Below, piece by piece: positions 1 through 64,000 of a DNA stretch of 64,000 nt. Below the pieces are notes generated by a model. It worked only from the letters and a program-made list of their open reading frames with translations, was not told the DNA's origin and ran no database searches. A program made the translations under genes and the position numbers. Position 1 is the first letter of the stretch; each line of letters begins with the position of its first letter. The stretch comes from Nonomuraea jabiensis (GTDB lineage Bacteria; Actinomycetota; Actinomycetes; Streptosporangiales; Streptosporangiaceae): the NCBI RefSeq assembly GCF_014204795.1, contig NZ_JACHMB010000001.1:5406501-5470500 (forward strand). Reading direction: 5' to 3'.

Positions 1-196
1 ACGTGTTGGACGGCAGCCCTTCCAGCCCCAGCTCGGCCAGCCGGTGCCAGGTCCGCTCCCTGATCTCGGCCCCCACCCGCTCGAGCTCGGCGCGGCTCGA
101 CCGCCCGTCCCAGTACGACTCCAGCGCCCGCTTCAGCTCCCGGCGCGGCCCGATCCTCGGATATCCGAGCACTGTGGTCTTGGGGAATGGGGACAT
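1..196 (-). CDS. metE: MetE, cobalamin-independent methionine synthase (N-terminus only)
   Basis: The reverse strand reads an open frame of 65 codons from ATG at 196 that runs off the window edge. It begins [16 protein letters not shown] and continues with [14 protein letters not shown], the conserved opening of MetE. This enzyme transfers the methyl group of 5-methyltetrahydropteroyl-triglutamate to homocysteine to make methionine in the cytoplasm. Only about 9% of a roughly 760-residue protein is present, so the zinc site is not visible. It is divergent from a LysR regulator whose start lies 63 nt away, the arrangement of metE with a MetR-like activator. The leader is too short for a cobalamin riboswitch. 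Confidence 0.88.
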
Positions 197-259
197 GTCT
201 CTGGCTCCCTTGTCTGGGTTCGGCTGATCGCAGGCATCCTGCCGAGCACTCGGGAGGTC

Positions 260-1123
260 ATGCATCATGGATTGGTGCTGCTTATGCTCAAGGAGCTGCT
301 CTGCTTCGCCAGGGTCGCGGAGCGGCTCAGCTTCTCCGGGGCCGCCGCCGACCTGGGGATGTCCCAGCCGGCCATGAGCCAGGCCATCACCCGGCTCGAG
401 CGTGCCGCCGGGGTCAGGCTCTTCGAGCGGTCGGCCCGCGACGTGCGGCTGACGGCGGAGGGCAAGGCGCTGCTGCCGTACGCGGAGCAGGTGATCGAGT
501 CGGTCGGCGCCTTCGAGGCCGAGTCGGCGCGGCTGGCCAGGCCGACCATTCATCTGGCTTATCCACCGCTCGTCGGGGCGCTGGCGGCGCGCATCGTCAG
601 GCGGCTGGCGGGCCGCACTCCGGCGATCGGCGTGGAGCTGCGGGCGGCGGGCCGGGGCACGGCGGTGCGGGCGCTGGCGGACGGCGAGGTCTCGGCCGCG
701 ATCCTGGCCACTCCGGCGCCGGCGCAGTTCGTGACGGCGGCCAGGTTTCACGTCACGGTCGACCACCTGGCCGTGCCCGCGGGTCACCGGCTGGCCGCCC
801 GGCCCAAGGTCGCGCCCGGCGAGCTGGGCGGGCAGGTGCTGCTGACGCCGGGCAGCCGCCCGTGGCCGGGGCTGCCGGGGCGCTCGCGCATGGCGGCCGA
901 CGACGATTTCGCGGCCGCGCTGGACCTGGTGGCGGCGGGCGCCGGGCTGCTGCCGATCCCGCAGCTCCTGGTCAGGACCATCAGGAGGGACGACGTGCGC
1001 TTCGTGCCGCTCGACGCCGGCGACCTGCGCATCACGTACGCGCTGGCCTGGTCGAAGGAGCGGGTGACGCCGGAGCTGATGGCCCTGGTGCAGGCCGTCC
1101 AGGACGCCCTATGGACTAGATGA
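260..1123 (+). CDS. LysR-family transcriptional regulator, possible MetR-like regulator of metE
   Basis: This 287-residue protein has the LysR layout: a winged helix-turn-helix at about residues 10-65 ([18 protein letters not shown], then [12 protein letters not shown], then LFERS) followed by an effector-binding domain. ATG 260 is preceded by GGGAGG with only a 2-nt spacer, so TTG 272, GTG 275 or ATG 284 are alternative starts. The frame stays open upstream to position 44, but that part overlaps metE and has no recognisable domain. The divergent position next to metE suggests control of methionine synthesis. This is inferred from context, because LysR proteins usually regulate the neighbouring divergent gene. 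The effector is unknown. Confidence 0.85.
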
Positions 1124-1132
1124 CAGGGTGGA

Positions 1133-1813
1133 CTAGGTGAGGGGAACGTTCTTCAGCGCCTCGCGGCGGCTCAGGCCCGTGAGGCCCTTGGCGTTGACGT
1201 AGCGGAGCACTTCGGCGGGATTGGTCTTGGCGTATTCGCGTAACGCCCAGCCGATCGCCTTGCGCGCGAAGAAGTCGTTGTCCGACAGGCTCGGCTCGAT
1301 GCACGCGTACAGCAGGGCCGTGTCGGTGCGCTCCTTGAACCGGTTCTGGCTGAGGATCGCGGTGCGCCGCTTCCACAGGTCGCCGTCGTGCGCCCACTCC
1401 AGCATGAGCGGCCGCATCGAGTCGGGGTAGGCGGCCAGCAGCCCGCCGACGCGGTGGGTGGCCAGCTCGTCGACGAGGTCCCACCAGGCCCCGGTGACGA
1501 TCATCTCCTCGTACATCGGCACCGTGTAGAGGGTCTGGTAGTCGCGGTAGAGGTGGTAGCCGGACAGCTCGACGGCGGCGTAGCGCTCCTCGCGGTATTC
1601 GGCCTCCCGCCACAGCGCCAGCACGGCCCGCCGCCACTCCGGCGCGGTGTCCAGCCGGTGTTCGGCGAACACCCGCCGCAGCACCGCCCGCCTGCGCACC
1701 GCCTGGACGCCGAGGAACGGCATCGTGGACTTCATGTACGTGCGCATCGTCTCGGCCTTGCCGGGCTCCGCGGCCTCCTGCAGCGCCAGCCGCACCGCCT
1801 TGCCGAGGCTCAT
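1133..1813 (-). CDS. DNA alkylation repair protein (AlkD-like, HEAT-repeat)
   Basis: The 226-residue protein fits the DNA alkylation repair family (AlkC/AlkD-like), made of HEAT-like helical repeats. Conserved stretches include WDLVDELATH, then LWKRRTAILSQ, and near the C-terminus ARKAIGWALREYAKTNP, which is diagnostic of the family. Members are DNA glycosylases that release N3- and N7-alkylated purines without base flipping. Its ATG overlaps the stop of kstR2 (ATGA, 1810-1813), so the two genes are translationally coupled in one transcript. A link to steroid metabolism is not obvious; co-transcription with the autoregulated kstR2 may simply be inherited gene order. The paired family name is secure, the substrate range is not. 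Confidence 0.82.
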   Translation of the reverse strand: MSLGKAVRLALQEAAEPGKAETMRTYMKSTMPFLGVQAVRRRAVLRRVFAEHRLDTAPEWRRAVLALWREAEYREERYAAVELSGYHLYRDYQTLYTVPMYEEMIVTGAWWDLVDELATHRVGGLLAAYPDSMRPLMLEWAHDGDLWKRRTAILSQNRFKERTDTALLYACIEPSLSDNDFFARKAIGWALREYAKTNPAEVLRYVNAKGLTGLSRREALKNVPLT

Positions 1814-2478
1814 CCCTTTTGTGTGGTGCGCTCGCCGGTGGCGAGGCCGTCGAAGAGCACGGTGATGTAGTGCTCGGCCAGGCCGGTGGTGTTGAGCCGG
1901 CCGCCGGGGCGGAACCAGCGCACCGCGACCCAGATCGTGTCGCGGATCATGCGGTAGGTCAGCTTCGGATCGACGTCGGCCCGGAACAGCCCGGCCGCCT
2001 GGCCCGCCTTGATCTGCGTCACCCAGATCTGCTCGACCTCGTCCTCGGCCTTGACCAGGTAGTTGAACCGCTCGAACTGCCGCAGGTAGTTCCAGTCGTT
2101 CTGCATGACGGTGATCGCGGCGCGGTGCGGCTCCAGCGTGCCGAACCCGATGCGGACCATCTCCGACAGCACCGTGCGGGCGTCGGCGCTGGTGTCGACC
2201 GCCGCGCGGTAGCGGGCGATGAGGTCGTCGAGGAAGGTGGACAGCACCTCGTCGACGATCGTCTCCTTGGAGTCGAAGTGGTGGTAGAGACTTCCGGAGA
2301 GGATGCCCGCCTCGTCGGCTATCTCACGTACTGTCGTGGCCTGGAAGCCCTTGCGTGCGAAGAGCTCCGCGGCGAGCTTGACGAGGTGGTCGCGGCGCTC
2401 GGAGGCGGACCCCGATGAGCTGGCGCGCTGACGCTTGGCCGGGGTGGTCGTGGTGCCGGAGTTCTTACGCGTGGTCAC
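1810..2478 (-). CDS. kstR2: KstR2, TetR-family repressor of steroid C/D-ring genes
   Basis: This 222-residue TetR protein has its helix-turn-helix at about residues 28-75 (ELFARKGFQATTVREIADEA, then GSLYHHFDSK). The C-terminal stretch RDTIWVAVRWFRPGG closely matches, from memory, mycobacterial KstR2, the repressor released by HIP-CoA. The first 25 residues are a Ser/Thr/Lys-rich extension absent from the mycobacterial protein. The GTG start lies 6 nt after a CATAAT box (2485-2490, reverse strand), so the mRNA is probably leaderless. Operator matches at 2499-2512 and 2551-2564 lie between kstR2 and divergent fadA6, implying autoregulation. Sites of the same type recur up to 32.1 kb. Confidence 0.92.
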   Translation of the reverse strand: MTTRKNSGTTTTPAKRQRASSSGSASERRDHLVKLAAELFARKGFQATTVREIADEAGILSGSLYHHFDSKETIVDEVLSTFLDDLIARYRAAVDTSADARTVLSEMVRIGFGTLEPHRAAITVMQNDWNYLRQFERFNYLVKAEDEVEQIWVTQIKAGQAAGLFRADVDPKLTYRMIRDTIWVAVRWFRPGGRLNTTGLAEHYITVLFDGLATGERTTQKG

Positions 2479-2498
2479 GACACCATTATGAGCCCTCG

Positions 2499-2512
2499 CA
2501 CAATCGCTTGTT
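2499..2512 (+). promoter_or_regulatory. KstR2 operator, weak copy for kstR2 autoregulation
   Basis: CACAATCGCTTGTT matches the KstR2 consensus AnCAAGnnCTTGnT with two mismatches. It lies 8 nt upstream of the kstR2 -10 box (CATAAT, read on the reverse strand). Confidence 0.65.
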
Positions 2513-2550
2513 CACCTAACCGGCCCAGCTCATGCGGCATTCCGTTCTGT

Positions 2551-2569
2551 ACCAAGCGCTTGCTACGAT
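2551..2569 (+). promoter_or_regulatory. Perfect KstR2 operator overlapping the fadA6 -10 box
   Basis: ACCAAGCGCTTGCT at 2551-2564 is an exact match to AnCAAGnnCTTGnT. The -10 box TACGAT (2564-2569) overlaps its last base and the fadA6 start follows 3-6 nt later, so a bound repressor would cover the promoter. Confidence 0.9.
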
Positions 2570-2575
2570 GCGGTG

Positions 2576-3736
2576 ATGGTGAACGAGGCGTACATCGTGG
2601 GAGCCGTCCGCACCCCCGTCGCGCGCAGGAACGGCGGCCTGGCCGCGGCCCACCCCGCCGATCTCGGCGCGCACGTGCTCAGGGAGCTGATGCACCGGAC
2701 GGGCGCCGATCCGGCGGCCGTCGACGACGTGATCTTCGGCTGCGTGGACACGATCGGCCCGCAGGCCGGGGACGTCGCCCGTACCTGCTGGCTCGCGGCC
2801 GGGCTCCCCGAGGAGGTGCCCGGCGTCACGGTGGACCGCCAGTGCGGCTCGTCCCAGCAGGCGCTCCACTTCGCCGCGCAGGCCGTGCTGTCCGGCACGA
2901 GCGACCTGGTGGTGGCCGGCGGCGTGCAGAACATGAGCATGATCCCCATCTCGGCCGCGATGCTCGCGGGCCGCGCCTTCGGCCACGAGACGCCGTTCGG
3001 GGGGTCCAAGGGCTGGGTCGAGCGGTACGGCACGCAGGAGGTCTCCCAGTTCGCGGGGGCCGAGCAGATGGCCGTCACCTGGGACCTGTCGCGGGAGGAG
3101 ATGGAGCGGTACGCGTACGAGTCGCACCGCCGGGCGCTGCACGCCATCGACGCCGGGCACTTCGTGCGCGAGATCGCCCCCTATGAGGGCGTGACCACGG
3201 ACGAGTGCCCGCGCCGGGACACCACGATCGAGCGGATGGCCGGGCTCAAGCCCCTGGTCGAGGGCGGCCGGCTCACCGCGGCCCTGGCGTCCCAGATCTC
3301 CGACGGCGCGGCGGCCCTGCTCGTCGCCTCACCCAGGGCCGTACGGGAGCACGGCCTGACCCCGCGCGCCCGCGTGCACCACCTGTCGGCCCGCGGCGCC
3401 GACCCGATCGTGATGCTCTCCGCCCCCATCCCGGCCACCGCCCGCGCCCTCGGCATGACGGGCCTGTCCATCGGCGACTTCGACGCCATCGAGATCAACG
3501 AGGCTTTCGCGCCGGTCGTGCTGGCCTGGATCAAGGAGACCGGCGCGGACCCCGCCAGGGTGAACCCGAACGGCGGCGCCATCGCGCTCGGTCACCCGCT
3601 CGGCGCGACCGGCGCCGTGCTGGCGGTGAAGCTGCTGCACGAGCTGGAGCGCACGGGCGGCCGGTACGGCCTGCAGACCATGTGCGAAGGAGGAGGACAG
3701 GCGAACGTCACCGTCATCGAGCGGCTCCCCGCCTGA
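2576..3736 (+). CDS. fadA6: FadA6, acetyl-CoA acetyltransferase of steroid ring degradation
   Basis: This thiolase of 386 residues has the full catalytic set: nucleophile Cys at about 90 (VDRQCGSS), His at about 340 (ALGHPLGATG) and Cys at about 370 (TMCEGGGQANVT). FadA6 carries out a late thiolysis of the ring-opened CoA intermediates formed after HIP degradation. The start is ambiguous between GTG 2573, ATG 2576 and GTG 2579. No ribosome-binding site fits, and the -10 box TACGAT places transcription at about 2576, so a leaderless ATG is chosen. The gene is divergent from kstR2, as in mycobacteria, and has a perfect KstR2 operator. A hairpin covers its stop codon. Confidence 0.92.
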   Translation: MVNEAYIVGAVRTPVARRNGGLAAAHPADLGAHVLRELMHRTGADPAAVDDVIFGCVDTIGPQAGDVARTCWLAAGLPEEVPGVTVDRQCGSSQQALHFAAQAVLSGTSDLVVAGGVQNMSMIPISAAMLAGRAFGHETPFGGSKGWVERYGTQEVSQFAGAEQMAVTWDLSREEMERYAYESHRRALHAIDAGHFVREIAPYEGVTTDECPRRDTTIERMAGLKPLVEGGRLTAALASQISDGAAALLVASPRAVREHGLTPRARVHHLSARGADPIVMLSAPIPATARALGMTGLSIGDFDAIEINEAFAPVVLAWIKETGADPARVNPNGGAIALGHPLGATGAVLAVKLLHELERTGGRYGLQTMCEGGGQANVTVIERLPA

Positions 3737-3743
3737 AGGCGGG
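3728..3743 (+). terminator. Short hairpin over the fadA6 stop
   Basis: CCCGCC-TGAA-GGCGGG forms a 6-bp stem with a tetraloop that contains the fadA6 stop codon. There is no T-run, so its strength is uncertain. Confidence 0.5.
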
Positions 3744-3770
3744 TGCTGACGTCAGAAAATGACTCTAGCA

Positions 3771-3794
3771 AATAGGAAACTTTCCTATTAGATT
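3771..3794 (+). promoter_or_regulatory. Perfect 19-bp palindromic operator at the GH3 promoter
   Basis: AATAGGAAACTTTCCTATT (3771-3789) is a perfect palindrome around C3780. It overlaps the probable -10 box TAGATT (3789-3794), 7 nt before the ATG of the glycosidase gene. Sites with a GGAAA-TTTCC core occur upstream of amino-sugar and cell-wall hydrolase genes in actinomycetes; the cognate regulator is not in the window. Confidence 0.8.
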
Positions 3795-3801
3795 TCGGGT
3801 C

Positions 3802-5280
3802 ATGCCCTTGAGCGGTGACCTGCTTCGCCTTGCCGACGCCGTCCTCTTTCCCGGTTTCACCGGGCACACGCCTCCCGACTGGCTGCGCCGCCGGCTCGGC
3901 GAGGGGCTGGCCGGCGTGGCGCTGTTCTCGCGCAACATCGCCGACCCGGCTCAGGTGGCCCGGCTGACCGCCGCGCTGCGCGCGGAGAACCCCTCGGTGC
4001 TCGTCGGCATCGACGAGGAGTCGGGGGAGGTCACGCGGCTGGAGGCGGCCACGGGGAGCAGCCGCCCCGGAGGGTACGCGCTGGGCGTCGTGGACGACGT
4101 CGCCCTGACCGAGGCCCTGGCCAGGGACCTCGGCGGCGACCTGGCGGCGGCGGGCATCACGCTCGACTTCGCCCCCTCGGCCGACGTGAACTCCAACCCG
4201 GACAACCCGGTCATCGGCCTGCGGGCCTTCGGCGCGGACCCGGCCCTGGTGTCCCGGCACACCAGGGCGTTCGTACGCGGCCTGCAGTCGGCGGGCGTGG
4301 CCGCGTGCGCCAAGCACTTCCCCGGGCACGGGGACACCTCGGTCGACTCGCATCACGGCGTCCCCGTGGTGGCCGACGACGGGATCGAAGCCGCGCTGCT
4401 GCCCTTCCGGGAGGCGATCAAGGAGGGCGTCAAGGCCGTCATGACCGGCCACCTCCTCGTGCCCTCGTACGACGCCGAGCTGCCCGCCACGCTCAGCCCC
4501 AAGGTGCTCACCGGGCTGCTGCGGGAGGAGCTCGGGTTCGAAGGAATGATCATCACTGACGGCATCGAGATGGCCGCGGTGTCGGGGGCGTACGGGATCG
4601 GGGGCGCCTCCGCCCGCGCCATCGCCGCCGGGGCCGACGCGATCTGCGTCGGCGGCGAGCGGGCCGACGAGGCCACCGCCGCCGGCATCCGCGACGCGAT
4701 CGCCACGGCGGTGACCCAGGGACTGCTGCCCGAGGAACGGCTGGCCGACGCCGCTCGAAGGGTCCGCGAGCTGGCCTCGTGGGCCGCCTCCTCGGGCAGC
4801 CAGGCGCCCCGCGACGGCTCCGTCGGCCTGGCCGCCGCGCGCCGCGCGATCCGGATCACCCGCCGCTCCACCGCCCCCGTGCTGCCGCTGGCCTCGGCCG
4901 CGACCGTGGTGGAGCTGGCCCCCGAGATGAACCTGGCCATCGACAGGAACACGCCGTGGGGCGTCGGGCAGCCGCTCGCCCGCCTGCTGCCCGGCACCGC
5001 GGTGACCCGGCTGGCGGTGGGGGACTCGACGGGGCCGGCGCTGGAGCGCCTGCTCGGGGAGGCCACCGGACGGCCGCTGGTGATCGTGGTCCGCGACGTG
5101 CACCGGCACGCCTGGCAGGAGCAGGCGCTGCGGCACCTGCTCAGCGCCCGGCCCGACGCCGTGGTGGTGGAGATGGGGCTGCCCGAGCGGTCGGACCTGG
5201 GCGCCGTGCACATCGCCACGTACGGCTCCGCCCGGGTCTGCGGGCAGGCGGCGGCGGAGGTGCTCACGGGTAGGGTTTGA
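3802..5280 (+). CDS. Glycoside hydrolase family 3, beta-N-acetylhexosaminidase (NagZ-like)
   Basis: The 492-residue protein has the GH3 TIM barrel. The NagZ signature KHFPGHGDTSVDSH begins at about residue 171 and supplies the Asp/His acid-base pair. The nucleophile Asp is at about 253 in IITDGIEMAA. There is no signal peptide, so it is cytoplasmic and probably removes N-acetylglucosamine from recycled peptidoglycan or chitin oligomers. NagZ enzymes are about 340 residues; the extra 150 residues form a C-terminal domain, as in several actinobacterial GH3 enzymes. The ATG lies 7 nt after the -10 box, suggesting a leaderless message under the palindromic operator. Exact substrate is inferred. 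Confidence 0.85.
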   Translation: MPLSGDLLRLADAVLFPGFTGHTPPDWLRRRLGEGLAGVALFSRNIADPAQVARLTAALRAENPSVLVGIDEESGEVTRLEAATGSSRPGGYALGVVDDVALTEALARDLGGDLAAAGITLDFAPSADVNSNPDNPVIGLRAFGADPALVSRHTRAFVRGLQSAGVAACAKHFPGHGDTSVDSHHGVPVVADDGIEAALLPFREAIKEGVKAVMTGHLLVPSYDAELPATLSPKVLTGLLREELGFEGMIITDGIEMAAVSGAYGIGGASARAIAAGADAICVGGERADEATAAGIRDAIATAVTQGLLPEERLADAARRVRELASWAASSGSQAPRDGSVGLAAARRAIRITRRSTAPVLPLASAATVVELAPEMNLAIDRNTPWGVGQPLARLLPGTAVTRLAVGDSTGPALERLLGEATGRPLVIVVRDVHRHAWQEQALRHLLSARPDAVVVEMGLPERSDLGAVHIATYGSARVCGQAAAEVLTGRV

Positions 5281-5284
5281 TCCC

Positions 5285-5956
5285 GTGAACTTCGACGGCG
5301 AGGATCTTTCCCGCAAGGCGCTGGCCGACCGTCTCCCCGCGGACGAGACGCATTTCTTCCGCGAGTGCGACCTGACGGAGACCGACCTGTGGGGCGCTCC
5401 GCTGGCGGGGGCCAGGTTCGAGTCGTGCGTGCTGGACCAGACCGACTTCCGCAAGGCCGACCTCGACGGGGCCACGTTCGCGGGCGGGGGCGGGATGCGG
5501 ACCCGCTTCAACGACGCCGACCTCATCGACGTGACGTTCACCGACGTGGACCTGTCCTCGGCACAGTTCGGCGGCGCGCTCCTCACGGACGTCTCGTTCA
5601 CGGGGTGCCGCATGATCGGCGCCGCGCTGACGGGCTCGCGCGGCACCGGCTTCAAGGTCGCCCGCTCCAACCTGACCCTGGCCAACCTCGGCGGGTGCTC
5701 CCTGCGCGGGGAGGTCGTCGAGGGGGTCCGCTTCGACGACGCCGACCTGTCGGGGTGCGACTTCACGGAGGCCACGTTCAGCGACTGCCGGTTCATCGGG
5801 ACGCGCCTGCTGCAGACCAAGTTCAACAAGGCCGATCTGCGCGGCGCGGACCTGGGCGAGCCGGACGACGCGAAGCTGCGGGCGTTCGCGGGCGCCATCA
5901 TCAACCAGACCCAGGCCAACGCCATCCTCGCCGCCCGCGGCATCACCGTGCTCTGA
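5285..5956 (+). CDS. Pentapeptide-repeat protein
   Basis: The 223-residue protein is built of tandem A(D/N)LXX-type pentapeptides: TETDLWGAPLAGARF, KADLDGATFAGG, NDADLIDVTFTDVDLSSAQF, DDADLSGCDFTEATF, NKADLRGADL. Such repeats fold into a right-handed beta helix. Some relatives (Qnr, MfpA) mimic DNA and protect gyrase, but most have no known role, and nothing here decides. There is no signal peptide. GTG 5285 follows the glycosidase stop by 4 nt, yet TAGGGT at 5271-5276 is a good -10 box, so it may also have its own leaderless transcript. A hairpin spans its stop codon. Confidence 0.85.
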   Translation: MNFDGEDLSRKALADRLPADETHFFRECDLTETDLWGAPLAGARFESCVLDQTDFRKADLDGATFAGGGGMRTRFNDADLIDVTFTDVDLSSAQFGGALLTDVSFTGCRMIGAALTGSRGTGFKVARSNLTLANLGGCSLRGEVVEGVRFDDADLSGCDFTEATFSDCRFIGTRLLQTKFNKADLRGADLGEPDDAKLRAFAGAIINQTQANAILAARGITVL

Positions 5957-5988
5957 GCCCGGCCAGTGCGTCAACGCGCGCCGGCTCA
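5954..5988. terminator. Hairpin between the convergent pentapeptide gene and ipdC
   Basis: TGAGCCCGG at 5954 pairs with CCGGCTCA (5981-5988), with one bulged C. The left arm includes the stop codon of the pentapeptide gene. It could stop transcription from both sides. Confidence 0.5.
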
Positions 5989-6002
5989 CCCGGAGGGCGC
6001 GG

Positions 6003-7043
6003 TCAGGGCGCCTCCATTGTGCGGCCCAGGTGGGTCAGGGTGGTCTCGGCGTCGGTCATGATGCGGTCGATCAGCTCGCGGCAGGACGGCAGGTCGTCGA
6101 TCACGCCCACCACCTGGCCCGACGCCATCACCCCGAGGTCCGCCCGGCCCTCCACCATGGCGGCCCGCAGCAGCACCGGCGTGTTGGCCGCCTGCAGGAC
6201 CTGGGCCCAGGTCAGGTCGCGCGCCTGCCTCATCCGTCGGCCCTCGCGCAGCATCTCGCCCCACGACAGCCCCGACAGCCGCCTGAACCTGGCCCCGTTC
6301 ACCACCGCCCTGACCAGGCGCGAGCGCTCCAGCGACGCCACGAACGGGGTCAGCAGGACCCGGTGGGGCACCCCGTCCACCTTGGTCGTGACGACCGTGT
6401 CCCGCGTGGCCAGATAGAGCTTCTTCACCTCGTCGGGCACGGGGGAGTCGCTGGTCAGCAGGAACCGGGTCCCCATGGCGATCCCGCAGGCCCCGTACGC
6501 CAGCGCCGCCACCAGCCCCCGCCCGTCGAAGAAGCCCCCGGCCGCGATCACCGGGATGTCCACCGCGTCCACGACCTGGGGCAGCAGCAACGTCGTGGCG
6601 ACGGAGCCGGTGTGGCCGCCGCCCTCCCCGCCCTGGACGATCACCGCGTCCACGCCCCAGCCCGCCACCTTCTCCGCGTGCCGGCGCGCCCCGACCGACG
6701 GGATCGTGACCACGCCCGCGTCCTTGAGCCGGGCGATCAGGTCCCGCTTGGGCGCCATCGCGAACGACGCCACGCGCACGCCCTCCCTGATCAGCACCTC
6801 GATCCGCGCGGCGGCGTCGTCGGCGTCGGACCGGAGGTTCACCCCGAAGGGCGCGTCCGTGCGCTCCTTCACGCGCCTGATCGCGGCGGTCATCTCCGCC
6901 ACGGACATCGTCGCGGCGCCGATCACGCCCAGACCGCCGGCCTGGGAGGTGGCCGCCGCCAGCCGGGCGCCGGCGACGTACCCCATGCCGGTCTGCACGA
7001 TCGGGTGGCGGCACCCGACCAGGGACGTCAGCGCGGTCCTCAC
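6003..7043 (-). CDS. ipdC: IpdC, flavin-dependent oxidoreductase of steroid ring degradation
   Basis: The 346-residue protein is a nitronate monooxygenase-like TIM barrel. It shows GCRHPIVQTGMGYVAGARL at the N-terminus, GGEGGGHTGSVATTLLLPQV in the phosphate-binding region, AAGGFFDGRGL, MGTRFLLTSDS and DLPSCRELID near the end. These match IpdC (Rv3553-type), an FMN enzyme acting on CoA-bound C/D-ring intermediates before ring hydrolysis; I recall the family well but not its exact reaction. GTG 7043 is chosen because it overlaps the ipdB stop as GTGA; the frame is open much further upstream but only as a shadow. It is the last gene of the echA20-ipdA-ipdB-ipdC operon. Confidence 0.9.
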   Translation of the reverse strand: MRTALTSLVGCRHPIVQTGMGYVAGARLAAATSQAGGLGVIGAATMSVAEMTAAIRRVKERTDAPFGVNLRSDADDAAARIEVLIREGVRVASFAMAPKRDLIARLKDAGVVTIPSVGARRHAEKVAGWGVDAVIVQGGEGGGHTGSVATTLLLPQVVDAVDIPVIAAGGFFDGRGLVAALAYGACGIAMGTRFLLTSDSPVPDEVKKLYLATRDTVVTTKVDGVPHRVLLTPFVASLERSRLVRAVVNGARFRRLSGLSWGEMLREGRRMRQARDLTWAQVLQAANTPVLLRAAMVEGRADLGVMASGQVVGVIDDLPSCRELIDRIMTDAETTLTHLGRTMEAP

Positions 7044-7759
7044 GCGAACTCCCGGTCCCGCAGTCGCCCGGGGTCGAGGCGGTCCAGGACCTCCAGCTCC
7101 TCGACGGTCGGCCCGCGCGTCCGGGGCACGTTGGTGGGAATGTCGAGCTCGAAGCCGGTCGCCGCCACCACGTCGTCCACCTCGGCCCCCGGGTGCACCG
7201 ACACCAGGCGCATGGTGCCGCCGGGGGTGCGGAAGTCCAGCACGGCCAGGTTCGTCACGACGCGGCGCAGGTCGAAGGCGCCCCTGTCGGTCCCGACCCC
7301 GCTGACCAGGTCCACCGAGGGCACGAACACCCGAGGGGAGTGCCGGGGGATCCAGTAGCTGGTGGGGTCGCAGCGGGTGTTCCCCGGCGCGCCCCGCACG
7401 CCCAGCAGCTGCGCCTTGGGGCGGGCCCAGTCGCCGATGCAGGAGATGTTCGTGTTGCCGTACCGGTCGATCTGGCTCGCCCCGAGCATGACGTGCCGGC
7501 GCCCGTTCAGCACCAGCCACAGGTGCTCGCGGAACGGCAGCCACCCCTCCACCACCCCGGGCGCCTCGCCCAGCGCGGGCACGTCGCCGGTGAGCAGGCA
7601 GGTGCCGTCGTGCGTGAGCAGCTCCGGCTCGAACGTCAGCCGCGCCAGCCGCGCCGCCAGCACCGTGACCGGCCCGCCGATGCCCGCCGCCAGGATCTCG
7701 CCGTCGCCCCGGAACGCCTCCGCGCACGCCACCACGCACACGTCAGCCCTGCTGCTCAT
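7040..7759 (-). CDS. ipdB: IpdB, beta subunit of COCHEA-CoA hydrolase
   Basis: The 239-residue protein belongs to the class I CoA-transferase fold and resembles IpdB (Rv3552-type): VCVVACAEAFRGDGEI near the start, then ARLARLTFEPELL, GRRHVMLGASQIDRYGN, GVRGAPGN and a C-terminal LDPGRLRDRE. IpdA and IpdB form a heteromer that hydrolyses the last steroid ring of COCHEA-CoA rather than moving CoA. Its ATG lies 17 nt inside the end of ipdA and its stop overlaps ipdC, so the subunits are translationally coupled. Expression should follow the KstR2 site in the echA20/SDR intergenic region. Confidence 0.92.
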   Translation of the reverse strand: MSSRADVCVVACAEAFRGDGEILAAGIGGPVTVLAARLARLTFEPELLTHDGTCLLTGDVPALGEAPGVVEGWLPFREHLWLVLNGRRHVMLGASQIDRYGNTNISCIGDWARPKAQLLGVRGAPGNTRCDPTSYWIPRHSPRVFVPSVDLVSGVGTDRGAFDLRRVVTNLAVLDFRTPGGTMRLVSVHPGAEVDDVVAATGFELDIPTNVPRTRGPTVEELEVLDRLDPGRLRDREFA

Positions 7760-8525
7760 CGAACTCCTCCCAAGGCGTCTCCACGTAGCGCCGCTGCAGC
7801 GCCTCGTCGCGCCCGTAGTCGGGCTCGCACGCGGTGAAGCCCGCCCCGCCGGGCGCCTCCACCACCCCCGCCACCGTCGACCGGTTGATCAGCAGCGACT
7901 GCACGGGCCCCTCCTTCAGCAGGTTCTCCACGACCCGCTCGCAGGAGACGTAGCAGCGCCGCGCCGCCTTGGCGTAGAGGTCGTCGAAGTACGGGTCGGG
8001 CCCCAGGTACTGGGCGTTGCCCCGCGCGTCGGCCCGGTTCAGGTGGACGAGGGCCACGTCCATGGTCAGCGCGGGCACCGCGACCAGCTCCTCCCCGTCC
8101 GCGTACGGCGAGCGCACCGTCCGCAGCCCGGGGTTGACGCGCAGCACGTCCGACCCCAGCCCCGCCCGCGTCGGCAGGAACGGCAGCCGGTGCGCCCCCG
8201 CGAGCAGCCCGAACATGAACATGCCCTCGTCGTACTCCACGAACTCGATCTCCCCGGCCTGCCTGGCCCGCCGGAAATGGGGCTCCAGGGGGATGGAGTC
8301 GAGCGTCACGAACGGGGCCACGACCTTGCGCACCTTCCTGGCCGCGCAGAGCATGCCCACGTCCGGGCCGCCGTACGAGACGATCGTGAGGTCGGTGGCG
8401 GGGGAGCGCAGGAGTGCGCGGACGAGGGCCATCGGCTTGCGCCGCGAGCCCCAGCCGCCGATCCCGACCGTCATCCCGCTCTCGACCGTGCCCGCGACCT
8501 GCTCGGCAGACATCAGCTTGGTCAC
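7743..8525 (-). CDS. ipdA: IpdA, alpha subunit of COCHEA-CoA hydrolase
   Basis: The 260-residue CoA-transferase-fold protein matches IpdA (Rv3551-type). The N-terminal motif is SGMTVGIGGWGSRRKPMALV, followed by VSYGGPDVGMLCAARKV, FLPTRAGLGSDV, LGPDPYFDDLYAKAA and VEAPGGAGFTACEPDYGRD. With IpdB it opens the last carbocyclic ring of steroid catabolism. GTG 8525 overlaps the echA20 stop as GTGA. The mycobacterial enzyme is about 290 residues; the shorter length reflects the absence of its C-terminal tail and is unlikely to affect the active site. Confidence 0.92.
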   Translation of the reverse strand: MTKLMSAEQVAGTVESGMTVGIGGWGSRRKPMALVRALLRSPATDLTIVSYGGPDVGMLCAARKVRKVVAPFVTLDSIPLEPHFRRARQAGEIEFVEYDEGMFMFGLLAGAHRLPFLPTRAGLGSDVLRVNPGLRTVRSPYADGEELVAVPALTMDVALVHLNRADARGNAQYLGPDPYFDDLYAKAARRCYVSCERVVENLLKEGPVQSLLINRSTVAGVVEAPGGAGFTACEPDYGRDEALQRRYVETPWEEFDEQQG

Positions 8526-9250
8526 GTGAATCGCTCCCTGTGCCGGTCTCCGGCGCCCATCAGGTTCAGCTCGAAGGTGAAGCCCTGCTCGAAGCGGTAG
8601 CTGCGCTTGACGTCCACGGGGTCGATGCCGTTGAGGGACTCCTTGGCGCGGCGGATCACGTACGGGTCCTTCGCGGCGATCTGCCCTGCCACCTCCAGCG
8701 CCGCGTCACGCAGCTTGTCGCGCGGCGCGACCTCCAGCACCGACCCGAACGCGTGCAGCTCGGCCGCCGTCACGTTCCTGCACGTGTAGACCATGGCCCG
8801 CATCAGGTGCTGCGGCACCAGCCTGGCCAGGTGCGTGGCCGCGCCCAGCGCGCCCCTGTCCACCTCGGGCAGCCCGAAGTACGCGTCGTCGGCGGCCACC
8901 ACGATGTCGGCGTTGCCCGCCAGGCCGACGCCGCCGCCCAGGCAGTGGCCGTGCACCGCCGCGATCACCGGGACCGCGCACTCGTAGACGGCCGCGAACG
9001 CCGCGTAACAGGCCCGGTTGACCCCGACCAGCGCCTCGTACCCCTCGGCGTCCCGCAGCTCCTTGATGTCGACCCCGGCGTTGAACCCGCGCCCCTCGGC
9101 CCGCAGCACCACCACCCTGGTCTCCGGATCGTCCCCGGCCCGCCGGACGGTCCAGGCCAGCTCCTCCCAGCCGCGCACGGTCAACGCGTTCACCGGCGGC
9201 ACGTCCACGACCACCTCGGCGATCGGCCCGGCCCGCAGAGTGATCCCCAT
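8522..9250 (-). CDS. echA20: EchA20, crotonase-fold ring hydrolase
   Basis: The 242-residue enoyl-CoA hydratase-family protein has the two oxyanion-hole segments, GFNAGVDIKELRD and HGHCLGGGVGLAGNADI, with FGLPEVDRGALGA after them. In steroid C/D-ring catabolism EchA20 hydrolyses one ring of HIEC-CoA to give COCHEA-CoA, the IpdAB substrate. ATG 9250 is preferred over 9268 because AGGGAG sits 4-5 nt upstream and the family starts close to MGITLRAG. It is the first gene of the echA20-ipdABC operon, and it shares a 46-nt intergenic region and one KstR2 site with a divergent SDR gene. Confidence 0.92.
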   Translation of the reverse strand: MGITLRAGPIAEVVVDVPPVNALTVRGWEELAWTVRRAGDDPETRVVVLRAEGRGFNAGVDIKELRDAEGYEALVGVNRACYAAFAAVYECAVPVIAAVHGHCLGGGVGLAGNADIVVAADDAYFGLPEVDRGALGAATHLARLVPQHLMRAMVYTCRNVTAAELHAFGSVLEVAPRDKLRDAALEVAGQIAAKDPYVIRRAKESLNGIDPVDVKRSYRFEQGFTFELNLMGAGDRHRERFT

Positions 9251-9266
9251 GAGACTCCCTGGTTGC

Positions 9267-9289
9267 ACCTAACGCTTGCTTGGTACGGT
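9267..9289 (+). promoter_or_regulatory. KstR2 operator between echA20 and the SDR gene
   Basis: ACCTAACGCTTGCT (9267-9280) keeps one perfect half of AnCAAGnnCTTGnT and has two mismatches in the other half. TACGGT (9284-9289) is the -10 box of the rightward SDR gene, with its GTG 7 nt later. Confidence 0.7.
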
Positions 9290-9296
9290 AGCACCC

Positions 9297-10034
9297 GTGA
9301 CCGTGACTTACGACTACACGGGCAGGGCCGTCCTGGTGACCGGCGGCACCCAGGGCATCGGCGCGGGGATCGCCCGCGCCTTCCGGGAGGCGGGCGCCGA
9401 CGTGACGGTCTGCGCCCGGCGCGAGCCGGCCGCGCCGGTGCCGGGGATCCGGTTCGCGCGGGCCGACGTGCGGGTGGCCGAGGACGTCGAGCGGCTGATG
9501 TCCGGGTTCGACCGGCTGGACGTGGTGGTCAACAACGCCGGCGGCTCGCCGTACGCGCCGCTCGACGGCACCTCGCCGCGCCTGCACGCCCGCGTCGTCG
9601 AGCTCAACCTGACGGCCCCGCTGCTGGTCTCGCAGTTCGCCTACCCGTTGCTCGCCCCCGCCGGCGGGGCGATCGTGATGATCGGCAGCGCCAGCGGCGC
9701 CCGCCCCTCGCCCGGCACCTCCGCGTACGGCGCCGCCAAGGCCGGGCTGCACCACCTGGCCCGCTGCCTGGCCGCCGAGTGGGCCCCGGAGGTGCGCGTC
9801 AACACGGTCGTCGTCGGCCTGGCCGCCACCGAGCATGCCGCTTCCCACTACGGCGGGCAGGAGGACGGGATGGGGGCGGCCATCCCGGCAGGCCGGATGG
9901 CGACGCCCGCCGACGTGGCGGCGGCCTGCCTGTGGCTGGCCGCGCCCGGCTACGTCACGGGCGCGGAGGTGCGGGTGGACGGCGGCGGCGAGATCCCCGC
10001 CTGGCGGCACCTGGCCTCCGGCGACATTTCCTGA
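9297..10034 (+). CDS. Short-chain dehydrogenase of the steroid cluster (Rv3549c-like)
   Basis: This 245-residue SDR has a TGGTQGIGAGIARAF cofactor motif, VVNNAGG, a catalytic Ser in IGSASGARPS and the YGAAK pair (Tyr/Lys). It resembles the SDR next to echA20 in mycobacterial KstR2 regulons; its step in ring C/D oxidation is not established. GTG 9297 lies 7 nt after the -10 box TACGGT with no ribosome-binding site, pointing to a leaderless transcript. A frame start at 9276 would lie upstream of the promoter and is rejected. The next SDR follows after 31 nt and is probably co-transcribed. Confidence 0.85.
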   Translation: MTVTYDYTGRAVLVTGGTQGIGAGIARAFREAGADVTVCARREPAAPVPGIRFARADVRVAEDVERLMSGFDRLDVVVNNAGGSPYAPLDGTSPRLHARVVELNLTAPLLVSQFAYPLLAPAGGAIVMIGSASGARPSPGTSAYGAAKAGLHHLARCLAAEWAPEVRVNTVVVGLAATEHAASHYGGQEDGMGAAIPAGRMATPADVAAACLWLAAPGYVTGAEVRVDGGGEIPAWRHLASGDIS

Positions 10035-10065
10035 TATCTCTGCATGATCCTTCTGGGAGGTCTGG

Positions 10066-10968
10066 GTGGGAATCTGTGCTGGCCGCGTGGTGATCGTGAC
10101 GGGCGCCGGACGCGGGATCGGGAGGGAGCACGCGCTGGAGTTCGCCCGGCAGGGCGCCCGCGTCGTGGTGAACGACCTCGGCACGGGCCCCGGCGGCGAG
10201 GGCGGCTCGGGAGCCCCCGCGCTGGAGGTGGTCGCGGAGATCGAGGCGCTCGGCGGCCAGGCGGTGGCCAACTGCGACGACGTGTCCGACTGGGGCGGCG
10301 CGGCCCGGCTGGTCAAGACGGCCGTCAGCGCGTACGGCCGCCTCGACGTCCTGGTGAACAACGCCGGCTTCCTCAGGGACCGGATGCTCGTCTCCATGAC
10401 CGAGCAGGACTGGGACGACGTCGTCCGCGTCCATCTCAAGGGCCACTTCCTGCCGCTGCGCCACGCGGCGGCGTACTGGCGGGAGAGCGCCAAGGCGGGC
10501 GAGCGCGTCACGGGCCGGGTGATCAACACCTCGTCCGGCGCGGGCCTGCTCGGCAGCGTCGGCCAGGCCAACTACTCGGCCGCCAAGGCGGGCATCGCCG
10601 CGCTGACCCAGGTGGCAGCGGCCGAGCTGGGCAGGTACGGCGTGACCGTGAACGCCATCGCCCCCGCCGCCCGCACCCGCATGACCGAGGAGGTGTTCGC
10701 CGCGACCATGGCCAGGCCGGAGTCCGGCTTCGACCCCATGGACCCGGCCAACATCGCCCCGCTCGTCGTCTGGCTCGGCTCCGAGGGGTCGGGCCACGTG
10801 ACGGGGCGGGTGTTCGAGGTGGAGGGCGGCTCGATCGCCCTGGCCACGGGCTGGCGCCACGGCGAGCGGGCCGAGCGCGACGGCCGCTGGGACCCCGCGG
10901 ACGTCGGCGACGCGGTCGACGGGCTGCTGGCCGCCGCCCCGTCGCCGGAGCCCGTGTACGGAGCGTGA
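10066..10968 (+). CDS. Short-chain dehydrogenase, 17-beta-HSD4-like (Rv3548c-like)
   Basis: The 300-residue SDR has the cofactor motif TGAGRGIGREHALEFA, the NDLG signature typical of the 17-beta-HSD type 4/multifunctional beta-oxidation group, VLVNNAGFLRDRML, catalytic Ser in NTSSGAGLLG and the YSAAK pair. Such enzymes oxidise 3-hydroxyacyl-CoA or ring hydroxyls with NAD. GTG 10066 follows GGGAGG by 5 nt. It is second in an operon with the preceding SDR under the KstR2 site at 9267, the same pair seen in mycobacterial regulons. The 3-hydroxyacyl-CoA substrate is an inference. A convergent NIPSNAP gene begins 10 nt after its stop. Confidence 0.85.
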   Translation: MGICAGRVVIVTGAGRGIGREHALEFARQGARVVVNDLGTGPGGEGGSGAPALEVVAEIEALGGQAVANCDDVSDWGGAARLVKTAVSAYGRLDVLVNNAGFLRDRMLVSMTEQDWDDVVRVHLKGHFLPLRHAAAYWRESAKAGERVTGRVINTSSGAGLLGSVGQANYSAAKAGIAALTQVAAAELGRYGVTVNAIAPAARTRMTEEVFAATMARPESGFDPMDPANIAPLVVWLGSEGSGHVTGRVFEVEGGSIALATGWRHGERAERDGRWDPADVGDAVDGLLAAAPSPEPVYGA

Positions 10969-10978
10969 GCCCCGCGGG

Positions 10979-11632
10979 TCAGCGCATGGCCGAGCGGGCG
11001 GTCGGGTGGAGCAGGATGCGCTCGGGGGCGGCCGTCAGGCGGGGCTTCACCATGGGGAGGTCCACCTCCCGCTCCTCCTCGGCCGCGTCGAAGCGGGCGA
11101 ACCACACGAACACGTTCTCCCCGGTCCGGATCGGATGCCGGGGGAAGTTGTTCTCCGAGTGCTCCGTCTCCAGGCACGCGACGGGCGGCACGCCGGCCTC
11201 GGCCAGCACGGGCGCGACCTCGCGGGCGAAGAAGGCGGAGAAGCCGTCCTCGACGTGGTAGATCGTGGCGGCGTACAGGGACTTCGGCAGCTCGGTCGCG
11301 CCCGCGGGCGGCCGCTCCCAGGCGGGCGGCTCGGCCCCCACGGAGTGCAGCAGGAGCACGTCGTCGGTGTCGACCATGGTGGCCCTGGCGGCGTCCCGGT
11401 GGGCCTCCCATACGGGCCCGTCGTAGAAGGCCTCCAGCGCGTCCTTGCGGGCGGCCATCGACCGGTGCGCGCGGAGCCAGGCGAACCGGTCGGGCGCGCC
11501 CCCGACGCGGAAGGTGCCGGTGACCCGCATGCCCGTCGCCTCCTGGGTCTCCACGAATTCGCGCTCGAAGAGCTCGATCAAGGTGTCCCGCTGCCCGGGC
11601 CGCAGCGTGTACTGGCGCAGTTCGTAGATCAT
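10979..11632 (-). CDS. NIPSNAP family protein
   Basis: The 217-residue protein begins MIYELRQYTLRPGQRDTL, the characteristic opening of NIPSNAP domains, which have a dimeric alpha/beta-barrel (ferredoxin-like) fold. A second, weaker repeat starts near residue 118 (KSLYAATIYHVEDG). No enzymatic role is established for bacterial members. It is monocistronic and divergent from the small secreted protein genes. An inverted repeat (11655-11675) lies 23 nt upstream of its ATG and may be an operator. It lies at the edge of the steroid cluster, but no KstR2 site is near it, so membership in the regulon is not supported. Confidence 0.8.
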   Translation of the reverse strand: MIYELRQYTLRPGQRDTLIELFEREFVETQEATGMRVTGTFRVGGAPDRFAWLRAHRSMAARKDALEAFYDGPVWEAHRDAARATMVDTDDVLLLHSVGAEPPAWERPPAGATELPKSLYAATIYHVEDGFSAFFAREVAPVLAEAGVPPVACLETEHSENNFPRHPIRTGENVFVWFARFDAAEEEREVDLPMVKPRLTAAPERILLHPTARSAMR

Positions 11633-11654
11633 GCGGCGGACGTTAGGCCCGGGT

Positions 11655-11675
11655 CGCTGACACCTTCTGTCAGCG
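11655..11675. promoter_or_regulatory. Inverted repeat upstream of the NIPSNAP gene
   Basis: CGCTGACA and TGTCAGCG form perfect 8-bp arms around CCTTC, 23 nt before the NIPSNAP start. It lies in the promoter region, so an operator is more likely than a terminator. Confidence 0.5.
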
Positions 11676-11831
11676 TATTGAGCGAATAATATTCTGGTAA
11701 CAGACAGCTACCGATCCACAACTCACGGTTATATGCTCGCTGTGACCTTGATCTCCTGCGGTCAAGGAAGGTCAAAGGGGCGGCGCGCCCGTGCGCGCCG
11801 GCCCTGAACCCTACCGGCTAAGGAGCGGAAG

Positions 11832-12116
11832 TTGATCAAAAGAGCGTGCGCCGCCGCGGCCGTGCTGGCCGCGGCCGTCGGCGGCGCACTCCTGGCTGCC
11901 CCGGCGCACGCCGACGACTGGTGGGGGCCGCTGGGCGGCGACACCCGCGCCGGCAACTGGAGCGGCAACAGCGACTCGGCCCAGTCCGGAAACAACTTCG
12001 GGAATGTCACCGGCGTCAACCGCGGCCGAGACTTCTCGACCAACGTCAACAACGTCAACGGCATCGCACCGACCGCCACCAACGGTGGCATCACGGTGAC
12101 CTACATCTTCTACTGA
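11832..12116 (+). CDS. Small secreted Asn/Gly/Ser-rich protein 1
   Basis: This 94-residue protein has a Sec signal peptide: basic start MIKR, a long Ala/Val core and cleavage at APAHA-DD near residue 27. The mature part of about 67 residues is rich in Asn, Gly and Thr and carries the block SAQSGNNFGNV then NNVNGIAPTATN. The start is TTG 11832, supported by AAGGAG with a 6-nt spacer. It is a paralogue of the next gene, which shares the SQSGNNFGNV and NVNNVNG blocks. It lacks the chaplin domain and cysteines. The composition suggests a surface or matrix protein, but I do not recognise a named family. Confidence 0.8.
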   Translation: MIKRACAAAAVLAAAVGGALLAAPAHADDWWGPLGGDTRAGNWSGNSDSAQSGNNFGNVTGVNRGRDFSTNVNNVNGIAPTATNGGITVTYIFY

Positions 12117-12160
12117 CCGGCTGACGTCCAAAGCCAACACGATCCGAAAGGACCATGACC

Positions 12161-12427
12161 ATGGTGAAGAAGCTCTGCGTGACCGGTCTCGTCGCCGCCG
12201 CGGCTGCGGGGGTGACCCTGCTGTCGGCCCCCGCGTACGCGGACGTCAACGCGGGTAATTCCAGCTCCAACCGCGGCTCCTCGCAGTCGGGCAACAACTT
12301 CGGCAACGTCGTCAGCAGCAACGTCAGCGGCCGCGGCGCGACCGGCGTCAACAACGTCAACGGCAACGCCGCGACCGCCACCAACCGCAGCGTTGTGGGC
12401 ATCGACGACATGGTCGATTTCGACTAG
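12161..12427 (+). CDS. Small secreted Asn/Gly/Ser-rich protein 2 (paralogue)
   Basis: This 88-residue protein has a signal peptide (MVKKLCVTGLVAAAAAG, cleavage after SAPAYA near residue 27). The mature chain is about 61 residues with SSQSGNNFGNVVSSN and TGVNNVNGNAATATNRS, aligned over its length with the upstream paralogue. ATG 12161 is preferred to ATG 12155 because AAAGGA then has an 8-nt spacer. The two genes are 44 nt apart and followed by a strong hairpin, so they form a two-gene operon. Function is unknown. The repeated NxGN and NNVNG elements could form stacked beta-turns, but this is speculation. Confidence 0.8.
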   Translation: MVKKLCVTGLVAAAAAGVTLLSAPAYADVNAGNSSSNRGSSQSGNNFGNVVSSNVSGRGATGVNNVNGNAATATNRSVVGIDDMVDFD

Positions 12428-12433
12428 CCGGGA

Positions 12434-12475
12434 GGGGTGCGGGCCAGGTCCCCGTCACGGCCTGGCTCGCACCCC
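12434..12475 (+). terminator. Strong hairpin terminator after the secreted protein pair
   Basis: Two 15-nt arms (12434-12448 and 12461-12475) pair with one mismatch around a 12-nt loop, 7 nt after the stop. No T-run follows, which is common in actinomycetes. Confidence 0.8.
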
Positions 12476-12491
12476 GTACTAGCATCCGTGG

Positions 12492-13307
12492 GTGGTTCTC
12501 TGTGCTTATGTAACGTTTGAAGATCCCCACGGCGTCGACGACGAGCGCGACCCGGTCCTTTCCGCCTGGCGCGAGGCGGGCATCGAGGGGCGGGTCGAGC
12601 GCTGGGACGACCCCGCCGCCGACTGGAGCGCGTACGACGCCGTCGTCGTCCGCTCGGTCTGGGACTACTCCCTCAGGCGGGCGGAGTTCCTGGAGTGGGC
12701 GCGCGGCGTGGAGTCCGTCACCAGGCTGCTCAACCCGGGCTCCGTGCTGGAGTCCAACACCGACAAGACCTACCTGCGGGACCTGGGCGTGCCCGTCGTG
12801 CCGACGCACTGGTCGTCGCGGGACCTGCCGCACTGGCCCGAATACGTCGTCAAGCCGGCCATCTCCGCCGGTGCCCGCGACACCACCAGGACCACCGATC
12901 GCGACGAGGCCCGGGCGCTGGCCGCCGCGATCGAGGCCGGCGGGCGCACGCCGATGGTGCAGCCGTACCTCGACATGGTCGAGGCGGAGGGGGAGACCTC
13001 GCTGCTGTACTTCAACGGCCGCCTCAGCCACGCCGTCCGCCGCGTCCCCATGCTCGCCCCCGGGGCGAGCGAGCAGGACAACGCGCGGGCCGAGCGGCGC
13101 ACCCCAGCCCCGGACCAGGTCGATCTCGCGGAGAAGGTGCTCGCCGCCGTACCTCAGCCCCTTCTCTACGCCCGGATCGACCTGGTCCGGCTACCCGGGG
13201 GCGAGCCGGCGGTCATCGAGGTGGAGCTGACGGAGCCGTACCTCTACCTGCGGTGGGAGCCGCAGGCGCCGGCGAGCTTCGCCAGGGCGCTACGCGAGCT
13301 GCTCTGA
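12492..13307 (+). CDS. ATP-grasp domain protein
   Basis: The 271-residue protein is a compact ATP-grasp enzyme: N-terminal pre-ATP domain (YVTFEDPHGVDDERDP, VVVRSVWDYSL), a lysine-bearing YVVKPAISAGA segment and a C-terminal metal-binding region (LLYARIDLVRL, then VIEVELTEPYLYL). It resembles the family that includes the cycloserine enzyme DcsG, though no other cycloserine genes are present. It should form an amide or similar bond by acyl-phosphate chemistry on an unknown substrate. GTG 12492 lies 6 nt after TAGCAT (12480-12485), so the mRNA is probably leaderless. Its 3' end overlaps by 18 bp a convergent, larger ATP-grasp gene. Confidence 0.75.
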   Translation: MVLCAYVTFEDPHGVDDERDPVLSAWREAGIEGRVERWDDPAADWSAYDAVVVRSVWDYSLRRAEFLEWARGVESVTRLLNPGSVLESNTDKTYLRDLGVPVVPTHWSSRDLPHWPEYVVKPAISAGARDTTRTTDRDEARALAAAIEAGGRTPMVQPYLDMVEAEGETSLLYFNGRLSHAVRRVPMLAPGASEQDNARAERRTPAPDQVDLAEKVLAAVPQPLLYARIDLVRLPGGEPAVIEVELTEPYLYLRWEPQAPASFARALRELL

Positions 13308-14501
13308 GTCCTTCACCCACAGGCGCAGCAGCCCCCTGAAGTGCTCGACGAAGCGGTCACGCTCGTGGGCCGGGTACGTGGCGGTCACGGTGTCCACCAG
13401 TAACCGGTCGAACTCGGCCCCGGCCACCCACTCCAGCACCACCTCGTCGAGGTGCGCCAGGCGGTCCTGGCAGAACTCGTGGTAGCGGTCGGTCTCGAAG
13501 TACGCGTCGGCCAGCTGGCGGTATTCGGCCAGCCGCTCCTCGTACGTCCCCGCCACGGAGAAGTAGTCGTGCGTCTCCAGGTCGATGCGCGGCCGGCGCC
13601 GGGTGGCCACGCAGAACACGCTCCACTTCACCAGCGTCTTGATCGCCCAGGGGAAGTAGTAGTGCAGGCTGGTCAGCGCCACGTCGGGGCAGGCGTTGGC
13701 GTAGTCGATCGGGTGCACGTCGGAGCCCTTGACCAGGGTCTCGCAGGAGTTGAACTCCCACCGGAAGAACGCGTTCACCAGCTTCCCGATCGTCACGACC
13801 TCCTCGCCCACGGACGGCGACAGGAACGCGTGGTCGACGGCGTAGCGGGCGTGCATCGGCTCATCGGGCCTGAAGCGCATGACCATGGTCTCCGCGCCGA
13901 TCGACAGGGACCTGGCGAACGCGTCGTACCCGTCGATGGCCTGCTGGAGGTGCATGAGCATCTCGCCGCTCTGGTCGTAGGCCCGGTGCAGCTCGTCCCG
14001 GTCGCGCACGAGTGACACGCCGCGCCAGGCCCCGCCGTCGTAGGGCTTCATGATCAGCGGGTAGCCGATCCGCTCCGCGACCTCGTCCAGGTCGAAGGGC
14101 TGGTTGTAGCGGGCCGCCGTGTAGGCGTACCGCGCGTTGTCGACCGGGTTCTTGAACGGCACCAGCACCGTCTCCGGCACCTTGAGCCCGAGCCGCATCA
14201 TCGCGCAGTACGCCGTGTGCTTCTCCATCGACTGGAACGTGAACGGGCTGTTCAGCAGGTAGACGTCGTCCATCATGGCGACCTTCTTGAGCCACTCGCG
14301 CGGGTGGTAGTACCAGTACGCGAGCCGGTCGATCACCAGCTCGTGACGCGGCTTCGCGCGCAGGTCGAACGGCTCGATCGTGAGCCGCTCCACGTCGAAC
14401 TCGCCCACCCCCTTGATGGGCCCGAGCCGCCGCAGCACGGTCTCGAACGCCGACGGCCAGTCCTCCTCGGTCCCCAGCAGCAGCCCGATCAGATGTCGCA
14501 C
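13290..14501 (-). CDS. Large ATP-grasp protein of unknown substrate
   Basis: The 403-residue protein has ATP-grasp features in the middle: KHTAYCAMMRLGLKVPETV (substrate and pre-ATP region, from about residue 94), then YPLIMKPYDGGAWRGVSLV with the ATP-binding Lys. A C-terminal helical region of about 170 residues (from EFNSCETLVKG) resembles no family I can name. It is related to the RimK/carboxylate-amine ligase superfamily, but the substrate is unknown. It lies downstream of the DUF2252 gene on the same strand with 39 nt between them, so the two are probably one operon. A role in amide ligation is inferred only from fold. Confidence 0.7.
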   Translation of the reverse strand: MRHLIGLLLGTEEDWPSAFETVLRRLGPIKGVGEFDVERLTIEPFDLRAKPRHELVIDRLAYWYYHPREWLKKVAMMDDVYLLNSPFTFQSMEKHTAYCAMMRLGLKVPETVLVPFKNPVDNARYAYTAARYNQPFDLDEVAERIGYPLIMKPYDGGAWRGVSLVRDRDELHRAYDQSGEMLMHLQQAIDGYDAFARSLSIGAETMVMRFRPDEPMHARYAVDHAFLSPSVGEEVVTIGKLVNAFFRWEFNSCETLVKGSDVHPIDYANACPDVALTSLHYYFPWAIKTLVKWSVFCVATRRRPRIDLETHDYFSVAGTYEERLAEYRQLADAYFETDRYHEFCQDRLAHLDEVVLEWVAGAEFDRLLVDTVTATYPAHERDRFVEHFRGLLRLWVKDSEQLA

Positions 14502-14540
14502 GACGCCCCTCCAGCCTGACCGCCCGCGCGGCGGCCGGGG

Positions 14541-15836
14541 TCAGACGCCAGGGAGCCGGCCGTTGCGGAACAGGTCGACGAACCGTTGATGGTCTTCCCG
14601 GGCCTGTGCCCCGTACCGATGGGCGAAATCCACCAACATCCCGATAAATCCGGGTTTGTCGTTGCCGATGACCGCCACGATCGCCTCCTCCGTCGAGAAG
14701 TCGACCAGGTCGTGGCTGGACTCGTCGTCGGCCACCGAGTGCATGCGCGCCACCGCCCGCCCCAGGTCCTGCACGATCGAGCGCAGCTCGGCCGGCTCGT
14801 TCACGTCGTCCCAGTCCAGGTCCGCCGAGTACGGCGACACCTCGGCCACGAGCTGCCCCACGCCGTTGAGCGTGGTGTACCCCAGCCAGGGATCGGCGTA
14901 CGCCTGCAGCGCCCGCTGCGACTCCGCCGTGCGATGCCCCTGGTGCAGGAAGTACGAGGCCACCTTCTCGTCGGCGACGTGCCGGGCCACCGCGGGCACG
15001 GCCGCCTGCTTCATGTAGAGGATGACGTCGTTCTCCAGCGCCTGCGAGCGCCCTTCGAGCAGCAGGTTGTACGAGGGCAGCCCCGCGGAGCCGATGCCCA
15101 CGCCCTTGCGCAGCGCCACGTCCTTGATCACGTGCTCGACCGGGTTGGCCTGCGCGGGCAGCGTGGTCAGGTACCCCTCGAACGCGGCCAGCACCGCCTG
15201 CCTGGTCGCCGCGTCCACCGGCTCCCGCCCCTCCATGAGCGCGAACCGCCGGTCGTAGTCGTCGATCACGGTCTCGACGTCCAGCAGCGCCACCCGCGTG
15301 CTGAGCCGGGCCGTCTGGAGCACCCGGTGCAGCACCCCGCTGGTGGTCTCCAGGGTGAGCGAGCCGATCGCGTCGTCCCCGCCCGCGGCGAGGGCGCCCA
15401 GCTCGACCAGGTACGCGGCGGCGAAGTCGGTGACGAGCACGCTGATCGAGTCGTCGGACAGCGCCTTGGCGTAGCCGATGAGCGCCACGCTGGCGGCGAA
15501 GCGCTTGAGGTCCCAGACATACGGGCCCACGTAGGCCTCGTCGAAGTCGTTGACGTTGAAGACGAGGACGCCGGAGGCGTTCATGTACGTGCCGAAGTTC
15601 TCCGCGTGCAGGTCGCCGTGGATCCACACCCGGCTGGTGGGTTCGTCCAGGTAGGAACGGTCCGCGTAGGACTCGGCCATGTCCGCGTAGAACAGGCAGG
15701 CACTGCCCCGGTAGAACGCGAACGGGGAGGCCGCCATTTTCCGAAATTTCCGCCTGAAAGCCGCGGGGTCTCGCTTGATCGACTCGCCGAACTCTGCCAT
15801 GAGGACATCGAGCAGGAAAGAGGAGCGTGCGCCCAT
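14541..15836 (-). CDS. DUF2252 family protein
   Basis: The 431-residue protein is a DUF2252 member, a family distantly like aminoglycoside/choline-type kinases. Diagnostic segments are AASPFAFYRGSACLFYADMA, then VWIHGDLHAENFGTY (the HGDLHxxN catalytic-loop-like motif, near residue 73), NDFDEAYVGPYVWDLKRFA and KDVALRKGVGIGSAGLPSY. The HGDxHxxN and DFD motifs correspond to the catalytic and metal-binding residues of kinase-like phosphotransferases, so ATP-dependent phosphorylation is plausible but unproven. It precedes the large ATP-grasp gene on the same strand. No KstR2 site lies near it. No signal peptide or membrane segment is visible. Confidence 0.82.
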   Translation of the reverse strand: MGARSSFLLDVLMAEFGESIKRDPAAFRRKFRKMAASPFAFYRGSACLFYADMAESYADRSYLDEPTSRVWIHGDLHAENFGTYMNASGVLVFNVNDFDEAYVGPYVWDLKRFAASVALIGYAKALSDDSISVLVTDFAAAYLVELGALAAGGDDAIGSLTLETTSGVLHRVLQTARLSTRVALLDVETVIDDYDRRFALMEGREPVDAATRQAVLAAFEGYLTTLPAQANPVEHVIKDVALRKGVGIGSAGLPSYNLLLEGRSQALENDVILYMKQAAVPAVARHVADEKVASYFLHQGHRTAESQRALQAYADPWLGYTTLNGVGQLVAEVSPYSADLDWDDVNEPAELRSIVQDLGRAVARMHSVADDESSHDLVDFSTEEAIVAVIGNDKPGFIGMLVDFAHRYGAQAREDHQRFVDLFRNGRLPGV

Positions 15837-15907
15837 GTCTCGGACACTAGATCCCCGGAACCTTGCCGACCACCCTGATCTTTCCCTGACACGCGGACGT
15901 CAGCTCC

Positions 15908-16678
15908 TCAGGGGTGCTGCGAGGAGACCGAGACCACCTCTCCCGTCATGTACGAGGAGTAGTCGCTGGCCAGGAAGACGATCACGTTCGCCACCTCCCA
16001 CGGCTCCGCCGACCGCCCGAACGCCTCCTTGGCCGCCAGCTCCGCCAGCAGCTCCTCGCTGGTCACCTTCGCCAGGAACGGGTGCACCGCCAGCGAGGGC
16101 GCCACCGCGTTCACCCGCACGCCGTGCTCGGCGGCCTCCAGCGCGACACACCTGGTCAGCGCCATCACCCCGGCCTTGGCGGCGGCATAGTGCGACTGCC
16201 CCCGCTGGGCCCGCCAGCCGATCACCGAGGCGTTGTTCACGATCACGCCGGAGCCCTGGGCGGTCATCTGCCTGAGCGCGGCCCTGGTGCAGCGCATGGT
16301 GCCGTTGAGGGTGACGTCGATGACCGCGTGCCACTGCTCGTCGGACATCTCGGCCAGCGGGGCCGTACCGCCGAGACCGGCGTTGTTGACCACCACGTCG
16401 AGCCTGCCGTGCGCCTCCACCACCGCGTCGAACAGCGCCAGCACCTGCGCCTCAGAGGTCACGTCGCACGGCACGGCCAGCGGTTTGACGCCGGTGAGCT
16501 CGGTCAGCGCGTCGGCGGCGGCGGCCAGGCGGCGCTCGTGCCGGTCCGAGACGACGATCGTGGCGCCCTCCTCGGCGCAGCGCCTCGCGGTCGCGTAGCC
16601 GATGCCGGCCCCTGCGGCGGCCGTCACGAGCGTCACCTTGCCGTCGAGCAGTCCGTGCGCCTTCGGGTACGGGGGCAT
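15908..16678 (-). CDS. ipdF: IpdF, SDR oxidoreductase of HIP degradation
   Basis: The 256-residue SDR starts MPPYPKAHGLLDGKVTLV and has TAAAGAGIGYATARR, VVNNAGLGG, VIVNNASVIGWRAQRGQSHY with catalytic Ser/Tyr, and AAAKAG. The end SSYMTGEVVSVSSQHP is nearly identical to what I recall of IpdF (Rv3559c-type). IpdF is a steroid ring-hydroxyl dehydrogenase acting on the CoA thioester of the 5-hydroxy HIP derivative. ATG 16678 is used; the frame continues upstream but only as a shadow of fadE30. It lies 11 nt after fadE30 and is the last gene of the flavin reductase-fadE30-ipdF operon. Confidence 0.9.
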   Translation of the reverse strand: MPPYPKAHGLLDGKVTLVTAAAGAGIGYATARRCAEEGATIVVSDRHERRLAAAADALTELTGVKPLAVPCDVTSEAQVLALFDAVVEAHGRLDVVVNNAGLGGTAPLAEMSDEQWHAVIDVTLNGTMRCTRAALRQMTAQGSGVIVNNASVIGWRAQRGQSHYAAAKAGVMALTRCVALEAAEHGVRVNAVAPSLAVHPFLAKVTSEELLAELAAKEAFGRSAEPWEVANVIVFLASDYSSYMTGEVVSVSSQHP

Positions 16679-16689
16679 CCGTGCTCCAA

Positions 16690-17865
16690 TCAGCGGGGGA
16701 GTCCCAGGGTGCGCTCGGCGATGATGTTCCGCTGGATCTCGCTGGATCCGGCATAGATCGTGTCGGCGCGGCTGAACAGGTAGAGCCGCTGCAACTCGTT
16801 CAACTCGCCGTCGGCGGGCTCGGCCACCAGTCCGGCCTTCCCCTGCACGGCCTGTGCCAGCTCGCCCAGCCTCCGGTGCCACTCCGACCAGTAGAGCTTG
16901 GCGATCGACACCTCGGGGCCGGGGTCCGGCCGCAGCATCCGCAGCGCGTTCAGCCGCATGATCTCCAGCTCCAGCCACGACTGGACGAGCCTGTCACGCA
17001 GCACCGGGTCGTCGATCGCGCCCGTCCGCCCGGCGGTCTCGATGACCTTGGCCAGCTCCCGCCGGAACCCGATCTGCTGCCCGAGCGTCGAGGCGCCGCG
17101 TTCGTAACCGAGCGTGGCCATCGCGACCCGCCAGCCGTCGCCCGGCGCTCCGAGGATGTTCCCCGCCGCCGTGCGCGCGCCGTCGAAGAACACCTCGTTG
17201 AACTCCGACGTCCCGGTGAGCTGCACGATCGGCCGCACGTCCACGCCCGGTGCGTCCATGGGGACGAGCAGGTACGACAGCCCCTGGTGGCGCTGCGAGC
17301 CGGGCTCGGTACGGCACAGCACGAAGCACCAGTCGGCCACGTGCGCCAGCGACGTCCACACCTTCTGCCCGGTGACGATCCACTCGCCGCCTTCCAGGTG
17401 CGCCTTCGTCTGCACGTTGGCCAGGTCGGAGCCCGCCTCGGGCTCGGAGTAGCCCTGGCACCAGAGCTCGTCGCCGCGCTGGATCGGCGGCAGGAAGCGG
17501 TCCTTCTGCTCGTCGGTGCCGAATTCGAGGATGGTCGGGCCGATCAGCCCCTCGCCGATGTGGCCCACCCTGGCGGGGGCGTCGGCCCTGGCGTACTCCT
17601 CGTAGAAGGCGACCTGGTCCTCCAGGGACGCGGCGCGGCCGCCGTACCGCTCGGGCCAGCCCAGGCAGGTCCAGCCGGCCTTGCCGAGGTGGCGCTCCCA
17701 CGCCTGCCGCAGCTCGTGGCCCTCGTGCTCGCGCCCGGGCCCGCCGAGCCCTCTGACGTTCGCGAACTCGCCGCTCAGCGCCTCCTCCAGCCAGGCCCGC
17801 GCCTCTTCCCGCAGCCCTGCCCGAGGAACGTGCCCGTGGTCCGCGCCCCCGTCAGAGACGCTCAA
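16690..17865 (-). CDS. fadE30: FadE30, acyl-CoA dehydrogenase of steroid C/D-ring degradation
   Basis: The 391-residue flavoprotein matches FadE30: FANVRGLGGPGREHEGHELR, LGWPERYGGRAA, then LWCQGYSEPEAGSDLANVQT, VTGQKVWTSLAH, LTGTSEFNEVFFD and a C-terminal ADTIYAGSSEIQRNIIAERT. FadE30 introduces a double bond into the propionyl-CoA side chain of the HIP intermediate. TTG 17865 is chosen as start because GGAGG lies 5 nt upstream and it overlaps the end of the flavin reductase gene by 14 nt; the longer frame to 17907 adds unconserved residues. Transcription is expected from the perfect KstR2 site at 18500. Confidence 0.9.
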   Translation of the reverse strand: MSVSDGGADHGHVPRAGLREEARAWLEEALSGEFANVRGLGGPGREHEGHELRQAWERHLGKAGWTCLGWPERYGGRAASLEDQVAFYEEYARADAPARVGHIGEGLIGPTILEFGTDEQKDRFLPPIQRGDELWCQGYSEPEAGSDLANVQTKAHLEGGEWIVTGQKVWTSLAHVADWCFVLCRTEPGSQRHQGLSYLLVPMDAPGVDVRPIVQLTGTSEFNEVFFDGARTAAGNILGAPGDGWRVAMATLGYERGASTLGQQIGFRRELAKVIETAGRTGAIDDPVLRDRLVQSWLELEIMRLNALRMLRPDPGPEVSIAKLYWSEWHRRLGELAQAVQGKAGLVAEPADGELNELQRLYLFSRADTIYAGSSEIQRNIIAERTLGLPR

Positions 17866-18463
17866 CGAAGCCTCCGTAGCCCCCGCGGAAGAACAGCAGC
17901 GGGCCACCCTCGGAGTACGTGTCGAGCTGGAGCACCCGGGCCACCACGATCATGTGGTCGCCAGCCGGGTGCTCGGCCTCGATCGCGCAGTCGATCCAGG
18001 CCAGCGCGCCTTCGAGCACCGGGTTGCCGCCGGGGGAGCCGCTCCACTCCAGGCCCGCGAACTTGTCGCCGCCCTTGGTCGCCAGCTGGGCGCACACCGC
18101 CTGCTGGTGCTCGGCCAGCACGTTCACGGTGATGACCTTGGCGCCGCGTACCTTGGGCCAGCTGGAGCTGGTGTAGGCCACGCAGAACGCCACCAGGGGC
18201 GGGTCGAGCGAGACCGAGGTGAAGGAGTTGGCCGCCAGGCCGCACGGCAGGCTGTTCGCCGGATCGACCGCCGTGATCGCCACCACACCCGTCGCGAACC
18301 TCCCGAGCACCTGCCGGAAGCGGCGGCTGTCGAGGTGACCGTTCGCGCTGTGAGGTGAAGGGCCGGTCGGCATTGCGGCTCCGTTGCGAATCCTGCGCTG
18401 ATGGGGCGTCGGAAGGCCGCGACAGCCGTCCGGCGCGACGAGCCGGGCAGCGTGTGTGCTCAT
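17852..18463 (-). CDS. Flavin reductase family protein, HsaB-like
   Basis: The protein has the flavin reductase (split-barrel FMN) fold: RRFRQVLGRFATGVVAIT, CGLAANSFTSVSLDPPLVAF, SSSWPKVRGA, KVITVNVLAEHQQ and DKFAGLEWSGSPGGNPVLEG, ending FFRGGYGGFVERL. It resembles HsaB, the NADH:FMN reductase of the 3-HSA hydroxylase, but no HsaA oxygenase is in the window. ATG 18463 has AGGAGG with a 6-nt spacer and lies 31 nt after TATGAT (18495-18500); this gives 203 residues with a 30-residue extension. ATG 18373 would give a more typical length. It could supply reduced flavin to the LLM monooxygenase at 29.5 kb. Confidence 0.82.
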   Translation of the reverse strand: MSTHAARLVAPDGCRGLPTPHQRRIRNGAAMPTGPSPHSANGHLDSRRFRQVLGRFATGVVAITAVDPANSLPCGLAANSFTSVSLDPPLVAFCVAYTSSSWPKVRGAKVITVNVLAEHQQAVCAQLATKGGDKFAGLEWSGSPGGNPVLEGALAWIDCAIEAEHPAGDHMIVVARVLQLDTYSEGGPLLFFRGGYGGFVERL

Positions 18464-18494
18464 GGTCCGCCTCCTAGTCCACCGTCTGCGCTCT

Positions 18495-18513
18495 ATCATA
18501 CCAAGCGCTTGCT
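18495..18513 (-). promoter_or_regulatory. Perfect KstR2 operator abutting the flavin reductase -10 box
   Basis: ACCAAGCGCTTGCT on the plus strand (18500-18513) is an exact consensus match, extended to CCAAGC...GCTTGG. Read leftward, TATGAT (18500-18495) is the -10 box, followed by AGGAGG and ATG 18463. Confidence 0.9.
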
Positions 18514-18585
18514 TGGACGCTAGGGCGAACCGGGAAACCATGTCAAGTTCGCATGCCGCTGCGGGGGCGGACGGTCAGGGGTGCG

Positions 18586-18639
18586 TTGACATAGGGGAAA
18601 TTTCCGGCCTAACGTGACGTTTGTGCCCAAGCGCTTGCT
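18586..18639 (+). promoter_or_regulatory. Promoter of the Ltp2-like gene with a KstR2 operator at the start codon
   Basis: TTGACA (18586-18591), an 18-nt spacer and TAACGT (18610-18615) predict transcription from about 18622, next to GTG 18623. CCCAAGCGCTTGCT (18626-18639) matches the KstR2 consensus with one mismatch, inside the first codons. The spacer also holds the palindrome GGAAATTTCC (18596-18605). Confidence 0.7.
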
Positions 18640-19792
18640 TGACATCCGAGACCGCGCCGCGATAGCCGGGGTCGGCTACACCCCCTTCACGAAGGACTCG
18701 GGCGTCAGCACCCTCACGCTGGCCTGCCGCGCCGTGCTGGCCGCGCTGGAGGACGCGGGCCTGGCGGTGGACGAGGTGGACGGGCTGGCCACGCACCGCG
18801 TGGGCGACTCCGCCGCCCCCACGCTGGTGGCCCCCGCGCTGGGCCTGACCGACCTCTCCTGGCACCTCGACCAGTTCGGCGGCGGCAGCGTCTCGCACGC
18901 CGTCGTAGGCCAGGCAGCGCTGGCGGTGGCGGCCGGAGTGGCCGAGACGGTGGTGTGCTACCGGGCCATCAACGCCCGTTCCGAGTTCCGCATGGGCGGC
19001 ACCGACCGGAGCGTGCCGGTGAGCCCGGAGGTGCAGTATCAGGCGCCGTACGGGTACGTGGCGCCGCCGCAGCAGTACGCCATGTACGCCCGGGCCCACA
19101 TGCTGAAATATGGCACTCAAGCCGAGCATTTCGGGCAGTTGGCCGTCACCCAGCGCGCCAACGCGGCCAAGAACCCCCGCGCCCTCATGCGCACCCCCAT
19201 CACGCTGGACGACTACCTGGCGAGCAGGTGGATCGCGGAGCCGTTCCGGCTGCTGGACTGCTGCCTGGAGACGGACGGGGCCTGCGCCGTGGTCGTCACC
19301 ACGGCCGAACGCGCCCGCGCGCTCCGCCGCCCACCGGTGCTGATCTCGGGCGCGGCCTGGGGCGGCGGCACCTCTCACCTCTCGGGCCCGTCCGCCGACC
19401 CCACGGTGACCGCGGCCGCCGCCCTGGCCCCGCGCCTCTACGCGCAGGCCGGGCTGGGGCCGGCGGACATCGACGTGGCCGAGCTGTACGACTGCTTCAC
19501 GTACTCGGTGATCGTCCAGCTCGAGGACTACGGGTTCTGCGAGAAGGGCGAGGGCGGGCCTTACGTGGCCTCGGGCGCGACGGCGCCGGACGGCGCGCTC
19601 CCGGTCAACACCCACGGCGGCTTCCTGTCCGAGGGCTACGTCCACGGCATCAACCACATCGCCGAGGCCGTCTCCCAGCTCAGAGGCGACGCGGGGGACC
19701 GCCAGGTGCCCGGAGCCGAGGTCGCGCTGTCCACGGCCCAGCCCGGCTACATCCTCCCGGCCACCTCCGCCCTGATCCTGAGGAGATCATGA
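18623..19792 (+). CDS. Ltp2-like thiolase-fold aldolase of the steroid cluster
   Basis: The 389-residue thiolase-fold protein begins IRDRAAIAGVGYTPFTK, the lipid-transfer-protein opening. The region of the thiolase catalytic His reads NTHGGFLSEGYVHGINH, so a Tyr (about 339) replaces it, and a second Tyr (about 289) lies in ELYDCFTYS. The 50-residue spacing equals that of the two catalytic tyrosines reported for Ltp2 (294 and 344, from memory), a retro-aldolase that cleaves the steroid side chain. A stand-alone DUF35 gene follows directly, as its required partner. GTG 18623 is chosen from the promoter; GTG 18614 is possible. The substrate under KstR2 control is unknown. Confidence 0.82.
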   Translation: MPKRLLDIRDRAAIAGVGYTPFTKDSGVSTLTLACRAVLAALEDAGLAVDEVDGLATHRVGDSAAPTLVAPALGLTDLSWHLDQFGGGSVSHAVVGQAALAVAAGVAETVVCYRAINARSEFRMGGTDRSVPVSPEVQYQAPYGYVAPPQQYAMYARAHMLKYGTQAEHFGQLAVTQRANAAKNPRALMRTPITLDDYLASRWIAEPFRLLDCCLETDGACAVVVTTAERARALRRPPVLISGAAWGGGTSHLSGPSADPTVTAAAALAPRLYAQAGLGPADIDVAELYDCFTYSVIVQLEDYGFCEKGEGGPYVASGATAPDGALPVNTHGGFLSEGYVHGINHIAEAVSQLRGDAGDRQVPGAEVALSTAQPGYILPATSALILRRS

Positions 19793-20214
19793 TGACGGCC
19801 TACCGGCCCGAACCCGACCGCGACTCCAGGCAGTGGTGGGAGCGGGTCGCCGGGCAGGAGTTCGCCGTCCAGGAGTGCGAAGGATGCGGGGCGGTGCGCT
19901 TCCCGGCGCGGTCGTTCTGCCCCGAGTGCCGCACGGAGGCGTGGCACTGGCGGGAGGTGGAGCCCGAGGGGGTGGTCGAGAGCTGGATCGTCAACCATCA
20001 GCCGTTCATGCCGGGGTTCGAGGTGCCGTACGTGGTGGTGATGGTCCGGCTGGCGGCGGTGCCGGGGTGCTTCGTGTACGGGAACTGGCGCGGCGACGGC
20101 CCTCCGGAGCGCGGCTGGCGCGTCCGGGCCGCCTACCGCCGGGTCGACGAGCGGTTGACCCTGGTGGACTGGGCGCCGGATGATCATCCGGTGGGGCGCA
20201 AATCCTCCCGCTAG
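19792..20214 (+). CDS. DUF35 OB-fold/zinc-ribbon protein, partner of the Ltp2-like aldolase
   Basis: The 140-residue protein has a rubredoxin-like zinc ribbon with Cys at about 29, 32, 43 and 46 (CEGCG and CPECR), then an OB-fold (VEPEGVVESWIVNHQP, VVVMVRLAAVPGC). Such ChsH2-type DUF35 proteins bind CoA substrates and are obligate partners of Ltp aldolases and of HMG-CoA synthase-type enzymes. In mycobacteria the DUF35 domain is fused to the ChsH2 hydratase; here it stands alone. ATG 19792 shares a base with the upstream stop (TGATG) and has AGGAG 6 nt upstream. ATG 19789 is an alternative. Confidence 0.85.
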   Translation: MTAYRPEPDRDSRQWWERVAGQEFAVQECEGCGAVRFPARSFCPECRTEAWHWREVEPEGVVESWIVNHQPFMPGFEVPYVVVMVRLAAVPGCFVYGNWRGDGPPERGWRVRAAYRRVDERLTLVDWAPDDHPVGRKSSR

Positions 20215-20572
20215 TTGACCTTGCTCCGGAAATTGGATTGGTACCGGAAAATCCCACCAGTCCCACCATCACGAAGGGGCCCCCAGGTTCGGCTCCGAGG
20301 GTTGATGATGATGGTGGAAGGCGTCGACGCGGACGGCTCGGACTGGCGGCGAACGATGACTGATGGGAAGTCGGTGGCGGGCGTGACCTGCGGGTCACGA
20401 GTAACGATCCTGCCTGCCCGCCGGTCTTCGACAGAACCACCCAGCCGGTCGTGCCGTGCCGTGACGGCGCCCGGCCCCGCACACCGGAGAAGCGTCTCCC
20501 TGGACGGGGCCCGGCCGTGGTCGGCGGATGGGGCCGCCCGTGGTGACCGTAAGAGATGGGTTGTGCCGTTCT
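20215..20572. other. Intergenic stretch without a convincing gene
   Basis: About 360 nt follow the DUF35 stop. Frames are open on several strands only because of GC content; none shows a ribosome-binding site, a recognisable domain or a homologous pattern. No operator was found here. Confidence 0.5.
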
Positions 20573-20698
20573 GGGCGACGGCGAGTGCTTCGGGATCGGC
20601 GAGGAACCTCGGTGGCGTGCGCATCCGGAGGGCGGCGGGCACCTGGGGATCGGCGAGGACCCGAAAGTCGGCGAGCGCCCGGGGATCGGCGCGGTCGG
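20573..20698. repeat. Degenerate 18-bp tandem repeat (seven units)
   Basis: Seven consecutive 18-nt units can be cut from this stretch. The three best copies (20591-20608, 20645-20662, 20681-20698) share GGGATCGGCG and lie 54 and 36 nt apart, both multiples of 18. On the reverse strand the units read as hexapeptides such as RADPRA, LADFRV, LADPQV, LADPEA. The frame runs from 20705 toward 20211, but its far half is not convincing, so this is either a remnant of a hexapeptide-repeat protein or a non-coding repeat. Confidence 0.55.
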
Positions 20699-20800
20699 CG
20701 GTCACTCACGCGCCCGGGGCGCGGGATCCGCCTGGAAGGGCCCGGCCCCCGCCCGAGGCGGGAAGGCGTGCTGCCCTGCGTTGGTCCCTTGGAGGAAAAC

Positions 20801-20836
20801 GCGCCCTGGCGGGCGTGGGGGACCCGCCAGGACGCG
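20801..20836. terminator. Long hairpin in the intergenic region
   Basis: CCTGGCGGG (20805-20813) and CCCGCCAGG (20823-20831) pair perfectly, and the stem extends by GCG/CGC beyond one mismatch. It could end leftward transcripts leaking past 20863 or rightward ones from the aldolase operon. Confidence 0.6.
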
Positions 20837-20862
20837 CTTCCTGTCCCGTGCGCGACGGCGCC

Positions 20863-20888
20863 AGGACTCCGGCGAGGGATGGAGTCCT
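20863..20888 (-). terminator. Hairpin at the stop of the 107-residue protein
   Basis: AGGACTCC and GGAGTCCT are perfect 8-bp arms around a 10-nt loop. The arm ends within the stop codon of the leftward gene, as expected for its terminator. Confidence 0.7.
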
Positions 20889-21210
20889 AGACCGTTGGTT
20901 CGCGCACGGAGTCGATGGGGGAGTGTGAAAGCTCCCGTTGCCGGTAACGTGCGGCGATGCGTTGAGCTGCACCAACCGGGTCATCAATGGGGTGCGTGAC
21001 GGGGGCGCCACCCTCCTCATTCCAGACAAAGGATCCGTCATTGCACCACACGGTCAGCTCAGTCAACACCGATAGCTCGCGCACACCGATGCCCATGCTC
21101 TGGTAGGTGTGGGTGAACCCCTGGCGACGCAACCCGTAACGCAGTAAACGTGTTGCTTCGCAAGGGGCATGCCAGGGCAGGTACGGCGTACCCGTGCGGA
21201 CCGGCAACAC
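20887..21210 (-). CDS. Conserved-looking 107-residue protein of unknown function
   Basis: The protein starts MLPVRTGTPYLPWHAPCEATR and contains LTVWCNDGSFVWNEEGG and VTHPIDDPVGAAQRIAARYR. Cys, Trp and Phe are frequent and the sequence does not look like a GC-driven shadow frame. There is no signal peptide or membrane segment. It is divergent from a GntR regulator and ends at a clear hairpin, which supports it as a real transcribed gene. I do not recognise the family. Small proteins of this kind next to GntR regulators are common in actinomycetes, but a function cannot be assigned. ATG 21198 and other internal starts are possible. Confidence 0.65.
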   Translation of the reverse strand: MLPVRTGTPYLPWHAPCEATRLLRYGLRRQGFTHTYQSMGIGVRELSVLTELTVWCNDGSFVWNEEGGAPVTHPIDDPVGAAQRIAARYRQRELSHSPIDSVREPTV

Positions 21211-21347
21211 TGGCCTTCACCCCCTCACCGGCCTTTAGATGGATTTGTACCAACGAATGGATGATGGGCCGGTGGAGGCGGTTCGGTCAAGGGGTTGTGG
21301 CCTGCTAGAACCAGATCGTCTAAATTGTTGGAACAAAAGGGGTGAAA

Positions 21348-22097
21348 GTGGCAAGGTCGGTGCTGTATCAGCAGGTGGCTGCGGAGTTGCGTCGAGCCAT
21401 CTACTCGGGTGTCCTCGGCCCGGGATCACAGCTGCCGACCGAGGCGCAGCTCATGGAAGACCATGGGGTGAGCAGGAACACCGTAAGGCTGGCCCTGGGA
21501 GAGCTCGTCAATGAGGGGCTCGTTACGCGCACGCCGCGGCGCGGAACCGTGGTCAGAGACCGCAGACCGCTGCTGATCTATCCGCAGCGGGAGCTGGAGC
21601 CACAACCTTCTGGGGAACTGCGGGAAGCCTTCGCCTATGCCGTGGCGCAGGAAGGCCGCGAGCCCAGCCAGTACATCGAGGTGCTGACGGTTTCTCCCGT
21701 TGAGGAGATCGCCAGCAGGCTGGAGCTGGCGGACGGGGAATTGGCGGTGGTGAGGCGTCGTCTGCGTTTCGTGGACGGCCAGCCGTACAACACCAACGAT
21801 TCCTACTTCCCTCGTGATCTGGTTGCCGACTCCGAGATCGCCAGGCCCGGAGACATCGCACGAGGGGCGAACCGGGTGCTGGAGGAGCTGGGGCATGCGC
21901 AGGTGCGCGTCACCGACGACATCTGGGCCCGCATGCCCAACCAGGAGGAGGCCGAGCGCCTCCAGCTCGAGCTCGGCACGCCAGTCATGGTGTACGTCCG
22001 AGTCGGATTCGACGGGGCCGACATGCCAGTGCGTGTCGCGGTGTCGGTGCTGCCCGCCGACAAACATTTGATCAGATACGAGCTCGATGGCCGCTAA
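21348..22097 (+). CDS. GntR-family regulator with UTRA domain
   Basis: The 249-residue regulator has an N-terminal winged helix (LYQQVAAELRRAIYSGVLGPG, LPTEAQLMEDHGVSRNTVRLAL, about residues 5-70) and a C-terminal UTRA ligand domain (VRRRLRFVDGQPYNTNDSYFP, then VMVYVRVGFDGADMPVRVAVSVLPAD with the typical final strand). This is the HutC subfamily, which senses small metabolites such as sugars or amino-acid derivatives. GTG 21348 has AAGGGG 5 nt upstream; GTG 21342 is an alternative. It faces the small unknown gene across about 130 nt. A hairpin at 22169 follows it. The target genes are not evident. Confidence 0.85.
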   Translation: MARSVLYQQVAAELRRAIYSGVLGPGSQLPTEAQLMEDHGVSRNTVRLALGELVNEGLVTRTPRRGTVVRDRRPLLIYPQRELEPQPSGELREAFAYAVAQEGREPSQYIEVLTVSPVEEIASRLELADGELAVVRRRLRFVDGQPYNTNDSYFPRDLVADSEIARPGDIARGANRVLEELGHAQVRVTDDIWARMPNQEEAERLQLELGTPVMVYVRVGFDGADMPVRVAVSVLPADKHLIRYELDGR

Positions 22098-22168
22098 CGA
22101 GCTCGGTTGAAGGGGTGATCCCGCCGGCTGGGGCCGGGCGCAGCGAGAAATTAGCCGCCTCGCTGGCC

Positions 22169-22193
22169 TAGGGGAGTCGTGCATACTCCCCTA
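22169..22193 (+). terminator. Hairpin after the GntR gene
   Basis: TAGGGGAGT and ACTCCCCTA form perfect 9-bp arms around CGTGCAT, 72 nt after the GntR stop and 113 nt before the GNAT gene. It could also be an operator of the GNAT gene. Confidence 0.55.
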
Positions 22194-22305
22194 AATCGCC
22201 ATTTATCCATATATATCGGGTTGAGGCCCCATTTTCGGCTACGCGCACCATTGCGTCATCACGCTTTGTGTATGCGCGCAAACCCTACGCAACGGGAGTT
22301 TCATT

Positions 22306-22908
22306 ATGCACACCAACACGCTGCTCCACCCGCTCGCGCTCCGCAGAGCGGAGCCCGAGGACCTTCCCGGCGTACTCACGCTGCTCGCGGACGCCGCCGA
22401 GTGGCTCTACTCGCGGGGAGTGCGGCAATGGCCGCGCGGGGGGTTCGGCCCCGAGCGCATCGTGCCGCTCATCGAGGAGAGGGTGCTCTTCCTGCTCGAC
22501 GACGAGCTCAGATACCTCGATCCCGACGAATCGGCCCCGCCGGTAGCCACGATAGCCGTCGACGACCACGCGGACCCCGAGTTCTGGACACTCGACGACG
22601 ACCCCGGAGCTGCCCTTTATGTCCACAAGCTCGCCGTGGCCCGTCCCTGGTCCGGCAGCGGCCTCGGGGACGCCCTCCTGGACTGGGCCTGCACCTACGC
22701 CCACACGGCCGGCCTGCCGTACCTGCGCCTGGACTGCGCCAAGGACAACTGGCGGCTGCAGGAGTACTACCGCAGGCGCGGGTTCCGCCACGTCCGTACG
22801 GTGGACCTCCCCCACCGCGCGTCCGGCGCCCTCTTCGAGCGCCCGTCGCGGGACCTGACCACCACGGCCTTCCGTGACCTGACCATGGCCGAACTCATCT
22901 CCGCCTGA
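22306..22908 (+). CDS. GNAT-family N-acetyltransferase
   Basis: The 200-residue protein has the GNAT fold: an N-terminal LRRAEPEDLPGVLTLL, the acetyl-CoA loop VHKLAVARPWSGSGLGDALLDWA (V-x-x-x-W-x-G-x-G pattern, a variant of the R/Q-x-x-G-x-G/A motif) and YLRLDCAKDNWRLQEYYRRRGF near the end. It transfers an acetyl group from acetyl-CoA to an unknown amine. GGGAG lies 7 nt before the ATG. The gene is monocistronic, with a strong terminator 13 nt after its stop. Confidence 0.85.
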   Translation: MHTNTLLHPLALRRAEPEDLPGVLTLLADAAEWLYSRGVRQWPRGGFGPERIVPLIEERVLFLLDDELRYLDPDESAPPVATIAVDDHADPEFWTLDDDPGAALYVHKLAVARPWSGSGLGDALLDWACTYAHTAGLPYLRLDCAKDNWRLQEYYRRRGFRHVRTVDLPHRASGALFERPSRDLTTTAFRDLTMAELISA

Positions 22909-22921
22909 CACCTCGCACCCA

Positions 22922-22950
22922 CGGCCCCGATCCCGCCGGGATCGGGGCCG
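22922..22950 (+). terminator. Perfect 13-bp hairpin terminator after the GNAT gene
   Basis: CGGCCCCGATCCC and GGGATCGGGGCCG pair perfectly around GCC, 13 nt after the GNAT stop. No T-run follows. Confidence 0.85.
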
Positions 22951-23229
22951 AGGCCCACCAGGGCCGCCTCCTCGCGCCGTCACGGGCGTCGCGGGCGGGC
23001 GGCCCAGGCCGGCCACGGCCCTCCGCGGATGTGCGCCGGCCGGGCTGTGCTTCCGCCCCACAGGGCGCGTGGTGGGCCGCGGGCTGTCCGGCGGGGTCCG
23101 GCAGCGGGCGCCGGTCGTGCGGGCGCTGTGGGAGCGTTCGGGGGCCTGGAGCGGGGCCCTGGGACGGGGAGCGAGGCCGTTGGCGGGGACTTTTTGGTGT
23201 GATCAGCGGCGGAATGGTGCAGAGCACCA
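22951..23229. other. Intergenic stretch, no gene seen
   Basis: About 280 nt of very GC-rich sequence lie between the GNAT terminator and the CutC promoter. Open frames on both strands are Pro/Arg/Ala-rich with no domain or ribosome-binding site. TATAAC at 23230-23235 is the likely -10 box of the next gene. Confidence 0.5.
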
Positions 23230-23244
23230 TATAACCTCTCCTCC

Positions 23245-23925
23245 ATGACCGGATCCCTGCTCGAGGTGATCGCCCTCAACGTTCGTGACGCCGTGGCCGC
23301 CGAACAGGGTGGAGCCGACCGGCTGGAGGTCGTCGCCGACATGGCGGCCGACGGGCTGACCCCCTCACCGGAGACGGTCGCCGCGATCGCCGCGGAGTGC
23401 CCCCTCCCCCAGATGGTGATGCTCCGCTGTGACGCCAACTTCATCGCCGACTCCGACGTGCTCGACCGCCTGAGCCGGGACGCCAAGGCATTGGCGCAGG
23501 CGGGGGCGGCGGGGTTCGTGTTCGGGTTCCTCGACGGCTCGGGGAAGGTCGATCTCACGGCCACCGAGGCGCTCATCCACGCCGTCTCGCCGCTCCCGTG
23601 GACGTTCCACCGGGCGGTCGATCACGCCGCCGACGTCCAGGCGTCCTGGCGGGCCGTGCGGCTGCTGCCCAACCTGGCCACCGTGCTCACCTCGGGCTCG
23701 CCCAACGGGGTGGGGGAGGGGCTGCCGGTGCTGAGGGCGCGCGCCGAGGCCGGTGACGGCTCGATCATCCTGGCCGGGGGCGGGCTGAAGCCGGCGCACG
23801 TGCCGGCGCTCCTCGACTACGGCATCCGCGCCTTCCACGTGGGCTCCGCCGTGCGGGCGAGCTGGTCGGATCCGGTGGAGTGGCGCCTGGTACGCCAGTG
23901 GCGGTCCCTGGTCGAACGCGACTGA
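23245..23925 (+). CDS. CutC family protein
   Basis: The 226-residue protein has the CutC TIM-barrel motifs: LEVIALNVRDAVAAEQGGADRLEVV at the start, AGFVFGFLD, TFHRAVDHA and TVLTSGSPNGVGEG. CutC was first linked to copper tolerance in E. coli, but the biochemical function is unsettled, so copper homeostasis should be read cautiously. TATAAC at 23230-23235 lies 9 nt before the ATG, so the message is leaderless or nearly so. It is convergent with the DUF6986 gene and shows no co-transcribed metal genes. Confidence 0.85.
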   Translation: MTGSLLEVIALNVRDAVAAEQGGADRLEVVADMAADGLTPSPETVAAIAAECPLPQMVMLRCDANFIADSDVLDRLSRDAKALAQAGAAGFVFGFLDGSGKVDLTATEALIHAVSPLPWTFHRAVDHAADVQASWRAVRLLPNLATVLTSGSPNGVGEGLPVLRARAEAGDGSIILAGGGLKPAHVPALLDYGIRAFHVGSAVRASWSDPVEWRLVRQWRSLVERD

Positions 23926-23950
23926 GACCGCCAGGGCGACCGCCAGACCG

Positions 23951-25093
23951 CTAGGGCAGGGCCGCGTCCGCGCGCCTGAGAGCGGCCACCAGCGTGCGGA
24001 TCGTGGCGGGCTCGTCCATGACGCCGCCCCCCGCATCCCGCTGCTCCTCCCACGCTCTCACTCGCTCCTGGTAGGCGTCGTAGCGCTCCAGGTGGAAGGC
24101 GTAAACGGTGGCGAAGCGGCTCACCAGGTGGGAAGGGTGCATGTCCCACCCCTGGTAGAAGCCGTGCCCCAGGGAATGCCTGACCAGCTCGGCGTGCCGC
24201 CGCCACAGCGCGTGCACGTCACGGGTGAGCCCGGAGGCGGGCGAGGCGGCCAGCGACCCGTCCGACAGCTCCACCCGCGTGCCCGCGAACGCCGTCTGCA
24301 TCACGTGCCGGGCGTGATCGCACGCCGGATGGTCCAGCCGCTGCTCGTGCGGCGGCAGCCCGATCGCGGCCGTGTAGTCGAAGACCCCGAAATGAGCCGC
24401 CGCGAGCCGCCCGCCCAGCGACTCGGCCAGGTCCCCGCGCAGGAAGTGCAGCGTCTGCGGCGCCTCCACCTGCATCTCGAACCGCAGCCGCACCCCCAGC
24501 TCGTCCTCCAGCCCGGCCAGCACCTGCGTGAAGAGACCGAGGTAGGCCTCCATGAGGACCTTGGGAAAGGTCACCGTGAAGCCCGGCGGCAGCTCGCCGG
24601 CCCGCTCCATCAGCCCCGACAGGAACAGCTCGAGCGTGCGCACCGACCGCTCGGGGTCCCCGTCGGCGAACGACTTCACCCGAGGCCCCCACCGCCGCGG
24701 CAGCGTGCCCGCCGCGTGCATCGTGGCCACCGCCTCGACGGCCTGCGCCACGTGCTCGTCCTCCACCAGGCCGGGACGTACGCCGTACCCGTCCTCGAAG
24801 TCGATGCGCAGGTCCTCGATCGGCTCCGAGGAGAGCTTCTGGACCACCTTGGGGTGCACGGCGGCCGCCAGCCCGCCGGGCACCCCGAAGACCTCCGCCA
24901 GCGTGGCCGGATCGGCCAGATGCGCCTTGACCAGGGACATCGCCTGGTCGCGCCACTCGGAGAGGGTGTGGATCGAGAACCGGTCGGCCGGGACGTAGAC
25001 GGTGTGGACCGGCTGCCGGCCCTGGCCGGTGGAGGGGAATCGGGCCTGCTGGACCCGGTAGACCTCGTCGAACCCCTCAGGAACGGAACGCAC
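23951..25093 (-). CDS. DUF6986 protein, aldolase/citrate lyase-like
   Basis: The 380-residue protein resembles the HpcH/HpaI aldolase or citrate lyase beta-type barrel: HTVYVPADRFSIHTL at the start, LRIDFEDGYGVRP with the acidic metal-binding pair, RVKSFADG, MQVEAPQTLHF (a metal-binding Glu) and FGVFDYTAAIGL, then HGFYQGWDMHPSHLV near the end. The acidic residues suggest a Mg-dependent lyase acting on a CoA thioester or oxoacid. The substrate is unknown. GTG 25093 overlaps the end of fprA by 17 nt, so it belongs to the same transcript. It could also be regulated separately, but no internal promoter is obvious. Confidence 0.75.
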   Translation of the reverse strand: MRSVPEGFDEVYRVQQARFPSTGQGRQPVHTVYVPADRFSIHTLSEWRDQAMSLVKAHLADPATLAEVFGVPGGLAAAVHPKVVQKLSSEPIEDLRIDFEDGYGVRPGLVEDEHVAQAVEAVATMHAAGTLPRRWGPRVKSFADGDPERSVRTLELFLSGLMERAGELPPGFTVTFPKVLMEAYLGLFTQVLAGLEDELGVRLRFEMQVEAPQTLHFLRGDLAESLGGRLAAAHFGVFDYTAAIGLPPHEQRLDHPACDHARHVMQTAFAGTRVELSDGSLAASPASGLTRDVHALWRRHAELVRHSLGHGFYQGWDMHPSHLVSRFATVYAFHLERYDAYQERVRAWEEQRDAGGGVMDEPATIRTLVAALRRADAALP

Positions 25094-26378
25094 GGAGCAT
25101 TGCCTCCAGGCCGACCAGCTTGACGCGTTCGCCCCGGCCCAGCGACCTGGCCAGCTCGGCCTCGGCCGCCTCGATCGCCAGCCAGTCGTCGTACGTCACC
25201 GGACGCACCCCGCGCGCGGCCAGCAGCGCGTCGATGGCCCCGCCGCTCACCCGCGGGCGATCCGAGAGGTCGGCGAGGAGCGTGCGGACCGTCTCCGCGG
25301 CGTCGGACTTGTTGGTGCCGATGACCCCGGTGGGACCGCGTTTGAGCCAGCCTGCCACGTATTCGCGGTCGCGCACCCGCCCGGCCTCGTTCGGCACGGT
25401 CATGGTCTGGTCCGAGAACGGCACCCCGGGCAGCGGCACGCTCTGGTAGCCCACCGAACGCAGCACCATGCCGACCGGCAGCGTCTCGAACTCGCCCGTG
25501 CCGACCACGCGCCCCTCCTCCGACAGGCGGGTGCGTTCGAGCTTGAGGCCCTCCACCCGCTCGGTGCCGAGGATCTCCACGGGCCGCAACCAGAAGCGCA
25601 CGTCGAGGCGGCGCGGGCGGCCCACCGGCTCGCGGGCGGCCCATGACTGCAGGACCTTGATGTTGCCCTGGACCTGGCGCGGGAAGTCGACGCCCAGGAC
25701 GACTGCCTCGTCAGGGCGGACGCAGACGTCGGCGTTGGCCAGCTCGCCCAGCTCGCGCAGCTCCTTCAGGGTGAACTTGGCGTGCTCGGGGCCGCGGCGG
25801 CCGATCATGTGGATGGCCTTGACCTGGCTCGCCTCGAGGCGTTCGAGCACGTCGTGCGGCACGTCCGTGGAGCGCAGCTCCTCGTGGGTCTTGGCCAGGA
25901 CGCGTACGACGTCGACCGCCACGTTGCCGACGCCGATCACCGCGACCTCGGAGCTGTCGAGCGTGAAGCGCCCCGGATCGACGTCGGGGTGCCCGCAGTA
26001 CCAGTTGACGAAGTCGGTCGCCGCCACGCTGCCGGGCAGGTCCTCGCCGGGGATGCCGAGCTTCCTGTCGACCATCGCGCCCGTGCAGTAGACGACCGCG
26101 TCGTAGGCGCCCAGCAGGTCATCCACGGAGACGTGCTCGCCCAGCGTCACGCCGCCGAGGAAGCGGACCTCGGGCAGTTCGAGCACTTTCCGCAGGTAGT
26201 TGGCGATCGACTTGATCGACGTGTGGTCGGGCGCGACGCCGTACCTGACCAGCCCGTACGGGGTCGGCAGGCGTTCGAGGACATCGACCTCGACGGGCTC
26301 GGCCGACTGCTTCACCAGAGCCTCGGCCGTGTAGATCCCGGCGGGGCCCGACCCGATGACCGCCACGTGCAACGCCAC
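25077..26378 (-). CDS. fprA: FprA, adrenodoxin reductase-type ferredoxin-NADP reductase
   Basis: The 433-residue flavoprotein starts VALHVAVIGSGPAGIYTAEAL (FAD-binding GxGxxG) and has the NADP-binding VIGVGNVAVDVVRVLA. The sequence PYGLVRYGVAPDHTSIK and the C-terminal GWLKRGPTGVIGTNKSDA are hallmarks of mycobacterial FprA and human adrenodoxin reductase. It passes electrons from NADPH to ferredoxin, which feeds P450 and other oxygenases. GTG 26378 has AGGAGG with a 4-nt spacer; the longer frame to 26507 overlaps a decayed ligase relic and is rejected. Steroid degraders use such reductases, but no KstR2 site lies upstream. Confidence 0.9.
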   Translation of the reverse strand: MALHVAVIGSGPAGIYTAEALVKQSAEPVEVDVLERLPTPYGLVRYGVAPDHTSIKSIANYLRKVLELPEVRFLGGVTLGEHVSVDDLLGAYDAVVYCTGAMVDRKLGIPGEDLPGSVAATDFVNWYCGHPDVDPGRFTLDSSEVAVIGVGNVAVDVVRVLAKTHEELRSTDVPHDVLERLEASQVKAIHMIGRRGPEHAKFTLKELRELGELANADVCVRPDEAVVLGVDFPRQVQGNIKVLQSWAAREPVGRPRRLDVRFWLRPVEILGTERVEGLKLERTRLSEEGRVVGTGEFETLPVGMVLRSVGYQSVPLPGVPFSDQTMTVPNEAGRVRDREYVAGWLKRGPTGVIGTNKSDAAETVRTLLADLSDRPRVSGGAIDALLAARGVRPVTYDDWLAIEAAEAELARSLGRGERVKLVGLEAMLRAFRS

Positions 26379-26397
26379 GCTGCCTCCTAAGACTCGG

Positions 26398-26715
26398 TTA
26401 CACGCGTCCCACCAGATGTAACCGGCCGGTGTGATCCAGGTATCCCCGATCGCCGGTCCGGATGAACCCGTCTCACGCGAACACCGCATGATCGGTGTTC
26501 TTGCCAACGTAGCCGTTCATCACCGCCTCGGAGCGGAGGAGCACCTCACCTTCGCCCTCATCTGACAGTACGCGCCCGCCGGCGTTCCTGATCGACACGT
26601 CCACGCCGTCGCGTGGCCTGCCGGCACGGACCTCGGCGTCCTCGGGCGGGTCGTCGGCCCGGGTGCCGAGCCCCAGCCCGGCTTCGGGGCAGATGTAGCG
26701 GTTGCAGCCAGGCAC
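26398..26715 (-). pseudogene. Relic of an acyl-CoA synthetase (AMP-ligase fragment)
   Basis: On the reverse strand one frame reads PEAGLGLGTRADDPP, then AGRPRDGVDVSIRNAGG, GEVLLRSEAVMNGYVG and AVFA, a TGA stop, and then in the same frame DGFIRTGDRGYLDHTGRLHL followed by VGRV and TAA. This is the A5-A8 region of AMP-forming ligases (GRPxxGVxVxI, MxGYxxN, TGDxGYxDxxGxLxxVGR). The N-terminal P-loop and the C-terminal lid are missing and a stop lies inside, so it cannot be active. It sits between fprA and the intact fadD3, perhaps a decayed duplicate of a ligase. Confidence 0.8.
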
Positions 26716-26846
26716 GCAGTATCTGTCCCCAGCTCGGGCGCGGCGGGCGCGCCGGAGGACAGGACGAGGGCTAATTCGACCCTACTCGCCCCGGAGCCTC
26801 GGCAGACGGCTTCGCGCCCCCGTTCTCACCTTGCCGGAGATGGAGC

Positions 26847-28382
26847 TCACTCCCTCAGGAGAGCCTCGGCCGAAGTACGCAGCGCCGGCTTGTCCACCTT
26901 GCCGTTCACGTTCACCGGCAGCGAGTCCACCACCACGACCCGCCTGGGAACCTTGTAGGCGGACATGTTGTCCCTGGCCCAGCCGATCAGCCCCGCCGGA
27001 TCGACGGTGACCCCGGGCCGCGGGACGACGTACGCCACCCCCGCCTCCCCCCTGGCAGGGTCGGGCACGCCCACGACCGCCACCTGCGCCAGCGACCCCT
27101 CCCGCAGCAGCAGCGACTCCACCTCGGCCGGCGAGACGTTGAACCCGTTGACGATGTAGAGCTCCTTCTTGCGGTCCACGATGGCGAGGTTGCCGGCCGG
27201 GTCCAGCACCCCCACGTCGCCCGTGTGCAGCCACCCGTCGCCGTCGAGGACCTCCGCCGTCCGCGCGGGCTCGCCCCAGTAGCCCCGCATCACCCCGTAG
27301 CCCCGCTCCAGGATCTCCCCGCGCTCCCCGGGCGCGACGTCCTTGCCGTCGTCGTCCACGATCCGCACCTCGATCCCGGGCACGGTCCGGCCGGTGGTGT
27401 TGGCGATGACGTCGATGGGGTCCCCGGCGCGGGTCATGGAGACGACCGTGCCCTCCATCAGCCCGTACGCGTTGATCATCCGCTCCAGCCCCACCCGCTC
27501 CACCAGCCGCGTGATCAGGCCGGCGGGGACGGCGGCGGCGCCGCAGATGGCCACGCGCAGCGAGGACACGTCCCAGGACCCGCGGTCCAGTTCGTCCAGT
27601 ATCCGGTGGAAGAGCGTCGGCGGCCCGGCCAGCACCGTGATCCGCTCGGAGGAGATCAGCGACATCACGGCGTCGGGCGTGAAGACGGCGATCGGCATCA
27701 TCGTGGCGCGGCGCAGGACGCAGGCGATGAGCCCCGCGTTCAGCCCGAACCCGTGGCTGAACGGGGCGACGATCGGATAGCGGTCGCGCTCGTCGAGGGT
27801 GACGATCTCGGACCAGTCCCAGTAGCCGCGCAGGACCTGCGCGTGGTCGATCATGACGCCCTTGGGCGTGCCCGTGGTGCCCGACGTGGACATGATCTCG
27901 CACAGGTCGTCAGGCCGTACGGCCAGCGCCCGTCCCTCGGCCTCCCGGGCCGAGACCCGCGTGCCCAGGGCGGGTAAGTCGTCCGGGCGCCGCAGCCCGG
28001 ACAGGGGCGGCAGCAGGCCGGCGAGGGGAGTGGCCGACGGGCCCGCCCCGGTGATGAGCACCTTGGCGCCGGTCTTCTCGATCAGCTGGGCGGCCTCGAT
28101 GCCCTTGAAACGGGACGAGAGCGGCACGATGACCGCCCCCGCGTCCCAGATCCCGAACGCGTGCCGCACCCAGAACGCCGAGTTCACCCCCCACAACGCC
28201 ACCCGGTCACCGGGCGCGACGCCGAGGGCGATGAGGCCGCGGGCGATCTCGGCCGCCGAGGCCCGCAGCTCGGACAGCGTCATCCGGGTGCCGCCCTCGG
28301 CGACCACGACGGCGCCGGGGTGGTTGTCTGCCTGGTCGCGAAGCATGCGGGGGAGCGTTCCCCAGTCCGGCATCGGTGCCAT
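26847..28382 (-). CDS. fadD3: FadD3-like AMP-forming acyl-CoA synthetase (HIP-CoA synthetase)
   Basis: The 511-residue AMP-ligase has the P-loop STSGTTGTPKG (about 165-175), FSHGFGLNAGL, INAYGLMEGT, the hinge region LHTGDVGVLD then DRKKELYIVNGFNVSP and a C-terminal catalytic Lys in VNGKVDKPAL. FadD3 activates HIP (the C/D-ring propionate) to its CoA thioester, the entry step and the source of the KstR2 ligand. Assignment to FadD3 rests on length and on position in a KstR2-controlled operon, since ligase substrates are hard to predict. ATG 28382 (or ATG 28373) lies 7 nt after the PaaK-like gene. It is the last gene of the LLM-PaaK-like-fadD3 operon. Confidence 0.8.
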   Translation of the reverse strand: MAPMPDWGTLPRMLRDQADNHPGAVVVAEGGTRMTLSELRASAAEIARGLIALGVAPGDRVALWGVNSAFWVRHAFGIWDAGAVIVPLSSRFKGIEAAQLIEKTGAKVLITGAGPSATPLAGLLPPLSGLRRPDDLPALGTRVSAREAEGRALAVRPDDLCEIMSTSGTTGTPKGVMIDHAQVLRGYWDWSEIVTLDERDRYPIVAPFSHGFGLNAGLIACVLRRATMMPIAVFTPDAVMSLISSERITVLAGPPTLFHRILDELDRGSWDVSSLRVAICGAAAVPAGLITRLVERVGLERMINAYGLMEGTVVSMTRAGDPIDVIANTTGRTVPGIEVRIVDDDGKDVAPGERGEILERGYGVMRGYWGEPARTAEVLDGDGWLHTGDVGVLDPAGNLAIVDRKKELYIVNGFNVSPAEVESLLLREGSLAQVAVVGVPDPARGEAGVAYVVPRPGVTVDPAGLIGWARDNMSAYKVPRRVVVVDSLPVNVNGKVDKPALRTSAEALLRE

Positions 28383-28389
28383 GTCACCC

Positions 28390-29427
28390 CTAGGTGATGA
28401 GAGCGCGGTCCCTTCCGAGGTGGTGGCCGCGCAGGTCGTTCACCGTGCCCGGCGCGGGGGTCTCGGAGACGTCCTGGGCGATCTCCACGTCGATCGATAT
28501 GGGCGTCAGCGCCTGGACGGCCTGCTGGATCCTCGACTTCCACATGGGGTTGCGGACCAGGCTCCCCCGGCTGAACGTGACCGTGAGCACGGCCGCGTCC
28601 AGCGTCCCCTGGCGGCTGATCGACAGGTCCCAGCCCGAGACGCCGTCGATCTTGGAGAGCGCCTTCTCGATGCGCGGCAGCGCCAGCCACACGCCTCTGA
28701 CCAGCACGTGGTCGCCCACCGTGTGCGCCGGTGCGGGTATGCCCGCGCCGCCGACCCTGGCGACCTGGCCGGTCCTGAGCACGGTGTCGCCGGCCGCGGA
28801 GGTGACGACCAGCTCGGCGAGCTCGGCCGCGGAGTCGGGGGAGTCGTCCTTGGTCAGCGCCGCCAGGCCCAGCACGTCGTCGGCGAGCGGGGTGAGCGGG
28901 TCCTCCTCCGACGCCCGCCACGCCAGGGCCCCACCGGTGAACGGGCTCGCGAACACCTCCGTCACCCTGGCCTCGAACTCTCCCGCCAGGTGGGCGATCG
29001 TCCGCTTGGAGGCGATCTCCCCGGTGAGGACGATGTTCCTGAGCCCGAGGTCCAGCGGGTCCAGCAGGAACTCCAGGTGCAGGCGGGCCAGGAAGTCCAT
29101 CGCGCCCGTCGGGGTGATGACCAGGGTGGAGGCCTTGAGGGCGGTCAGCGCGTGGTGCAGGCGCATCCGGCCGCGCGGGCCCACGTCGGCGGCGGCCTCG
29201 GCCACGTCGGCCGCGGCGGCCGTCCAGAGCGCCCCGGCGGGTTCGGCGAGTGCCACCACGACGCGCTCGCGCTCTCCGGCGCCGCACTCGCGCAGCGCCT
29301 TCGCGGTCAGTACGTGGTCGCGGGGGTCCAGCGGGACGGCGCTCGACAGGTCGGGGGAGACGAGCAGGAGCCCGGTGGCGGTGCGCGCGGTGGCGCCGAG
29401 GTCGTCACGGGTGAGCCAGCGGGCCAT
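28390..29427 (-). CDS. PaaK-like ligase homologue lacking the nucleotide-binding loop
   Basis: This 345-residue protein resembles phenylacetate-CoA ligase: KASTLVITPTGAMDFLARLHL, then LGLRNIVLTGEIASKR (PaaK-like GLRxxxxxGE) and a C-terminal part VRGVWLALPRIEKALSKIDGV, like the PaaK C-domain. It is about 90 residues shorter than PaaK and the TSGTTGxP loop is absent; the N-terminal part has no glycine-rich loop. Adenylation is therefore unlikely. A regulatory partner or a non-catalytic subunit are possible. The gene lies between the LLM and fadD3 genes with only 7 nt to fadD3, so all three should be co-expressed. No function is known to me. Confidence 0.65.
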   Translation of the reverse strand: MARWLTRDDLGATARTATGLLLVSPDLSSAVPLDPRDHVLTAKALRECGAGERERVVVALAEPAGALWTAAAADVAEAAADVGPRGRMRLHHALTALKASTLVITPTGAMDFLARLHLEFLLDPLDLGLRNIVLTGEIASKRTIAHLAGEFEARVTEVFASPFTGGALAWRASEEDPLTPLADDVLGLAALTKDDSPDSAAELAELVVTSAAGDTVLRTGQVARVGGAGIPAPAHTVGDHVLVRGVWLALPRIEKALSKIDGVSGWDLSISRQGTLDAAVLTVTFSRGSLVRNPMWKSRIQQAVQALTPISIDVEIAQDVSETPAPGTVNDLRGHHLGRDRALIT

Positions 29428-29491
29428 CGAAGCACCTATCTCCGTAGGTCGAGCGTCCGGGGCAGCGGGCGAGGGCGGGCCGTCGACGCGG

Positions 29492-30559
29492 TCAACGTGC
29501 CACCTCGGTCATGAACAGCGTCATCGAGTCGCACACCCGGTCATGCGCCAGCCCGCCCACCTGCGCCTGGATGATGAGGTCCGTCGCGCCCGCCTCGGCG
29601 ATCCTGGCCAGGGCCTTGCGCGAGCCCTCCACGTCGTCGACCACCACCATCAGGTGCTCGCGCAGCGTGGCCATGGACTCCTCGGGCGGCATCCCGGCCG
29701 CGAGCTGCCCCAGCACCCGGTGGGTGGCGTGGCGGGCGTCGTAGTAGTCGGGCGGGGTGACGAGGTTGACCTGGCGGCGGATGTACCACAGGACGGCGTC
29801 GGCGGCCGAGGCGGTCGCCTCGTCGCGGGTGGGGGCGACGTACCAGGGGATCATCAGGGCGACGCGGCGGCTCGCGGGGTCGAAGCCGTGCTCCGCCAGA
29901 CATTCCCGATATTTCGTGATGTCGGAGGCCACGTCGTCGATGCCCTTGAGCATGGTCATGCCGAGCAGGTTGTACCCGTGCCTGGCCGCCGCCAGATAGC
30001 CCTCCAGCGAGGTCGAGGCCACCCACACCGGCGGGTGCGGCCGCTGGGCCGGGCGCGGGTAGACGGCCACGTCGGGGATCTCGAAGAACTCGTTCGACCG
30101 GCTGATCGGCTCGCCGTCGGCCTGCCAGATGGCCAGCGTCGCCTCCAGCGAGTCCTCCCAGATCTGCCGCGACTTCTCGAACGGCCGCTGGAACGCCTGG
30201 TACTCCAGGGGCGAGGCCCCCCGTCCCGTGCCGAACTCCACCCGGCCGCCGCTCAGCACGTCCAGCGTGGCGACGCGCTCCGCCGTGCGGATCGGGGACT
30301 GGAACGGCAGCAGCACCACGCCGAGCCCCAGATGGATGCGCTCGGTGCGCTGCGAAATGGCGGCCAGGACCAGGTCGGGCGCGGAGGAGTGGGAGAAGCC
30401 CCTGGTGAAGTGGTGCTCCACGAACCAGGCCGTGTCGAACCCCAGCCGGTCGCCCAGCACGACCTGCTCGATCACGTTCTGGAACGTCTGCTGCTCCACT
30501 TCGCGGGTGCGACCGCGAACCTCCAGCTCATACCCCAGGCTGATCCTTAGGGACGTCAT
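29492..30559 (-). CDS. Luciferase-like (LLM) flavin-dependent monooxygenase
   Basis: The 355-residue TIM-barrel enzyme has the LLM signatures DRLGFDTAWFVEHHFTRGF, LGLGVVLLPFQSPIRTAERVA, LSGGRVEFGTGRG and HPPVWVASTSLEGYLAA. Such enzymes oxidise substrates with reduced FMN or use F420; the two cannot be separated here. ATG 30559 has GGAGG with a 4-nt spacer; the frame from 30583 would reach the KstR2 site and is rejected. The gene heads an operon with the PaaK-like gene and fadD3. A related protein (Rv3520c) lies in the mycobacterial steroid locus. Reduced flavin could come from the HsaB-like reductase at 18 kb. Confidence 0.82.
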   Translation of the reverse strand: MTSLRISLGYELEVRGRTREVEQQTFQNVIEQVVLGDRLGFDTAWFVEHHFTRGFSHSSAPDLVLAAISQRTERIHLGLGVVLLPFQSPIRTAERVATLDVLSGGRVEFGTGRGASPLEYQAFQRPFEKSRQIWEDSLEATLAIWQADGEPISRSNEFFEIPDVAVYPRPAQRPHPPVWVASTSLEGYLAAARHGYNLLGMTMLKGIDDVASDITKYRECLAEHGFDPASRRVALMIPWYVAPTRDEATASAADAVLWYIRRQVNLVTPPDYYDARHATHRVLGQLAAGMPPEESMATLREHLMVVVDDVEGSRKALARIAEAGATDLIIQAQVGGLAHDRVCDSMTLFMTEVAR

Positions 30560-30578
30560 CGCGCCTCCGAAGTAGTGA

Positions 30579-30592
30579 ACCAAGCGCTCGCT
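30579..30592 (-). promoter_or_regulatory. KstR2 operator upstream of the LLM operon
   Basis: Read on the reverse strand this is AGCGAGCGCTTGGT, one mismatch from AnCAAGnnCTTGnT, and it is 20 nt upstream of ATG 30559. The extended palindrome ACCAAGC-GCTC-GCTTGGT spans 30579-30596. A clear -10 box was not identified. Confidence 0.8.
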
Positions 30593-30650
30593 TGGTAGAG
30601 CGTATCAGCAGCGAAGACTTGCGGGAAGGGCGCGGAGCCGATCAGAGTGG

Positions 30651-31136
30651 ATGCCTGTGAAGCGAAAGCACGCGCTGCGGCGGCCTAAGGACGGCCCGTT
30701 CCCCGATTCCGCCGACGACGACCTCTCGCTCACCAGCGCCCGCAGGTATGAGGCGTTCGGCCGGGTGATGGCCGCGCTGGCGACCGAGGCCGACTTCATC
30801 GAGTCGTGCCGCGACCTGACGTGGTGGCGAGGGGCCGATCACAGCTGGCACATCGAGTGGCGCGACGGCCCGTACGCGTCCGAGGTGGCCTTACTGCTGG
30901 CCCAGCAGGTGCGCGACCCCGACTACGACGGCCCGCTCGTCACCGAGGCCGGGCCGGGGAGCAGCGGTTCGGCGGTGCTCGACGTGATGGGCGTGCGGTT
31001 CGAGCTGCGGGCCATCGACCCGATCGGGCGGGCCACCGTACGGGAGCGGCCCGGCTTCTGGCGCCTGGCCGAAGCCCTCGACACCACCCGCCGCACCAAC
31101 ACCCGCCACCCGTGGGAGGAACTGCTCGGCGGCTGA
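30651..31136 (+). CDS. Conserved hypothetical protein, 161 residues
   Basis: The protein begins MPVKRKHALRRPKDGPF and has a compact, charged sequence with DLTWWRGADHSWHIEWRDGP and PGFWRLAEALDTTRR. There is no signal peptide, membrane segment or known domain that I can identify. Codon use looks coding and the frame has no competing homologous ORF. It is divergent from the LLM gene, whose KstR2 site lies 58 nt upstream of its ATG, but no site sits at its own promoter. The ATG has no clear ribosome-binding site. The nearby fadE gene is convergent. Confidence 0.65.
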   Translation: MPVKRKHALRRPKDGPFPDSADDDLSLTSARRYEAFGRVMAALATEADFIESCRDLTWWRGADHSWHIEWRDGPYASEVALLLAQQVRDPDYDGPLVTEAGPGSSGSAVLDVMGVRFELRAIDPIGRATVRERPGFWRLAEALDTTRRTNTRHPWEELLGG

Positions 31137-31160
31137 CCCCGTACCCATGGGGCGCGGGCG

Positions 31161-32096
31161 CTAACCGAGGGCGTGGGCCGCCAGGCGGGCGCGATGGGCC
31201 TGCGGCGGCCCGAAGAGCTGCGCGTCCGAGGTGGCCCGCTTGAGGTAGCGGTGCGCAGGATGCTCCCAGGTGATCCCGATCCCGCCGTGGACCTGGATGT
31301 TCTCACCCGCCGCCGCCAGATACGCCTCCGTGCAGTACGACCCCGCGATCGCCGCGTACACCCCGTCGGCCGCCGCCGCCCCCGCGGCCGACCTGGCCGA
31401 CTCCACCAGCAGCAGCAGATCGGCGAGCTTGTGCTTGATCGCCTGGAACGACCCGATCGGCCGCCCGAACTGCCGCCGCCGCTTCGCGTGCTCCACCGCC
31501 ATCTCCAGGCACCGCTGCGCCCCGCCCACCTGCTCGGCGGCCAGCGCCGCGATCCCGAGGTCGCGCACGCGGGGCCACGACGAGCCGTCGCCGAGCCGCC
31601 GTGCCGGGGTGTCCTGGAAGGAGAGCTCCTGCAGCGGCCGGCTCTCGTCCATGGTCCGGTACGTCCTGCGCCGGGCGGGCACGGCCGCCACCAGCAGCCC
31701 GTCCACGTAGACCAGCGCCAGCTCGCCCGCCGGCACGTACGGGACCACCCCCGTGAGCAGGCCGGACTCCAGCCGGAGGGTCCCCTCGCCCGGCGGCACC
31801 ACGGTCGCGGTCGTGGCGCCGCCGACCAGCGCCGGGAGCAGGTCGTACGCGCCGCTCGCCCTGAGCGCCTCGACGGCCATCACCGCCGTCTGCAGGAACG
31901 GGTGGGGCGACAGCGCCCGGCCCAGCTCCTCGCCCACGGCGGCCATTTCGGCCGGCCCGCATCCCGCCCCGCCGTGTTCCTCGGGGACGAGCAGCCCCGC
32001 GATCCCCACGTCGCGCGCGAAAGCCTGCCACGGTGCGTCCGGCCGGTCGGCGAGGTAGTCGCGGACGACGGCGCGGAGCTCATCGGGAAGTGCCAC
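31161..32096 (-). CDS. Short acyl-CoA dehydrogenase (FadE32/FadE33-like)
   Basis: At 311 residues this acyl-CoA dehydrogenase is far shorter than the usual 380-400 and lacks part of the N-terminal half. It retains GIAGLLVPEEHGGAGCGPAEM, the flavin-side segment AEQVGGAQRCLEMAVEHAKRRRQFGRPIGSFQ and the end VHGGIGITWEHPAHRYLKRA. This matches FadE32/FadE33 of the KstR2 regulon, which pair with a full-length partner as heteromers. No such partner is in the window apart from FadE30. GTG 32096 lies 6 nt after TAGTAT (32103-32108), so a leaderless mRNA is likely, next to a KstR2 site. Confidence 0.82.
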   Translation of the reverse strand: MALPDELRAVVRDYLADRPDAPWQAFARDVGIAGLLVPEEHGGAGCGPAEMAAVGEELGRALSPHPFLQTAVMAVEALRASGAYDLLPALVGGATTATVVPPGEGTLRLESGLLTGVVPYVPAGELALVYVDGLLVAAVPARRRTYRTMDESRPLQELSFQDTPARRLGDGSSWPRVRDLGIAALAAEQVGGAQRCLEMAVEHAKRRRQFGRPIGSFQAIKHKLADLLLLVESARSAAGAAAADGVYAAIAGSYCTEAYLAAAGENIQVHGGIGITWEHPAHRYLKRATSDAQLFGPPQAHRARLAAHALG

Positions 32097-32102
32097 GGGC
32101 CC

Positions 32103-32122
32103 ATACTAACCAAGCGATTGTT
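32103..32122 (-). promoter_or_regulatory. KstR2 operator and -10 box of the short fadE gene
   Basis: ACCAAGCGATTGTT (32109-32122) matches the consensus with one mismatch and directly abuts TAGTAT (32108-32103, reverse strand), the -10 box placed 6 nt before GTG 32096. Confidence 0.8.
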
Positions 32123-32222
32123 TGTTTGACATCCGGGTGACCGAAATTTGCCTTTTTTGTACAGTCACATAATCTGGCACTGGTCATCCCAAGGGTTACC
32201 CGGGGGAGGGTTGACCAGGGAC

Positions 32223-32900
32223 ATGGATATGAACGAACCCAGCATCGACTACGCCGACCTCGCCGAGTACGACCGGCGGCAGCGCGGCATCGAACGTCAC
32301 CTTCTGTCGGCTTTCTTCGGAGGACTCGCCGTCGGGCTCGTCGGCATGCTCATCGCCGGCGAGGTTCCCGCGTGGGTCGGCCAGCTCTACGACCCGTACG
32401 CCTACCTCGGCCTGTCGCTGGCCGTGGGCGCCACGGCGTCGGGGTTCGGGTGGGCGCTGCTGACGACGTTCCTGGCGGTGGCCTCCACGCTGGTCGCGGC
32501 CATGGGCGCGAGCGCGCTGAGCGGCGACATGGCCTTCGAGATCGTCGGAGGCAGCGCCGCCGGGCTCAACTGGACGCTCGCCCTGCTCGTCACCCTGGGC
32601 CTGCTGGCGTTCGCCACGCGCAGGGAGGACGTCTGGGGCGACCTCGCGGCGGGCGCGGTCGGCGCGGCGCTGATCGCGGACGTGGTGGACCGGGCGACGC
32701 CGGGGTTCATCGACAGCGAGCGGTCGTTCTGGCCGGTTCCGGCGCTGTTGATCGGATTGCTGTCCGTCGGGCTGGTGCTCGTGCTGCGCAGGAACGCCTG
32801 GGGCCGGGTACGCGCGCTGGCGCTGTCGGCGGTGTTCTCCGCTCTGTTCACGGTGTTTCTGGCCGCCTTCGTGTCCGGCTGGATCCCGTTGACGGTCTGA
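32223..32900 (+). CDS. Integral membrane protein of unknown function
   Basis: The 225-residue protein has an acidic N-terminal tail and about six hydrophobic helices: FFGGLAVGLVGMLIAG, YLGLSLAVGATASGFG, LLTTFLAVASTLVAAM, LNWTLALLVTLGLLAF, FWPVPALLIGLLSVGLVLVL and LSAVFSALFTVFLAAFVSG. No transporter or enzyme motif is visible. ATG 32223 is used; GGGGGAGGG lies 12 nt upstream, so ATG 32229 is possible. The gene precedes proS by 93 nt; co-transcription is possible but not shown. It diverges from the short fadE gene, and the shared intergenic region holds one KstR2 site. Confidence 0.75.
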   Translation: MDMNEPSIDYADLAEYDRRQRGIERHLLSAFFGGLAVGLVGMLIAGEVPAWVGQLYDPYAYLGLSLAVGATASGFGWALLTTFLAVASTLVAAMGASALSGDMAFEIVGGSAAGLNWTLALLVTLGLLAFATRREDVWGDLAAGAVGAALIADVVDRATPGFIDSERSFWPVPALLIGLLSVGLVLVLRRNAWGRVRALALSAVFSALFTVFLAAFVSGWIPLTV

Positions 32901-32993
32901 GTCCTGCGGGACCTGTGGATAACCTCGCGCGCGGCGCCACCCGGAGTCGATAGCCTGTAATCCTTCACATCCAGGTTCGAGCAAGGAGTAGCC

Positions 32994-34736
32994 GTGTTGC
33001 TGCGCATGTCGTCGTTGTTTCTTCGCACCCTGCGGGACGACCCGGCAGACGCGGAAGTGCCGAGCCACAAGCTCCTGGTCCGCGCCGGCTACGTCCGCCG
33101 GGTGGCGCCGGGCATCTACTCCTGGCTGCCCCTCGGCAAGATGGTGCTGGAGAACGTCACCAGGATCGTCCGCGAGGAGATGAACCGGATGGGCGGTCAG
33201 GAAGTGCTCTTCCCCGCCCTGCTGCCCCGCGAATACTACGAGGCCACCGGCCGCTGGACCGAATACGGTGACACGCTCTTCCGGCTCCAGGACCGCAAGG
33301 GCGCCGACTACCTCCTCGGTCCCACGCACGAGGAGCTCTTCACCGACATGGTCAAGGGCGAATACTCGTCGTACAAGGACTATCCGGTCACCCTCTACCA
33401 GATCCAGACGAAATACCGCGACGAGGCCCGGCCCAGGGCGGGCATCCTGCGCGGGCGCGAGTTCCTGATGAAGGACTCCTACTCGTTCGACCTCGACGAC
33501 GACGGGCTCAAGCACTCCTACGAGCAGCACCGCGACACCTACATCCGCACCTTCGACCGGCTCGGCATCAACTACAAGATCGTCTTCGCCCAGTCGGGGG
33601 CGATGGGCGGATCGGCGTCGGAGGAGTTCCTGGCGCCCACGCCCACGGGCGAGGACACGTTCGTGGCCTGCCACTCGTGCGGCTACGCGGCCAACGCCGA
33701 GGCCGTCGTCACGCCCGCGCCCGCCGCCCGTCCGCTCGAGGACGCCGCGCCGCTGCAGGTCATGGACACGCCCGACACGCCGACCATCGAGACGCTGGTG
33801 TCGTACGTCAACGAGCACCACGGCCTGTCCGTCACCGCCGCCGACACGCTCAAGAACGTCGTGGTCAAGGTCACCACGCCCGGCTCCGACAAGGTCGAGA
33901 CCCTGGTCATCGGCGTGCCCGGCGACCGCGAGGTCGACTTCAAGCGCCTGGAGGCGGCGCTGGCGCCCGGCGAGCCCGCCATCTTCGAGGCCGCCGACTT
34001 CGCCAAGCACCCCGGGCTCGTACGCGGCTACATCGGGCCGCAGGTCCTGCGCTCGCTCGGCATCCGCTACCTCGTCGACCCCCGGGTCGTCACCGGCACG
34101 TCCTGGGTGACCGGCGCCAACGAGCCGGGCAAGCACGCCGCCAACGTGGTGGCCGGGCGCGACTTCACCCCCGACGGCACGATCGAGGCCGCCGAGGTGC
34201 GCGCCGGCGACCCCTGCCCCCGGTGCGGCTCCGGCCTGTCCATCGACCGCGGCATCGAGATCGGCCACATCTTCCAGCTCGGCCGCAAGTACGCCGACGC
34301 CGCCGGCCTCGACGCCCTCGGCCCCGACGGCAAGCCGATCCGCATCACGATGGGCTCCTACGGCATCGGCGTCTCCCGGGCCGTGGCGGTCATCGCCGAG
34401 CAGGCCCACGACGCGCTCGGGCTCGTGTGGCCCCGCGAGGTCGCTCCCGCGGACGTGCACATCGTCGGGACCGGCAAGGAGAACCAGGTGGAGGCGGCCC
34501 TGGAGCTGGGGGCCGAGCTGGAGTCGCGCGGGGTGCGGGTGCTCGTGGACGACCGGCCTTCGGTTTCGCCCGGGGTGAAGTTCAAGGACGCCGAGCTGCT
34601 GGGGCTGCCGACCATCGTGGTGGTCGGGCGCGGGCTGTCGCAGGGGGTCGTGGAGCTTCGGGACCGGGTCTCCGGCGAGAAGTCGGAGATCCCCCTGTCC
34701 GAGGCCGCCGACCGCATCATCGCCGCCCTGGCCTGA
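32994..34736 (+). CDS. proS: Prolyl-tRNA synthetase, bacterial type with editing domain
   Basis: The 580-residue class II synthetase starts [21 protein letters not shown]. Motif 2 lies in the region [16 protein letters not shown] to [12 protein letters not shown], and the INS editing domain fills about residues 230-390 ([20 protein letters not shown], with KNVVVKV). Motif 3 follows in [18 protein letters not shown], with the anticodon-binding domain at the end ([12 protein letters not shown]). It charges tRNA-Pro and edits mischarged Ala-tRNA. GTG 32994 has AAGGAG 5 nt upstream. A hairpin terminator lies 9 nt after the stop. Confidence 0.97.
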
Positions 34737-34744
34737 CCTTTCCC

Positions 34745-34766
34745 GCCGGGCCCTACGAGGCCCGGC
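34745..34766 (+). terminator. Hairpin terminator after proS
   Basis: GCCGGGCC and GGCCCGGC form perfect 8-bp arms around CTACGA, 9 nt after the proS stop. Confidence 0.8.
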
Positions 34767-35278
34767 CCGCCGTCCCTTCGATCCGCCTCCGGGGGTAACG
34801 CACCCCTGGAGGCGACGCGCCCCTGAGGTGAGGCACCCTCGAACACCCCGCACTTTGGGCGGTGACGCGCCCTTGGGAGGCGTCGGGCTACGGGTAGTGG
34901 TGCGCCGCGGGACATGACCACGCCGCACCCACCTCTCGCCACCGCGACGGCCAGGGGCTGGATGGCGGCGTGGCGGCGAGCGCCGCTTGTGTGGTTGGCC
35001 GCCGTGCAGGTGCGCCGGGCTCCGCCGTACGTCGTCTCGCCGACGCGGCGCGTTTGGGTGTCTCCCAAGGAGGCCGTGATTTGGGGGCGTCTCCCACGGC
35101 GATGCTGCGTTGCGCCGTGCGGGTCACCGCCATATCGTGCGGCCGTGAGACTTCGGTGCGCCGCTGCCGCCGCATCCCGCTAAGCGGCCCGTCACGCCCC
35201 GTTGCCCCTGGACGCCGTTGCCGTCGAACGTCGTCGCCCGTTCCCGGTCGGGTGGCAGGGGGAAGGCACGCGGGGGCG
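34767..35278. other. Gene-free stretch of about 510 nt between proS and tctA
   Basis: No frame here has a domain, start signal or typical codon pattern. Imperfect direct repeats GGCGACGCGCCCCTGAG (34811) and GGTGACGCGCCCTTGGG (34861) lie 50 nt apart, and a third weaker relative starts near 34795. The repeats could be degenerate regulatory or former coding DNA. Both flanking genes end here, so it may contain only terminators and decaying sequence. Confidence 0.5.
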
Positions 35279-36781
35279 TCAGGTGGCGGTGGGGACGGGG
35301 GGCTTGGTGCGGCGGCGGAGGAGGGGTGGGCCGATGAGGCAGGCGGTGGCGATGAGGAGGATGGTCAGGGAGACCGGACGGGTGACGAAGATCGACGGGT
35401 CGCCCTCGCTGAAGGCCAGGGCGCGGCGGAACTGGACCTCCATCAGCGGCCCCAGCACCGCCCCCAGGATCAGCGGCGCCACCGGGTACCGGGCCCGGTG
35501 CAGGATCCAGCCCAGCAGCCCGAACCCGTACGCCACCAGCACCTCGAAGACGCTCTGGGAGATCGAGTAGACCCCCAGCGTGGCGAAGGTCAGGATGGCG
35601 GCCGTGAGGAGGGCGGCGGGGACGGTGAGGAGCTTCACCCAGACCCGGATCAGCGGCAGGTTGAGCACCAGCAGCATCACGTTGCCGATGTAGAGGCTGG
35701 CGATCAGCGTCCACACCAGCACCGGTTGCTGGTCGAAGAGCTGCGGCCCGGGCTGCACGTTGTAGATCTGGAACGCGATCAGCAGCATGCTCGCCGTGGC
35801 CGACGTCGGGATGCCCAGCGTCAGGAGCGGCACCAGGACCCCGGAGAAGGCCGCGTTGTTGGCCGCCTCCGGACCGGCCACGCCCTCGATCGCGCCCTGG
35901 CCGAACTCCTCCTTGTGCTTGGACAGCCGCTTCTCGACGTTGTAGCTCAGGAACGTGGGAAGCTCGGCGCCTCCGGCGGGCAGCGAACCGATCGGCAGGC
36001 CGAACAGGGTCCCGCGCAGCCAGGGCTTCCACGACCTGCGCCAGTCCTCGCGGGTCATCCCCACTTTCCCGGCGACCGCGACCGGAGGTTGCGCCGGCTG
36101 GTGCCGGGAGGCGGCCGTGGAGATGGCCTCCGCCACCGCGAACAGCCCCACGGCGACCGCCACCACCGACAGCCCCTCGTAGAGGTCCGGCACGCCGAAC
36201 GCGAAGCGCGGCTGCCCGGTCATCTGGTCGATCCCCACCATCCCGATGGTCAGGCCGAGGAACAGGCTCGACAGCCCCCGTACGATCGAGTCCCCCATGA
36301 GCGAGGTCACCGTCACGAACGCGAGCACCATGATCGAGAAGTACTCGGCCGGCTGGATCAGCTTGGCGATGTTCGACATGCCCGGGGCCAGGAACGTGAT
36401 GACGACCGTCGAGATCGTGCCCGCCACGAACGACCCGATCGCCGCCGTGGCCAGGGCCGCCCCGGCCCGGCCGCGCCTGGCCATCGGATAACCCTCGAGC
36501 GTCGTGGGGATCGAGGCCGTCTCGCCCGGGATGTTGAGCAGGATCGCGGTCGTCGAGCCGCCGTACATGCCGCCGTAGTAGATCCCGGCGAACATCACGA
36601 ACGCCCCCACCGGGTCGAACACGAACGTCAGCGGCAGCAGCAACGCGATCGTCGTGGCGGGCCCGAGCCCGGGAAGCACGCCGACCAGCGTGCCGACGGT
36701 GACGCCGAGCATGGCGAGCAGCAGGTTCTGCAGGCTCAGCGCGTGGCCGAAGCCGTCCAGCAGGTTGCCGAGCACGTCCAT
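35279..36781 (-). CDS. tctA: TctA, large membrane subunit of a tripartite tricarboxylate transporter
   Basis: The 500-residue protein is the TctA permease: about twelve hydrophobic helices with the family signatures [20 protein letters not shown] near the N-terminus, [20 protein letters not shown], and a second repeat [19 protein letters not shown] then [15 protein letters not shown]. It forms the solute channel with TctB and is fed by the TctC binding protein, using an ion gradient to import tricarboxylates or related carboxylates. It is the last gene of the hydrolase-tctC-tctB-tctA operon, 1 nt after tctB. The actual substrate is not shown by sequence. Confidence 0.92.
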
Positions 36782-36782
36782 C

Positions 36783-37268
36783 TCAGATCGCCAATCTGAC
36801 CAGGCCCGGCGGCAGCGTGATGCCGAGGAGCCGGTCGAACAGGAAGTACGTGGCCAGCGCCAGCGCCAGCCCCACGAGCAGGTCGCGCACCAGCCTCCTG
36901 CTGCCCAGCACCCGGGCCACGGCGACGAAGAAGGCGGTGGTCGCCTGCCAGTAGCCGGCCGGGACCAGGAGGAGCGCGTAGGCGGCCAGGCTGCCGATCA
37001 GGAGGAGGACGGAGGGCCAGTGCGGCTTCTCCGCCGCCTCACCGCCGCCGTCCTCGGGAACCCCGGCGGTGGCGGGGGCCCGCGTACCAGGTCTGAAGGC
37101 CTGGACGACCCCGATGACGGACACCACCGCCAGCCCGCCCCCCACCAGCAGCGGGAACGCGCGCGGCCCCACCGCCTGGTAGCCCTCGCCCTGCTGGATC
37201 GCGAACGCCTGGGCCAGCACCACCACGGCCGCCGCCAGGAAGCCGAGCGAGACGATCCGCTGGGTCAC
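36783..37268 (-). CDS. tctB: TctB, small membrane subunit of the tripartite transporter
   Basis: The 161-residue TctB family protein has four hydrophobic helices: GFLAAAVVVLAQAFAI, FPLLVGGGLAVVSVIGVV, WPSVLLLIGSLAAYALLLV and LLVGLALALATYFLF. GPRAFPLLVG is the usual TctB loop motif. It assists TctA in the membrane. The GTG start overlaps the tctC stop (GTGA at 37265-37268), and tctA follows after 1 nt. A region of about 15 residues with Gly, Glu and Asp lies in the cytosolic loop. The order tctC-tctB-tctA is the standard one. Confidence 0.88.
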   Translation of the reverse strand: MTQRIVSLGFLAAAVVVLAQAFAIQQGEGYQAVGPRAFPLLVGGGLAVVSVIGVVQAFRPGTRAPATAGVPEDGGGEAAEKPHWPSVLLLIGSLAAYALLLVPAGYWQATTAFFVAVARVLGSRRLVRDLLVGLALALATYFLFDRLLGITLPPGLVRLAI

Positions 37269-38251
37269 TTGCCGAGCCCCAGTTCGCCCAGGATGGTCGT
37301 GACCTGGGTCCGCTGCTGGGCCAGCACCTGGCCGAACTGGTCGCCCGGCCGCCAGTCCTCCACCCAGTTGTTGCGCTCGAGCACCTTCTTCCAGCAGGAG
37401 GTCTGGCGCACCTTGTCCAGCAGGCCGATGACGTCCTGCTGCTGCTCCTTGGTCAGGCCCGCGGGCGCGAGCACGCCGGCCAGCGTGGAGATCGCCGCGT
37501 TGGCCAGGCCGAGCTCCTTCATGGTGGGCGCGTCGATGCCCGCGACCCGCTGCTCGGAGTCCACCGACAGCACCCGCAGCTCGCCCGCGGAGATCTGCGC
37601 GCGCAGCTCGGCGACGGTGTCGATGCCGGCCGTGGCGGCGCCGCTGAGCAGCAGGTTCAGGGACTCGCCGCCGCCCGCCGTGGGCACGAAGTTGACGTCC
37701 TTGGCGGCGACGTCACGCTCCTTGGCCAGTCCCGCCACCGTCATCTGGCCGGGCCCGCCGAGGGAGCCGCCCGTCCACTTGACGCTGTGGGGCTTGGCCT
37801 CCATGGCGTCCAGCAGCGACTTCAGGTCCTTGTACGGCGACTTCGCCGCCACCACGATCGCGGTCGGCCCCCGGCTCAGCCCGGCCACGGGGGTGAGGGT
37901 GGCCAGGTCGACCGGCGACTTGTTGTTCACGATGCCGCCCAGCATGGTCACGCTGTCCATGACCATGAGCTGGTACGGGTCGCCCTTCTTCTTGGCGAAC
38001 TGGGCCAGCCCGATGGTGCCGCCCGCGCCGGGCACGTTCGTGACCGTGGTGTCCACGTCGGCCACCTTGCACTCGCTGAGCGAACTGGCGATGCCGCGCG
38101 CCCGCGTGTCCCAGCCGCCGCCGGGGCTGCCCGGCGCCATGATCGACAAGGGCTTGCTGGGATAGCCGCCACCTGATTCGGCGGCCTCGCCCACGGCGCA
38201 GCCGCTGAGCGTCACGGCCACCGCGGCGGCGGCCAACAGCTTGATCTTCAT
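37265..38251 (-). CDS. tctC: TctC, lipoprotein substrate-binding subunit of the tripartite transporter
   Basis: The 328-residue protein has a lipoprotein signal peptide with lipobox LSGC (Cys about 18), then the TctC/Bug fold: SIMAPGSPGGGWDTRARG (a conserved ligand-binding loop), NVPGAGGTIGLAQFAK, and VDLATLTPVAGLSRGP. It captures the carboxylate outside and passes it to TctAB. Bug-family proteins bind many dicarboxylates and aromatic acids, so the ligand cannot be read. The ATG overlaps the stop of the upstream hydrolase gene (ATGA), so the two are translationally coupled; the hydrolase may produce the transported acid from an ester. Confidence 0.88.
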   Translation of the reverse strand: MKIKLLAAAAVAVTLSGCAVGEAAESGGGYPSKPLSIMAPGSPGGGWDTRARGIASSLSECKVADVDTTVTNVPGAGGTIGLAQFAKKKGDPYQLMVMDSVTMLGGIVNNKSPVDLATLTPVAGLSRGPTAIVVAAKSPYKDLKSLLDAMEAKPHSVKWTGGSLGGPGQMTVAGLAKERDVAAKDVNFVPTAGGGESLNLLLSGAATAGIDTVAELRAQISAGELRVLSVDSEQRVAGIDAPTMKELGLANAAISTLAGVLAPAGLTKEQQQDVIGLLDKVRQTSCWKKVLERNNWVEDWRPGDQFGQVLAQQRTQVTTILGELGLGK

Positions 38252-39096
38252 GATGTCTCCCGGGGGGTGAGGATCGATGCGAAGAAGTCCTTGACCGGCT
38301 CGAGCACCAACATCGGGTCGTGACCCACGCCCGGCACGACGTCGAACCGGACCTCGATGCCATGGGCCGCGAAGTTGTCGCGCAGCGCGGCGAGCCGTTC
38401 GATGCGGGTGACGCCGTGGGCGTCGGCGCCGTCCATCCAGTTGGAGTCGCCCTGGTTGTTGATCTCCCAGGTCTCCACGTCCGCACTGCCCACGACCATC
38501 TGCACCGGCACGTCACGAAGCTCCTCGAATCTGGGAGCGCTGCCGAACTCCTCCTCGAACCCCTTCAGCCCGATCCACCACGGGCTGCTGGGATCGATGT
38601 ACGTTATCCGCCCTGGTGCACCGATTGACAATCCGGCGAGCCGGTCGGGGTGCAGGTAGGCGAAGCGGTGCACGAACTGGCCGCCGCCGGAGAACCCGTG
38701 CAGCAGGAACCGCTCGGTCCGTACGTTGAAGCGCTCGCCGACCTCCTCCACCATGGCCAGCAGCGCGTGGTCGAAGCGGATGTCGCCGTACTTGAGGAAC
38801 TTGAAGCCGTGCAGGTCGTGCGGGTCGCCGCCGATGCCGGCGGGGAAGAGCGGGGCCAGGACGAGGCAGCCGTGCTTCTCGGCCCACTCGGCGAAGTTGT
38901 CCCGGTACTGGGGGCCGCGCCGTCCCGTGCCGTGCTGGAGAACCGCCAGCGGCAGGGGAGTGCCGTCCGGGTCGTGCGCCGACGGCACGTACAAGCAGTA
39001 GGAGAACCTCTGGTCGTACCTCGACGCGAAAACGGTCGTCGCACCCGCCGAATAGAAGCCGGTCGGATGCCTGACCACGTGCAGTTCCTCAGCCAT
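38248..39096 (-). CDS. Alpha/beta hydrolase, first gene of the tct operon
   Basis: The 282-residue alpha/beta-hydrolase has the nucleophile elbow GFSGGGQF (Ser near 146), PLAVLQHGTGRRG with the oxyanion region, and a catalytic His in VVPGVGHDPM. The acidic member is probably in VVGSADVETWE. No signal peptide is visible, so it acts in the cytoplasm, possibly on an ester or lactone of the imported compound. Polyhydroxybutyrate depolymerase-like or carboxylesterase activity is possible. It is the first gene of the operon and is divergent from an ArsR regulator with about 60 nt between starts. Confidence 0.78.
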   Translation of the reverse strand: MAEELHVVRHPTGFYSAGATTVFASRYDQRFSYCLYVPSAHDPDGTPLPLAVLQHGTGRRGPQYRDNFAEWAEKHGCLVLAPLFPAGIGGDPHDLHGFKFLKYGDIRFDHALLAMVEEVGERFNVRTERFLLHGFSGGGQFVHRFAYLHPDRLAGLSIGAPGRITYIDPSSPWWIGLKGFEEEFGSAPRFEELRDVPVQMVVGSADVETWEINNQGDSNWMDGADAHGVTRIERLAALRDNFAAHGIEVRFDVVPGVGHDPMLVLEPVKDFFASILTPRETS

Positions 39097-39138
39097 GACG
39101 CCACAGCCTGGGCAAACGCCGGGTGACTCTCAAGCAGA

Positions 39139-39148
39139 TTGACGTCAA
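39139..39148. promoter_or_regulatory. Palindrome TTGACGTCAA in the hydrolase/ArsR intergenic region
   Basis: A perfect 10-bp palindrome lies 7 nt upstream of the ArsR-type start and 42 nt upstream of the divergent operon, a position expected for an operator of that regulator. The assignment is inferred from position only. Confidence 0.45.
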
Positions 39149-39155
39149 CGCGGTA

Positions 39156-40232
39156 ATGTTCAGGGTGGCCGTCACGCTCCTCCTCGACTCCCCCGGCACC
39201 GGATCCATCGCCGTCCAGCGCTCGCCGCTGGCCGAGCTGTGCGCCTGCCTGCACGCCCTCGACGAGCCCGGCCACCACCCCGGCAGCGCGAGCTGGGTGG
39301 CCAGGGCGCACGCCGGGCTGGACAGCGAGCTGCTGGCCACGGCCGCCGCCTGGGCGCCGCTCTGGGGCGCCTTCCGCGCCCGCTACCTGCTGCCGCTGTC
39401 GGCGGGGCCGGCGCGCACGCTGGCCGCCGAGCTGCGGGAGGTGGCGGCGCTGCCCATCGGCGACTTCGTGGCGATGACCGTGCAGGCCCTCATCGGGAAG
39501 AACGACACCGAGCTGGCGCCCAGGCTCAGCGGCGAGGTGCTGCAGCGGCTGCGCCTGATCTCCACCAGCCGCATGGAGATCGGCGCCAGGCTGCGCGCCG
39601 ACCCCGAGGCGTTCCGCGGCGAGCTGCTCGGCTTCCTCGCCGACTTCGCCGCCGCGGCCTTCGACGCCGAGTGGCCGTCGCTGCGCGCGGCCCTCGACCG
39701 CGACCGCGCGGAACGCGTACGCGACCTGCGCCGGCGCGGCGCCCTCGTCCTGGCGGACCTCCCGACCGCCTCCGCGTCGTCCGGCGCGCGCAGGCCGCTG
39801 CGCATCGTGTTCGACAAGCTCTACAACGCCACCGCCCGCGTGGACGAGGGGCGGCCCTGCCTGCTCGTCCCGACCGTGCACGGCCGGCCGCACTTCGTGA
39901 TCAAGCACTATCCCGGCTACCCGGTCGTCATCCAGTACAGCGCCGACGGCGCCGCCGTCCCGACGCTGGAGACGGCCAGGCGCCGGCTCGCGGCGCTCCA
40001 GGACCCGACCAGGCTGCGGCTGGCGTACGCGATCCTGCGCAACCCCGTCGCCACCTCCGAGCTGGCCATCCAGCTCGGCATGACCGCGCCCCAGGTCTCC
40101 CGGCACCTGCGCAGGCTCAGGGAGGCCCAGCTCGTGCACACCCACCGGCGCGGCTCGGTCGTCTACTACCAGCTCGACGCCGGCGCCGTCGAACGCCTCG
40201 GCCCCGACCTGCTCTCCGTCCTGTACCGGTGA
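39156..40232 (+). CDS. ArsR-family regulator with N-terminal DUF5937-like domain
   Basis: The 358-residue protein has a long N-terminal domain (SPLAELCACLHALDE, WLARAH-like segment, ALIGKNDTELAP) of the DUF5937 type. The C-terminal ArsR winged helix runs from about residue 285 (RRRLAALQDPTRLRLAYAIL, VATSELAIQLGMTAPQVSRHL, then RGSVVYYQLDA). No Cys-metal motif is seen, so an organic ligand is more likely than a metal. ATG 39156 is chosen; GTG 39123 and GTG 39165 are alternatives. Its divergent position suggests it represses the hydrolase-tct operon and itself. It ends in the first copy of a 17-bp tandem repeat. Confidence 0.78.
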   Translation: MFRVAVTLLLDSPGTGSIAVQRSPLAELCACLHALDEPGHHPGSASWVARAHAGLDSELLATAAAWAPLWGAFRARYLLPLSAGPARTLAAELREVAALPIGDFVAMTVQALIGKNDTELAPRLSGEVLQRLRLISTSRMEIGARLRADPEAFRGELLGFLADFAAAAFDAEWPSLRAALDRDRAERVRDLRRRGALVLADLPTASASSGARRPLRIVFDKLYNATARVDEGRPCLLVPTVHGRPHFVIKHYPGYPVVIQYSADGAAVPTLETARRRLAALQDPTRLRLAYAILRNPVATSELAIQLGMTAPQVSRHLRRLREAQLVHTHRRGSVVYYQLDAGAVERLGPDLLSVLYR

Positions 40233-40272
40233 CAGGCCTGTACCGGTGACAGGCCTGTACGGGTGTCAGGCC
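40222..40272. repeat. Three tandem 17-bp palindromic repeats
   Basis: TGTACCGGTGACAGGCC occurs at 40222-40238 and 40239-40255, and a copy with two changes follows at 40256-40272. Each unit contains the inverted repeat CCTGT...ACAGG. The first copy includes the ArsR stop codon; the last ends 8 nt before the convergent gene. It may be a compound terminator or a small repeat expansion. Confidence 0.85.
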
Positions 40273-40279
40273 CTGCCGG

Positions 40280-40753
40280 TCAGCCGCCCTGCTGCGACGC
40301 CGAGGGCGACGAGGGCGGGGACGCGGGCGGCGCCGCCGCGGGCATGCCGGGGAAGGCCGGGGGCTGGGCGGGGCGGAAGGCGTACGAGCGGGCCGTCGCC
40401 TCCTGCATGGCCTGCGCGGCGTAGCGGCGCAGCGTGACGTCCTGCGCGGCGGCCAGCTCGAGGTAGGCGGCCGTGACGCCGGTCTCCAGGTGCACTGCCA
40501 GCTTGGCCGCCAGCGCCGGCCCGGAGGGGAAGAACGGCAGCGCGTAGGACGCGTCGGGCTCGACCGGCCGTCCGCCCCGCGCCGTGATCAACGTGCGGAG
40601 CTGGTCGCGGCATGCCCGGTGGGCGTCGAAGGCCGCGCTCATCCTCGCCCGCAGCGACCCCGACGTCCGCGCCCCCAGCAGCCCGTACGCGAACAGCGCG
40701 GCGTGCTCGGCGGCCAGCGCCTTGCGGAGCTTCTCGACGTCGTCGGGGTTCAC
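40280..40753 (-). CDS. DUF4439, ferritin-like domain protein
   Basis: The 157-residue protein fits the DUF4439 ferritin-like family: KLRKALAAEHAALFAYGLLGA at the start (helix with Glu/His), then FDAHRACRDQLRTLI and HLETGVTAAYLELAAA. The pattern of E, H and D/E on paired helices suggests a four-helix bundle, but the metal ligands are not all conserved as in true ferritins. A Pro/Ser/Ala-rich tail of about 35 residues ends the protein. GTG 40753 overlaps the stop of the upstream lipoprotein gene (GTGA). Its function is unknown; being coupled to a lipoprotein of similar fold suggests they act together. Confidence 0.75.
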   Translation of the reverse strand: MNPDDVEKLRKALAAEHAALFAYGLLGARTSGSLRARMSAAFDAHRACRDQLRTLITARGGRPVEPDASYALPFFPSGPALAAKLAVHLETGVTAAYLELAAAQDVTLRRYAAQAMQEATARSYAFRPAQPPAFPGMPAAAPPASPPSSPSASQQGG

Positions 40754-41235
40754 AGCGACCTCGGCAGGGCCAGTGCGTGGGCGGCCTCGCAGGCCCCGAT
40801 GCTGGCGATGAGCTGGGCCACGCCCGGCGAGACGCCGTCGAGCTGGCGGATCCGCAGGGCCGCCGCCTTGCGCTCCAGGTCGCGCAGGCGCGACAGGGAC
40901 GCCTTGGGGGTGGGGGCCGGGGTGGCGGTGCCGGTGGCGGTGCTGGTGGTGGTGGCGGGCGGCGCCGAGGCCACGGTGACGTACTTGCGCAGCTCGTTCA
41001 CGTGGGCCTGGTGGCGGTCGCGGAACGGCGCCAGTTTCTGCGCCCCGCCCGAGATCAGCGACGAATAGAGCGCGATCGTCCGCTCCTTCTCCGCGATCAG
41101 GCCCTTCAGCAGCGTGGTCTCAGGGGAGTCGGAGGCCTGGACGGACGGCTGCGGCGGGCCTGCGGTGCTGCAGGCGGTGAGAGCGGCCGCTCCGCCCACC
41201 AGCAAGACTCGCCGGGAGAGGTGACGCGGGCGCAC
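40750..41235 (-). CDS. Lipoprotein with a ferritin-like helical domain
   Basis: The 161-residue protein has an N-terminal RRVLLVGGAAALTAC lipoprotein signal; the Arg pair suggests export by Tat, and Cys near 22 is the lipid site. The mature part has long helices (TTLLKGLIAEKERTIALYSSL, APFRDRHQAHVNELRKYV) like the partner's ferritin-like fold, separated by a Thr/Pro-rich linker (about residues 95-110). It should be anchored outside the membrane. The start is GTG 41235. It is the first gene of a two-gene operon and is divergent from rimP. No function is assigned. Confidence 0.75.
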   Translation of the reverse strand: MRPRHLSRRVLLVGGAAALTACSTAGPPQPSVQASDSPETTLLKGLIAEKERTIALYSSLISGGAQKLAPFRDRHQAHVNELRKYVTVASAPPATTTSTATGTATPAPTPKASLSRLRDLERKAAALRIRQLDGVSPGVAQLIASIGACEAAHALALPRSL

Positions 41236-41512
41236 GGGCTAGGACCTCCAGTGACGGTGGAGCCGACCGACGGGAAAACCGCCCATGGGCAGGCGCGCCC
41301 GATCGACGCCGCGGCGGCGGCCCTTCGGGGGCTTTCTCGTCGGTAGCATCGTACGGGCTGGTGCCCGCGATCGCTGTCAGGCGACGCTCCGCCATTCGAC
41401 CATGACGAGTGGCGCTCTTTCCGTGCCCCCATACAGATAGGGTGTCAACTGTCGTCGCTGGCTGAGCGGCCAGACGGCGGAGAGCCAGAGGCGAGGTCCG
41501 CCCGGCTGAGAC
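41236..41512. other. Divergent promoter region between the lipoprotein and rimP
   Basis: About 280 nt without a gene. TAGGGT at 41448-41453 is a possible -10 box for the rimP-nusA-infB operon. A GC-rich stretch near 41310 (GCGGCGGCGGCCC) may form a hairpin. No operator is recognised. Confidence 0.45.
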
Positions 41513-41533
41513 ATGACAATAGGGGAGGTCGAT

Positions 41534-42019
41534 ATGGGCAGCGCATCACCCCGCGACCACCTGATGAAGCTCCTTGAGCCTGTGGTCAGCGCGGAGGGCC
41601 TCGATCTTGAGGACATCACGGTCACCCAGGCCGGCAAGAGACGGCTGCTGCGCGTGATCGTCGATCGCGACGGCGGCGTGAGCCTCGACGACGTGGCCGA
41701 CGTGAGCCAGGCAGTCTCCGCGGCCCTCGATGACGACGACGCGATGGGCCAGGCGGCCTACACGCTGGAGGTCTCCTCACCGGGCGTCGACCGCCCGCTC
41801 ACCGAGCCGCGCCACTGGCGCCGCGCGGCGAAACGCCTGGTGAAGGCCGAGATGAGAGACGGCACCGTGGTGGAGGGGCGCATCCTGGCCGCCGACGAGG
41901 CCGGTGTCGACCTCGACGTCGAGGGCGCCGCACGCAGGCTTGATTACGAGGACCTGACCCGGGGACGGGTACAGGTGGAGTTCCGCCGGATCGACGACGT
42001 CGACGGCGACGAAGGCTAA
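41534..42019 (+). CDS. rimP: RimP, ribosome maturation factor
   Basis: The 161-residue protein is RimP: KLLEPVVSAEGLDLEDITVT, then RRLLRVIVDRDGGVSLDDVA and YTLEVSSPGVDRPLTEPRHW, which is the family signature. It helps assemble the 30S subunit. ATG 41534 is preferred over 41513 because GGGGAGG lies 5 nt upstream. It is the first gene of the conserved rimP-nusA-ylxR-infB block, followed by nusA after 12 nt. Confidence 0.95.
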   Translation: MGSASPRDHLMKLLEPVVSAEGLDLEDITVTQAGKRRLLRVIVDRDGGVSLDDVADVSQAVSAALDDDDAMGQAAYTLEVSSPGVDRPLTEPRHWRRAAKRLVKAEMRDGTVVEGRILAADEAGVDLDVEGAARRLDYEDLTRGRVQVEFRRIDDVDGDEG

Positions 42020-42031
42020 GGGGGAGCCGTC

Positions 42032-43036
42032 GTGGACATCGACATGAGCGTCCTGCGCAGCCTCGAGCGAGAAAAGGACATCTCCTTCGACCTGGTCGTC
42101 AAGGCGATCGAGGACGCGCTGCTGATCGCCTACTTCCGCACCGACGGCGCCGCCGCCAAGGCGCGCGCCGAGCTCGACAGGAGCAGCGGTCACGTCACGA
42201 TCTGGGCCGCCGAGCTGGACGAGGACGGCGAGGTCGTCAGGGAGTACGACGACACACCGGGCAACTTCAGCCGGATCGCCGCCACCACCGCCAAACAGGT
42301 CATCCTGCAGCAGCTGCGCGACGCCGAGGACGAGATCAACTTCGGCGAGTTCGCCAGCCGCGAGGGCGAGCTGGTCTCCGGCGTGATCCAGCAGGGCAAG
42401 GACCCGCGGGTGGTGCTGGTCGACCTCGGCAAGATCGAGGCCGTGCTGCCGCACGCCGAGCAGGTCCCCGGCGAGGACTACGTGCACGGAGAGCGCATCC
42501 GCGCCTACGTCGTGCAGGTGAAGAAGGGCCACAAGGGCCCCTCGGTCACCCTGTCGCGCACGCATCCCGGGCTGGTGAAGAAGCTGTTCGCGCTGGAGGT
42601 GCCCGAGATCGCCGACGGCACCGTGGAGATCGCGGCGGTGGCGCGCGAGGCGGGCCACCGTACCAAGATCGCGGTCCGCTCCCGCAAGCCCGGGGTCAAC
42701 GCCAAGGGCGCCTGCATCGGGCCGATGGGCTCGCGGGTGCGCAACGTGATGACCGAGTTGCACGGCGAGAAGATCGACATCATCGACTGGTCGGAAGATC
42801 CGGCGGAGTTCGTGGGGAATGCCCTGTCACCTGCGCGCGTTTCCCATGTCGAGGTGCTCGATCTCGAGGGGCGCGTCGCACGCGTGACCGTGCCCGACTA
42901 CCAGCTTTCGCTGGCCATCGGGAAAGAGGGCCAGAACGCCCGGCTCGCCGCGAGACTCACCGGATGGCGGATCGACATCCGGCCGGACACACAGGCCGAA
43001 GATGCCGCCGGTTCCGTAGATGCGTCAACACGGTAA
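42032..43036 (+). CDS. nusA: NusA, transcription termination/antitermination factor
   Basis: The 334-residue protein has the NusA N-domain ([21 protein letters not shown]), an S1 domain ([21 protein letters not shown]), and two KH domains ([19 protein letters not shown] and [21 protein letters not shown]). The shorter length shows the absence of the C-terminal acidic repeats found in E. coli, typical of actinobacteria. It binds RNA polymerase and controls pausing and termination. GTG 42032 is the start. It overlaps ylxR at its 3' end. Confidence 0.95.
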
Positions 43037-43319
43037 GCTGGAATATGGTGGCCAAGCGACCCCTCAGCGCACCTGTGTGGGCTGCAGGGTTCGTACGGCT
43101 AAGTCCGAGCTGCTCCGTCTGGTGCGGGTCGAGGACCATGTGGTCCCTGACCTGCGAGGACGGCTTCCTGGCCGTGGTGCATCGCTGCATCCGTCCTTGA
43201 GCTGTCTGGAGCTTGCCGAGCGTCGCCGAGCGTTTCCGCGCGCTTTCCGCGTGGCGGGACCGCTTGACGTCTCGCGCGTGCGGGCGCAACTGGAGGGAGA
43301 CCACGCAAATGTCATGTAG
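43020..43319 (+). CDS. ylxR: YlxR (DUF448) family RNA-binding protein
   Basis: The 99-residue protein has [20 protein letters not shown], the signature of YlxR, and [18 protein letters not shown], which matches the second conserved part. YlxR proteins are RNA-binding regulators encoded between nusA and infB. ATG 43020 lies 17 nt inside nusA; no better in-frame start exists before the CxxC motif, so the overlap is accepted. The Cys pair may bind a metal. The gene order with nusA and infB is conserved. Confidence 0.9.
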
Positions 43320-43444
43320 GACGCCGAGTTGATGGGCGGAGTCAGATTGCTATGAGCGCCTGATGAGCACGCGGCGATGAAGACGTCAAGGTAGCGACGG
43401 TCCGGACGGCATAGCCAGCCTCCCGGGCCGAGTAAGGGAGTGCA

Positions 43445-46576
<3,132 letters not shown>

Positions 46577-46586
46577 CGCGCGGCTC

Positions 46587-46615
46587 GGCGCCCGGCGGGA
46601 CATCCGCCGGGCGCC
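46587..46615 (+). terminator. Perfect 12-bp hairpin terminator after infB
   Basis: GGCGCCCGGCGG and CCGCCGGGCGCC pair perfectly around GACAT, 10 nt after the infB stop. Confidence 0.85.
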
Positions 46616-46696
46616 TCTCGCACGCCCTGGCCTGGTCCCCACCGCAGCAGGCCGGGCGTGCGCTCACCACACCAGGCCAAGCGGTGGTTACCAACG

Positions 46697-46993
46697 ATGT
46701 ATGTGGGTGCTCTGACCCTGGACATCCTGCTCGGCGACGTCAGGTCGCTGAAGCAGAAGCGCTCTGTCGTACGGCCGCTGATCGCCGAGCTGCAGCGCCG
46801 TTATCCCAGCATCGCGGTGGCTGAGACCGGCCATCTCGACCTGCACCGAAGGGCCGAGGTCGGCCTCGCGGTGGTCTCCTCCTCCGCGGGTAACTGCAAC
46901 GAGGTCATGGACGCCTGCGAGCGGATGGTGGCCTTCCGGCCGGAGATCGAGCTGCTGTCGGCCAGGCACCGGCTCTACAACGACGAAGATTGA
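46697..46993 (+). CDS. DUF503 (YlxP-like) family protein
   Basis: The 98-residue protein starts MYVGALTLDILLGDVRSLKQKRSVVRPLI, the DUF503 signature, and has VAVAETGHLDLHRRAEVGLAVV-like conserved parts. YlxP-like proteins are encoded between infB and rbfA and are linked to ribosome function, but the role is not defined. ATG 46697 is chosen over the longer frame from 46658 because the family begins there. No strong ribosome-binding site is seen and the infB terminator lies upstream, so it probably has its own promoter, perhaps leaderless. rbfA follows after 39 nt. Confidence 0.88.
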   Translation: MYVGALTLDILLGDVRSLKQKRSVVRPLIAELQRRYPSIAVAETGHLDLHRRAEVGLAVVSSSAGNCNEVMDACERMVAFRPEIELLSARHRLYNDED

Positions 46994-47032
46994 ACGACTG
47001 CACGGCCACGTCGTGCGTGAGGGGGAGCGAAC

Positions 47033-47488
47033 ATGGTGGATGCCGCACGAGCGCGGAAGCTCGCCGATCGCATCCAGCAGATCGTCGCCGAGATGCTGGA
47101 GCGCCGGATCAAGGACCCGCGCCTGGGCTTCGTCACCGTGACCGACACGCGTGTCACCGCCGACCTGCGCGAGGCGACCGTGTTCTACACGGTGTACGGC
47201 TCCGAGGCCGAGCGGTCCGACAGCGCGGCCGCCCTCGAGAGCGCCAAGGGGATCATCCGCTCCGAGGTGGGCCGCCAGACCGGCGTGCGCTTCGCCCCGA
47301 CGCTGACGTTCAAGCACGACCCGCTACCCGACTCCGCGCGTCACCTCGACGACCTGATCAGCGCCGCCCGGTCCCGGGACGCGGAGGTGGCGCGCCAGGC
47401 CCAGAGCGCCTCCTACGCCGGCGAGGCCGATCCTTATCGCAAGCCCGAGGAGGGCGAAGCGGAGCTGGGCGAGGACGACCAGGCGTGA
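47033..47488 (+). CDS. rbfA: RbfA, ribosome-binding factor A
   Basis: The 151-residue protein has [26 protein letters not shown] and a KH-like fold with [20 protein letters not shown], then [19 protein letters not shown]. RbfA is a cold-shock factor that matures the 30S subunit. ATG 47033 has GGGGAG 5 nt upstream. The C-terminal 30 residues are acidic and Gln/Glu-rich ([12 protein letters not shown]). Its stop overlaps the GTG of the DHH gene (GTGA), so the two are coupled. Confidence 0.93.
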
Positions 47489-48540
47489 CGCCCGACGTGC
47501 GCGACAGAGCGGATCGCCCGTTCCGTGCGGACCCCCGTACGGTCACCGGCGGCGCGATCCCCGAGGCCGCATGGGACCGGGCCCTGCGGCTGATCGGCCA
47601 GGCCGACGAGATCGCGCTGGCCTGTCACGTGACGCCCGACGGCGACGCCCTCGGGTCGATGCTGGCCGTGGGGTTCGTGCTGCGGTCGATGGGCAAGCGG
47701 GTGGTGGCGTCGTTCGGCGACCACCATTTCGTGGTGCCGCGGCTGCTGCGCTTCCTGCCCGGCCAGGACATGCTGGTGCCGCCGCAGGACTATCCCGCGG
47801 CGCCGGAGCTGATGATCACCTTCGACGTCTCGACGTTCGAACGCCTCGGGCTCCTGCGCGAGAACACCGCCAGGGCCCGCGAGGTCATCGTCATCGACCA
47901 CCACCCCTCGAACGAGGGGTTCGGCACGCTCAGCCTCATCGACTCCACGGCCGCCGCGACGGCCGTGCTGGCCGAGCAGCTGATGTACCGGCTCGGCGGG
48001 CGGCTCGACCGCGACATCGCCGTCTGCCTCTACACCGGGCTGGTGACCGACACGGGGTCGTTCCGGCACTCCTCGACCACGCCGGCCGTGCACCAGATGG
48101 CGGCCAGGCTCGTGGCGACCGGGCTGCGCACCGACGAGATCGCCCGCGAGCTGTGGGACCGTTCCCCGTTCGGCTACCTCCAGGTGCTGGCCGCCGCCCT
48201 CGAACGGGCGGCGCTGGAGGACGGGCTGGTCTGGACGTACGTGACGCGGGTCGACCGGGCCGCGCACGGGCTCCCGTACGCGGAGCTGGAAGGCATCATC
48301 GACATCGTGCGGCGCACGGACGAGGCCGAGGTCGCGGTCGTGCTCAAGGAGGACGACCAGGGCGACTGGCAGGTGTCCACCCGCTCCAAGGGCAAGGCCG
48401 ACGTCGGGGCGGCGTGCGCGGCCCTGGGCGGCGGCGGGCACCACAACGCGGCCGGTTACACCTCGCACGAGACCGTGGAGGCGACCATGGACGCCTTCCG
48501 GCGCGAACTTGGGAAGGTCGGATGGCCGAGAGCGGGCTGA
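47485..48540 (+). CDS. DHH/DHHA1 phosphoesterase, NrnA-type
   Basis: The 351-residue protein has the DHH motifs [29 protein letters not shown] and [14 protein letters not shown], then [15 protein letters not shown], and the DHHA1 end [14 protein letters not shown]. NrnA-type enzymes degrade nanoRNA and dephosphorylate pAp; others hydrolyse c-di-AMP products. GTG 47485 overlaps the rbfA stop by GTGA, and the longer upstream frame is only a shadow of rbfA. It overlaps truB by 19 nt. This gene order (rbfA-nrnA-truB) is typical of actinobacteria. The precise substrate is an inference from family. Confidence 0.9.
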
Positions 48541-49394
48541 TCATCGTCGACAAGCCGGGCGAGTGGACGTCCCACGACGTGGTGGCCAAGATGCGGCGCA
48601 TCGCGGGCACCCGCCGCGTGGGCCACGCGGGCACGCTCGACCCGATGGCGACGGGCGTGCTGGTGGTCGGCGTGGAGAAGGCCACCAGGCTGCTCGGCCA
48701 CCTGACGCTGACCGAGAAGGTGTACGAGGCCACGATCAGGCTCGGCGTGAGCACCAACACCGACGACGCCGAGGGCGAGGTCACCGCCACGGCCCCGGCG
48801 TCCGGCGTCACGGCGGCCGAGATCCACAAGGGCGTCGCGGCGCTCACCGGCGAGATCATGCAGATCCCGCCGCAGGTGAGCGCCATCAAGGTCAACGGGC
48901 AGCGCGCCTACAAGATGGCCCGCGCGGGCGAAGAGGTCGAGCTGCGGGCCCGGCCCGTCACCGTGCGGTCGTTCGAGGTGCTCGACATCCGGGCGCACGA
49001 CGACGTCGTGGACGTGGACGCGGTCGTGACCTGCTCCAGCGGCACCTACATCCGGGCGCTGGCCCGCGACCTGGGCGCGGCGCTCGGGGTCGGCGGGCAT
49101 CTGACGGCGCTGCGGCGCACCCGCGTGGGCCCCTACGGCCTGTCGCTGGCCAGGACCATCGACCAGCTCGCCGAGGAGTGCGTGATCCTGCCCATCGGGG
49201 AGGCGGTGGCGGCGGCGTTCCCGCGCCGGGACGTGACGGCCGAGGAGGCACGCGTCATCGGGCACGGGGGACGGCTGGCGGCCGCCGGGCTGGGCAAGGG
49301 GCCGATCGGCGTGTTCGGGCCTGAGGGCGAGCTGCTGGCCCTGGTGGAGGAGCACGGTCGAGTGGCCAAACCCCTCGCCGTCTTCGTCTCCTAG
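48522..49394 (+). CDS. truB: TruB, tRNA pseudouridine-55 synthase
   Basis: The 290-residue protein has [21 protein letters not shown], catalytic Asp about 40 in GHAGTLDPMATGVL, KVYEATIRLGVSTNTDDAEG and the RNA-binding VTCSSGTYIRALARDLG. It makes the universal pseudouridine 55 in the T-loop of tRNA. A PUA-like C-terminal domain follows. ATG 48522 has GAAGG 4 nt upstream and lies inside the end of the DHH gene. It is convergent with the TRM11-like gene across 25 nt containing a short hairpin. Confidence 0.96.
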   Translation: MAESGLIIVDKPGEWTSHDVVAKMRRIAGTRRVGHAGTLDPMATGVLVVGVEKATRLLGHLTLTEKVYEATIRLGVSTNTDDAEGEVTATAPASGVTAAEIHKGVAALTGEIMQIPPQVSAIKVNGQRAYKMARAGEEVELRARPVTVRSFEVLDIRAHDDVVDVDAVVTCSSGTYIRALARDLGAALGVGGHLTALRRTRVGPYGLSLARTIDQLAEECVILPIGEAVAAAFPRRDVTAEEARVIGHGGRLAAAGLGKGPIGVFGPEGELLALVEEHGRVAKPLAVFVS

Positions 49395-49420
49395 ACCCCT
49401 CTCAGGCCGCCGCAAGGGGT
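49395..49420. terminator. Short hairpin between truB and the TRM11-like gene
   Basis: ACCCCT (49395-49400) and AGGGGT (49415-49420) are perfect 6-bp arms around a 14-nt loop, directly after the truB stop. It could act in both directions; its strength is modest. Confidence 0.5.
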
Positions 49421-50439
49421 CATGAGGGCTTGCGGGCGACGATGAGGTCGCGGACGATCGCCTGGTCGACCCAGTGCTCGAAGTCGGGGTAGTCCATCAC
49501 CTGCAGGCCCGCCCCCTCGAGGATCTGGGCCAGCTCCGAGGTCTTGCCGCCGTAGGTGTTCCACGAGATCCCCATGGCCCCGCCCGGACGCAGCAGCTCG
49601 GCCCAGACCGGCACGGCCTGCCGCAGCAGCTCCATCGGGCTGCGGGACAGGCCGCCGCCGCCCTTGCTGCCGTGCTGGACCCCGTAAGGCGTGTCGGTCA
49701 CCAGGGCGTCGAACGAACGCGGCTTGAAGAAGTCCCTGCTCTTGAGGGTGTCGGCGTTGACCACGGCCAGGTGCTGCACGTCGCCGGCCTTGACCGCCTC
49801 CTTCGACAGCCCGAACGTGACGTTGAGCCGCCGCCCGACCAGGGCTCGCTCGCGCCGCACCGGCACGGTCTCGGCGGTGTGCTTGAGCCGCTTGTTGCGC
49901 AGCCAGGTCTTGATGAACGCGGTGTACGCCTCGAAGTCCTTGCCGTCGACGTCGAGCCCGTAGGCGTCGTAGCCGTACATGAGGGCCTGGTTGAGCGTCG
50001 TGCCGCGCCCGCACAGCGGGTCGAAGACCGACAGCCGCTCGCCCAGCCCCTTGGCCCCGGCGAGCAGGGTGACGTTGAGCAGCAGCTTGGTGAAGTGCTC
50101 GTTGGTCTTGCCGGCGTATTTCTGGATGGTGATGAGGTCGCTGCTCAACCGGTCGAGCGAGGCCATGGAGAGCGGCCGGAGCAGGTCCCCTTCAATCCCG
50201 AAAATCGCATAAACAGAGGAAAGGTTCGACAAAAGAGAAATGTCCGGCTGCGTCAGCGGCTCGGATGTCTCGAAAGTCACATACGGCACACCGCCGATGG
50301 TGGTCTCCTCGCTGGCGAGGATCTTGCCGCCCAGGCCGTACGTGCTGAAGACCGCCAGCTCACTCCTGGTCAGCCGGATGGAGCTCTCCCCGTAGACCCG
50401 GTTGAAGGCAGGCAGGATCAGAAGCGCGTAACGAGGCAT
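49420..50439 (-). CDS. TRM11/UPF0020-type RNA methyltransferase
   Basis: The 339-residue protein has a THUMP-like N-terminal region followed by a Rossmann methylase: the SAM motif VFDPLCGRGTTLNQALMYGY, the acidic YGLDVDGKDF and the catalytic loop ALVTDTPYGVQHGS (DTPYG replaces the N/D-PPY). This resembles archaeal and eukaryal Trm11 (tRNA G10 methylase) and related bacterial enzymes. The substrate is unknown in actinobacteria. ATG 50439 is chosen from the MPRYALLILP start. It lies on the opposite strand between truB and ribF, where most actinobacteria have these genes adjacent, which suggests an insertion. Confidence 0.78.
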   Translation of the reverse strand: MPRYALLILPAFNRVYGESSIRLTRSELAVFSTYGLGGKILASEETTIGGVPYVTFETSEPLTQPDISLLSNLSSVYAIFGIEGDLLRPLSMASLDRLSSDLITIQKYAGKTNEHFTKLLLNVTLLAGAKGLGERLSVFDPLCGRGTTLNQALMYGYDAYGLDVDGKDFEAYTAFIKTWLRNKRLKHTAETVPVRRERALVGRRLNVTFGLSKEAVKAGDVQHLAVVNADTLKSRDFFKPRSFDALVTDTPYGVQHGSKGGGGLSRSPMELLRQAVPVWAELLRPGGAMGISWNTYGGKTSELAQILEGAGLQVMDYPDFEHWVDQAIVRDLIVARKPS

Positions 50440-50521
50440 GATGCCCGATCCTATCGCCCTCGATTGGAGCGAACGGTGACGCGCGTGGCAGGCTTGTGGG
50501 GGATTGATCCGCCACGAGCGA

Positions 50522-51448
50522 ATGGGGCCTAGCGTGCAGGGTTCGGGAAGGTCTGTCGTCACCATCGGCGTGTACGACGGGGTCCACCGCGGGCACCGGC
50601 GGGTGGTCGAGCGCGCTGTCGCCATCGCCCGCGAGCGGGGGCTGCGCAGCGTGGCCGTCACGTTCGAGCCGCACCCCGACGAGGTCGTGCGGCCCGGGAC
50701 GCATCCGCTGCGGCTCACCAGCCCCCGGCGCAGGGCCGAACTGCTGGCCGGGCTCGGGGTGGACGAGATCGACGTGGTGGACTTCACGCTCGACCTGTCG
50801 CGGACGAGCCCGGACGACTTCGTCCAGGCCGTGCTGGCCGAGCGGCTGGCGGCGGCCGTCGTGGTGGTGGGCGAGGACTTCCTGTTCGGCCACGAGGCCG
50901 GCGGCGACGTCGAGACTTTGCGGACGCTGGGCGACAAATACGACTTCGAGGTGGAGGCCGTGCCCCTGCTCGACGCCGTCTCCTCCGCCTCGATCCGCGA
51001 GCGGATCGTCGAGGGCGACGTCGAGGCCGCCGCTGAGCAGCTCGGGCGGCCGCACCGGGTGGAGGGCGTGGTCGTACGCGGCTACCAGCGCGGACGCCAG
51101 CTCGGCTTCCCGACGGCGAACGTCGAGACCCCCCAGCACACCGCCATCCCGGCCGACGGGGTCTACGCGGGGTGGCTGGAATGTGTGGCGATGGCCAACC
51201 TGCCCGCGCTCTACCAGGGGGAGCGGTGGCCGGCGGCGATCTCGGTCGGGACGAATCCGACGTTCGAGGGAGTGCCGCGGACAGTCGAGGCCTATGCGCT
51301 GGATCGGGATGATCTGGAGCTTTACGGGGTGCACGTGGCGGTCGAATTCCACGCCCGGCTACGCGGCAACACGCGATTCGACTCCATCGAGGCGCTGATC
51401 GAGCAGATTCACGCCGATGTCGACGCCGCCCGCCGCCTCACGAGCTGA
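50522..51448 (+). CDS. ribF: RibF, bifunctional riboflavin kinase/FAD synthetase
   Basis: The 308-residue enzyme has the nucleotidyltransferase part VVTIGVYDGVHRGHRRVVERA, FEPHPDEVVRPG and VVGEDFLFGHEAGGD, then the kinase part GYQRGRQLGFPTANVETP. It phosphorylates riboflavin to FMN and adenylates FMN to FAD. ATG 50522 is tentative; TTG 50504 and GTG 50534 are alternatives, and another frame upstream (from the GTG near 50478) shows a family-like stretch ending in a stop, so the annotated N-terminus may be short. A non-coding stretch of about 200 nt separates it from rpsO. Confidence 0.92.
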   Translation: MGPSVQGSGRSVVTIGVYDGVHRGHRRVVERAVAIARERGLRSVAVTFEPHPDEVVRPGTHPLRLTSPRRRAELLAGLGVDEIDVVDFTLDLSRTSPDDFVQAVLAERLAAAVVVVGEDFLFGHEAGGDVETLRTLGDKYDFEVEAVPLLDAVSSASIRERIVEGDVEAAAEQLGRPHRVEGVVVRGYQRGRQLGFPTANVETPQHTAIPADGVYAGWLECVAMANLPALYQGERWPAAISVGTNPTFEGVPRTVEAYALDRDDLELYGVHVAVEFHARLRGNTRFDSIEALIEQIHADVDAARRLTS

Positions 51449-51649
51449 AACCCGCCGATTCGCGACGCGGACAACGCCGTGATAATGAGCGCCCGAGCAC
51501 CGCGCGTGAAGTGGTAACCTTGCATGTCGGCTCAGTAGCGGCGCCGCTGCGCGCTGCCCATGACGGCCTTCACGCGGCGACTGTAGGCACGCACGGTCGT
51601 TCGCATCTTTCATCATCGTTCGCGCGTGCCCGTAGCTCAAAGGAGAGCC

Positions 51650-51919
51650 GTGTCCCTCGACACCGCTGCCAAGAAGTCCATCATCGGAGAATACGCGACG
51701 GCCGAGGGCGACACCGGGTCGCCCGAGGTGCAGATCGCACTGCTGAGCAAGCGCATCAGCGAGCTCACCGAGCACCTGAAGACGCACAAGCACGACCACC
51801 ACAGCCGTCGTGGCCTGCTTCTGCTCGTCGGTCGCCGGCGTCGCCTGCTGAAGTACCTGCAGAAGGTCGACATCCAGCGCTACCGCTCGCTCATCGAGCG
51901 GCTCGGCCTGCGCCGATAG
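51650..51919 (+). CDS. rpsO: Ribosomal protein S15
   Basis: The 89-residue protein matches S15 in length and in [27 protein letters not shown] and [23 protein letters not shown]. It binds 16S rRNA in the central domain. GTG 51650 is chosen because AAAGGAG lies 5-6 nt upstream and the frame from 51626 extends past the usual start. A strong 11-bp hairpin terminator follows 6 nt after its stop. S15 often represses its own mRNA through a leader; the leader here was not resolved. Confidence 0.97.
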
Positions 51920-51924
51920 CATGA

Positions 51925-51952
51925 AAGGGAGCGGCGAACGCGCCGCTCCCTT
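51925..51952 (+). terminator. Perfect 11-bp terminator after rpsO
   Basis: AAGGGAGCGGC and GCCGCTCCCTT form perfect arms around GAACGC, 6 nt after the rpsO stop and followed by CTCAT. It separates rpsO from the pnp leader. Confidence 0.9.
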
Positions 51953-52084
51953 CTCATATGGGTAAGCCATATGGTCGGATATGTGGCGATGTGGATACGT
52001 TGTCACCTCTGACCTACAACTGAATATCCGAGACACACAGCCCCCGCGTCCGTTCAGCACCATGCGACCCGCGACGCCTGCGGG

Positions 52085-52190
52085 CCGGTCCTCGGTAGTG
52101 GCTTCCGGTAGGAATTCGACAGTGAAATGAGACCGGGCGCTTCGATCGAAGACCGGCGCTGCACCTAACGAGGGTGCCGGTGAGAAAAAA
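52085..52190 (+). ncRNA. actino-pnp leader motif of pnp
   Basis: Upstream of pnp the RNA has CCGGTC...GACCGG pairing (52085-52090 with 52131-52136), the 12-nt palindrome CTTCGATCGAAG (52140-52151), and conserved CCTCGGTAGTGGCTTCC. These match what I know of the actino-pnp motif found in the 5' untranslated regions of actinobacterial pnp genes, probably for autoregulation by PNPase. Boundaries are approximate. Confidence 0.7.
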
Positions 52191-52223
52191 GGGCGCGGGA
52201 GACCGACCACAAGGAGGTCCCCC

Positions 52224-54575
52224 GTGGAGGGTGTCCACACCGCTGAAGCCGTCATAGACAACGGCTCATTCGGCACGCGCACGATCCGGTTCGAAACCGG
52301 TCGTCTCGCGCGCCAGGCGGCCGGCTCCGCCGTCGCCTACCTCGACAACGACACGATGGTGCTCTCTGCCACCACCGCGTCGAAGTCCCCGAAGGAGAAC
52401 TTCGACTTCTTCCCGCTCACCGTCGACGTCGAAGAGCGAATGTACGCCGCGGGCCGCATCCCCGGCTCGTTCTTCCGGCGTGAGGGCCGTCCCTCCGAGG
52501 ACGCGATCCTCACCTGCCGCCTGATCGACCGGCCGCTGCGCCCGTCGTTCGTCAAGGGCCTGCGCAACGAGATCCAGGTCGTCGCCACGGTGATGGCGCT
52601 CAACCCCGACCACCTCTACGACGTGGTGGCGATCAACGCCGCGTCGCTGTCCACCCAGCTCGCCGGTCTGCCGTTCTCCGGCCCGATCGGCGGCGTGCGC
52701 GTCGCGCTGATCGACGGCCAGTGGGTGGCCTTCCCGACCCACCACGAGCTGGAGCGGGCCACGTTCGACATGGTCGTCGCGGGCCGCGTGCTCGAGGACG
52801 GCGACGTCGCGATCATGATGGTCGAGGCCGAGTCCACCAAGGACACGCTGAAGCTGGTCGCCGAGGGCGCCGTCGCGCCCACCGAGGAGACCGTCGCGCA
52901 GGGCCTGGACGCCGCCAAGCCGTTCATCAAGGTGCTGTGCGAGGCCCAGTCGCGCATCGCGCAGGTCGCGGCCAAGGAGACGGCCGAATACCCGGTCTTC
53001 CTCGACTACCAGGAGGACGTCTACGCCGCGGTCGAGGCCGCGGTGAAGACCGAGCTGGCCGCCGCGCTGACGATCGCGGGCAAGCAGGAGCGCGAGAACG
53101 AGCTGGAGAAGGTCAAGGCGCTGGCCGCCGAGAAGCTCCTGCCCGAGTTCGAGGGGCGCGAGAAGGAGATCTCCGCCGCGTTCCGCTCGGTGATGAAGAA
53201 GCTCATGCGCGAGCGGGTCATCAAGGAGGGCATCCGCATCGACGGCCGCGGCACCAAGGACATCCGCGCCCTGTCGGCCGAGGTCCACGTGGTGCCCCGG
53301 GTGCACGGCTCGGCGTTGTTCGAGCGCGGCGAGACCCAGATCCTGGGCATCACCACTCTGAACATGCTGCGCATGGAGCAGGTCATCGACACGCTCAACC
53401 CCGAGCGGACCAAGCGCTACATGCACAACTACAACTTCCCGCCCTACTCCACCGGTGAGACCGGCCGGGTGGGCTCGCCCAAGCGCCGCGAGATCGGTCA
53501 CGGCGCGCTGGCCGAGCGGGCGCTGATCCCGGTGCTCCCGACCCGCGAGGAGTTCCCGTACGCCATCCGCCAGGTCTCCGAGGCGCTCGGCTCCAACGGC
53601 TCCACCTCGATGGGCTCGGTCTGCGCGTCCACGATGGCGCTGCTGGACGCGGGTGTGCCGCTCAAGGAGATGGTCGCGGGCATCGCGATGGGCCTGATCG
53701 GCGAGGGCGACTCGTACGTCACCCTGACCGACATCCTCGGCGCCGAGGACGCCATGGGCGACATGGACTTCAAGGTCGCCGGCACCAAGGACGTCATCAC
53801 CGCCCTGCAGCTCGACACCAAGCTCGACGGCATCCCCGCGAGCGTGCTCGCGGGCGCGCTCAAGCAGGCCAAGGGCGCGCGCCTGGCGATCCTCGACGTG
53901 ATGCAGGAGGCGATCAACTCTCCGGCGGAGATGAACCCGACCGCGCCGCGCATCATCACCATCAAGGTCCCGGTCGACAAGATCGGCGAGGTCATCGGCC
54001 CGAAGGGCAAGATGATCAACCAGATCCAGGACGACACGGGCGCCGAGATCACCATCGAGGACGACGGCACGATCTACATCGGCGCCACCGACGGCCCGTC
54101 GGCCGAGGCGGCCCGTTCGGCGATCAACGCCATCGCCAACCCGCACATGCCGGAGGTCGGTGAGCGCTACATCGGCACGGTCGTCAAGATCGCGGCCTTC
54201 GGCGCGTTCATCTCGCTCCTGCCCGGCAAGGACGGCCTGCTGCACGTCTCCCAGATCCGCAAGCTGCACGGCGGCAAGCGCATCGAGAACGTCGAGGACG
54301 TCATGAGCGTCGGCGAGAAGATCCAGGTCGAGATCGCCGAGATCGACGCCCGGGGCAAGCTCTCGCTGGTGCCGGTCGAGGTCATCGAGAAGGAGGCCGC
54401 CGAGAAGGAGGCGAAGGCCGCCGGGGCCGCCGAGGGCGGCGACGGCGCCGAGGCCCCGCAGGCCGAGGAGGCCGCCGCGGCGCCCGCCGAGGACAAGGCG
54501 GAGCGGCCCCGCCGCACCCGCACCCGCGTGCGCACCCGCGGCAGCAGCGCTGACGGGGACGACCGGAACTCGTGA
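52224..54575 (+). CDS. pnp: Polynucleotide phosphorylase
   Basis: The 783-residue protein has two RNase PH-type domains ([20 protein letters not shown], then [17 protein letters not shown]), [17 protein letters not shown], a KH domain ([19 protein letters not shown]) and an S1 domain ([24 protein letters not shown]). The C-terminal 60 residues are Ala/Glu-rich and end in Arg-rich repeats. It degrades RNA by phosphorolysis and can add tails. GTG 52224 has AAGGAGG 7 nt upstream. A leader motif lies before it. Its stop overlaps the GTG of the M16 peptidase gene. Confidence 0.97.
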
Positions 54576-55885
54576 GTACCACCACGTTGCACCCCGGCCG
54601 GGACGGGGCCGGGGTGGTGAGGCGCACCGTCCTCCCAGGTGGGCTGCGCGTGGTGACCGAGACCATGCCGACCGTGCGTAGCGTCGCGGTCGGCATGTGG
54701 GTCGGCATCGGCTCGCGTGACGAGGCCCCCGAGCACATGGGGGCCACCCACTTCCTCGAACACCTGCTGTTCAAGGGCACCCCCACGCGCGACGCCATGG
54801 AGATCTCCGCCTCCATCGAGGGCATCGGCGGTGAGATCAACGCCTTCACCGCCAAGGAGTACACGTGCTACTACGCACGCGTGCTCGACGAGGACCTGCC
54901 GGTCGCGGTCGACGTGCTGGCCGACGTGGTGACCAGCTCGCTGGTGACCGAGGAGGACGTCGAGTCCGAGCGCGGCGTGATCCTCGAAGAGATCGCCATG
55001 CACGACGACGACCCTTCTGACGTGGTGCACGAGCAGTTCGCCGCCGCGCTCTACGGCGACTCGGCCATCGGCCGGCCCATCCTGGGCACGGTCGAGTCGA
55101 TCAACGCCCTCGGGCGCGAGCGGATCGCCGAGTACTACCACCGCTTCTACCGGCCCCGCCGCACGGTCGTGTCCGTCGCGGGCAACATCCGGCACGAAGA
55201 GGTCGTCGAGCTGGTCACCAGGGCGTACGAGCGGGCGGGCGCGCTGGGCGGCCCGGCCGAGTTCGCGCCCCCGCGCACCAGCGGTCCCGGGGCCGAGACG
55301 CGTTCCGGGGTGCGGGTGCTCGACCGGCCGACCGAGCAGGCCAACCTGGTGCTCGGCACCACCGGCCTGTCCCGTACGGACGACCGCAGGTTCGCGCTGG
55401 GCGTGCTCAACGCGGCGCTGGGCGGCGGCATGTCGTCCCGGCTCTTCCAGGAGATCAGGGAGAAGCGCGGCCTGGCCTACTCCGCCTACAGCTACACCTC
55501 CGCCTACGCCGACACCGGCCAGTTCGGGATCTACGTGGGCTGCCTGCCGTCGAAGATCGACGACGTGCTCAAGATCTGCCGGGACGAGGTGTCCAGGGTG
55601 GTGGCCGACGGCCTGAGCGCCGACGAGATCATGCGCGGCAAGGGCCAGATGCGCGGCGGGCTCGTGCTCGGCCTGGAGGACACCGGCTCGCGCATGTCGC
55701 GCATCGGCAAGAACGAGCTCGTCTACGACGAGCTGATGTCGGTGGACGAGGTGCTGGCACGCATCGAGGCGGTCACTCCCGACGAGATCGACGAGGTGGC
55801 GCGGGACGTGCTCAAGCGGCCCCTCACGCTCGCCGTGATCGGCCCGTACGGCGACAAGGACTTCGCCGAGGCCGTCCGCCCGTGA
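54572..55885 (+). CDS. M16-family metallopeptidase, processing-protease type
   Basis: The 437-residue protein has the inverted zinc motif HFLEH (about 60-64) and the downstream Glu in [15 protein letters not shown], with [16 protein letters not shown] between. A second half with the typical [21 protein letters not shown] follows. M16 peptidases of this type cut presequences in mitochondria; the bacterial substrate is unknown. There is no signal peptide, so it is cytoplasmic. GTG 54572 overlaps the pnp stop (GTGA). The pnp-M16-dapB order is conserved in actinobacteria. A terminator precedes dapB. Confidence 0.9.
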
Positions 55886-55890
55886 GGACG

Positions 55891-55952
55891 AACCCGCCAC
55901 ATGGGTCCTGAACGGCCACGACAGTGAGCCGGCGGTCCCATGGGCGGGTTTT
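55891..55952 (+). terminator. Long hairpin terminator after the M16 gene
   Basis: The 18-nt left arm (55891-55908) pairs with 55934-55950 with one bulged base and one mismatch; TTTTCCC follows directly. It ends the pnp-M16 transcript; the dapB -10 box (TATAGG, 55961) lies just beyond. Confidence 0.8.
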
Positions 55953-55965
55953 CCCGCTGGTATAG

Positions 55966-56712
<747 letters not shown>

Positions 56713-56740
56713 CGCTCCCTGACCTCGACAGGGGGCCGCA

Positions 56741-56812
56741 CACGACGTGCCCACAACCGTACGGTCGTGGGCACGTCGTGAGGAGAGGGCCCCGGCTCCG
56801 CACAGCCGGGCC
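56741..56812 (+). terminator. Two consecutive large hairpins after dapB
   Basis: The first is a 40-nt inverted repeat (56741-56780) whose two 20-nt halves pair with one mismatch and no loop other than the central pair. The second pairs GCCCCGGCT (56789-56797) with AGCCGGGCC (56804-56812), one bulge, followed by TTACG. Confidence 0.85.
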
Positions 56813-56875
56813 TTACGATCATCAACATTAAAATATGAGCGGCGGGATCCGGCTCCACCATGAGATCGTGTCGGC

Positions 56876-57349
56876 ATGGTGCGATGGGCCGAGGCGGATG
56901 AGCTCTCCGGGCTGACCGCGATCGAGCTGGCGGCGGACAGGCTCTTCGAGCAGGTGGACATCGTCTTCCCGCCCGGCACCACCATGATCGAAGAGGTCGA
57001 CGACCCCCTCAGGGTGCTGGTCGAGGGGACGCCTCCCACGGGGTTCGCGCTGATCGGGTGGGTGGACGGCAACCTGCACCTGGAACAGCTCGCCGTGCGT
57101 CCCGACCACATGCGCCAGGGCATCGGCGGGCGGCTGGTCGCGGCGGTGCTCGACCACGCGCGGGCCGCCGGGGCGCCTGCCGTGACCCTGACGACCTACC
57201 GCGACGTGCCCTGGAACGCGCCGTGGTACGCGCGGCACGGCTTCTCGGTGCTGGCCGAGGAGGAGTGGGGCCCGGAGCTGCGCGCGCTGGTGGAGCACGA
57301 GCGGGAGCTGGGCATCGAGCTCGCGCCCCGCGTGGTGATGCGCCACTAG
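56876..57349 (+). CDS. GNAT-family N-acetyltransferase
   Basis: The 157-residue protein has the GNAT acetyl-CoA motif LEQLAVRPDHMRQGIGGRLV (Q/R-x-x-G-x-G) and APAVTLTTYRDVPWNAPWYARHGFSVL near the end. The start MVRWAEADELSGLTAIELAAD is typical of a group of small actinobacterial acetyltransferases. The acceptor is unknown. It is monocistronic and preceded by AT-rich DNA (ACATTAAAATATG) containing a possible promoter. The next gene, AAC(3), is on the opposite strand and convergent. Confidence 0.85.
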   Translation: MVRWAEADELSGLTAIELAADRLFEQVDIVFPPGTTMIEEVDDPLRVLVEGTPPTGFALIGWVDGNLHLEQLAVRPDHMRQGIGGRLVAAVLDHARAAGAPAVTLTTYRDVPWNAPWYARHGFSVLAEEEWGPELRALVEHERELGIELAPRVVMRH

Positions 57350-57411
57350 CCTCGCAGGCCGGGCTCGGGGAGGTGTCGCGCGCCCGGGCGCCGTGGTCAG
57401 CGGCGCCGTGG

Positions 57412-58203
57412 TCAGGGGTGCGGTGCGCGGTTGGTGGCGAACCAGGCGGCGGCGTAGTCGACGGCGGCGGTCAGCGGGAACAACCGGGCCCGCGCCGCGC
57501 CGACCGGCCCGCACCGTACGCCCACGGCCCGCTCGAAGTCGGCCCCCAGGCGCGCGAAGTCGCTGTCGTCCACGTGCACGTCCTCGAACTCGCACCACGC
57601 CCGCCCCTCCCCGTCGTCCACCACGGCGCGGTAGCTGCGGCGCGGCGGGTCGGGGTGGTAGCGGTATTCGGCCAGGTGGAACGCGGTGCACTTGTCGTAG
57701 CCGACGCCGAGCAGCAGGACGAGGGCGCCGGCCTCGTAGAGCCGGGCGAGCGGTGAGCGCTCGCCGAGCAGGCAGTCTCGCGCGTGCCCGTCGATGATCG
57801 CCGCTGAGTGCGGCCCGACGGCGGCGAAGGACGTCTGGGGATGGGCGCTGCGCCGCGCTCCGGGCAGAGTGCGCACGTGCTCGGCGATCACGCCCATCAG
57901 ATTGGACGGGGTGGAGGCGGGGGCGTAGGCCGGCATGCGCGAGCGGTGGCCGGCGATCTCGTCGGCGCTCATGCCCGCCACGGCAGCCCGGTAGATCGGC
58001 GAGGTGTCGGAGTTGGCCGAGGTGCCGGTGGGCACCGCGAGCGTGCCGTGCGGCCCCAGCGACTCCCTGAGCGCCGCGACCACCGTGTGCTCCCCGCCCT
58101 CGACCCAGCCGATGCTGCTGAGTGAGGAGTGCAGCAGCACGACCTGCCCCGGCTCGACGCCCAGAGCGGAGAAATCCCGACTTATGCGGGCATAATTCAC
58201 CAT
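57412..58203 (-). CDS. AAC(3)-family aminoglycoside N3-acetyltransferase homologue
   Basis: The 263-residue protein fits the AAC(3) family (antibiotic_NAT): VVLLHSSLSSIGWVEGGEHTVV, GTLAVPTGTSANSD, AHPQTSFAAVGPHSAAI and LGVGYDKCTAFHLAEYR. It could acetylate the 3-amino group of 2-deoxystreptamine antibiotics; many actinomycete homologues have other natural roles, so resistance is not implied. ATG 58203 is chosen because the longer GTG 58221 frame adds only six residues. It is convergent with the GNAT gene and shares a strand with the deaminase gene 66 nt away. Confidence 0.82.
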   Translation of the reverse strand: MVNYARISRDFSALGVEPGQVVLLHSSLSSIGWVEGGEHTVVAALRESLGPHGTLAVPTGTSANSDTSPIYRAAVAGMSADEIAGHRSRMPAYAPASTPSNLMGVIAEHVRTLPGARRSAHPQTSFAAVGPHSAAIIDGHARDCLLGERSPLARLYEAGALVLLLGVGYDKCTAFHLAEYRYHPDPPRRSYRAVVDDGEGRAWCEFEDVHVDDSDFARLGADFERAVGVRCGPVGAARARLFPLTAAVDYAAAWFATNRAPHP

Positions 58204-58269
58204 GATCTTCTGACCGGGCACCGCGTCAGCTTAACCTCCGCGTCCCATTGGCGGGCGCGTCCTTCGCGG

Positions 58270-59280
58270 TTATCGAACGGCGGTGGCGAGGTAGGCGTCC
58301 ACCTCGGCCAGATAGGCGTCCTTGAGGTGCCGGGGGAGCCAGGTGATCTCGAAGGCGTTCCGTTCGAGCTGGGCCAGCTCCTCGTGGGTGAGCTGGAGCG
58401 CGCCCTGCAGCGCCTCGAGGTTCTCCCCGACGTAACCAGCGAAATAGGCGGGGTCGTCGGAGTTGATCGTCACCCGCACGCCCAGGTCCATCAGCTTGCG
58501 GATGGCCTCGGACTTCATCGAGTCGGTGACGTAGCCGTTGGAGATCGGGCAGCAGGTCAGCCCCATGCCGCGCTCCAGGACGACCTCCACGAGCCGCTGG
58601 TCCTCCAGGATGTTGACGCCGTGGTCGACGCGGTTGACGCCGATGTCCTCGACGGCCTGGCGGATGTGCTCGATCGAGTTCTCCTGGTCGACGTCGCAGT
58701 GCATGGTCAGCAGGTAGCCCTCCTGCCGGGCGCGCTCGTACACCGCCGCGAACTTGACCGGCGGGTTGCCCTTCTCGTCGGAGTCGAGCCCAACCCCCGC
58801 GATCCACTCCTTGTACGGCAGCGACTCCAGCAGCGTCGCCATCGCGTATTCGGCCTGGAAGTCACGCAGGAAGCACATGATGAGCTGCGCCCGCACCCCG
58901 AGCCGCGCCTCCGCGTCCATCAGCGCCCGCCGCAGCCCGCGGATCACCACGTCGAACGGCACGCCGCGCGAGGTGTGGGCCTGCGGGTCGAAGAAGATCT
59001 CGGCGTAGCGGACGTTCTGCTCGGCGGCCTTGCGCAGGTAGGCCATGGCCAGGTCGTAGAAGTCGGGCTCGGTGCGCAGGACCTGCATGCCCTCGTAGTA
59101 GACCTTGAGGAAGGACGGCAGGCTGTCGAAGGCGTAGGCGGCCCGCATCTCCTCCACGGATGAGTACGGCAGCTCCAGGCCGTTACGCCCGGCCAGCTCG
59201 AACTTGAGCTCGGGCTCCAGCGTGCCCTCGATGTGCAGGTGCAGCTCGCACTTGGGCAGCCCCGCGATGAAGTCCTTCAC
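58270..59280 (-). CDS. Adenosine/adenine deaminase-family amidohydrolase
   Basis: The 336-residue TIM-barrel amidohydrolase has the metal site LHLHIEGTLEPEL, HGVNILED, and the NSDDPAYFAGY motif, which is typical of adenine deaminases. The usual catalytic HAGEE segment is replaced by MHCDVDQENSIEH, so the acid residue (Glu) is in an unusual context and the substrate is not certain. Adenine, adenosine and 6-aminodeoxyfutalosine are candidates. The next gene is menA, but MenA belongs to the chorismate pathway, so the futalosine option is weaker. It starts 10 nt before menA's end in the other direction and on the same strand. Confidence 0.82.
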   Translation of the reverse strand: MKDFIAGLPKCELHLHIEGTLEPELKFELAGRNGLELPYSSVEEMRAAYAFDSLPSFLKVYYEGMQVLRTEPDFYDLAMAYLRKAAEQNVRYAEIFFDPQAHTSRGVPFDVVIRGLRRALMDAEARLGVRAQLIMCFLRDFQAEYAMATLLESLPYKEWIAGVGLDSDEKGNPPVKFAAVYERARQEGYLLTMHCDVDQENSIEHIRQAVEDIGVNRVDHGVNILEDQRLVEVVLERGMGLTCCPISNGYVTDSMKSEAIRKLMDLGVRVTINSDDPAYFAGYVGENLEALQGALQLTHEELAQLERNAFEITWLPRHLKDAYLAEVDAYLATAVR

Positions 59281-59290
59281 ACGCCCAAGC

Positions 59291-60166
59291 TTAGAAGACG
59301 AGCGCCAGCCCCACGGCGAACAGGAGCCCGTACGCCATCTGCAGCTTGCCCGTCTGCTGCAGCACCGCGATCAGCGCGGGGCCCACGGCCTTGCCCAGCA
59401 CGGTCCTGATCGGGCTGATCGCCAGCGGCGCGGCCAGCAGCACGAGCGCGGCCCACGGCGTCACCGGGACCATCGCCAGGGCCACCACGAACGGCACCAC
59501 CTGGCAGGCCACGTAGAGCGCGCGGGTGCGCTCGGCCCCCAGCACCACGGCCAGCGTGCGCTTGCCGGCCTGGCCGTCCGTGCCGACGTCCCGCAGGTTG
59601 TTGACCACGAGCATCGAGCACGAGAGCAGCCCCACCGGGATCGAGGCGAAGAACGCCGGCCAGCTCAGCGACTCCGTCTGCACATATGCCGTGCCCACCA
59701 CGGGGACGATCCCGAAGAAGACGAACACGGCTATCTCGCCCAGCCCGCGGTAGCCGTACGGGCGCTTGCCGCCGGTGTAGAACCAGGCGGCGGCGATGCA
59801 CGCCGCTCCCACCAGCAGGATCCACCACGCCCGCGTGACGACGACCAGGATCAGCCCCAGCACCGCCGCGACCGCGAAGCAGCCCAGCGCCGCGACCAGC
59901 ACGTCACGCGGGCTCGCCGCCCGCGAGCCCACCAGCCGCATCGGGCCGACCCGCTGGTCGTCGGTGCCGCGGACGCCGTCGCTGTAGTCGTTGGCGTAGT
60001 TGACGCCGATCTGCAGCGACAGCGCCACGAACAGCGCCAGGATCGCCCGCCACCACACGAAGCCGCCCTCGCCGATCGCCACGCCCGTGCCCACCATGAC
60101 GGGCACGACGGCGTTCGGGAGGGTACGCGGGCGCGCGCCCGCGATCCACTGGCCAGGGGTTGCCAT
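59291..60166 (-). CDS. menA: MenA, 1,4-dihydroxy-2-naphthoate prenyltransferase
   Basis: The 291-residue UbiA-superfamily protein has eight or nine hydrophobic helices, the start WIAGARPRTLPNAVVPVMVG, the Mg-prenyl diphosphate motif NYANDYSDGVRGTDDQRVGP (first Asp-rich) and NNLRDVGTDGQAGKRTLAV (second). MenA adds the polyprenyl chain in menaquinone synthesis at the membrane. ATG 60166 is the start. The deaminase gene follows after 10 nt and may be co-transcribed. The GNAT gene upstream starts in the same direction and ends 16 nt before. Confidence 0.93.
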   Translation of the reverse strand: MATPGQWIAGARPRTLPNAVVPVMVGTGVAIGEGGFVWWRAILALFVALSLQIGVNYANDYSDGVRGTDDQRVGPMRLVGSRAASPRDVLVAALGCFAVAAVLGLILVVVTRAWWILLVGAACIAAAWFYTGGKRPYGYRGLGEIAVFVFFGIVPVVGTAYVQTESLSWPAFFASIPVGLLSCSMLVVNNLRDVGTDGQAGKRTLAVVLGAERTRALYVACQVVPFVVALAMVPVTPWAALVLLAAPLAISPIRTVLGKAVGPALIAVLQQTGKLQMAYGLLFAVGLALVF

Positions 60167-60182
60167 GTCTGTCGTTCGTCCT

Positions 60183-60791
60183 CTAGCTGATGTCCGTCGT
60201 GAGCCTGATCATCCGGATCGGACGGCCCATGTCGAGCACGCGCTCGGCCATGTCCTCGCCCCAGCCGGCCGACTCCAGGAAGCCCAGCACCGCGTAGTTG
60301 TCGGCGAACACCCAGGTGACGATCTGCCGGAAGCCGTCCTCGCGCAGGTAGTCGACGGTCGCGTTGAGCAGCCGGCTGCCGTGGCCCCGGCGTACGAAAT
60401 CGGGGTCGACCAGCAGCGTCAGCATCTCGGCCACCACAGTGGGGTCGAGGTCGGGATCCTCCGCGGGAGCATGCGAGGCCAGCCCGACCACGCGCTCACC
60501 ACCACGAGGGGTCGTCAGCGCGGCGCTGCCGCCCGCGCCCAGGGCGGGGAAGCCCTCGGTGTCGAGGATGGTCTCCACCGCCACCAGCACCCGGTGCCTG
60601 GGGGTGGGCGGGGCCACGATCGCCTCGTCCCACTGGCGCAGCCACATCTTCTCGGCCGCCGCGCCTGTCATCTGCTCGAGTGGCCCCTCGGGGAGGAAGT
60701 CCCGATAGCCGTAGCGCCAGGCGCGGATCTGAGTATTCGCAACCTGGAGCACATCCTCGCGCCGGGCCGCCCGGACGCCTACGTCTGCCAT
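60183..60791 (-). CDS. GNAT-family N-acetyltransferase
   Basis: The 202-residue protein starts MADVGVRAARREDVLQVANTQI and has VAEMLTLLVDPDFVRRGHGSRLLNA (Q/R-x-x-G-x-G loop) and ADNYAVLGFLESAGWGED near the end. These are GNAT features. ATG 60791 is chosen with AAGGAG about 9 nt upstream; the longer frame from 60827 lacks support. The acceptor is unknown. It is upstream of menA on the same strand with 16 nt between, so it probably leads the GNAT-menA-deaminase operon. Confidence 0.85.
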   Translation of the reverse strand: MADVGVRAARREDVLQVANTQIRAWRYGYRDFLPEGPLEQMTGAAAEKMWLRQWDEAIVAPPTPRHRVLVAVETILDTEGFPALGAGGSAALTTPRGGERVVGLASHAPAEDPDLDPTVVAEMLTLLVDPDFVRRGHGSRLLNATVDYLREDGFRQIVTWVFADNYAVLGFLESAGWGEDMAERVLDMGRPIRMIRLTTDIS

Positions 60792-60909
60792 CTCGGCCCG
60801 CTCCTTCGCCTGCCGTTCGTGCCACAAGGCACGAGTTACACCGTATCGGTGTTTGACCCTTGGAGACGACGCGAACCCCTCTTCGGAGCCGATCTCGCCC
60901 AGAGCTTCC

Positions 60910-62316
60910 TCAGCCGGTCCGCGTCGCCTCAGCCGACGCCCGGGCGAGTCGTCGCACCCCCTCGTGCAACTCGGCCAGATGGGCGGCGGCGATGTGCGTC
61001 ACGCGGATCCTCGGCCCCGGCGGCTCCGACGGGTAGTACAGCCTGCCCGGGCTCACCAGCGCGCCGTTCCGCCTGGCGGCCTCGACCAGCGCGTTCTCGT
61101 CGATCTCGGCGGGCAGGCGCACCCACAGGTGCATCCCGCCGATGGGCAGCAGGTGCACCTCCGCCCGCGGCATGTGGGTGGCGAGCGCGGCCGCGAGGGC
61201 GTCGCGCCTGGTCCTGATCTCGCTGTGCACGGCCGCCAGATGCCGCTGCCAGGCCGGCGACCCCACGAACTCCAGCGCCGTCTCCTGCAGCGGCCGCGCC
61301 ACGAAGAACGACTCCACGAGCTGGCTCGCCCGCAGCCGGTGCGCGGCGGGCCCCCTGGCGATCACGGCCGCCACCCGCATGCTCGGCGACAGGATCTTCG
61401 TCAGCGACCTCACGTGGACGACGGTGCCGTGCTGGTCCATGGAGGCCAGGGACGCCGGCGCCTGCTCGGTCAGGTAGCGCGCGAAGTCGTCCTCGACCAC
61501 GAACGCCCCCGCCGCCCTGGCCACCTGGAGCACCTGCTCCCTGCGCTCCACCGGCAGGGTGGCCCCCGTCGGGTTCTGCAGGGTGGGCTGGCAGAAGAAG
61601 ACCCTTGCGCCCGTGACGGCGAACGCCTCGGCCAGCAGCTCGGGACGTACGCCGTCCCGGTTGACGGGCACGGCCGTGGGCCGCAGCCCGGCCGCCCTGG
61701 CCGCCGCGAGCGCGCCCGGGTAAGTGGGCGTCTCGACCAGCACCGGCGTGCCCGGAGCCGCCAGCGCCCGGAACGCATGAGTCAGCGCCGCCTGGCCCCC
61801 GCTCACGATCAGCGCGTCGGCGGCGGTCACGTCGCCCCCGGTCTGCCTGGCGAACCACCCGCGCAGCTCCTGAAGCCCCGCCAGGGGCGGCATGGCCCAC
61901 GCGTCCGGCCTGCGTACCGCCCGCGCCGCCGCGGCTCCCAGCTGCCTGTCCGGCCGCAGGCCCGCCGGCAGATACCCGCCGGTGAGGGGTACGACCCCTT
62001 CGGCCGCCGCCCCCAGCAGCGTCGCCACGGGCTCCTCGTCGACCACCCGGTCCCCGAGCGCGACGGTCTGCCATGAGAGATCGACCGCCTCCTGCGCGGC
62101 GGCCACCTGAGGCGTCACGAACACCCCGCTGCCGGGCCGCGCGACGACCCTGCCCTCGGCGGCCAGCTGTCCGATGGCCCTGGACACGGTGACGGGGGAG
62201 ACGTTGTGCCGCCGCATGATCTCCCGGCTGGACGGCAGCCGGGCCCCGGGCCCCACCCGGCCGGCCTCTTCGCGCAGTATCGCGGCGATCTGGGCGATAC
62301 TGCTATCGTTGTCCAT
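60910..62316 (-). CDS. MocR-type regulator (GntR HTH plus aminotransferase fold)
   Basis: The 468-residue protein has an N-terminal winged helix (SSIAQIAAILREEAGRVGPG, LPSSREIMRRHNVSPVTVSRAI, about residues 5-70) and a class I aminotransferase-like domain: LIVSGGQAALTHAFRAL, LVETPTYPGALAA, QPTLQNPTGATLP and the PLP Lys in HVRSLTKILSPSMRVA. MocR proteins bind PLP and usually regulate a neighbouring divergent gene. Here the ATG (62316-62314) overlaps the ATG of the divergent EamA exporter (62315-62317). TATTCT (62330-62325, reverse strand) lies 8 nt before the start, so a leaderless message is likely. Confidence 0.9.
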   Translation of the reverse strand: MDNDSSIAQIAAILREEAGRVGPGARLPSSREIMRRHNVSPVTVSRAIGQLAAEGRVVARPGSGVFVTPQVAAAQEAVDLSWQTVALGDRVVDEEPVATLLGAAAEGVVPLTGGYLPAGLRPDRQLGAAAARAVRRPDAWAMPPLAGLQELRGWFARQTGGDVTAADALIVSGGQAALTHAFRALAAPGTPVLVETPTYPGALAAARAAGLRPTAVPVNRDGVRPELLAEAFAVTGARVFFCQPTLQNPTGATLPVERREQVLQVARAAGAFVVEDDFARYLTEQAPASLASMDQHGTVVHVRSLTKILSPSMRVAAVIARGPAAHRLRASQLVESFFVARPLQETALEFVGSPAWQRHLAAVHSEIRTRRDALAAALATHMPRAEVHLLPIGGMHLWVRLPAEIDENALVEAARRNGALVSPGRLYYPSEPPGPRIRVTHIAAAHLAELHEGVRRLARASAEATRTG

Positions 62317-62330
62317 GAAGAGACAGAATA
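62304..62330. promoter_or_regulatory. Overlapping divergent promoters of mocR and the DMT exporter
   Basis: TATCGT (62304-62309) precedes ATG 62315 on the plus strand by 5 nt; TATTCT (62330-62325, reverse strand) precedes ATG 62316 by 8 nt. Both starts share the same CATG, so each -10 box lies inside the other gene's coding sequence. Confidence 0.65.
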
Positions 62331-63238
62331 GCGCTACTGCCCCCGATGGAGTAGCACTCCCTCCCGTCCTGGATCGCGCCGCGCAGGGCACGTCCCTGGC
62401 CTTCCTGGGCGTTCTGGCCTTCTCCGGGTCCTTTCCCGCCACCGTGTACGCCATGGAGGGCTTCCATCCGTGGCTGGTGGCGATCGGCCGTGCCGCCATA
62501 GCCGGATTTCTCGCGCTTCTTTGCCTTAAAGTCGCAAAAATCGCGATAATTCCGGCAAGGCGTGATTGGACGTCGTATGCCCTCATCTCTCTGGGCGTGG
62601 TGTTCGGGTTTCCCGTCTTCAGCGGCCTGGCTCTGGCGCTGGGCGCCAGCACGTCGCACGCCGCCGTCGTGATAGCCCTCCTCCCGGCCGCCACCGCCGC
62701 CTGCGCCGTCCTCAGGGCGGGGGAACGTCCCCGTCCCCTCTTCTGGGTGGCCTGCGCCGCGGGCGCCCTGGCCATCACGGCCTTCACCCTCACCCAGAAC
62801 CAGGGCCTGCCCACCTGGCCCGACCTGCTCCTGGTGGGCGCGCTGCTGTCGGCCGCGATCGGCTACACGGAGGGTGGCCGGCTGTCCAGGCGGACCCCGG
62901 GCTGGCAGGTCATCTCCCACACCCTCGTCCTCTCCCTGCCCCTCACCGTCCCCCTGACCGTGGGGCTGGCCCTCCTCACGCCCATCACCCCGACTCCCGC
63001 CGCGATGGCGGGCTTCGCGTACGTGTCGCTGATCTCGATGTTCCTCGGCTTCATCCCCTGGTACGCGGGCCTGGCCCGGGGCGGCATCGCCAGGGCCGGG
63101 CAGACGCAGCTCACCCAGCCCCTCCTGACCCTGCTGTGGGCCTGGTTCCTGATGGGGGAGCGGTTCGGGCCGGCCACGGTGGCCGCCGCGCTGGCCGTGC
63201 TCGTGTGCGTGGCCGTCACTCAGCGTGCCCGTACTTGA
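62315..63238 (+). CDS. EamA/DMT-superfamily transporter
   Basis: The 307-residue protein has ten hydrophobic helices in two repeats of the EamA domain: TSLAFLGVLAFSGSFPATVY, WLVAIGRAAIAGFLALL, and a second half with LPTWPDLLLVGALLSAAIG, VISHTLVLSLPLTVPLTV and QPLLTLLWAWFLMGERFGP. Members export amino acids or other metabolites. ATG 62315 overlaps the start of the divergent MocR gene. MocR proteins often control such exporters, so the exporter is its probable target. The frame from 62174 is a shadow of the MocR gene and is rejected. Confidence 0.85.
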   Translation: MKRQNSATAPDGVALPPVLDRAAQGTSLAFLGVLAFSGSFPATVYAMEGFHPWLVAIGRAAIAGFLALLCLKVAKIAIIPARRDWTSYALISLGVVFGFPVFSGLALALGASTSHAAVVIALLPAATAACAVLRAGERPRPLFWVACAAGALAITAFTLTQNQGLPTWPDLLLVGALLSAAIGYTEGGRLSRRTPGWQVISHTLVLSLPLTVPLTVGLALLTPITPTPAAMAGFAYVSLISMFLGFIPWYAGLARGGIARAGQTQLTQPLLTLLWAWFLMGERFGPATVAAALAVLVCVAVTQRART

Positions 63239-63284
63239 AAGGCGTGACGCCTGCACGCAGGATGGGGGAGGAGGTGTCACAACA

Positions 63285-64000
63285 ATGGCGGACCTCACGA
63301 TCCCAGAGGGCGGCTTCTGGCCCGCGCCGGAAATCCCGCAGCCCAACATCTATCCCATGGAGTGGCGGGTAGAGACCGAGAAACTCGCCGCGATCTACGA
63401 AAAGTCCAAGCGCGTGGTCTGGAACCCGGCCGACCTGCCCTGGGACGGCCTGGACCCGGACGACTTCACCCGGGAGCAGCGGCTGGGAATCATGTACTGG
63501 TTCGCGGTCCTGGCGAACTTCGACGCGTCGGGGCCGGCGGTGTTCGCCCGCGCCACGATCCAGGCCTTCGAAAAGCACGAAGAGGACCCGGTCAGGAAGT
63601 GTTTCTTCTCGATCACCCGTGACGAGATGAACCACGAGGAATGCTGCCAGCGCACCATCGCCAAACTGTGGCCCGGCGGCCCGCTCGACTGGACCCCGTC
63701 CGACGATCTCGAAAGAGCCGCCCACAACAACATCGGCTGGCTCTACCACAACGGCGGCCGCTACTGGAACGGCTACACCTCCGCCGTCGGCAAATATTCA
63801 CTCCCGGTCCTCTTCACCAGCTTCATGATGGGGGAAATGGCCGCCTCGACGCTGTTCAGGGGAATGTCGTCGGGCACGCAGCACCCGGTCTTCAGCGAGA
63901 TGTTCCAGCGAATAGGCCGGGACGAGTCCCGCCATCTCCAAATCTGCATGACCATTCTGGAGAACGAATGGCCGGGGCTCACCGACGAGACCCGTACCCT
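63285..64000 (+). CDS. Ferritin-like di-iron protein (truncated at window edge)
   Basis: An open frame from ATG 63285 (GGAGGAGG upstream) runs off the right edge for 238 codons. It has two ExxH motifs: DEMNHEE (Glu about 114, His 117) and DESRHLQ (Glu about 214, His 217), plus MGEMAAS (Glu about 184) and an Glu-rich helix near 96, giving the typical di-iron ligand set of AurF-like or ribonucleotide-reductase-R2-like oxygenases. The start MADLTIPEGGFWPAPEIPQP is Pro-rich. The substrate cannot be read. It follows the exporter by 46 nt and may be its neighbour in a biosynthetic setting. Confidence 0.75.
   Translation, partial: MADLTIPEGGFWPAPEIPQPNIYPMEWRVETEKLAAIYEKSKRVVWNPADLPWDGLDPDDFTREQRLGIMYWFAVLANFDASGPAVFARATIQAFEKHEEDPVRKCFFSITRDEMNHEECCQRTIAKLWPGGPLDWTPSDDLERAAHNNIGWLYHNGGRYWNGYTSAVGKYSLPVLFTSFMMGEMAASTLFRGMSSGTQHPVFSEMFQRIGRDESRHLQICMTILENEWPGLTDETRT

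Follow-up and report, generated by a model that had tools for sequence, protein, structure and literature searches.

The window, a 64,000-nucleotide stretch of the Nonomuraea jabiensis genome, contains a set of genes for HIP (C/D-ring) catabolism (IpdA/B/C, EchA20, FadA6 and SDR genes) together with a TetR-family regulator and a luciferase-like monooxygenase (LLM). The genes concerned are given below, with G numbers for the genomes and f numbers for the families used in comparison. We take the protein matching 6co6, 6coj and 6con to be IpdA and that matching 6ok1 to be Ltp2-like; the name IpdC is presumed from position and family. The labels HsaB, FadD3 and IpdE2 go with scores under the curated cut-offs.

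1810..2478, minus strand: TetR repressor, putative KstR2 paralogue (clade A); TetR_N and TetR_C_24; GTG start, probably leaderless
2576..3736, plus strand: thiolase of fadA6 type (PRK07801); exceeds the cut-off of NCBIfam NF005865 at 685 bits; transcript probably leaderless
6003..7043, minus strand: ipdC-like FMN enzyme (nitronate monooxygenase/FabK family); PF03060, 3.7e-81; FabK-type structures
7040..7759, minus strand: ipdB; CoA_trans, 2.6e-8; 48% identity to two f4 copies
7743..8525, minus strand: ipdA; top PDB matches 6co6/6coj/6con, E 9e-89 to 3e-83
8522..9250, minus strand: echA20; PRK07938, 408 bits, over cut-off
9297..10034, plus strand: SDR of Rv3549c/IpdF type, probably leaderless; PRK07856, over cut-off
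10066..10968, plus strand: SDR of Rv3548c type; PRK07791, over cut-off
16690..17907, minus strand: acyl-CoA dehydrogenase 3' of the flavin reductase, probably with a lower true start; TIGR03204, below cut-off
17852..18463, minus strand: HsaB-like flavin reductase; NF045630, 183 bits (cut-off 230); PF01613
18623..19792, plus strand: Ltp2-like thiolase/lipid-transfer protein; PDB 6ok1 'Lipid-transfer protein', 1.2e-87
19792..20214, plus strand: ChsH2-type DUF35 partner; PF01796 and PF12172
23951..25093, minus strand: DUF6986 protein, last in the LLM operon; PF22484
25077..26507, minus strand: FAD/NAD oxidoreductase; PF07992
26847..28382, minus strand: FadD3-like acyl-CoA ligase; NF005801, 526 bits (cut-off 657)
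28390..29427, minus strand: conserved protein of unassigned family, kept in G301, G307 and G232; no Pfam, NCBIfam or credible PDB match
29492..30559, minus strand: LLM; PF00296, 6e-55
31161..32096, minus strand: ipdE2-like acyl-CoA dehydrogenase, probably leaderless; NF050027, 195 bits (cut-off 450)

Operators and their conservation

The first-pass annotation had marked seven operators among these genes, and all are present with the mismatch counts it gave (none at 2551 and 18500, one at 18626, 30579 and 32109, two at 2499 and 9267); further single-mismatch matches lie at 38145 and 49901. The underlying 14-bp pattern is loose. Allowing up to two mismatches it has 37 matches in the window against 6.4 expected from shuffles, but in the whole-genome scan, at up to one mismatch, it has 319 against 313 for the reversed pattern, and for lack of enrichment it was not counted as evidence. 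A wide palindrome, CCAAGCGnnnGCTTGG, is rarer than its control at two mismatches (413 versus 778) and was likewise set aside, its 0- and 1-mismatch matches alone being kept as leads. The tighter form ACCAAGCGCTTGCTNV, at up to one mismatch, occurs 18 times in the genome versus seven times in the control, and six of the 18 fall within 116 kb.

An independent test is provided by a 24-bp palindromic matrix built from seven distinct published operators of Mycobacterium smegmatis, M. tuberculosis and Rhodococcus jostii (PMC3068626, Table 3). Scanned over 180 kb at a threshold of at least 12 bits, it gives 18 matches at 14 distinct places against 0.63 expected, and finds six of the seven sites; 2499 fails. 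The predicted operators, to which no strand is assigned, are as follows.

2499..2512: the repressor gene's own operator (predicted autoregulation); 2.3 bits with the published matrix; phylogenetic footprinting
2551..2564: fadA6 operator; 22.9 bits; abuts the -10 box TACGAT
9267..9280: operator common to echA20-ipdABC and the SDR pair; 12.3 bits
18500..18513: operator of the HsaB-like operon; 23.7 bits; adjoins the -10 box TATGAT
18626..18639: thiolase operator, inside the first codons of 18623..19792; 12.9 bits
30579..30592: LLM-fadD3 operator, an inverted repeat, ACCAAGCG-CT-CGCTTGGT; 25.4 bits
32109..32122: ipdE2 operator; 29.8 bits

Site 2499, scoring below the threshold, is supported by footprinting alone: CAAGCnnTTG lies closely 5' of a CATAAT-like box before the repressor gene in 29/30 clade A genomes, and in G087 and G141 the operator is AACAAGCTCTTGCT, the perfect consensus. 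Most of the operator positions tested are conserved in the genus. The fadA6 promoter keeps an operator of at least 14.8 bits, and the HsaB-like operon one of at least 23.7 bits, in all three relatives (G301, G307 and G308). In the two relatives whose fetched region covers the site, the LLM-fadD3 operator scores at least 25 bits and the ipdE2 operator at least 31 bits. The echA20/SDR promoter has its operator in all ten further genus loci fetched; G151 and G055 have a near-identical one before their clade-A-linked SDR pair, and G259 before its Rv3548c-type SDR. At the thiolase gene G301 has a site of its own of at least 11 bits, as has G151 before the orthologue; none of that strength was found in G307 or G308. 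The ipdC gene plays no part in these comparisons of operators and gene order. Across three other genus genomes, of the 37 gene starts where an operator would be expected 29 carry one (eight misses), and of the 36 other cluster starts none does.

That most sites are chance matches, or are bound by unrelated TetR proteins, would fit the behaviour of the loose pattern and the wide palindrome; the matrix statistics and the conservation oppose this view, and it is very improbable indeed.

Promoter elements were read by eye. Boxes resembling -10 elements abut or follow the operator at the repressor gene, fadA6, the 9297 SDR, the HsaB-like gene and ipdE2, and no Shine-Dalgarno sequence is seen at several of these starts. 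Several promoters overlap operators, in line with the first-pass annotation. The HsaB-like gene has a Shine-Dalgarno sequence, and at the thiolase gene the site is intragenic.

The predicted regulon is larger than the seven sites. It comprises 15 operators over 118 kb, often extended to ACCAAGCGnnnGCTTGGT, and extends some 88 kb leftwards from site 2499, with remote candidates that include kstD. The 18-bp form was considered as a peculiarity of Nonomuraea and dropped, because a published R. jostii site, ACCAAGCGATTGCTTGGT (PMC3068626), already has it. Operators precede genes for CYP125 (E 5.5e-149), KstD (E 3.7e-119), the Ltp2-like protein, HIP enzymes and LLMs, and several luciferase-like oxygenases are encoded next to the steroid genes. 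For the remote sites the conservation figures cover kstD only, whose operator is present in 21/22 assessable Streptosporangiaceae-type loci and 0/57 others among the best 80 loci. On the matrix matches, operators of the published type lie at the HIP-gene promoters and place them in a KstR2-type regulon. The scattered operons apparently form a single regulon, as the first-pass annotation had it, although its extent was incomplete and its regulator mislabelled.

Identity of the repressor

The regulator had been taken for KstR2 itself. Its top three PDB matches are 2ibd, 4w1u and 4w97 (E 4e-57 for 2ibd and 1e-50 for 4w1u), of which 2ibd is, we presume, R. jostii KstR2. In an unrooted tree, however, 30 clade A rows (37 with f17) split from 29 rows of the KstR2 clade with 100/97 support, and the N. 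jabiensis protein lies outside the true KstR2 clade. Six long-branch rows (L155, L136, L144, L156, L157 and L101) were left out of this second tree. The first, with all 72 rows, gives the same split at 98/99; there L144, the second copy of G241, falls on the KstR2 side, and L156 and L157 join clade A via a long branch. By its sequence, the protein encoded at 1810..2478 is a KstR2-family repressor of a separate clade, clade A.

The recognition helix GILSGSLYHHF is present in 30/30 clade A and 10/10 f4 rows, and the pocket motif RD[TS]IW[VM][AT]VRW in 30/30 clade A rows; its Arg is missing from two f26 rows in the KstR2 clade. The Trp and Arg of this motif have a role regarding the effector HIP-CoA, which is a plausible candidate inducer of the clade A repressor. 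At least 35 related TetR proteins are encoded besides the clade A repressor (36 matches including itself, with 150 of 290 candidates scored), the nearest among those 150 being 32% identical. The clade A repressor dimer would occupy or adjoin the -10 box and block RNA polymerase, release by a steroid-derived CoA thioester (HIP-CoA or similar) would give coordinated induction, and the operator of the repressor gene would provide autoregulation.

A proposed regulator exchange at the HIP genes

A second regulator of true KstR2 type (type B), with another operator and recognition helix, coexists with clade A in 8/30 genomes of the family. It lies inside the KstR2 clade in seven and on a long branch in the eighth (G241); L144 being among the rows dropped, seven of the eight second copies are in the second tree. 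Its gene order, SDR-regulator-fadA6, is that seen for f26 KstR2. Type B regulators and those of f18 (Streptomyces-like by inference) are located in the HIP cluster, presumably controlling the HIP genes, and differ from clade A in their operator, TAACAAnnnTTTGG, their helix, [GA]GSLYYH, and the replacement of the pocket-motif Arg by Ser or Asn. The helix separates the groups without exception over 66 rows, 55 on one side and 11 on the other (seven family second copies and four from f18), matching the operators read.

These observations bear on whether the TetR protein is simply a diverged KstR2 orthologue running an ordinary regulon for sterol C/D-ring catabolism. The fit of the operators to the published consensus, the KstR2 structures among the best PDB matches and the retained motif RDxxWVxVRW would suit such a protein, but the 100/97 split disfavours it, as do the KstR2-clade regulator coexisting in its own gene order and the failure to find KshA, HsaA and HsaC. 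We regard the orthologue explanation as quite improbable.

The ipdA gene adjoins true KstR2 in 8/8 genomes holding both regulators. Where true KstR2 is lacking, ipdA, if present, adjoins the clade A paralogue in 13/14, a count behind which one search scored ten candidates per genome. Clade A occurs without ipdA in 8/30 genomes. In a tree of ipdA-ipdB-echA20, covering four of the 14 clade-A-linked genomes, four clade-A-linked and seven type-B-linked sets group together (100/99); the order involving G232 is weakly supported (61/46), and both G241 copies sit on long branches away from the rest of the family. The enzyme tree suggests a regulator exchange at the HIP genes, and we propose site 9267 as its junction.

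Clade A and the HIP genes could instead have been transferred together from an f17 lineage (Amycolatopsis-like by inference), without any exchange. In the unrooted tree clade A and the f17 regulators do group together, and the f17 HIP promoters bear the same operator type. We nevertheless think co-transfer unlikely: in four genus members the enzymes fall with the type-B-linked ones of Streptosporangiaceae (100/99) and not with f17, whose rows in that tree are without echA20, and clade A exists without ipdA. On an exchange, the HIP genes would have passed in this genus from true KstR2 to clade A, and sister genera would retain true KstR2, with its different operator, on theirs.

Ring opening and the steroid route

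Homology searches recognised no KshA, HsaA or HsaC in the N. jabiensis genome. In genomes of f4 and f26 the same searches found KshA (277-320 bits) and HsaA in 20/20, and HsaC in 5/5. Across 19 genus genomes nothing appeared beyond weak matches: a 32-bit KshA fragment in G298 (family cut-off 23.3) and HsaC-like proteins (34-39%) in G304, G311 and G312. KshA and HsaA are both found in G087, G215 and G241, family genomes with clade A. As these enzymes are not recognisable, the regulon does not simply amount to the lower half of a known 9,10-seco sterol pathway, and a KshA-independent steroid route is possible in N. jabiensis.

The A/B-ring enzymes might be present but diverged beyond detection, with the regulon serving the normal 9,10-seco pathway. 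Operators at KstD and CYP125, the weak matches in the genus and the family genomes with KshA and HsaA would agree with this; the success of the positive controls and the near-empty result in 19 genomes tell against it, and we hold it to be rather unlikely. A bolder, tentative scheme, for which we see only a modest chance, is that Nonomuraea and its relatives degrade sterol-like compounds bypassing KshA, HsaA and HsaC, with LLMs fed by the HsaB-like reductase opening the A/B rings and HIP-type intermediates passing to IpdAB, the whole being controlled by a single KstR2 paralogue that took the HIP genes over from true KstR2.

The KstR2 regulon of mycobacteria and R. jostii (PMC3068626) shares with that of N. 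jabiensis the operator core AnCAAGnnCTTGnT, the recognition helix, the fadA6, ipdAB, echA20 and SDR targets and the placing of operators no more than tens of bases from gene starts. It differs in having three operators in M. tuberculosis, M. smegmatis and R. jostii; N. jabiensis has a paralogue as regulator, 15 local operators plus remote candidates, targets that take in kstD, CYP125, LLM and importer genes, and a genome where KshA, HsaA and HsaC were not found. Prediction of a large KstR2-type regulon has a precedent in Nocardioides simplex, with sites before 29 operons of which ten responded to phytosterol (PMC7807495, PMC7593942). Those papers describe N. simplex, unlike N. jabiensis, as having genes for 3-ketosteroid 9alpha-hydroxylase and distinct regulons for KstR and KstR2. 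In the literature covered, mostly outside subscription journals, we recognised no description of such a KstR2 paralogue or of KshA-less steroid degradation in Nonomuraea.

It is quite probable that the clade A repressor controls a scattered regulon of CYP125, Ltp2-like, KstD, HIP and LLM genes, having captured the HIP genes from true KstR2, in a genome lacking recognisable KshA, HsaA and HsaC. Its targets would join side-chain (CYP125, Ltp2-like), KstD, HIP and luciferase-like oxygenase genes. The two sister repressors, apparently insulated by matched changes of recognition helix and operator, offer a readable case in which one appears to take over target operons of the other. In the genus a single regulator apparently governs CYP125, KstD and HIP genes, and none of the known ring-opening enzymes accompanies them, so that the question whether steroids are degraded by another aerobic route can be tested in a soil bacterium.

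Operators and extent of the predicted regulon

A pattern search of the window returned the seven KstR2-type operators of the first-pass annotation at the coordinates and with the mismatch counts given there. The 14-bp pattern, with up to two mismatches, matches the window at 37 places, and at one mismatch it occurs 319 times genome-wide versus 313 for the reversed control. By itself it proves little, and a 24-bp palindromic matrix was therefore built from published operators, the input being only seven distinct sites, from M. smegmatis, M. tuberculosis and R. jostii, as given in PMC3068626 (Table 3 and other text). Over a 180-kb stretch that takes in the window and its surroundings this matrix gave, at 12 bits or more, 18 hits at 14 distinct places, where a first-order Markov model predicts 0.63. 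These places include six of the seven sites; 2499 scores 2.3 bits. Two single-mismatch matches passed over previously, at 38145 and 49901, are probably due to chance, because both lie within called ORFs and neither reaches 12 bits (38145 scores 1.9).

Predicted operators and candidate sites
Window positions: 2499, 2551, 9267, 18500, 18626, 30579, 32109
Left of the window, whose first base is 5406501 (genome, approximate): 5320932, 5332100, 5332162, 5342279, 5353850, 5355780, 5358368, 5363942
Remote candidates near (genome, about 15 bits or more): 6687086, 6690616, 6691370, 6704461, 3188029, 3979271
Remote candidates near (genome, about 15 bits or more): 1414852, 4597735, 8519514, 6479277, 12922835, 2322001

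The regulon had been described as scattered over 30 kb. The scatter stands and the extent does not, as the 15 operators, including 2499, span 5320932-5438616, ~118 kb. Genes near the operators left of the window include luciferase-like monooxygenases (LLMs), an alcohol dehydrogenase, a branched-chain-type ABC importer, acyl-CoA dehydrogenases, a ChsH2-type DUF35 protein, CoA ligases, a LipL-like esterase and a CYP105-like P450. The remote candidates come from pattern matches or stretches fetched around these; at 1414852 the protein is CYP125-like (8vxi, 5.5e-149), at 8519514 it is a 3-ketosteroid 1-dehydrogenase, KstD (7p18, 3.7e-119). A large predicted KstR2 regulon, of 29 operons, 10 of them phytosterol-induced, is described for N. 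simplex in PMC7807495 and PMC7593942.

For conservation, three further members of the genus group (G301, G307 and G308) were compared, setting aside cells without an orthologue or below 55% identity (8/45 targets, 15/51 controls). Sites of at least 11 bits were predicted at 29 of the 37 starts of operator-bearing genes versus none of 36 starts of other cluster genes. Sites are common to the divergent pairs echA20/SDR, HsaB-like/thiolase and, in part, ABC importer/alcohol dehydrogenase, so the 29 conserved starts represent fewer than 29 independent sites. The eight starts without a site belong to an Rv3549c-type SDR (one, in G301), LLM_5362 (three), LipL (three) and LLM_5319 (one); for the last three genes the ORF starts used lay too far upstream, and a separate comparison found sites near the aligned gene starts. 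Among the remote sites conservation was examined for kstD (8519514) only, in the best 80 named of 580 relatives, scoring sites of at least 12 bits between -400 and +120. Of these 80 loci, 23 belong to Nonomuraea (one under the name [Actinomadura] parvosata), to Sphaerisporangium or to a MAG whose family is not stated; one of the 23 (L320) lacks upstream sequence, and 21 of the 22 assessable loci carry an operator, the miss being N. basaltis (L266). In the other 57 of the 80, from Amycolatopsis, Streptomyces, Kibdelosporangium and others, none was found.

Operators beside -10 boxes, as proposed from the sequence, were found in several cases: they overlap or adjoin the -10 region, so that repression would likely operate by steric block. 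Several starts look leaderless, again as proposed. Published operators already carry the extended half site, CAAG-n2-CTTG with one more CTTG (PMC3068626), which is therefore not new. High-scoring candidate operators also occur at genes without an obvious steroid link, near 9835 in locus L085 (26.6 bits) and near 9271 in L079 (27.8 bits).

The predicted repressor and its own operator

1810-2478 (-): TetR-family repressor gene

KstR2 structures are the best hits of this repressor, and its identification as KstR2 holds as structural resemblance but not as orthology. In the regulator tree its clade A, of 30 sequences (100/99; 37 with group f17), is split at 100/97 from 29 others comprising 2ibd, 4w1u KstR2, groups f4, f26 and f18, and type B, which is the second regulator of Streptosporangiaceae; a companion tree with all 72 rows gave the same split (98/99). 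Of the eight type B genomes of the family, seven have the arrangement SDR-regulator-fadA6 around it (G241 differs), as is also seen for the KstR2 of f26. Among 66 sequences the recognition helix is SGSLYHH in 55/55 of clade A, f4, f26 and f17 and [GA]GSLYYH in 11/11 of type B and f18. Operators were read for part of these (in f26 for one cluster, L223), and those of type B and f18 read TAACAAnnnTTTGG. The pocket motif is VRW in 30/30 clade A and 10/10 f4 sequences and ASW or ANW in the 11 of type B and f18; as f26 has VSW once and VGW once, and f17 VHW in 6/7, it is no clean group marker. Its Trp and Arg presumably have a role in HIP-CoA binding. The f17 regulators (L220-L222, L230) are single and KstR2-like; in the unrooted tree they group with clade A, and operators of the clade A type lie at the HIP promoters. 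HIP-CoA is the KstR2 effector according to PMC5380842; PMC13176608 was consulted for KstR2 numbering.

Site 2499 is accepted as the autoregulatory operator of the putative repressor on the grounds of conservation rather than matrix score. GAACAAGCnnTTG is kept 5' of the gene in 26/30 clade A genomes, with CATAATGG and then a GTG start behind it; it reads GAACAAGCGATTG in 22 genomes and has a different middle in four g2 genomes. The site is AACAAGCTCTTGCT, a perfect consensus, in G087 and G141, and an ACCAAGCGnTTGG variant stands at the corresponding position in G309, G232 and G241. No such block was found upstream of the repressor in G275 (L097), where the start is mis-anchored, and conservation therefore stands at 29/30. 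The promoter tool gave one promoter-like pair at 2499, TGAACA-18-CATAAT.

Proposed regulator exchange at the HIP genes

Two surveys, the first scoring only ten candidates per genome, place type B in 8 of the 30 family genomes with clade A. In all eight, ipdA lies within about 8 kb of type B (G241 has a further ipdA elsewhere). Another 14 have clade A alone with ipdA, within 10 kb of clade A in 13 (in G310 on another contig); in eight of the 30 ipdA was not found at 1e-40. In a 24-row tree of IpdA, IpdB and EchA20, covering four of these 14 genomes, the clade-A-linked enzymes group with seven type-B-linked sets of the family at 100/99, f18 falling outside. Support for the order with G232 is weak (61/46), and the two G241 copies lie outside on long branches. 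An operator near-identical to window 9267 accompanies an SDR pair adjoining clade A in G151 and G055, and an Rv3548c-type SDR adjoining it in G259; in the window this operator separates echA20 from the SDR pair. Read most simply, echA20-ipdAB would have come to lie, divergently oriented, at a clade A operator, and true KstR2 would then have been lost.

A/B-ring enzymes

17852-18463 (-): HsaB-like flavin reductase gene
28390-29427 (-): 345-aa protein gene between the LLM and a FadD3-like ligase

Profile search of the N. jabiensis genome gave no KshA_C match; the best HsaA hit scores 163 bits versus a cut-off of 450, and HsaC was not found at 1e-20. Among the 19 genus-group genomes the KshA matches are limited to a 32-bit fragment in G298, above the cut-off of 23.3, and a piece below threshold in G309; HsaA at 1e-80 occurs in none, and HsaC at 1e-20 in three (G304, 39%; G311, 38 and 35%; G312, 34%). 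As positive controls, KshA and HsaA were found in 20/20 f4 and f26 genomes searched, and HsaC at 54% or more in 5/5, one being the query source. A strict link between clade A and enzyme absence is spoken against by G087, G215 and G241, which have clade A together with KshA and HsaA, both on the contigs that carry the type B copies. A strong HsaA homologue without KshA or IpdA occurs in G016, G141 and G161 (about 652-668 bits).

Five LLM genes lie within or head operator-led units (5319623, 5345716, 5362853, window 29492 and the 6690616 region), and one HsaB-like reductase gene does; a replacement of KshA and HsaA by these is no more than a hypothesis. For the window LLM, the closest relatives with a solved structure are PuwE and alkanal monooxygenase-like proteins. 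The 345-aa protein is kept in G301, G307 and G232; it matched no Pfam or NCBIfam family and nothing credible in the PDB.

Putative steroid degraders are reported in 16 actinobacterial genera, including Streptomyces and Amycolatopsis, in a survey (PMC4810484) whose text does not contain the word Nonomuraea. The f18 clusters (L145-L148, L224), probably Streptomyces-like, hold HIP genes with a type-B-like regulator; HsaA at 1e-80 was found in none of eight f18 genomes searched, and two of them gave KshA_C matches, of no more than 77 and 93 bits. In f17, HsaC at 1e-20 was absent from the three genomes searched (G100, G132 and G111). Given the KshA, HsaA and HsaC results, the predicted regulon in the genus includes functions of the steroid side chain, KstD and HIP but none of the known enzymes of ring opening and, to judge from f18, HIP genes without A/B-ring enzymes may also be common outside the family.
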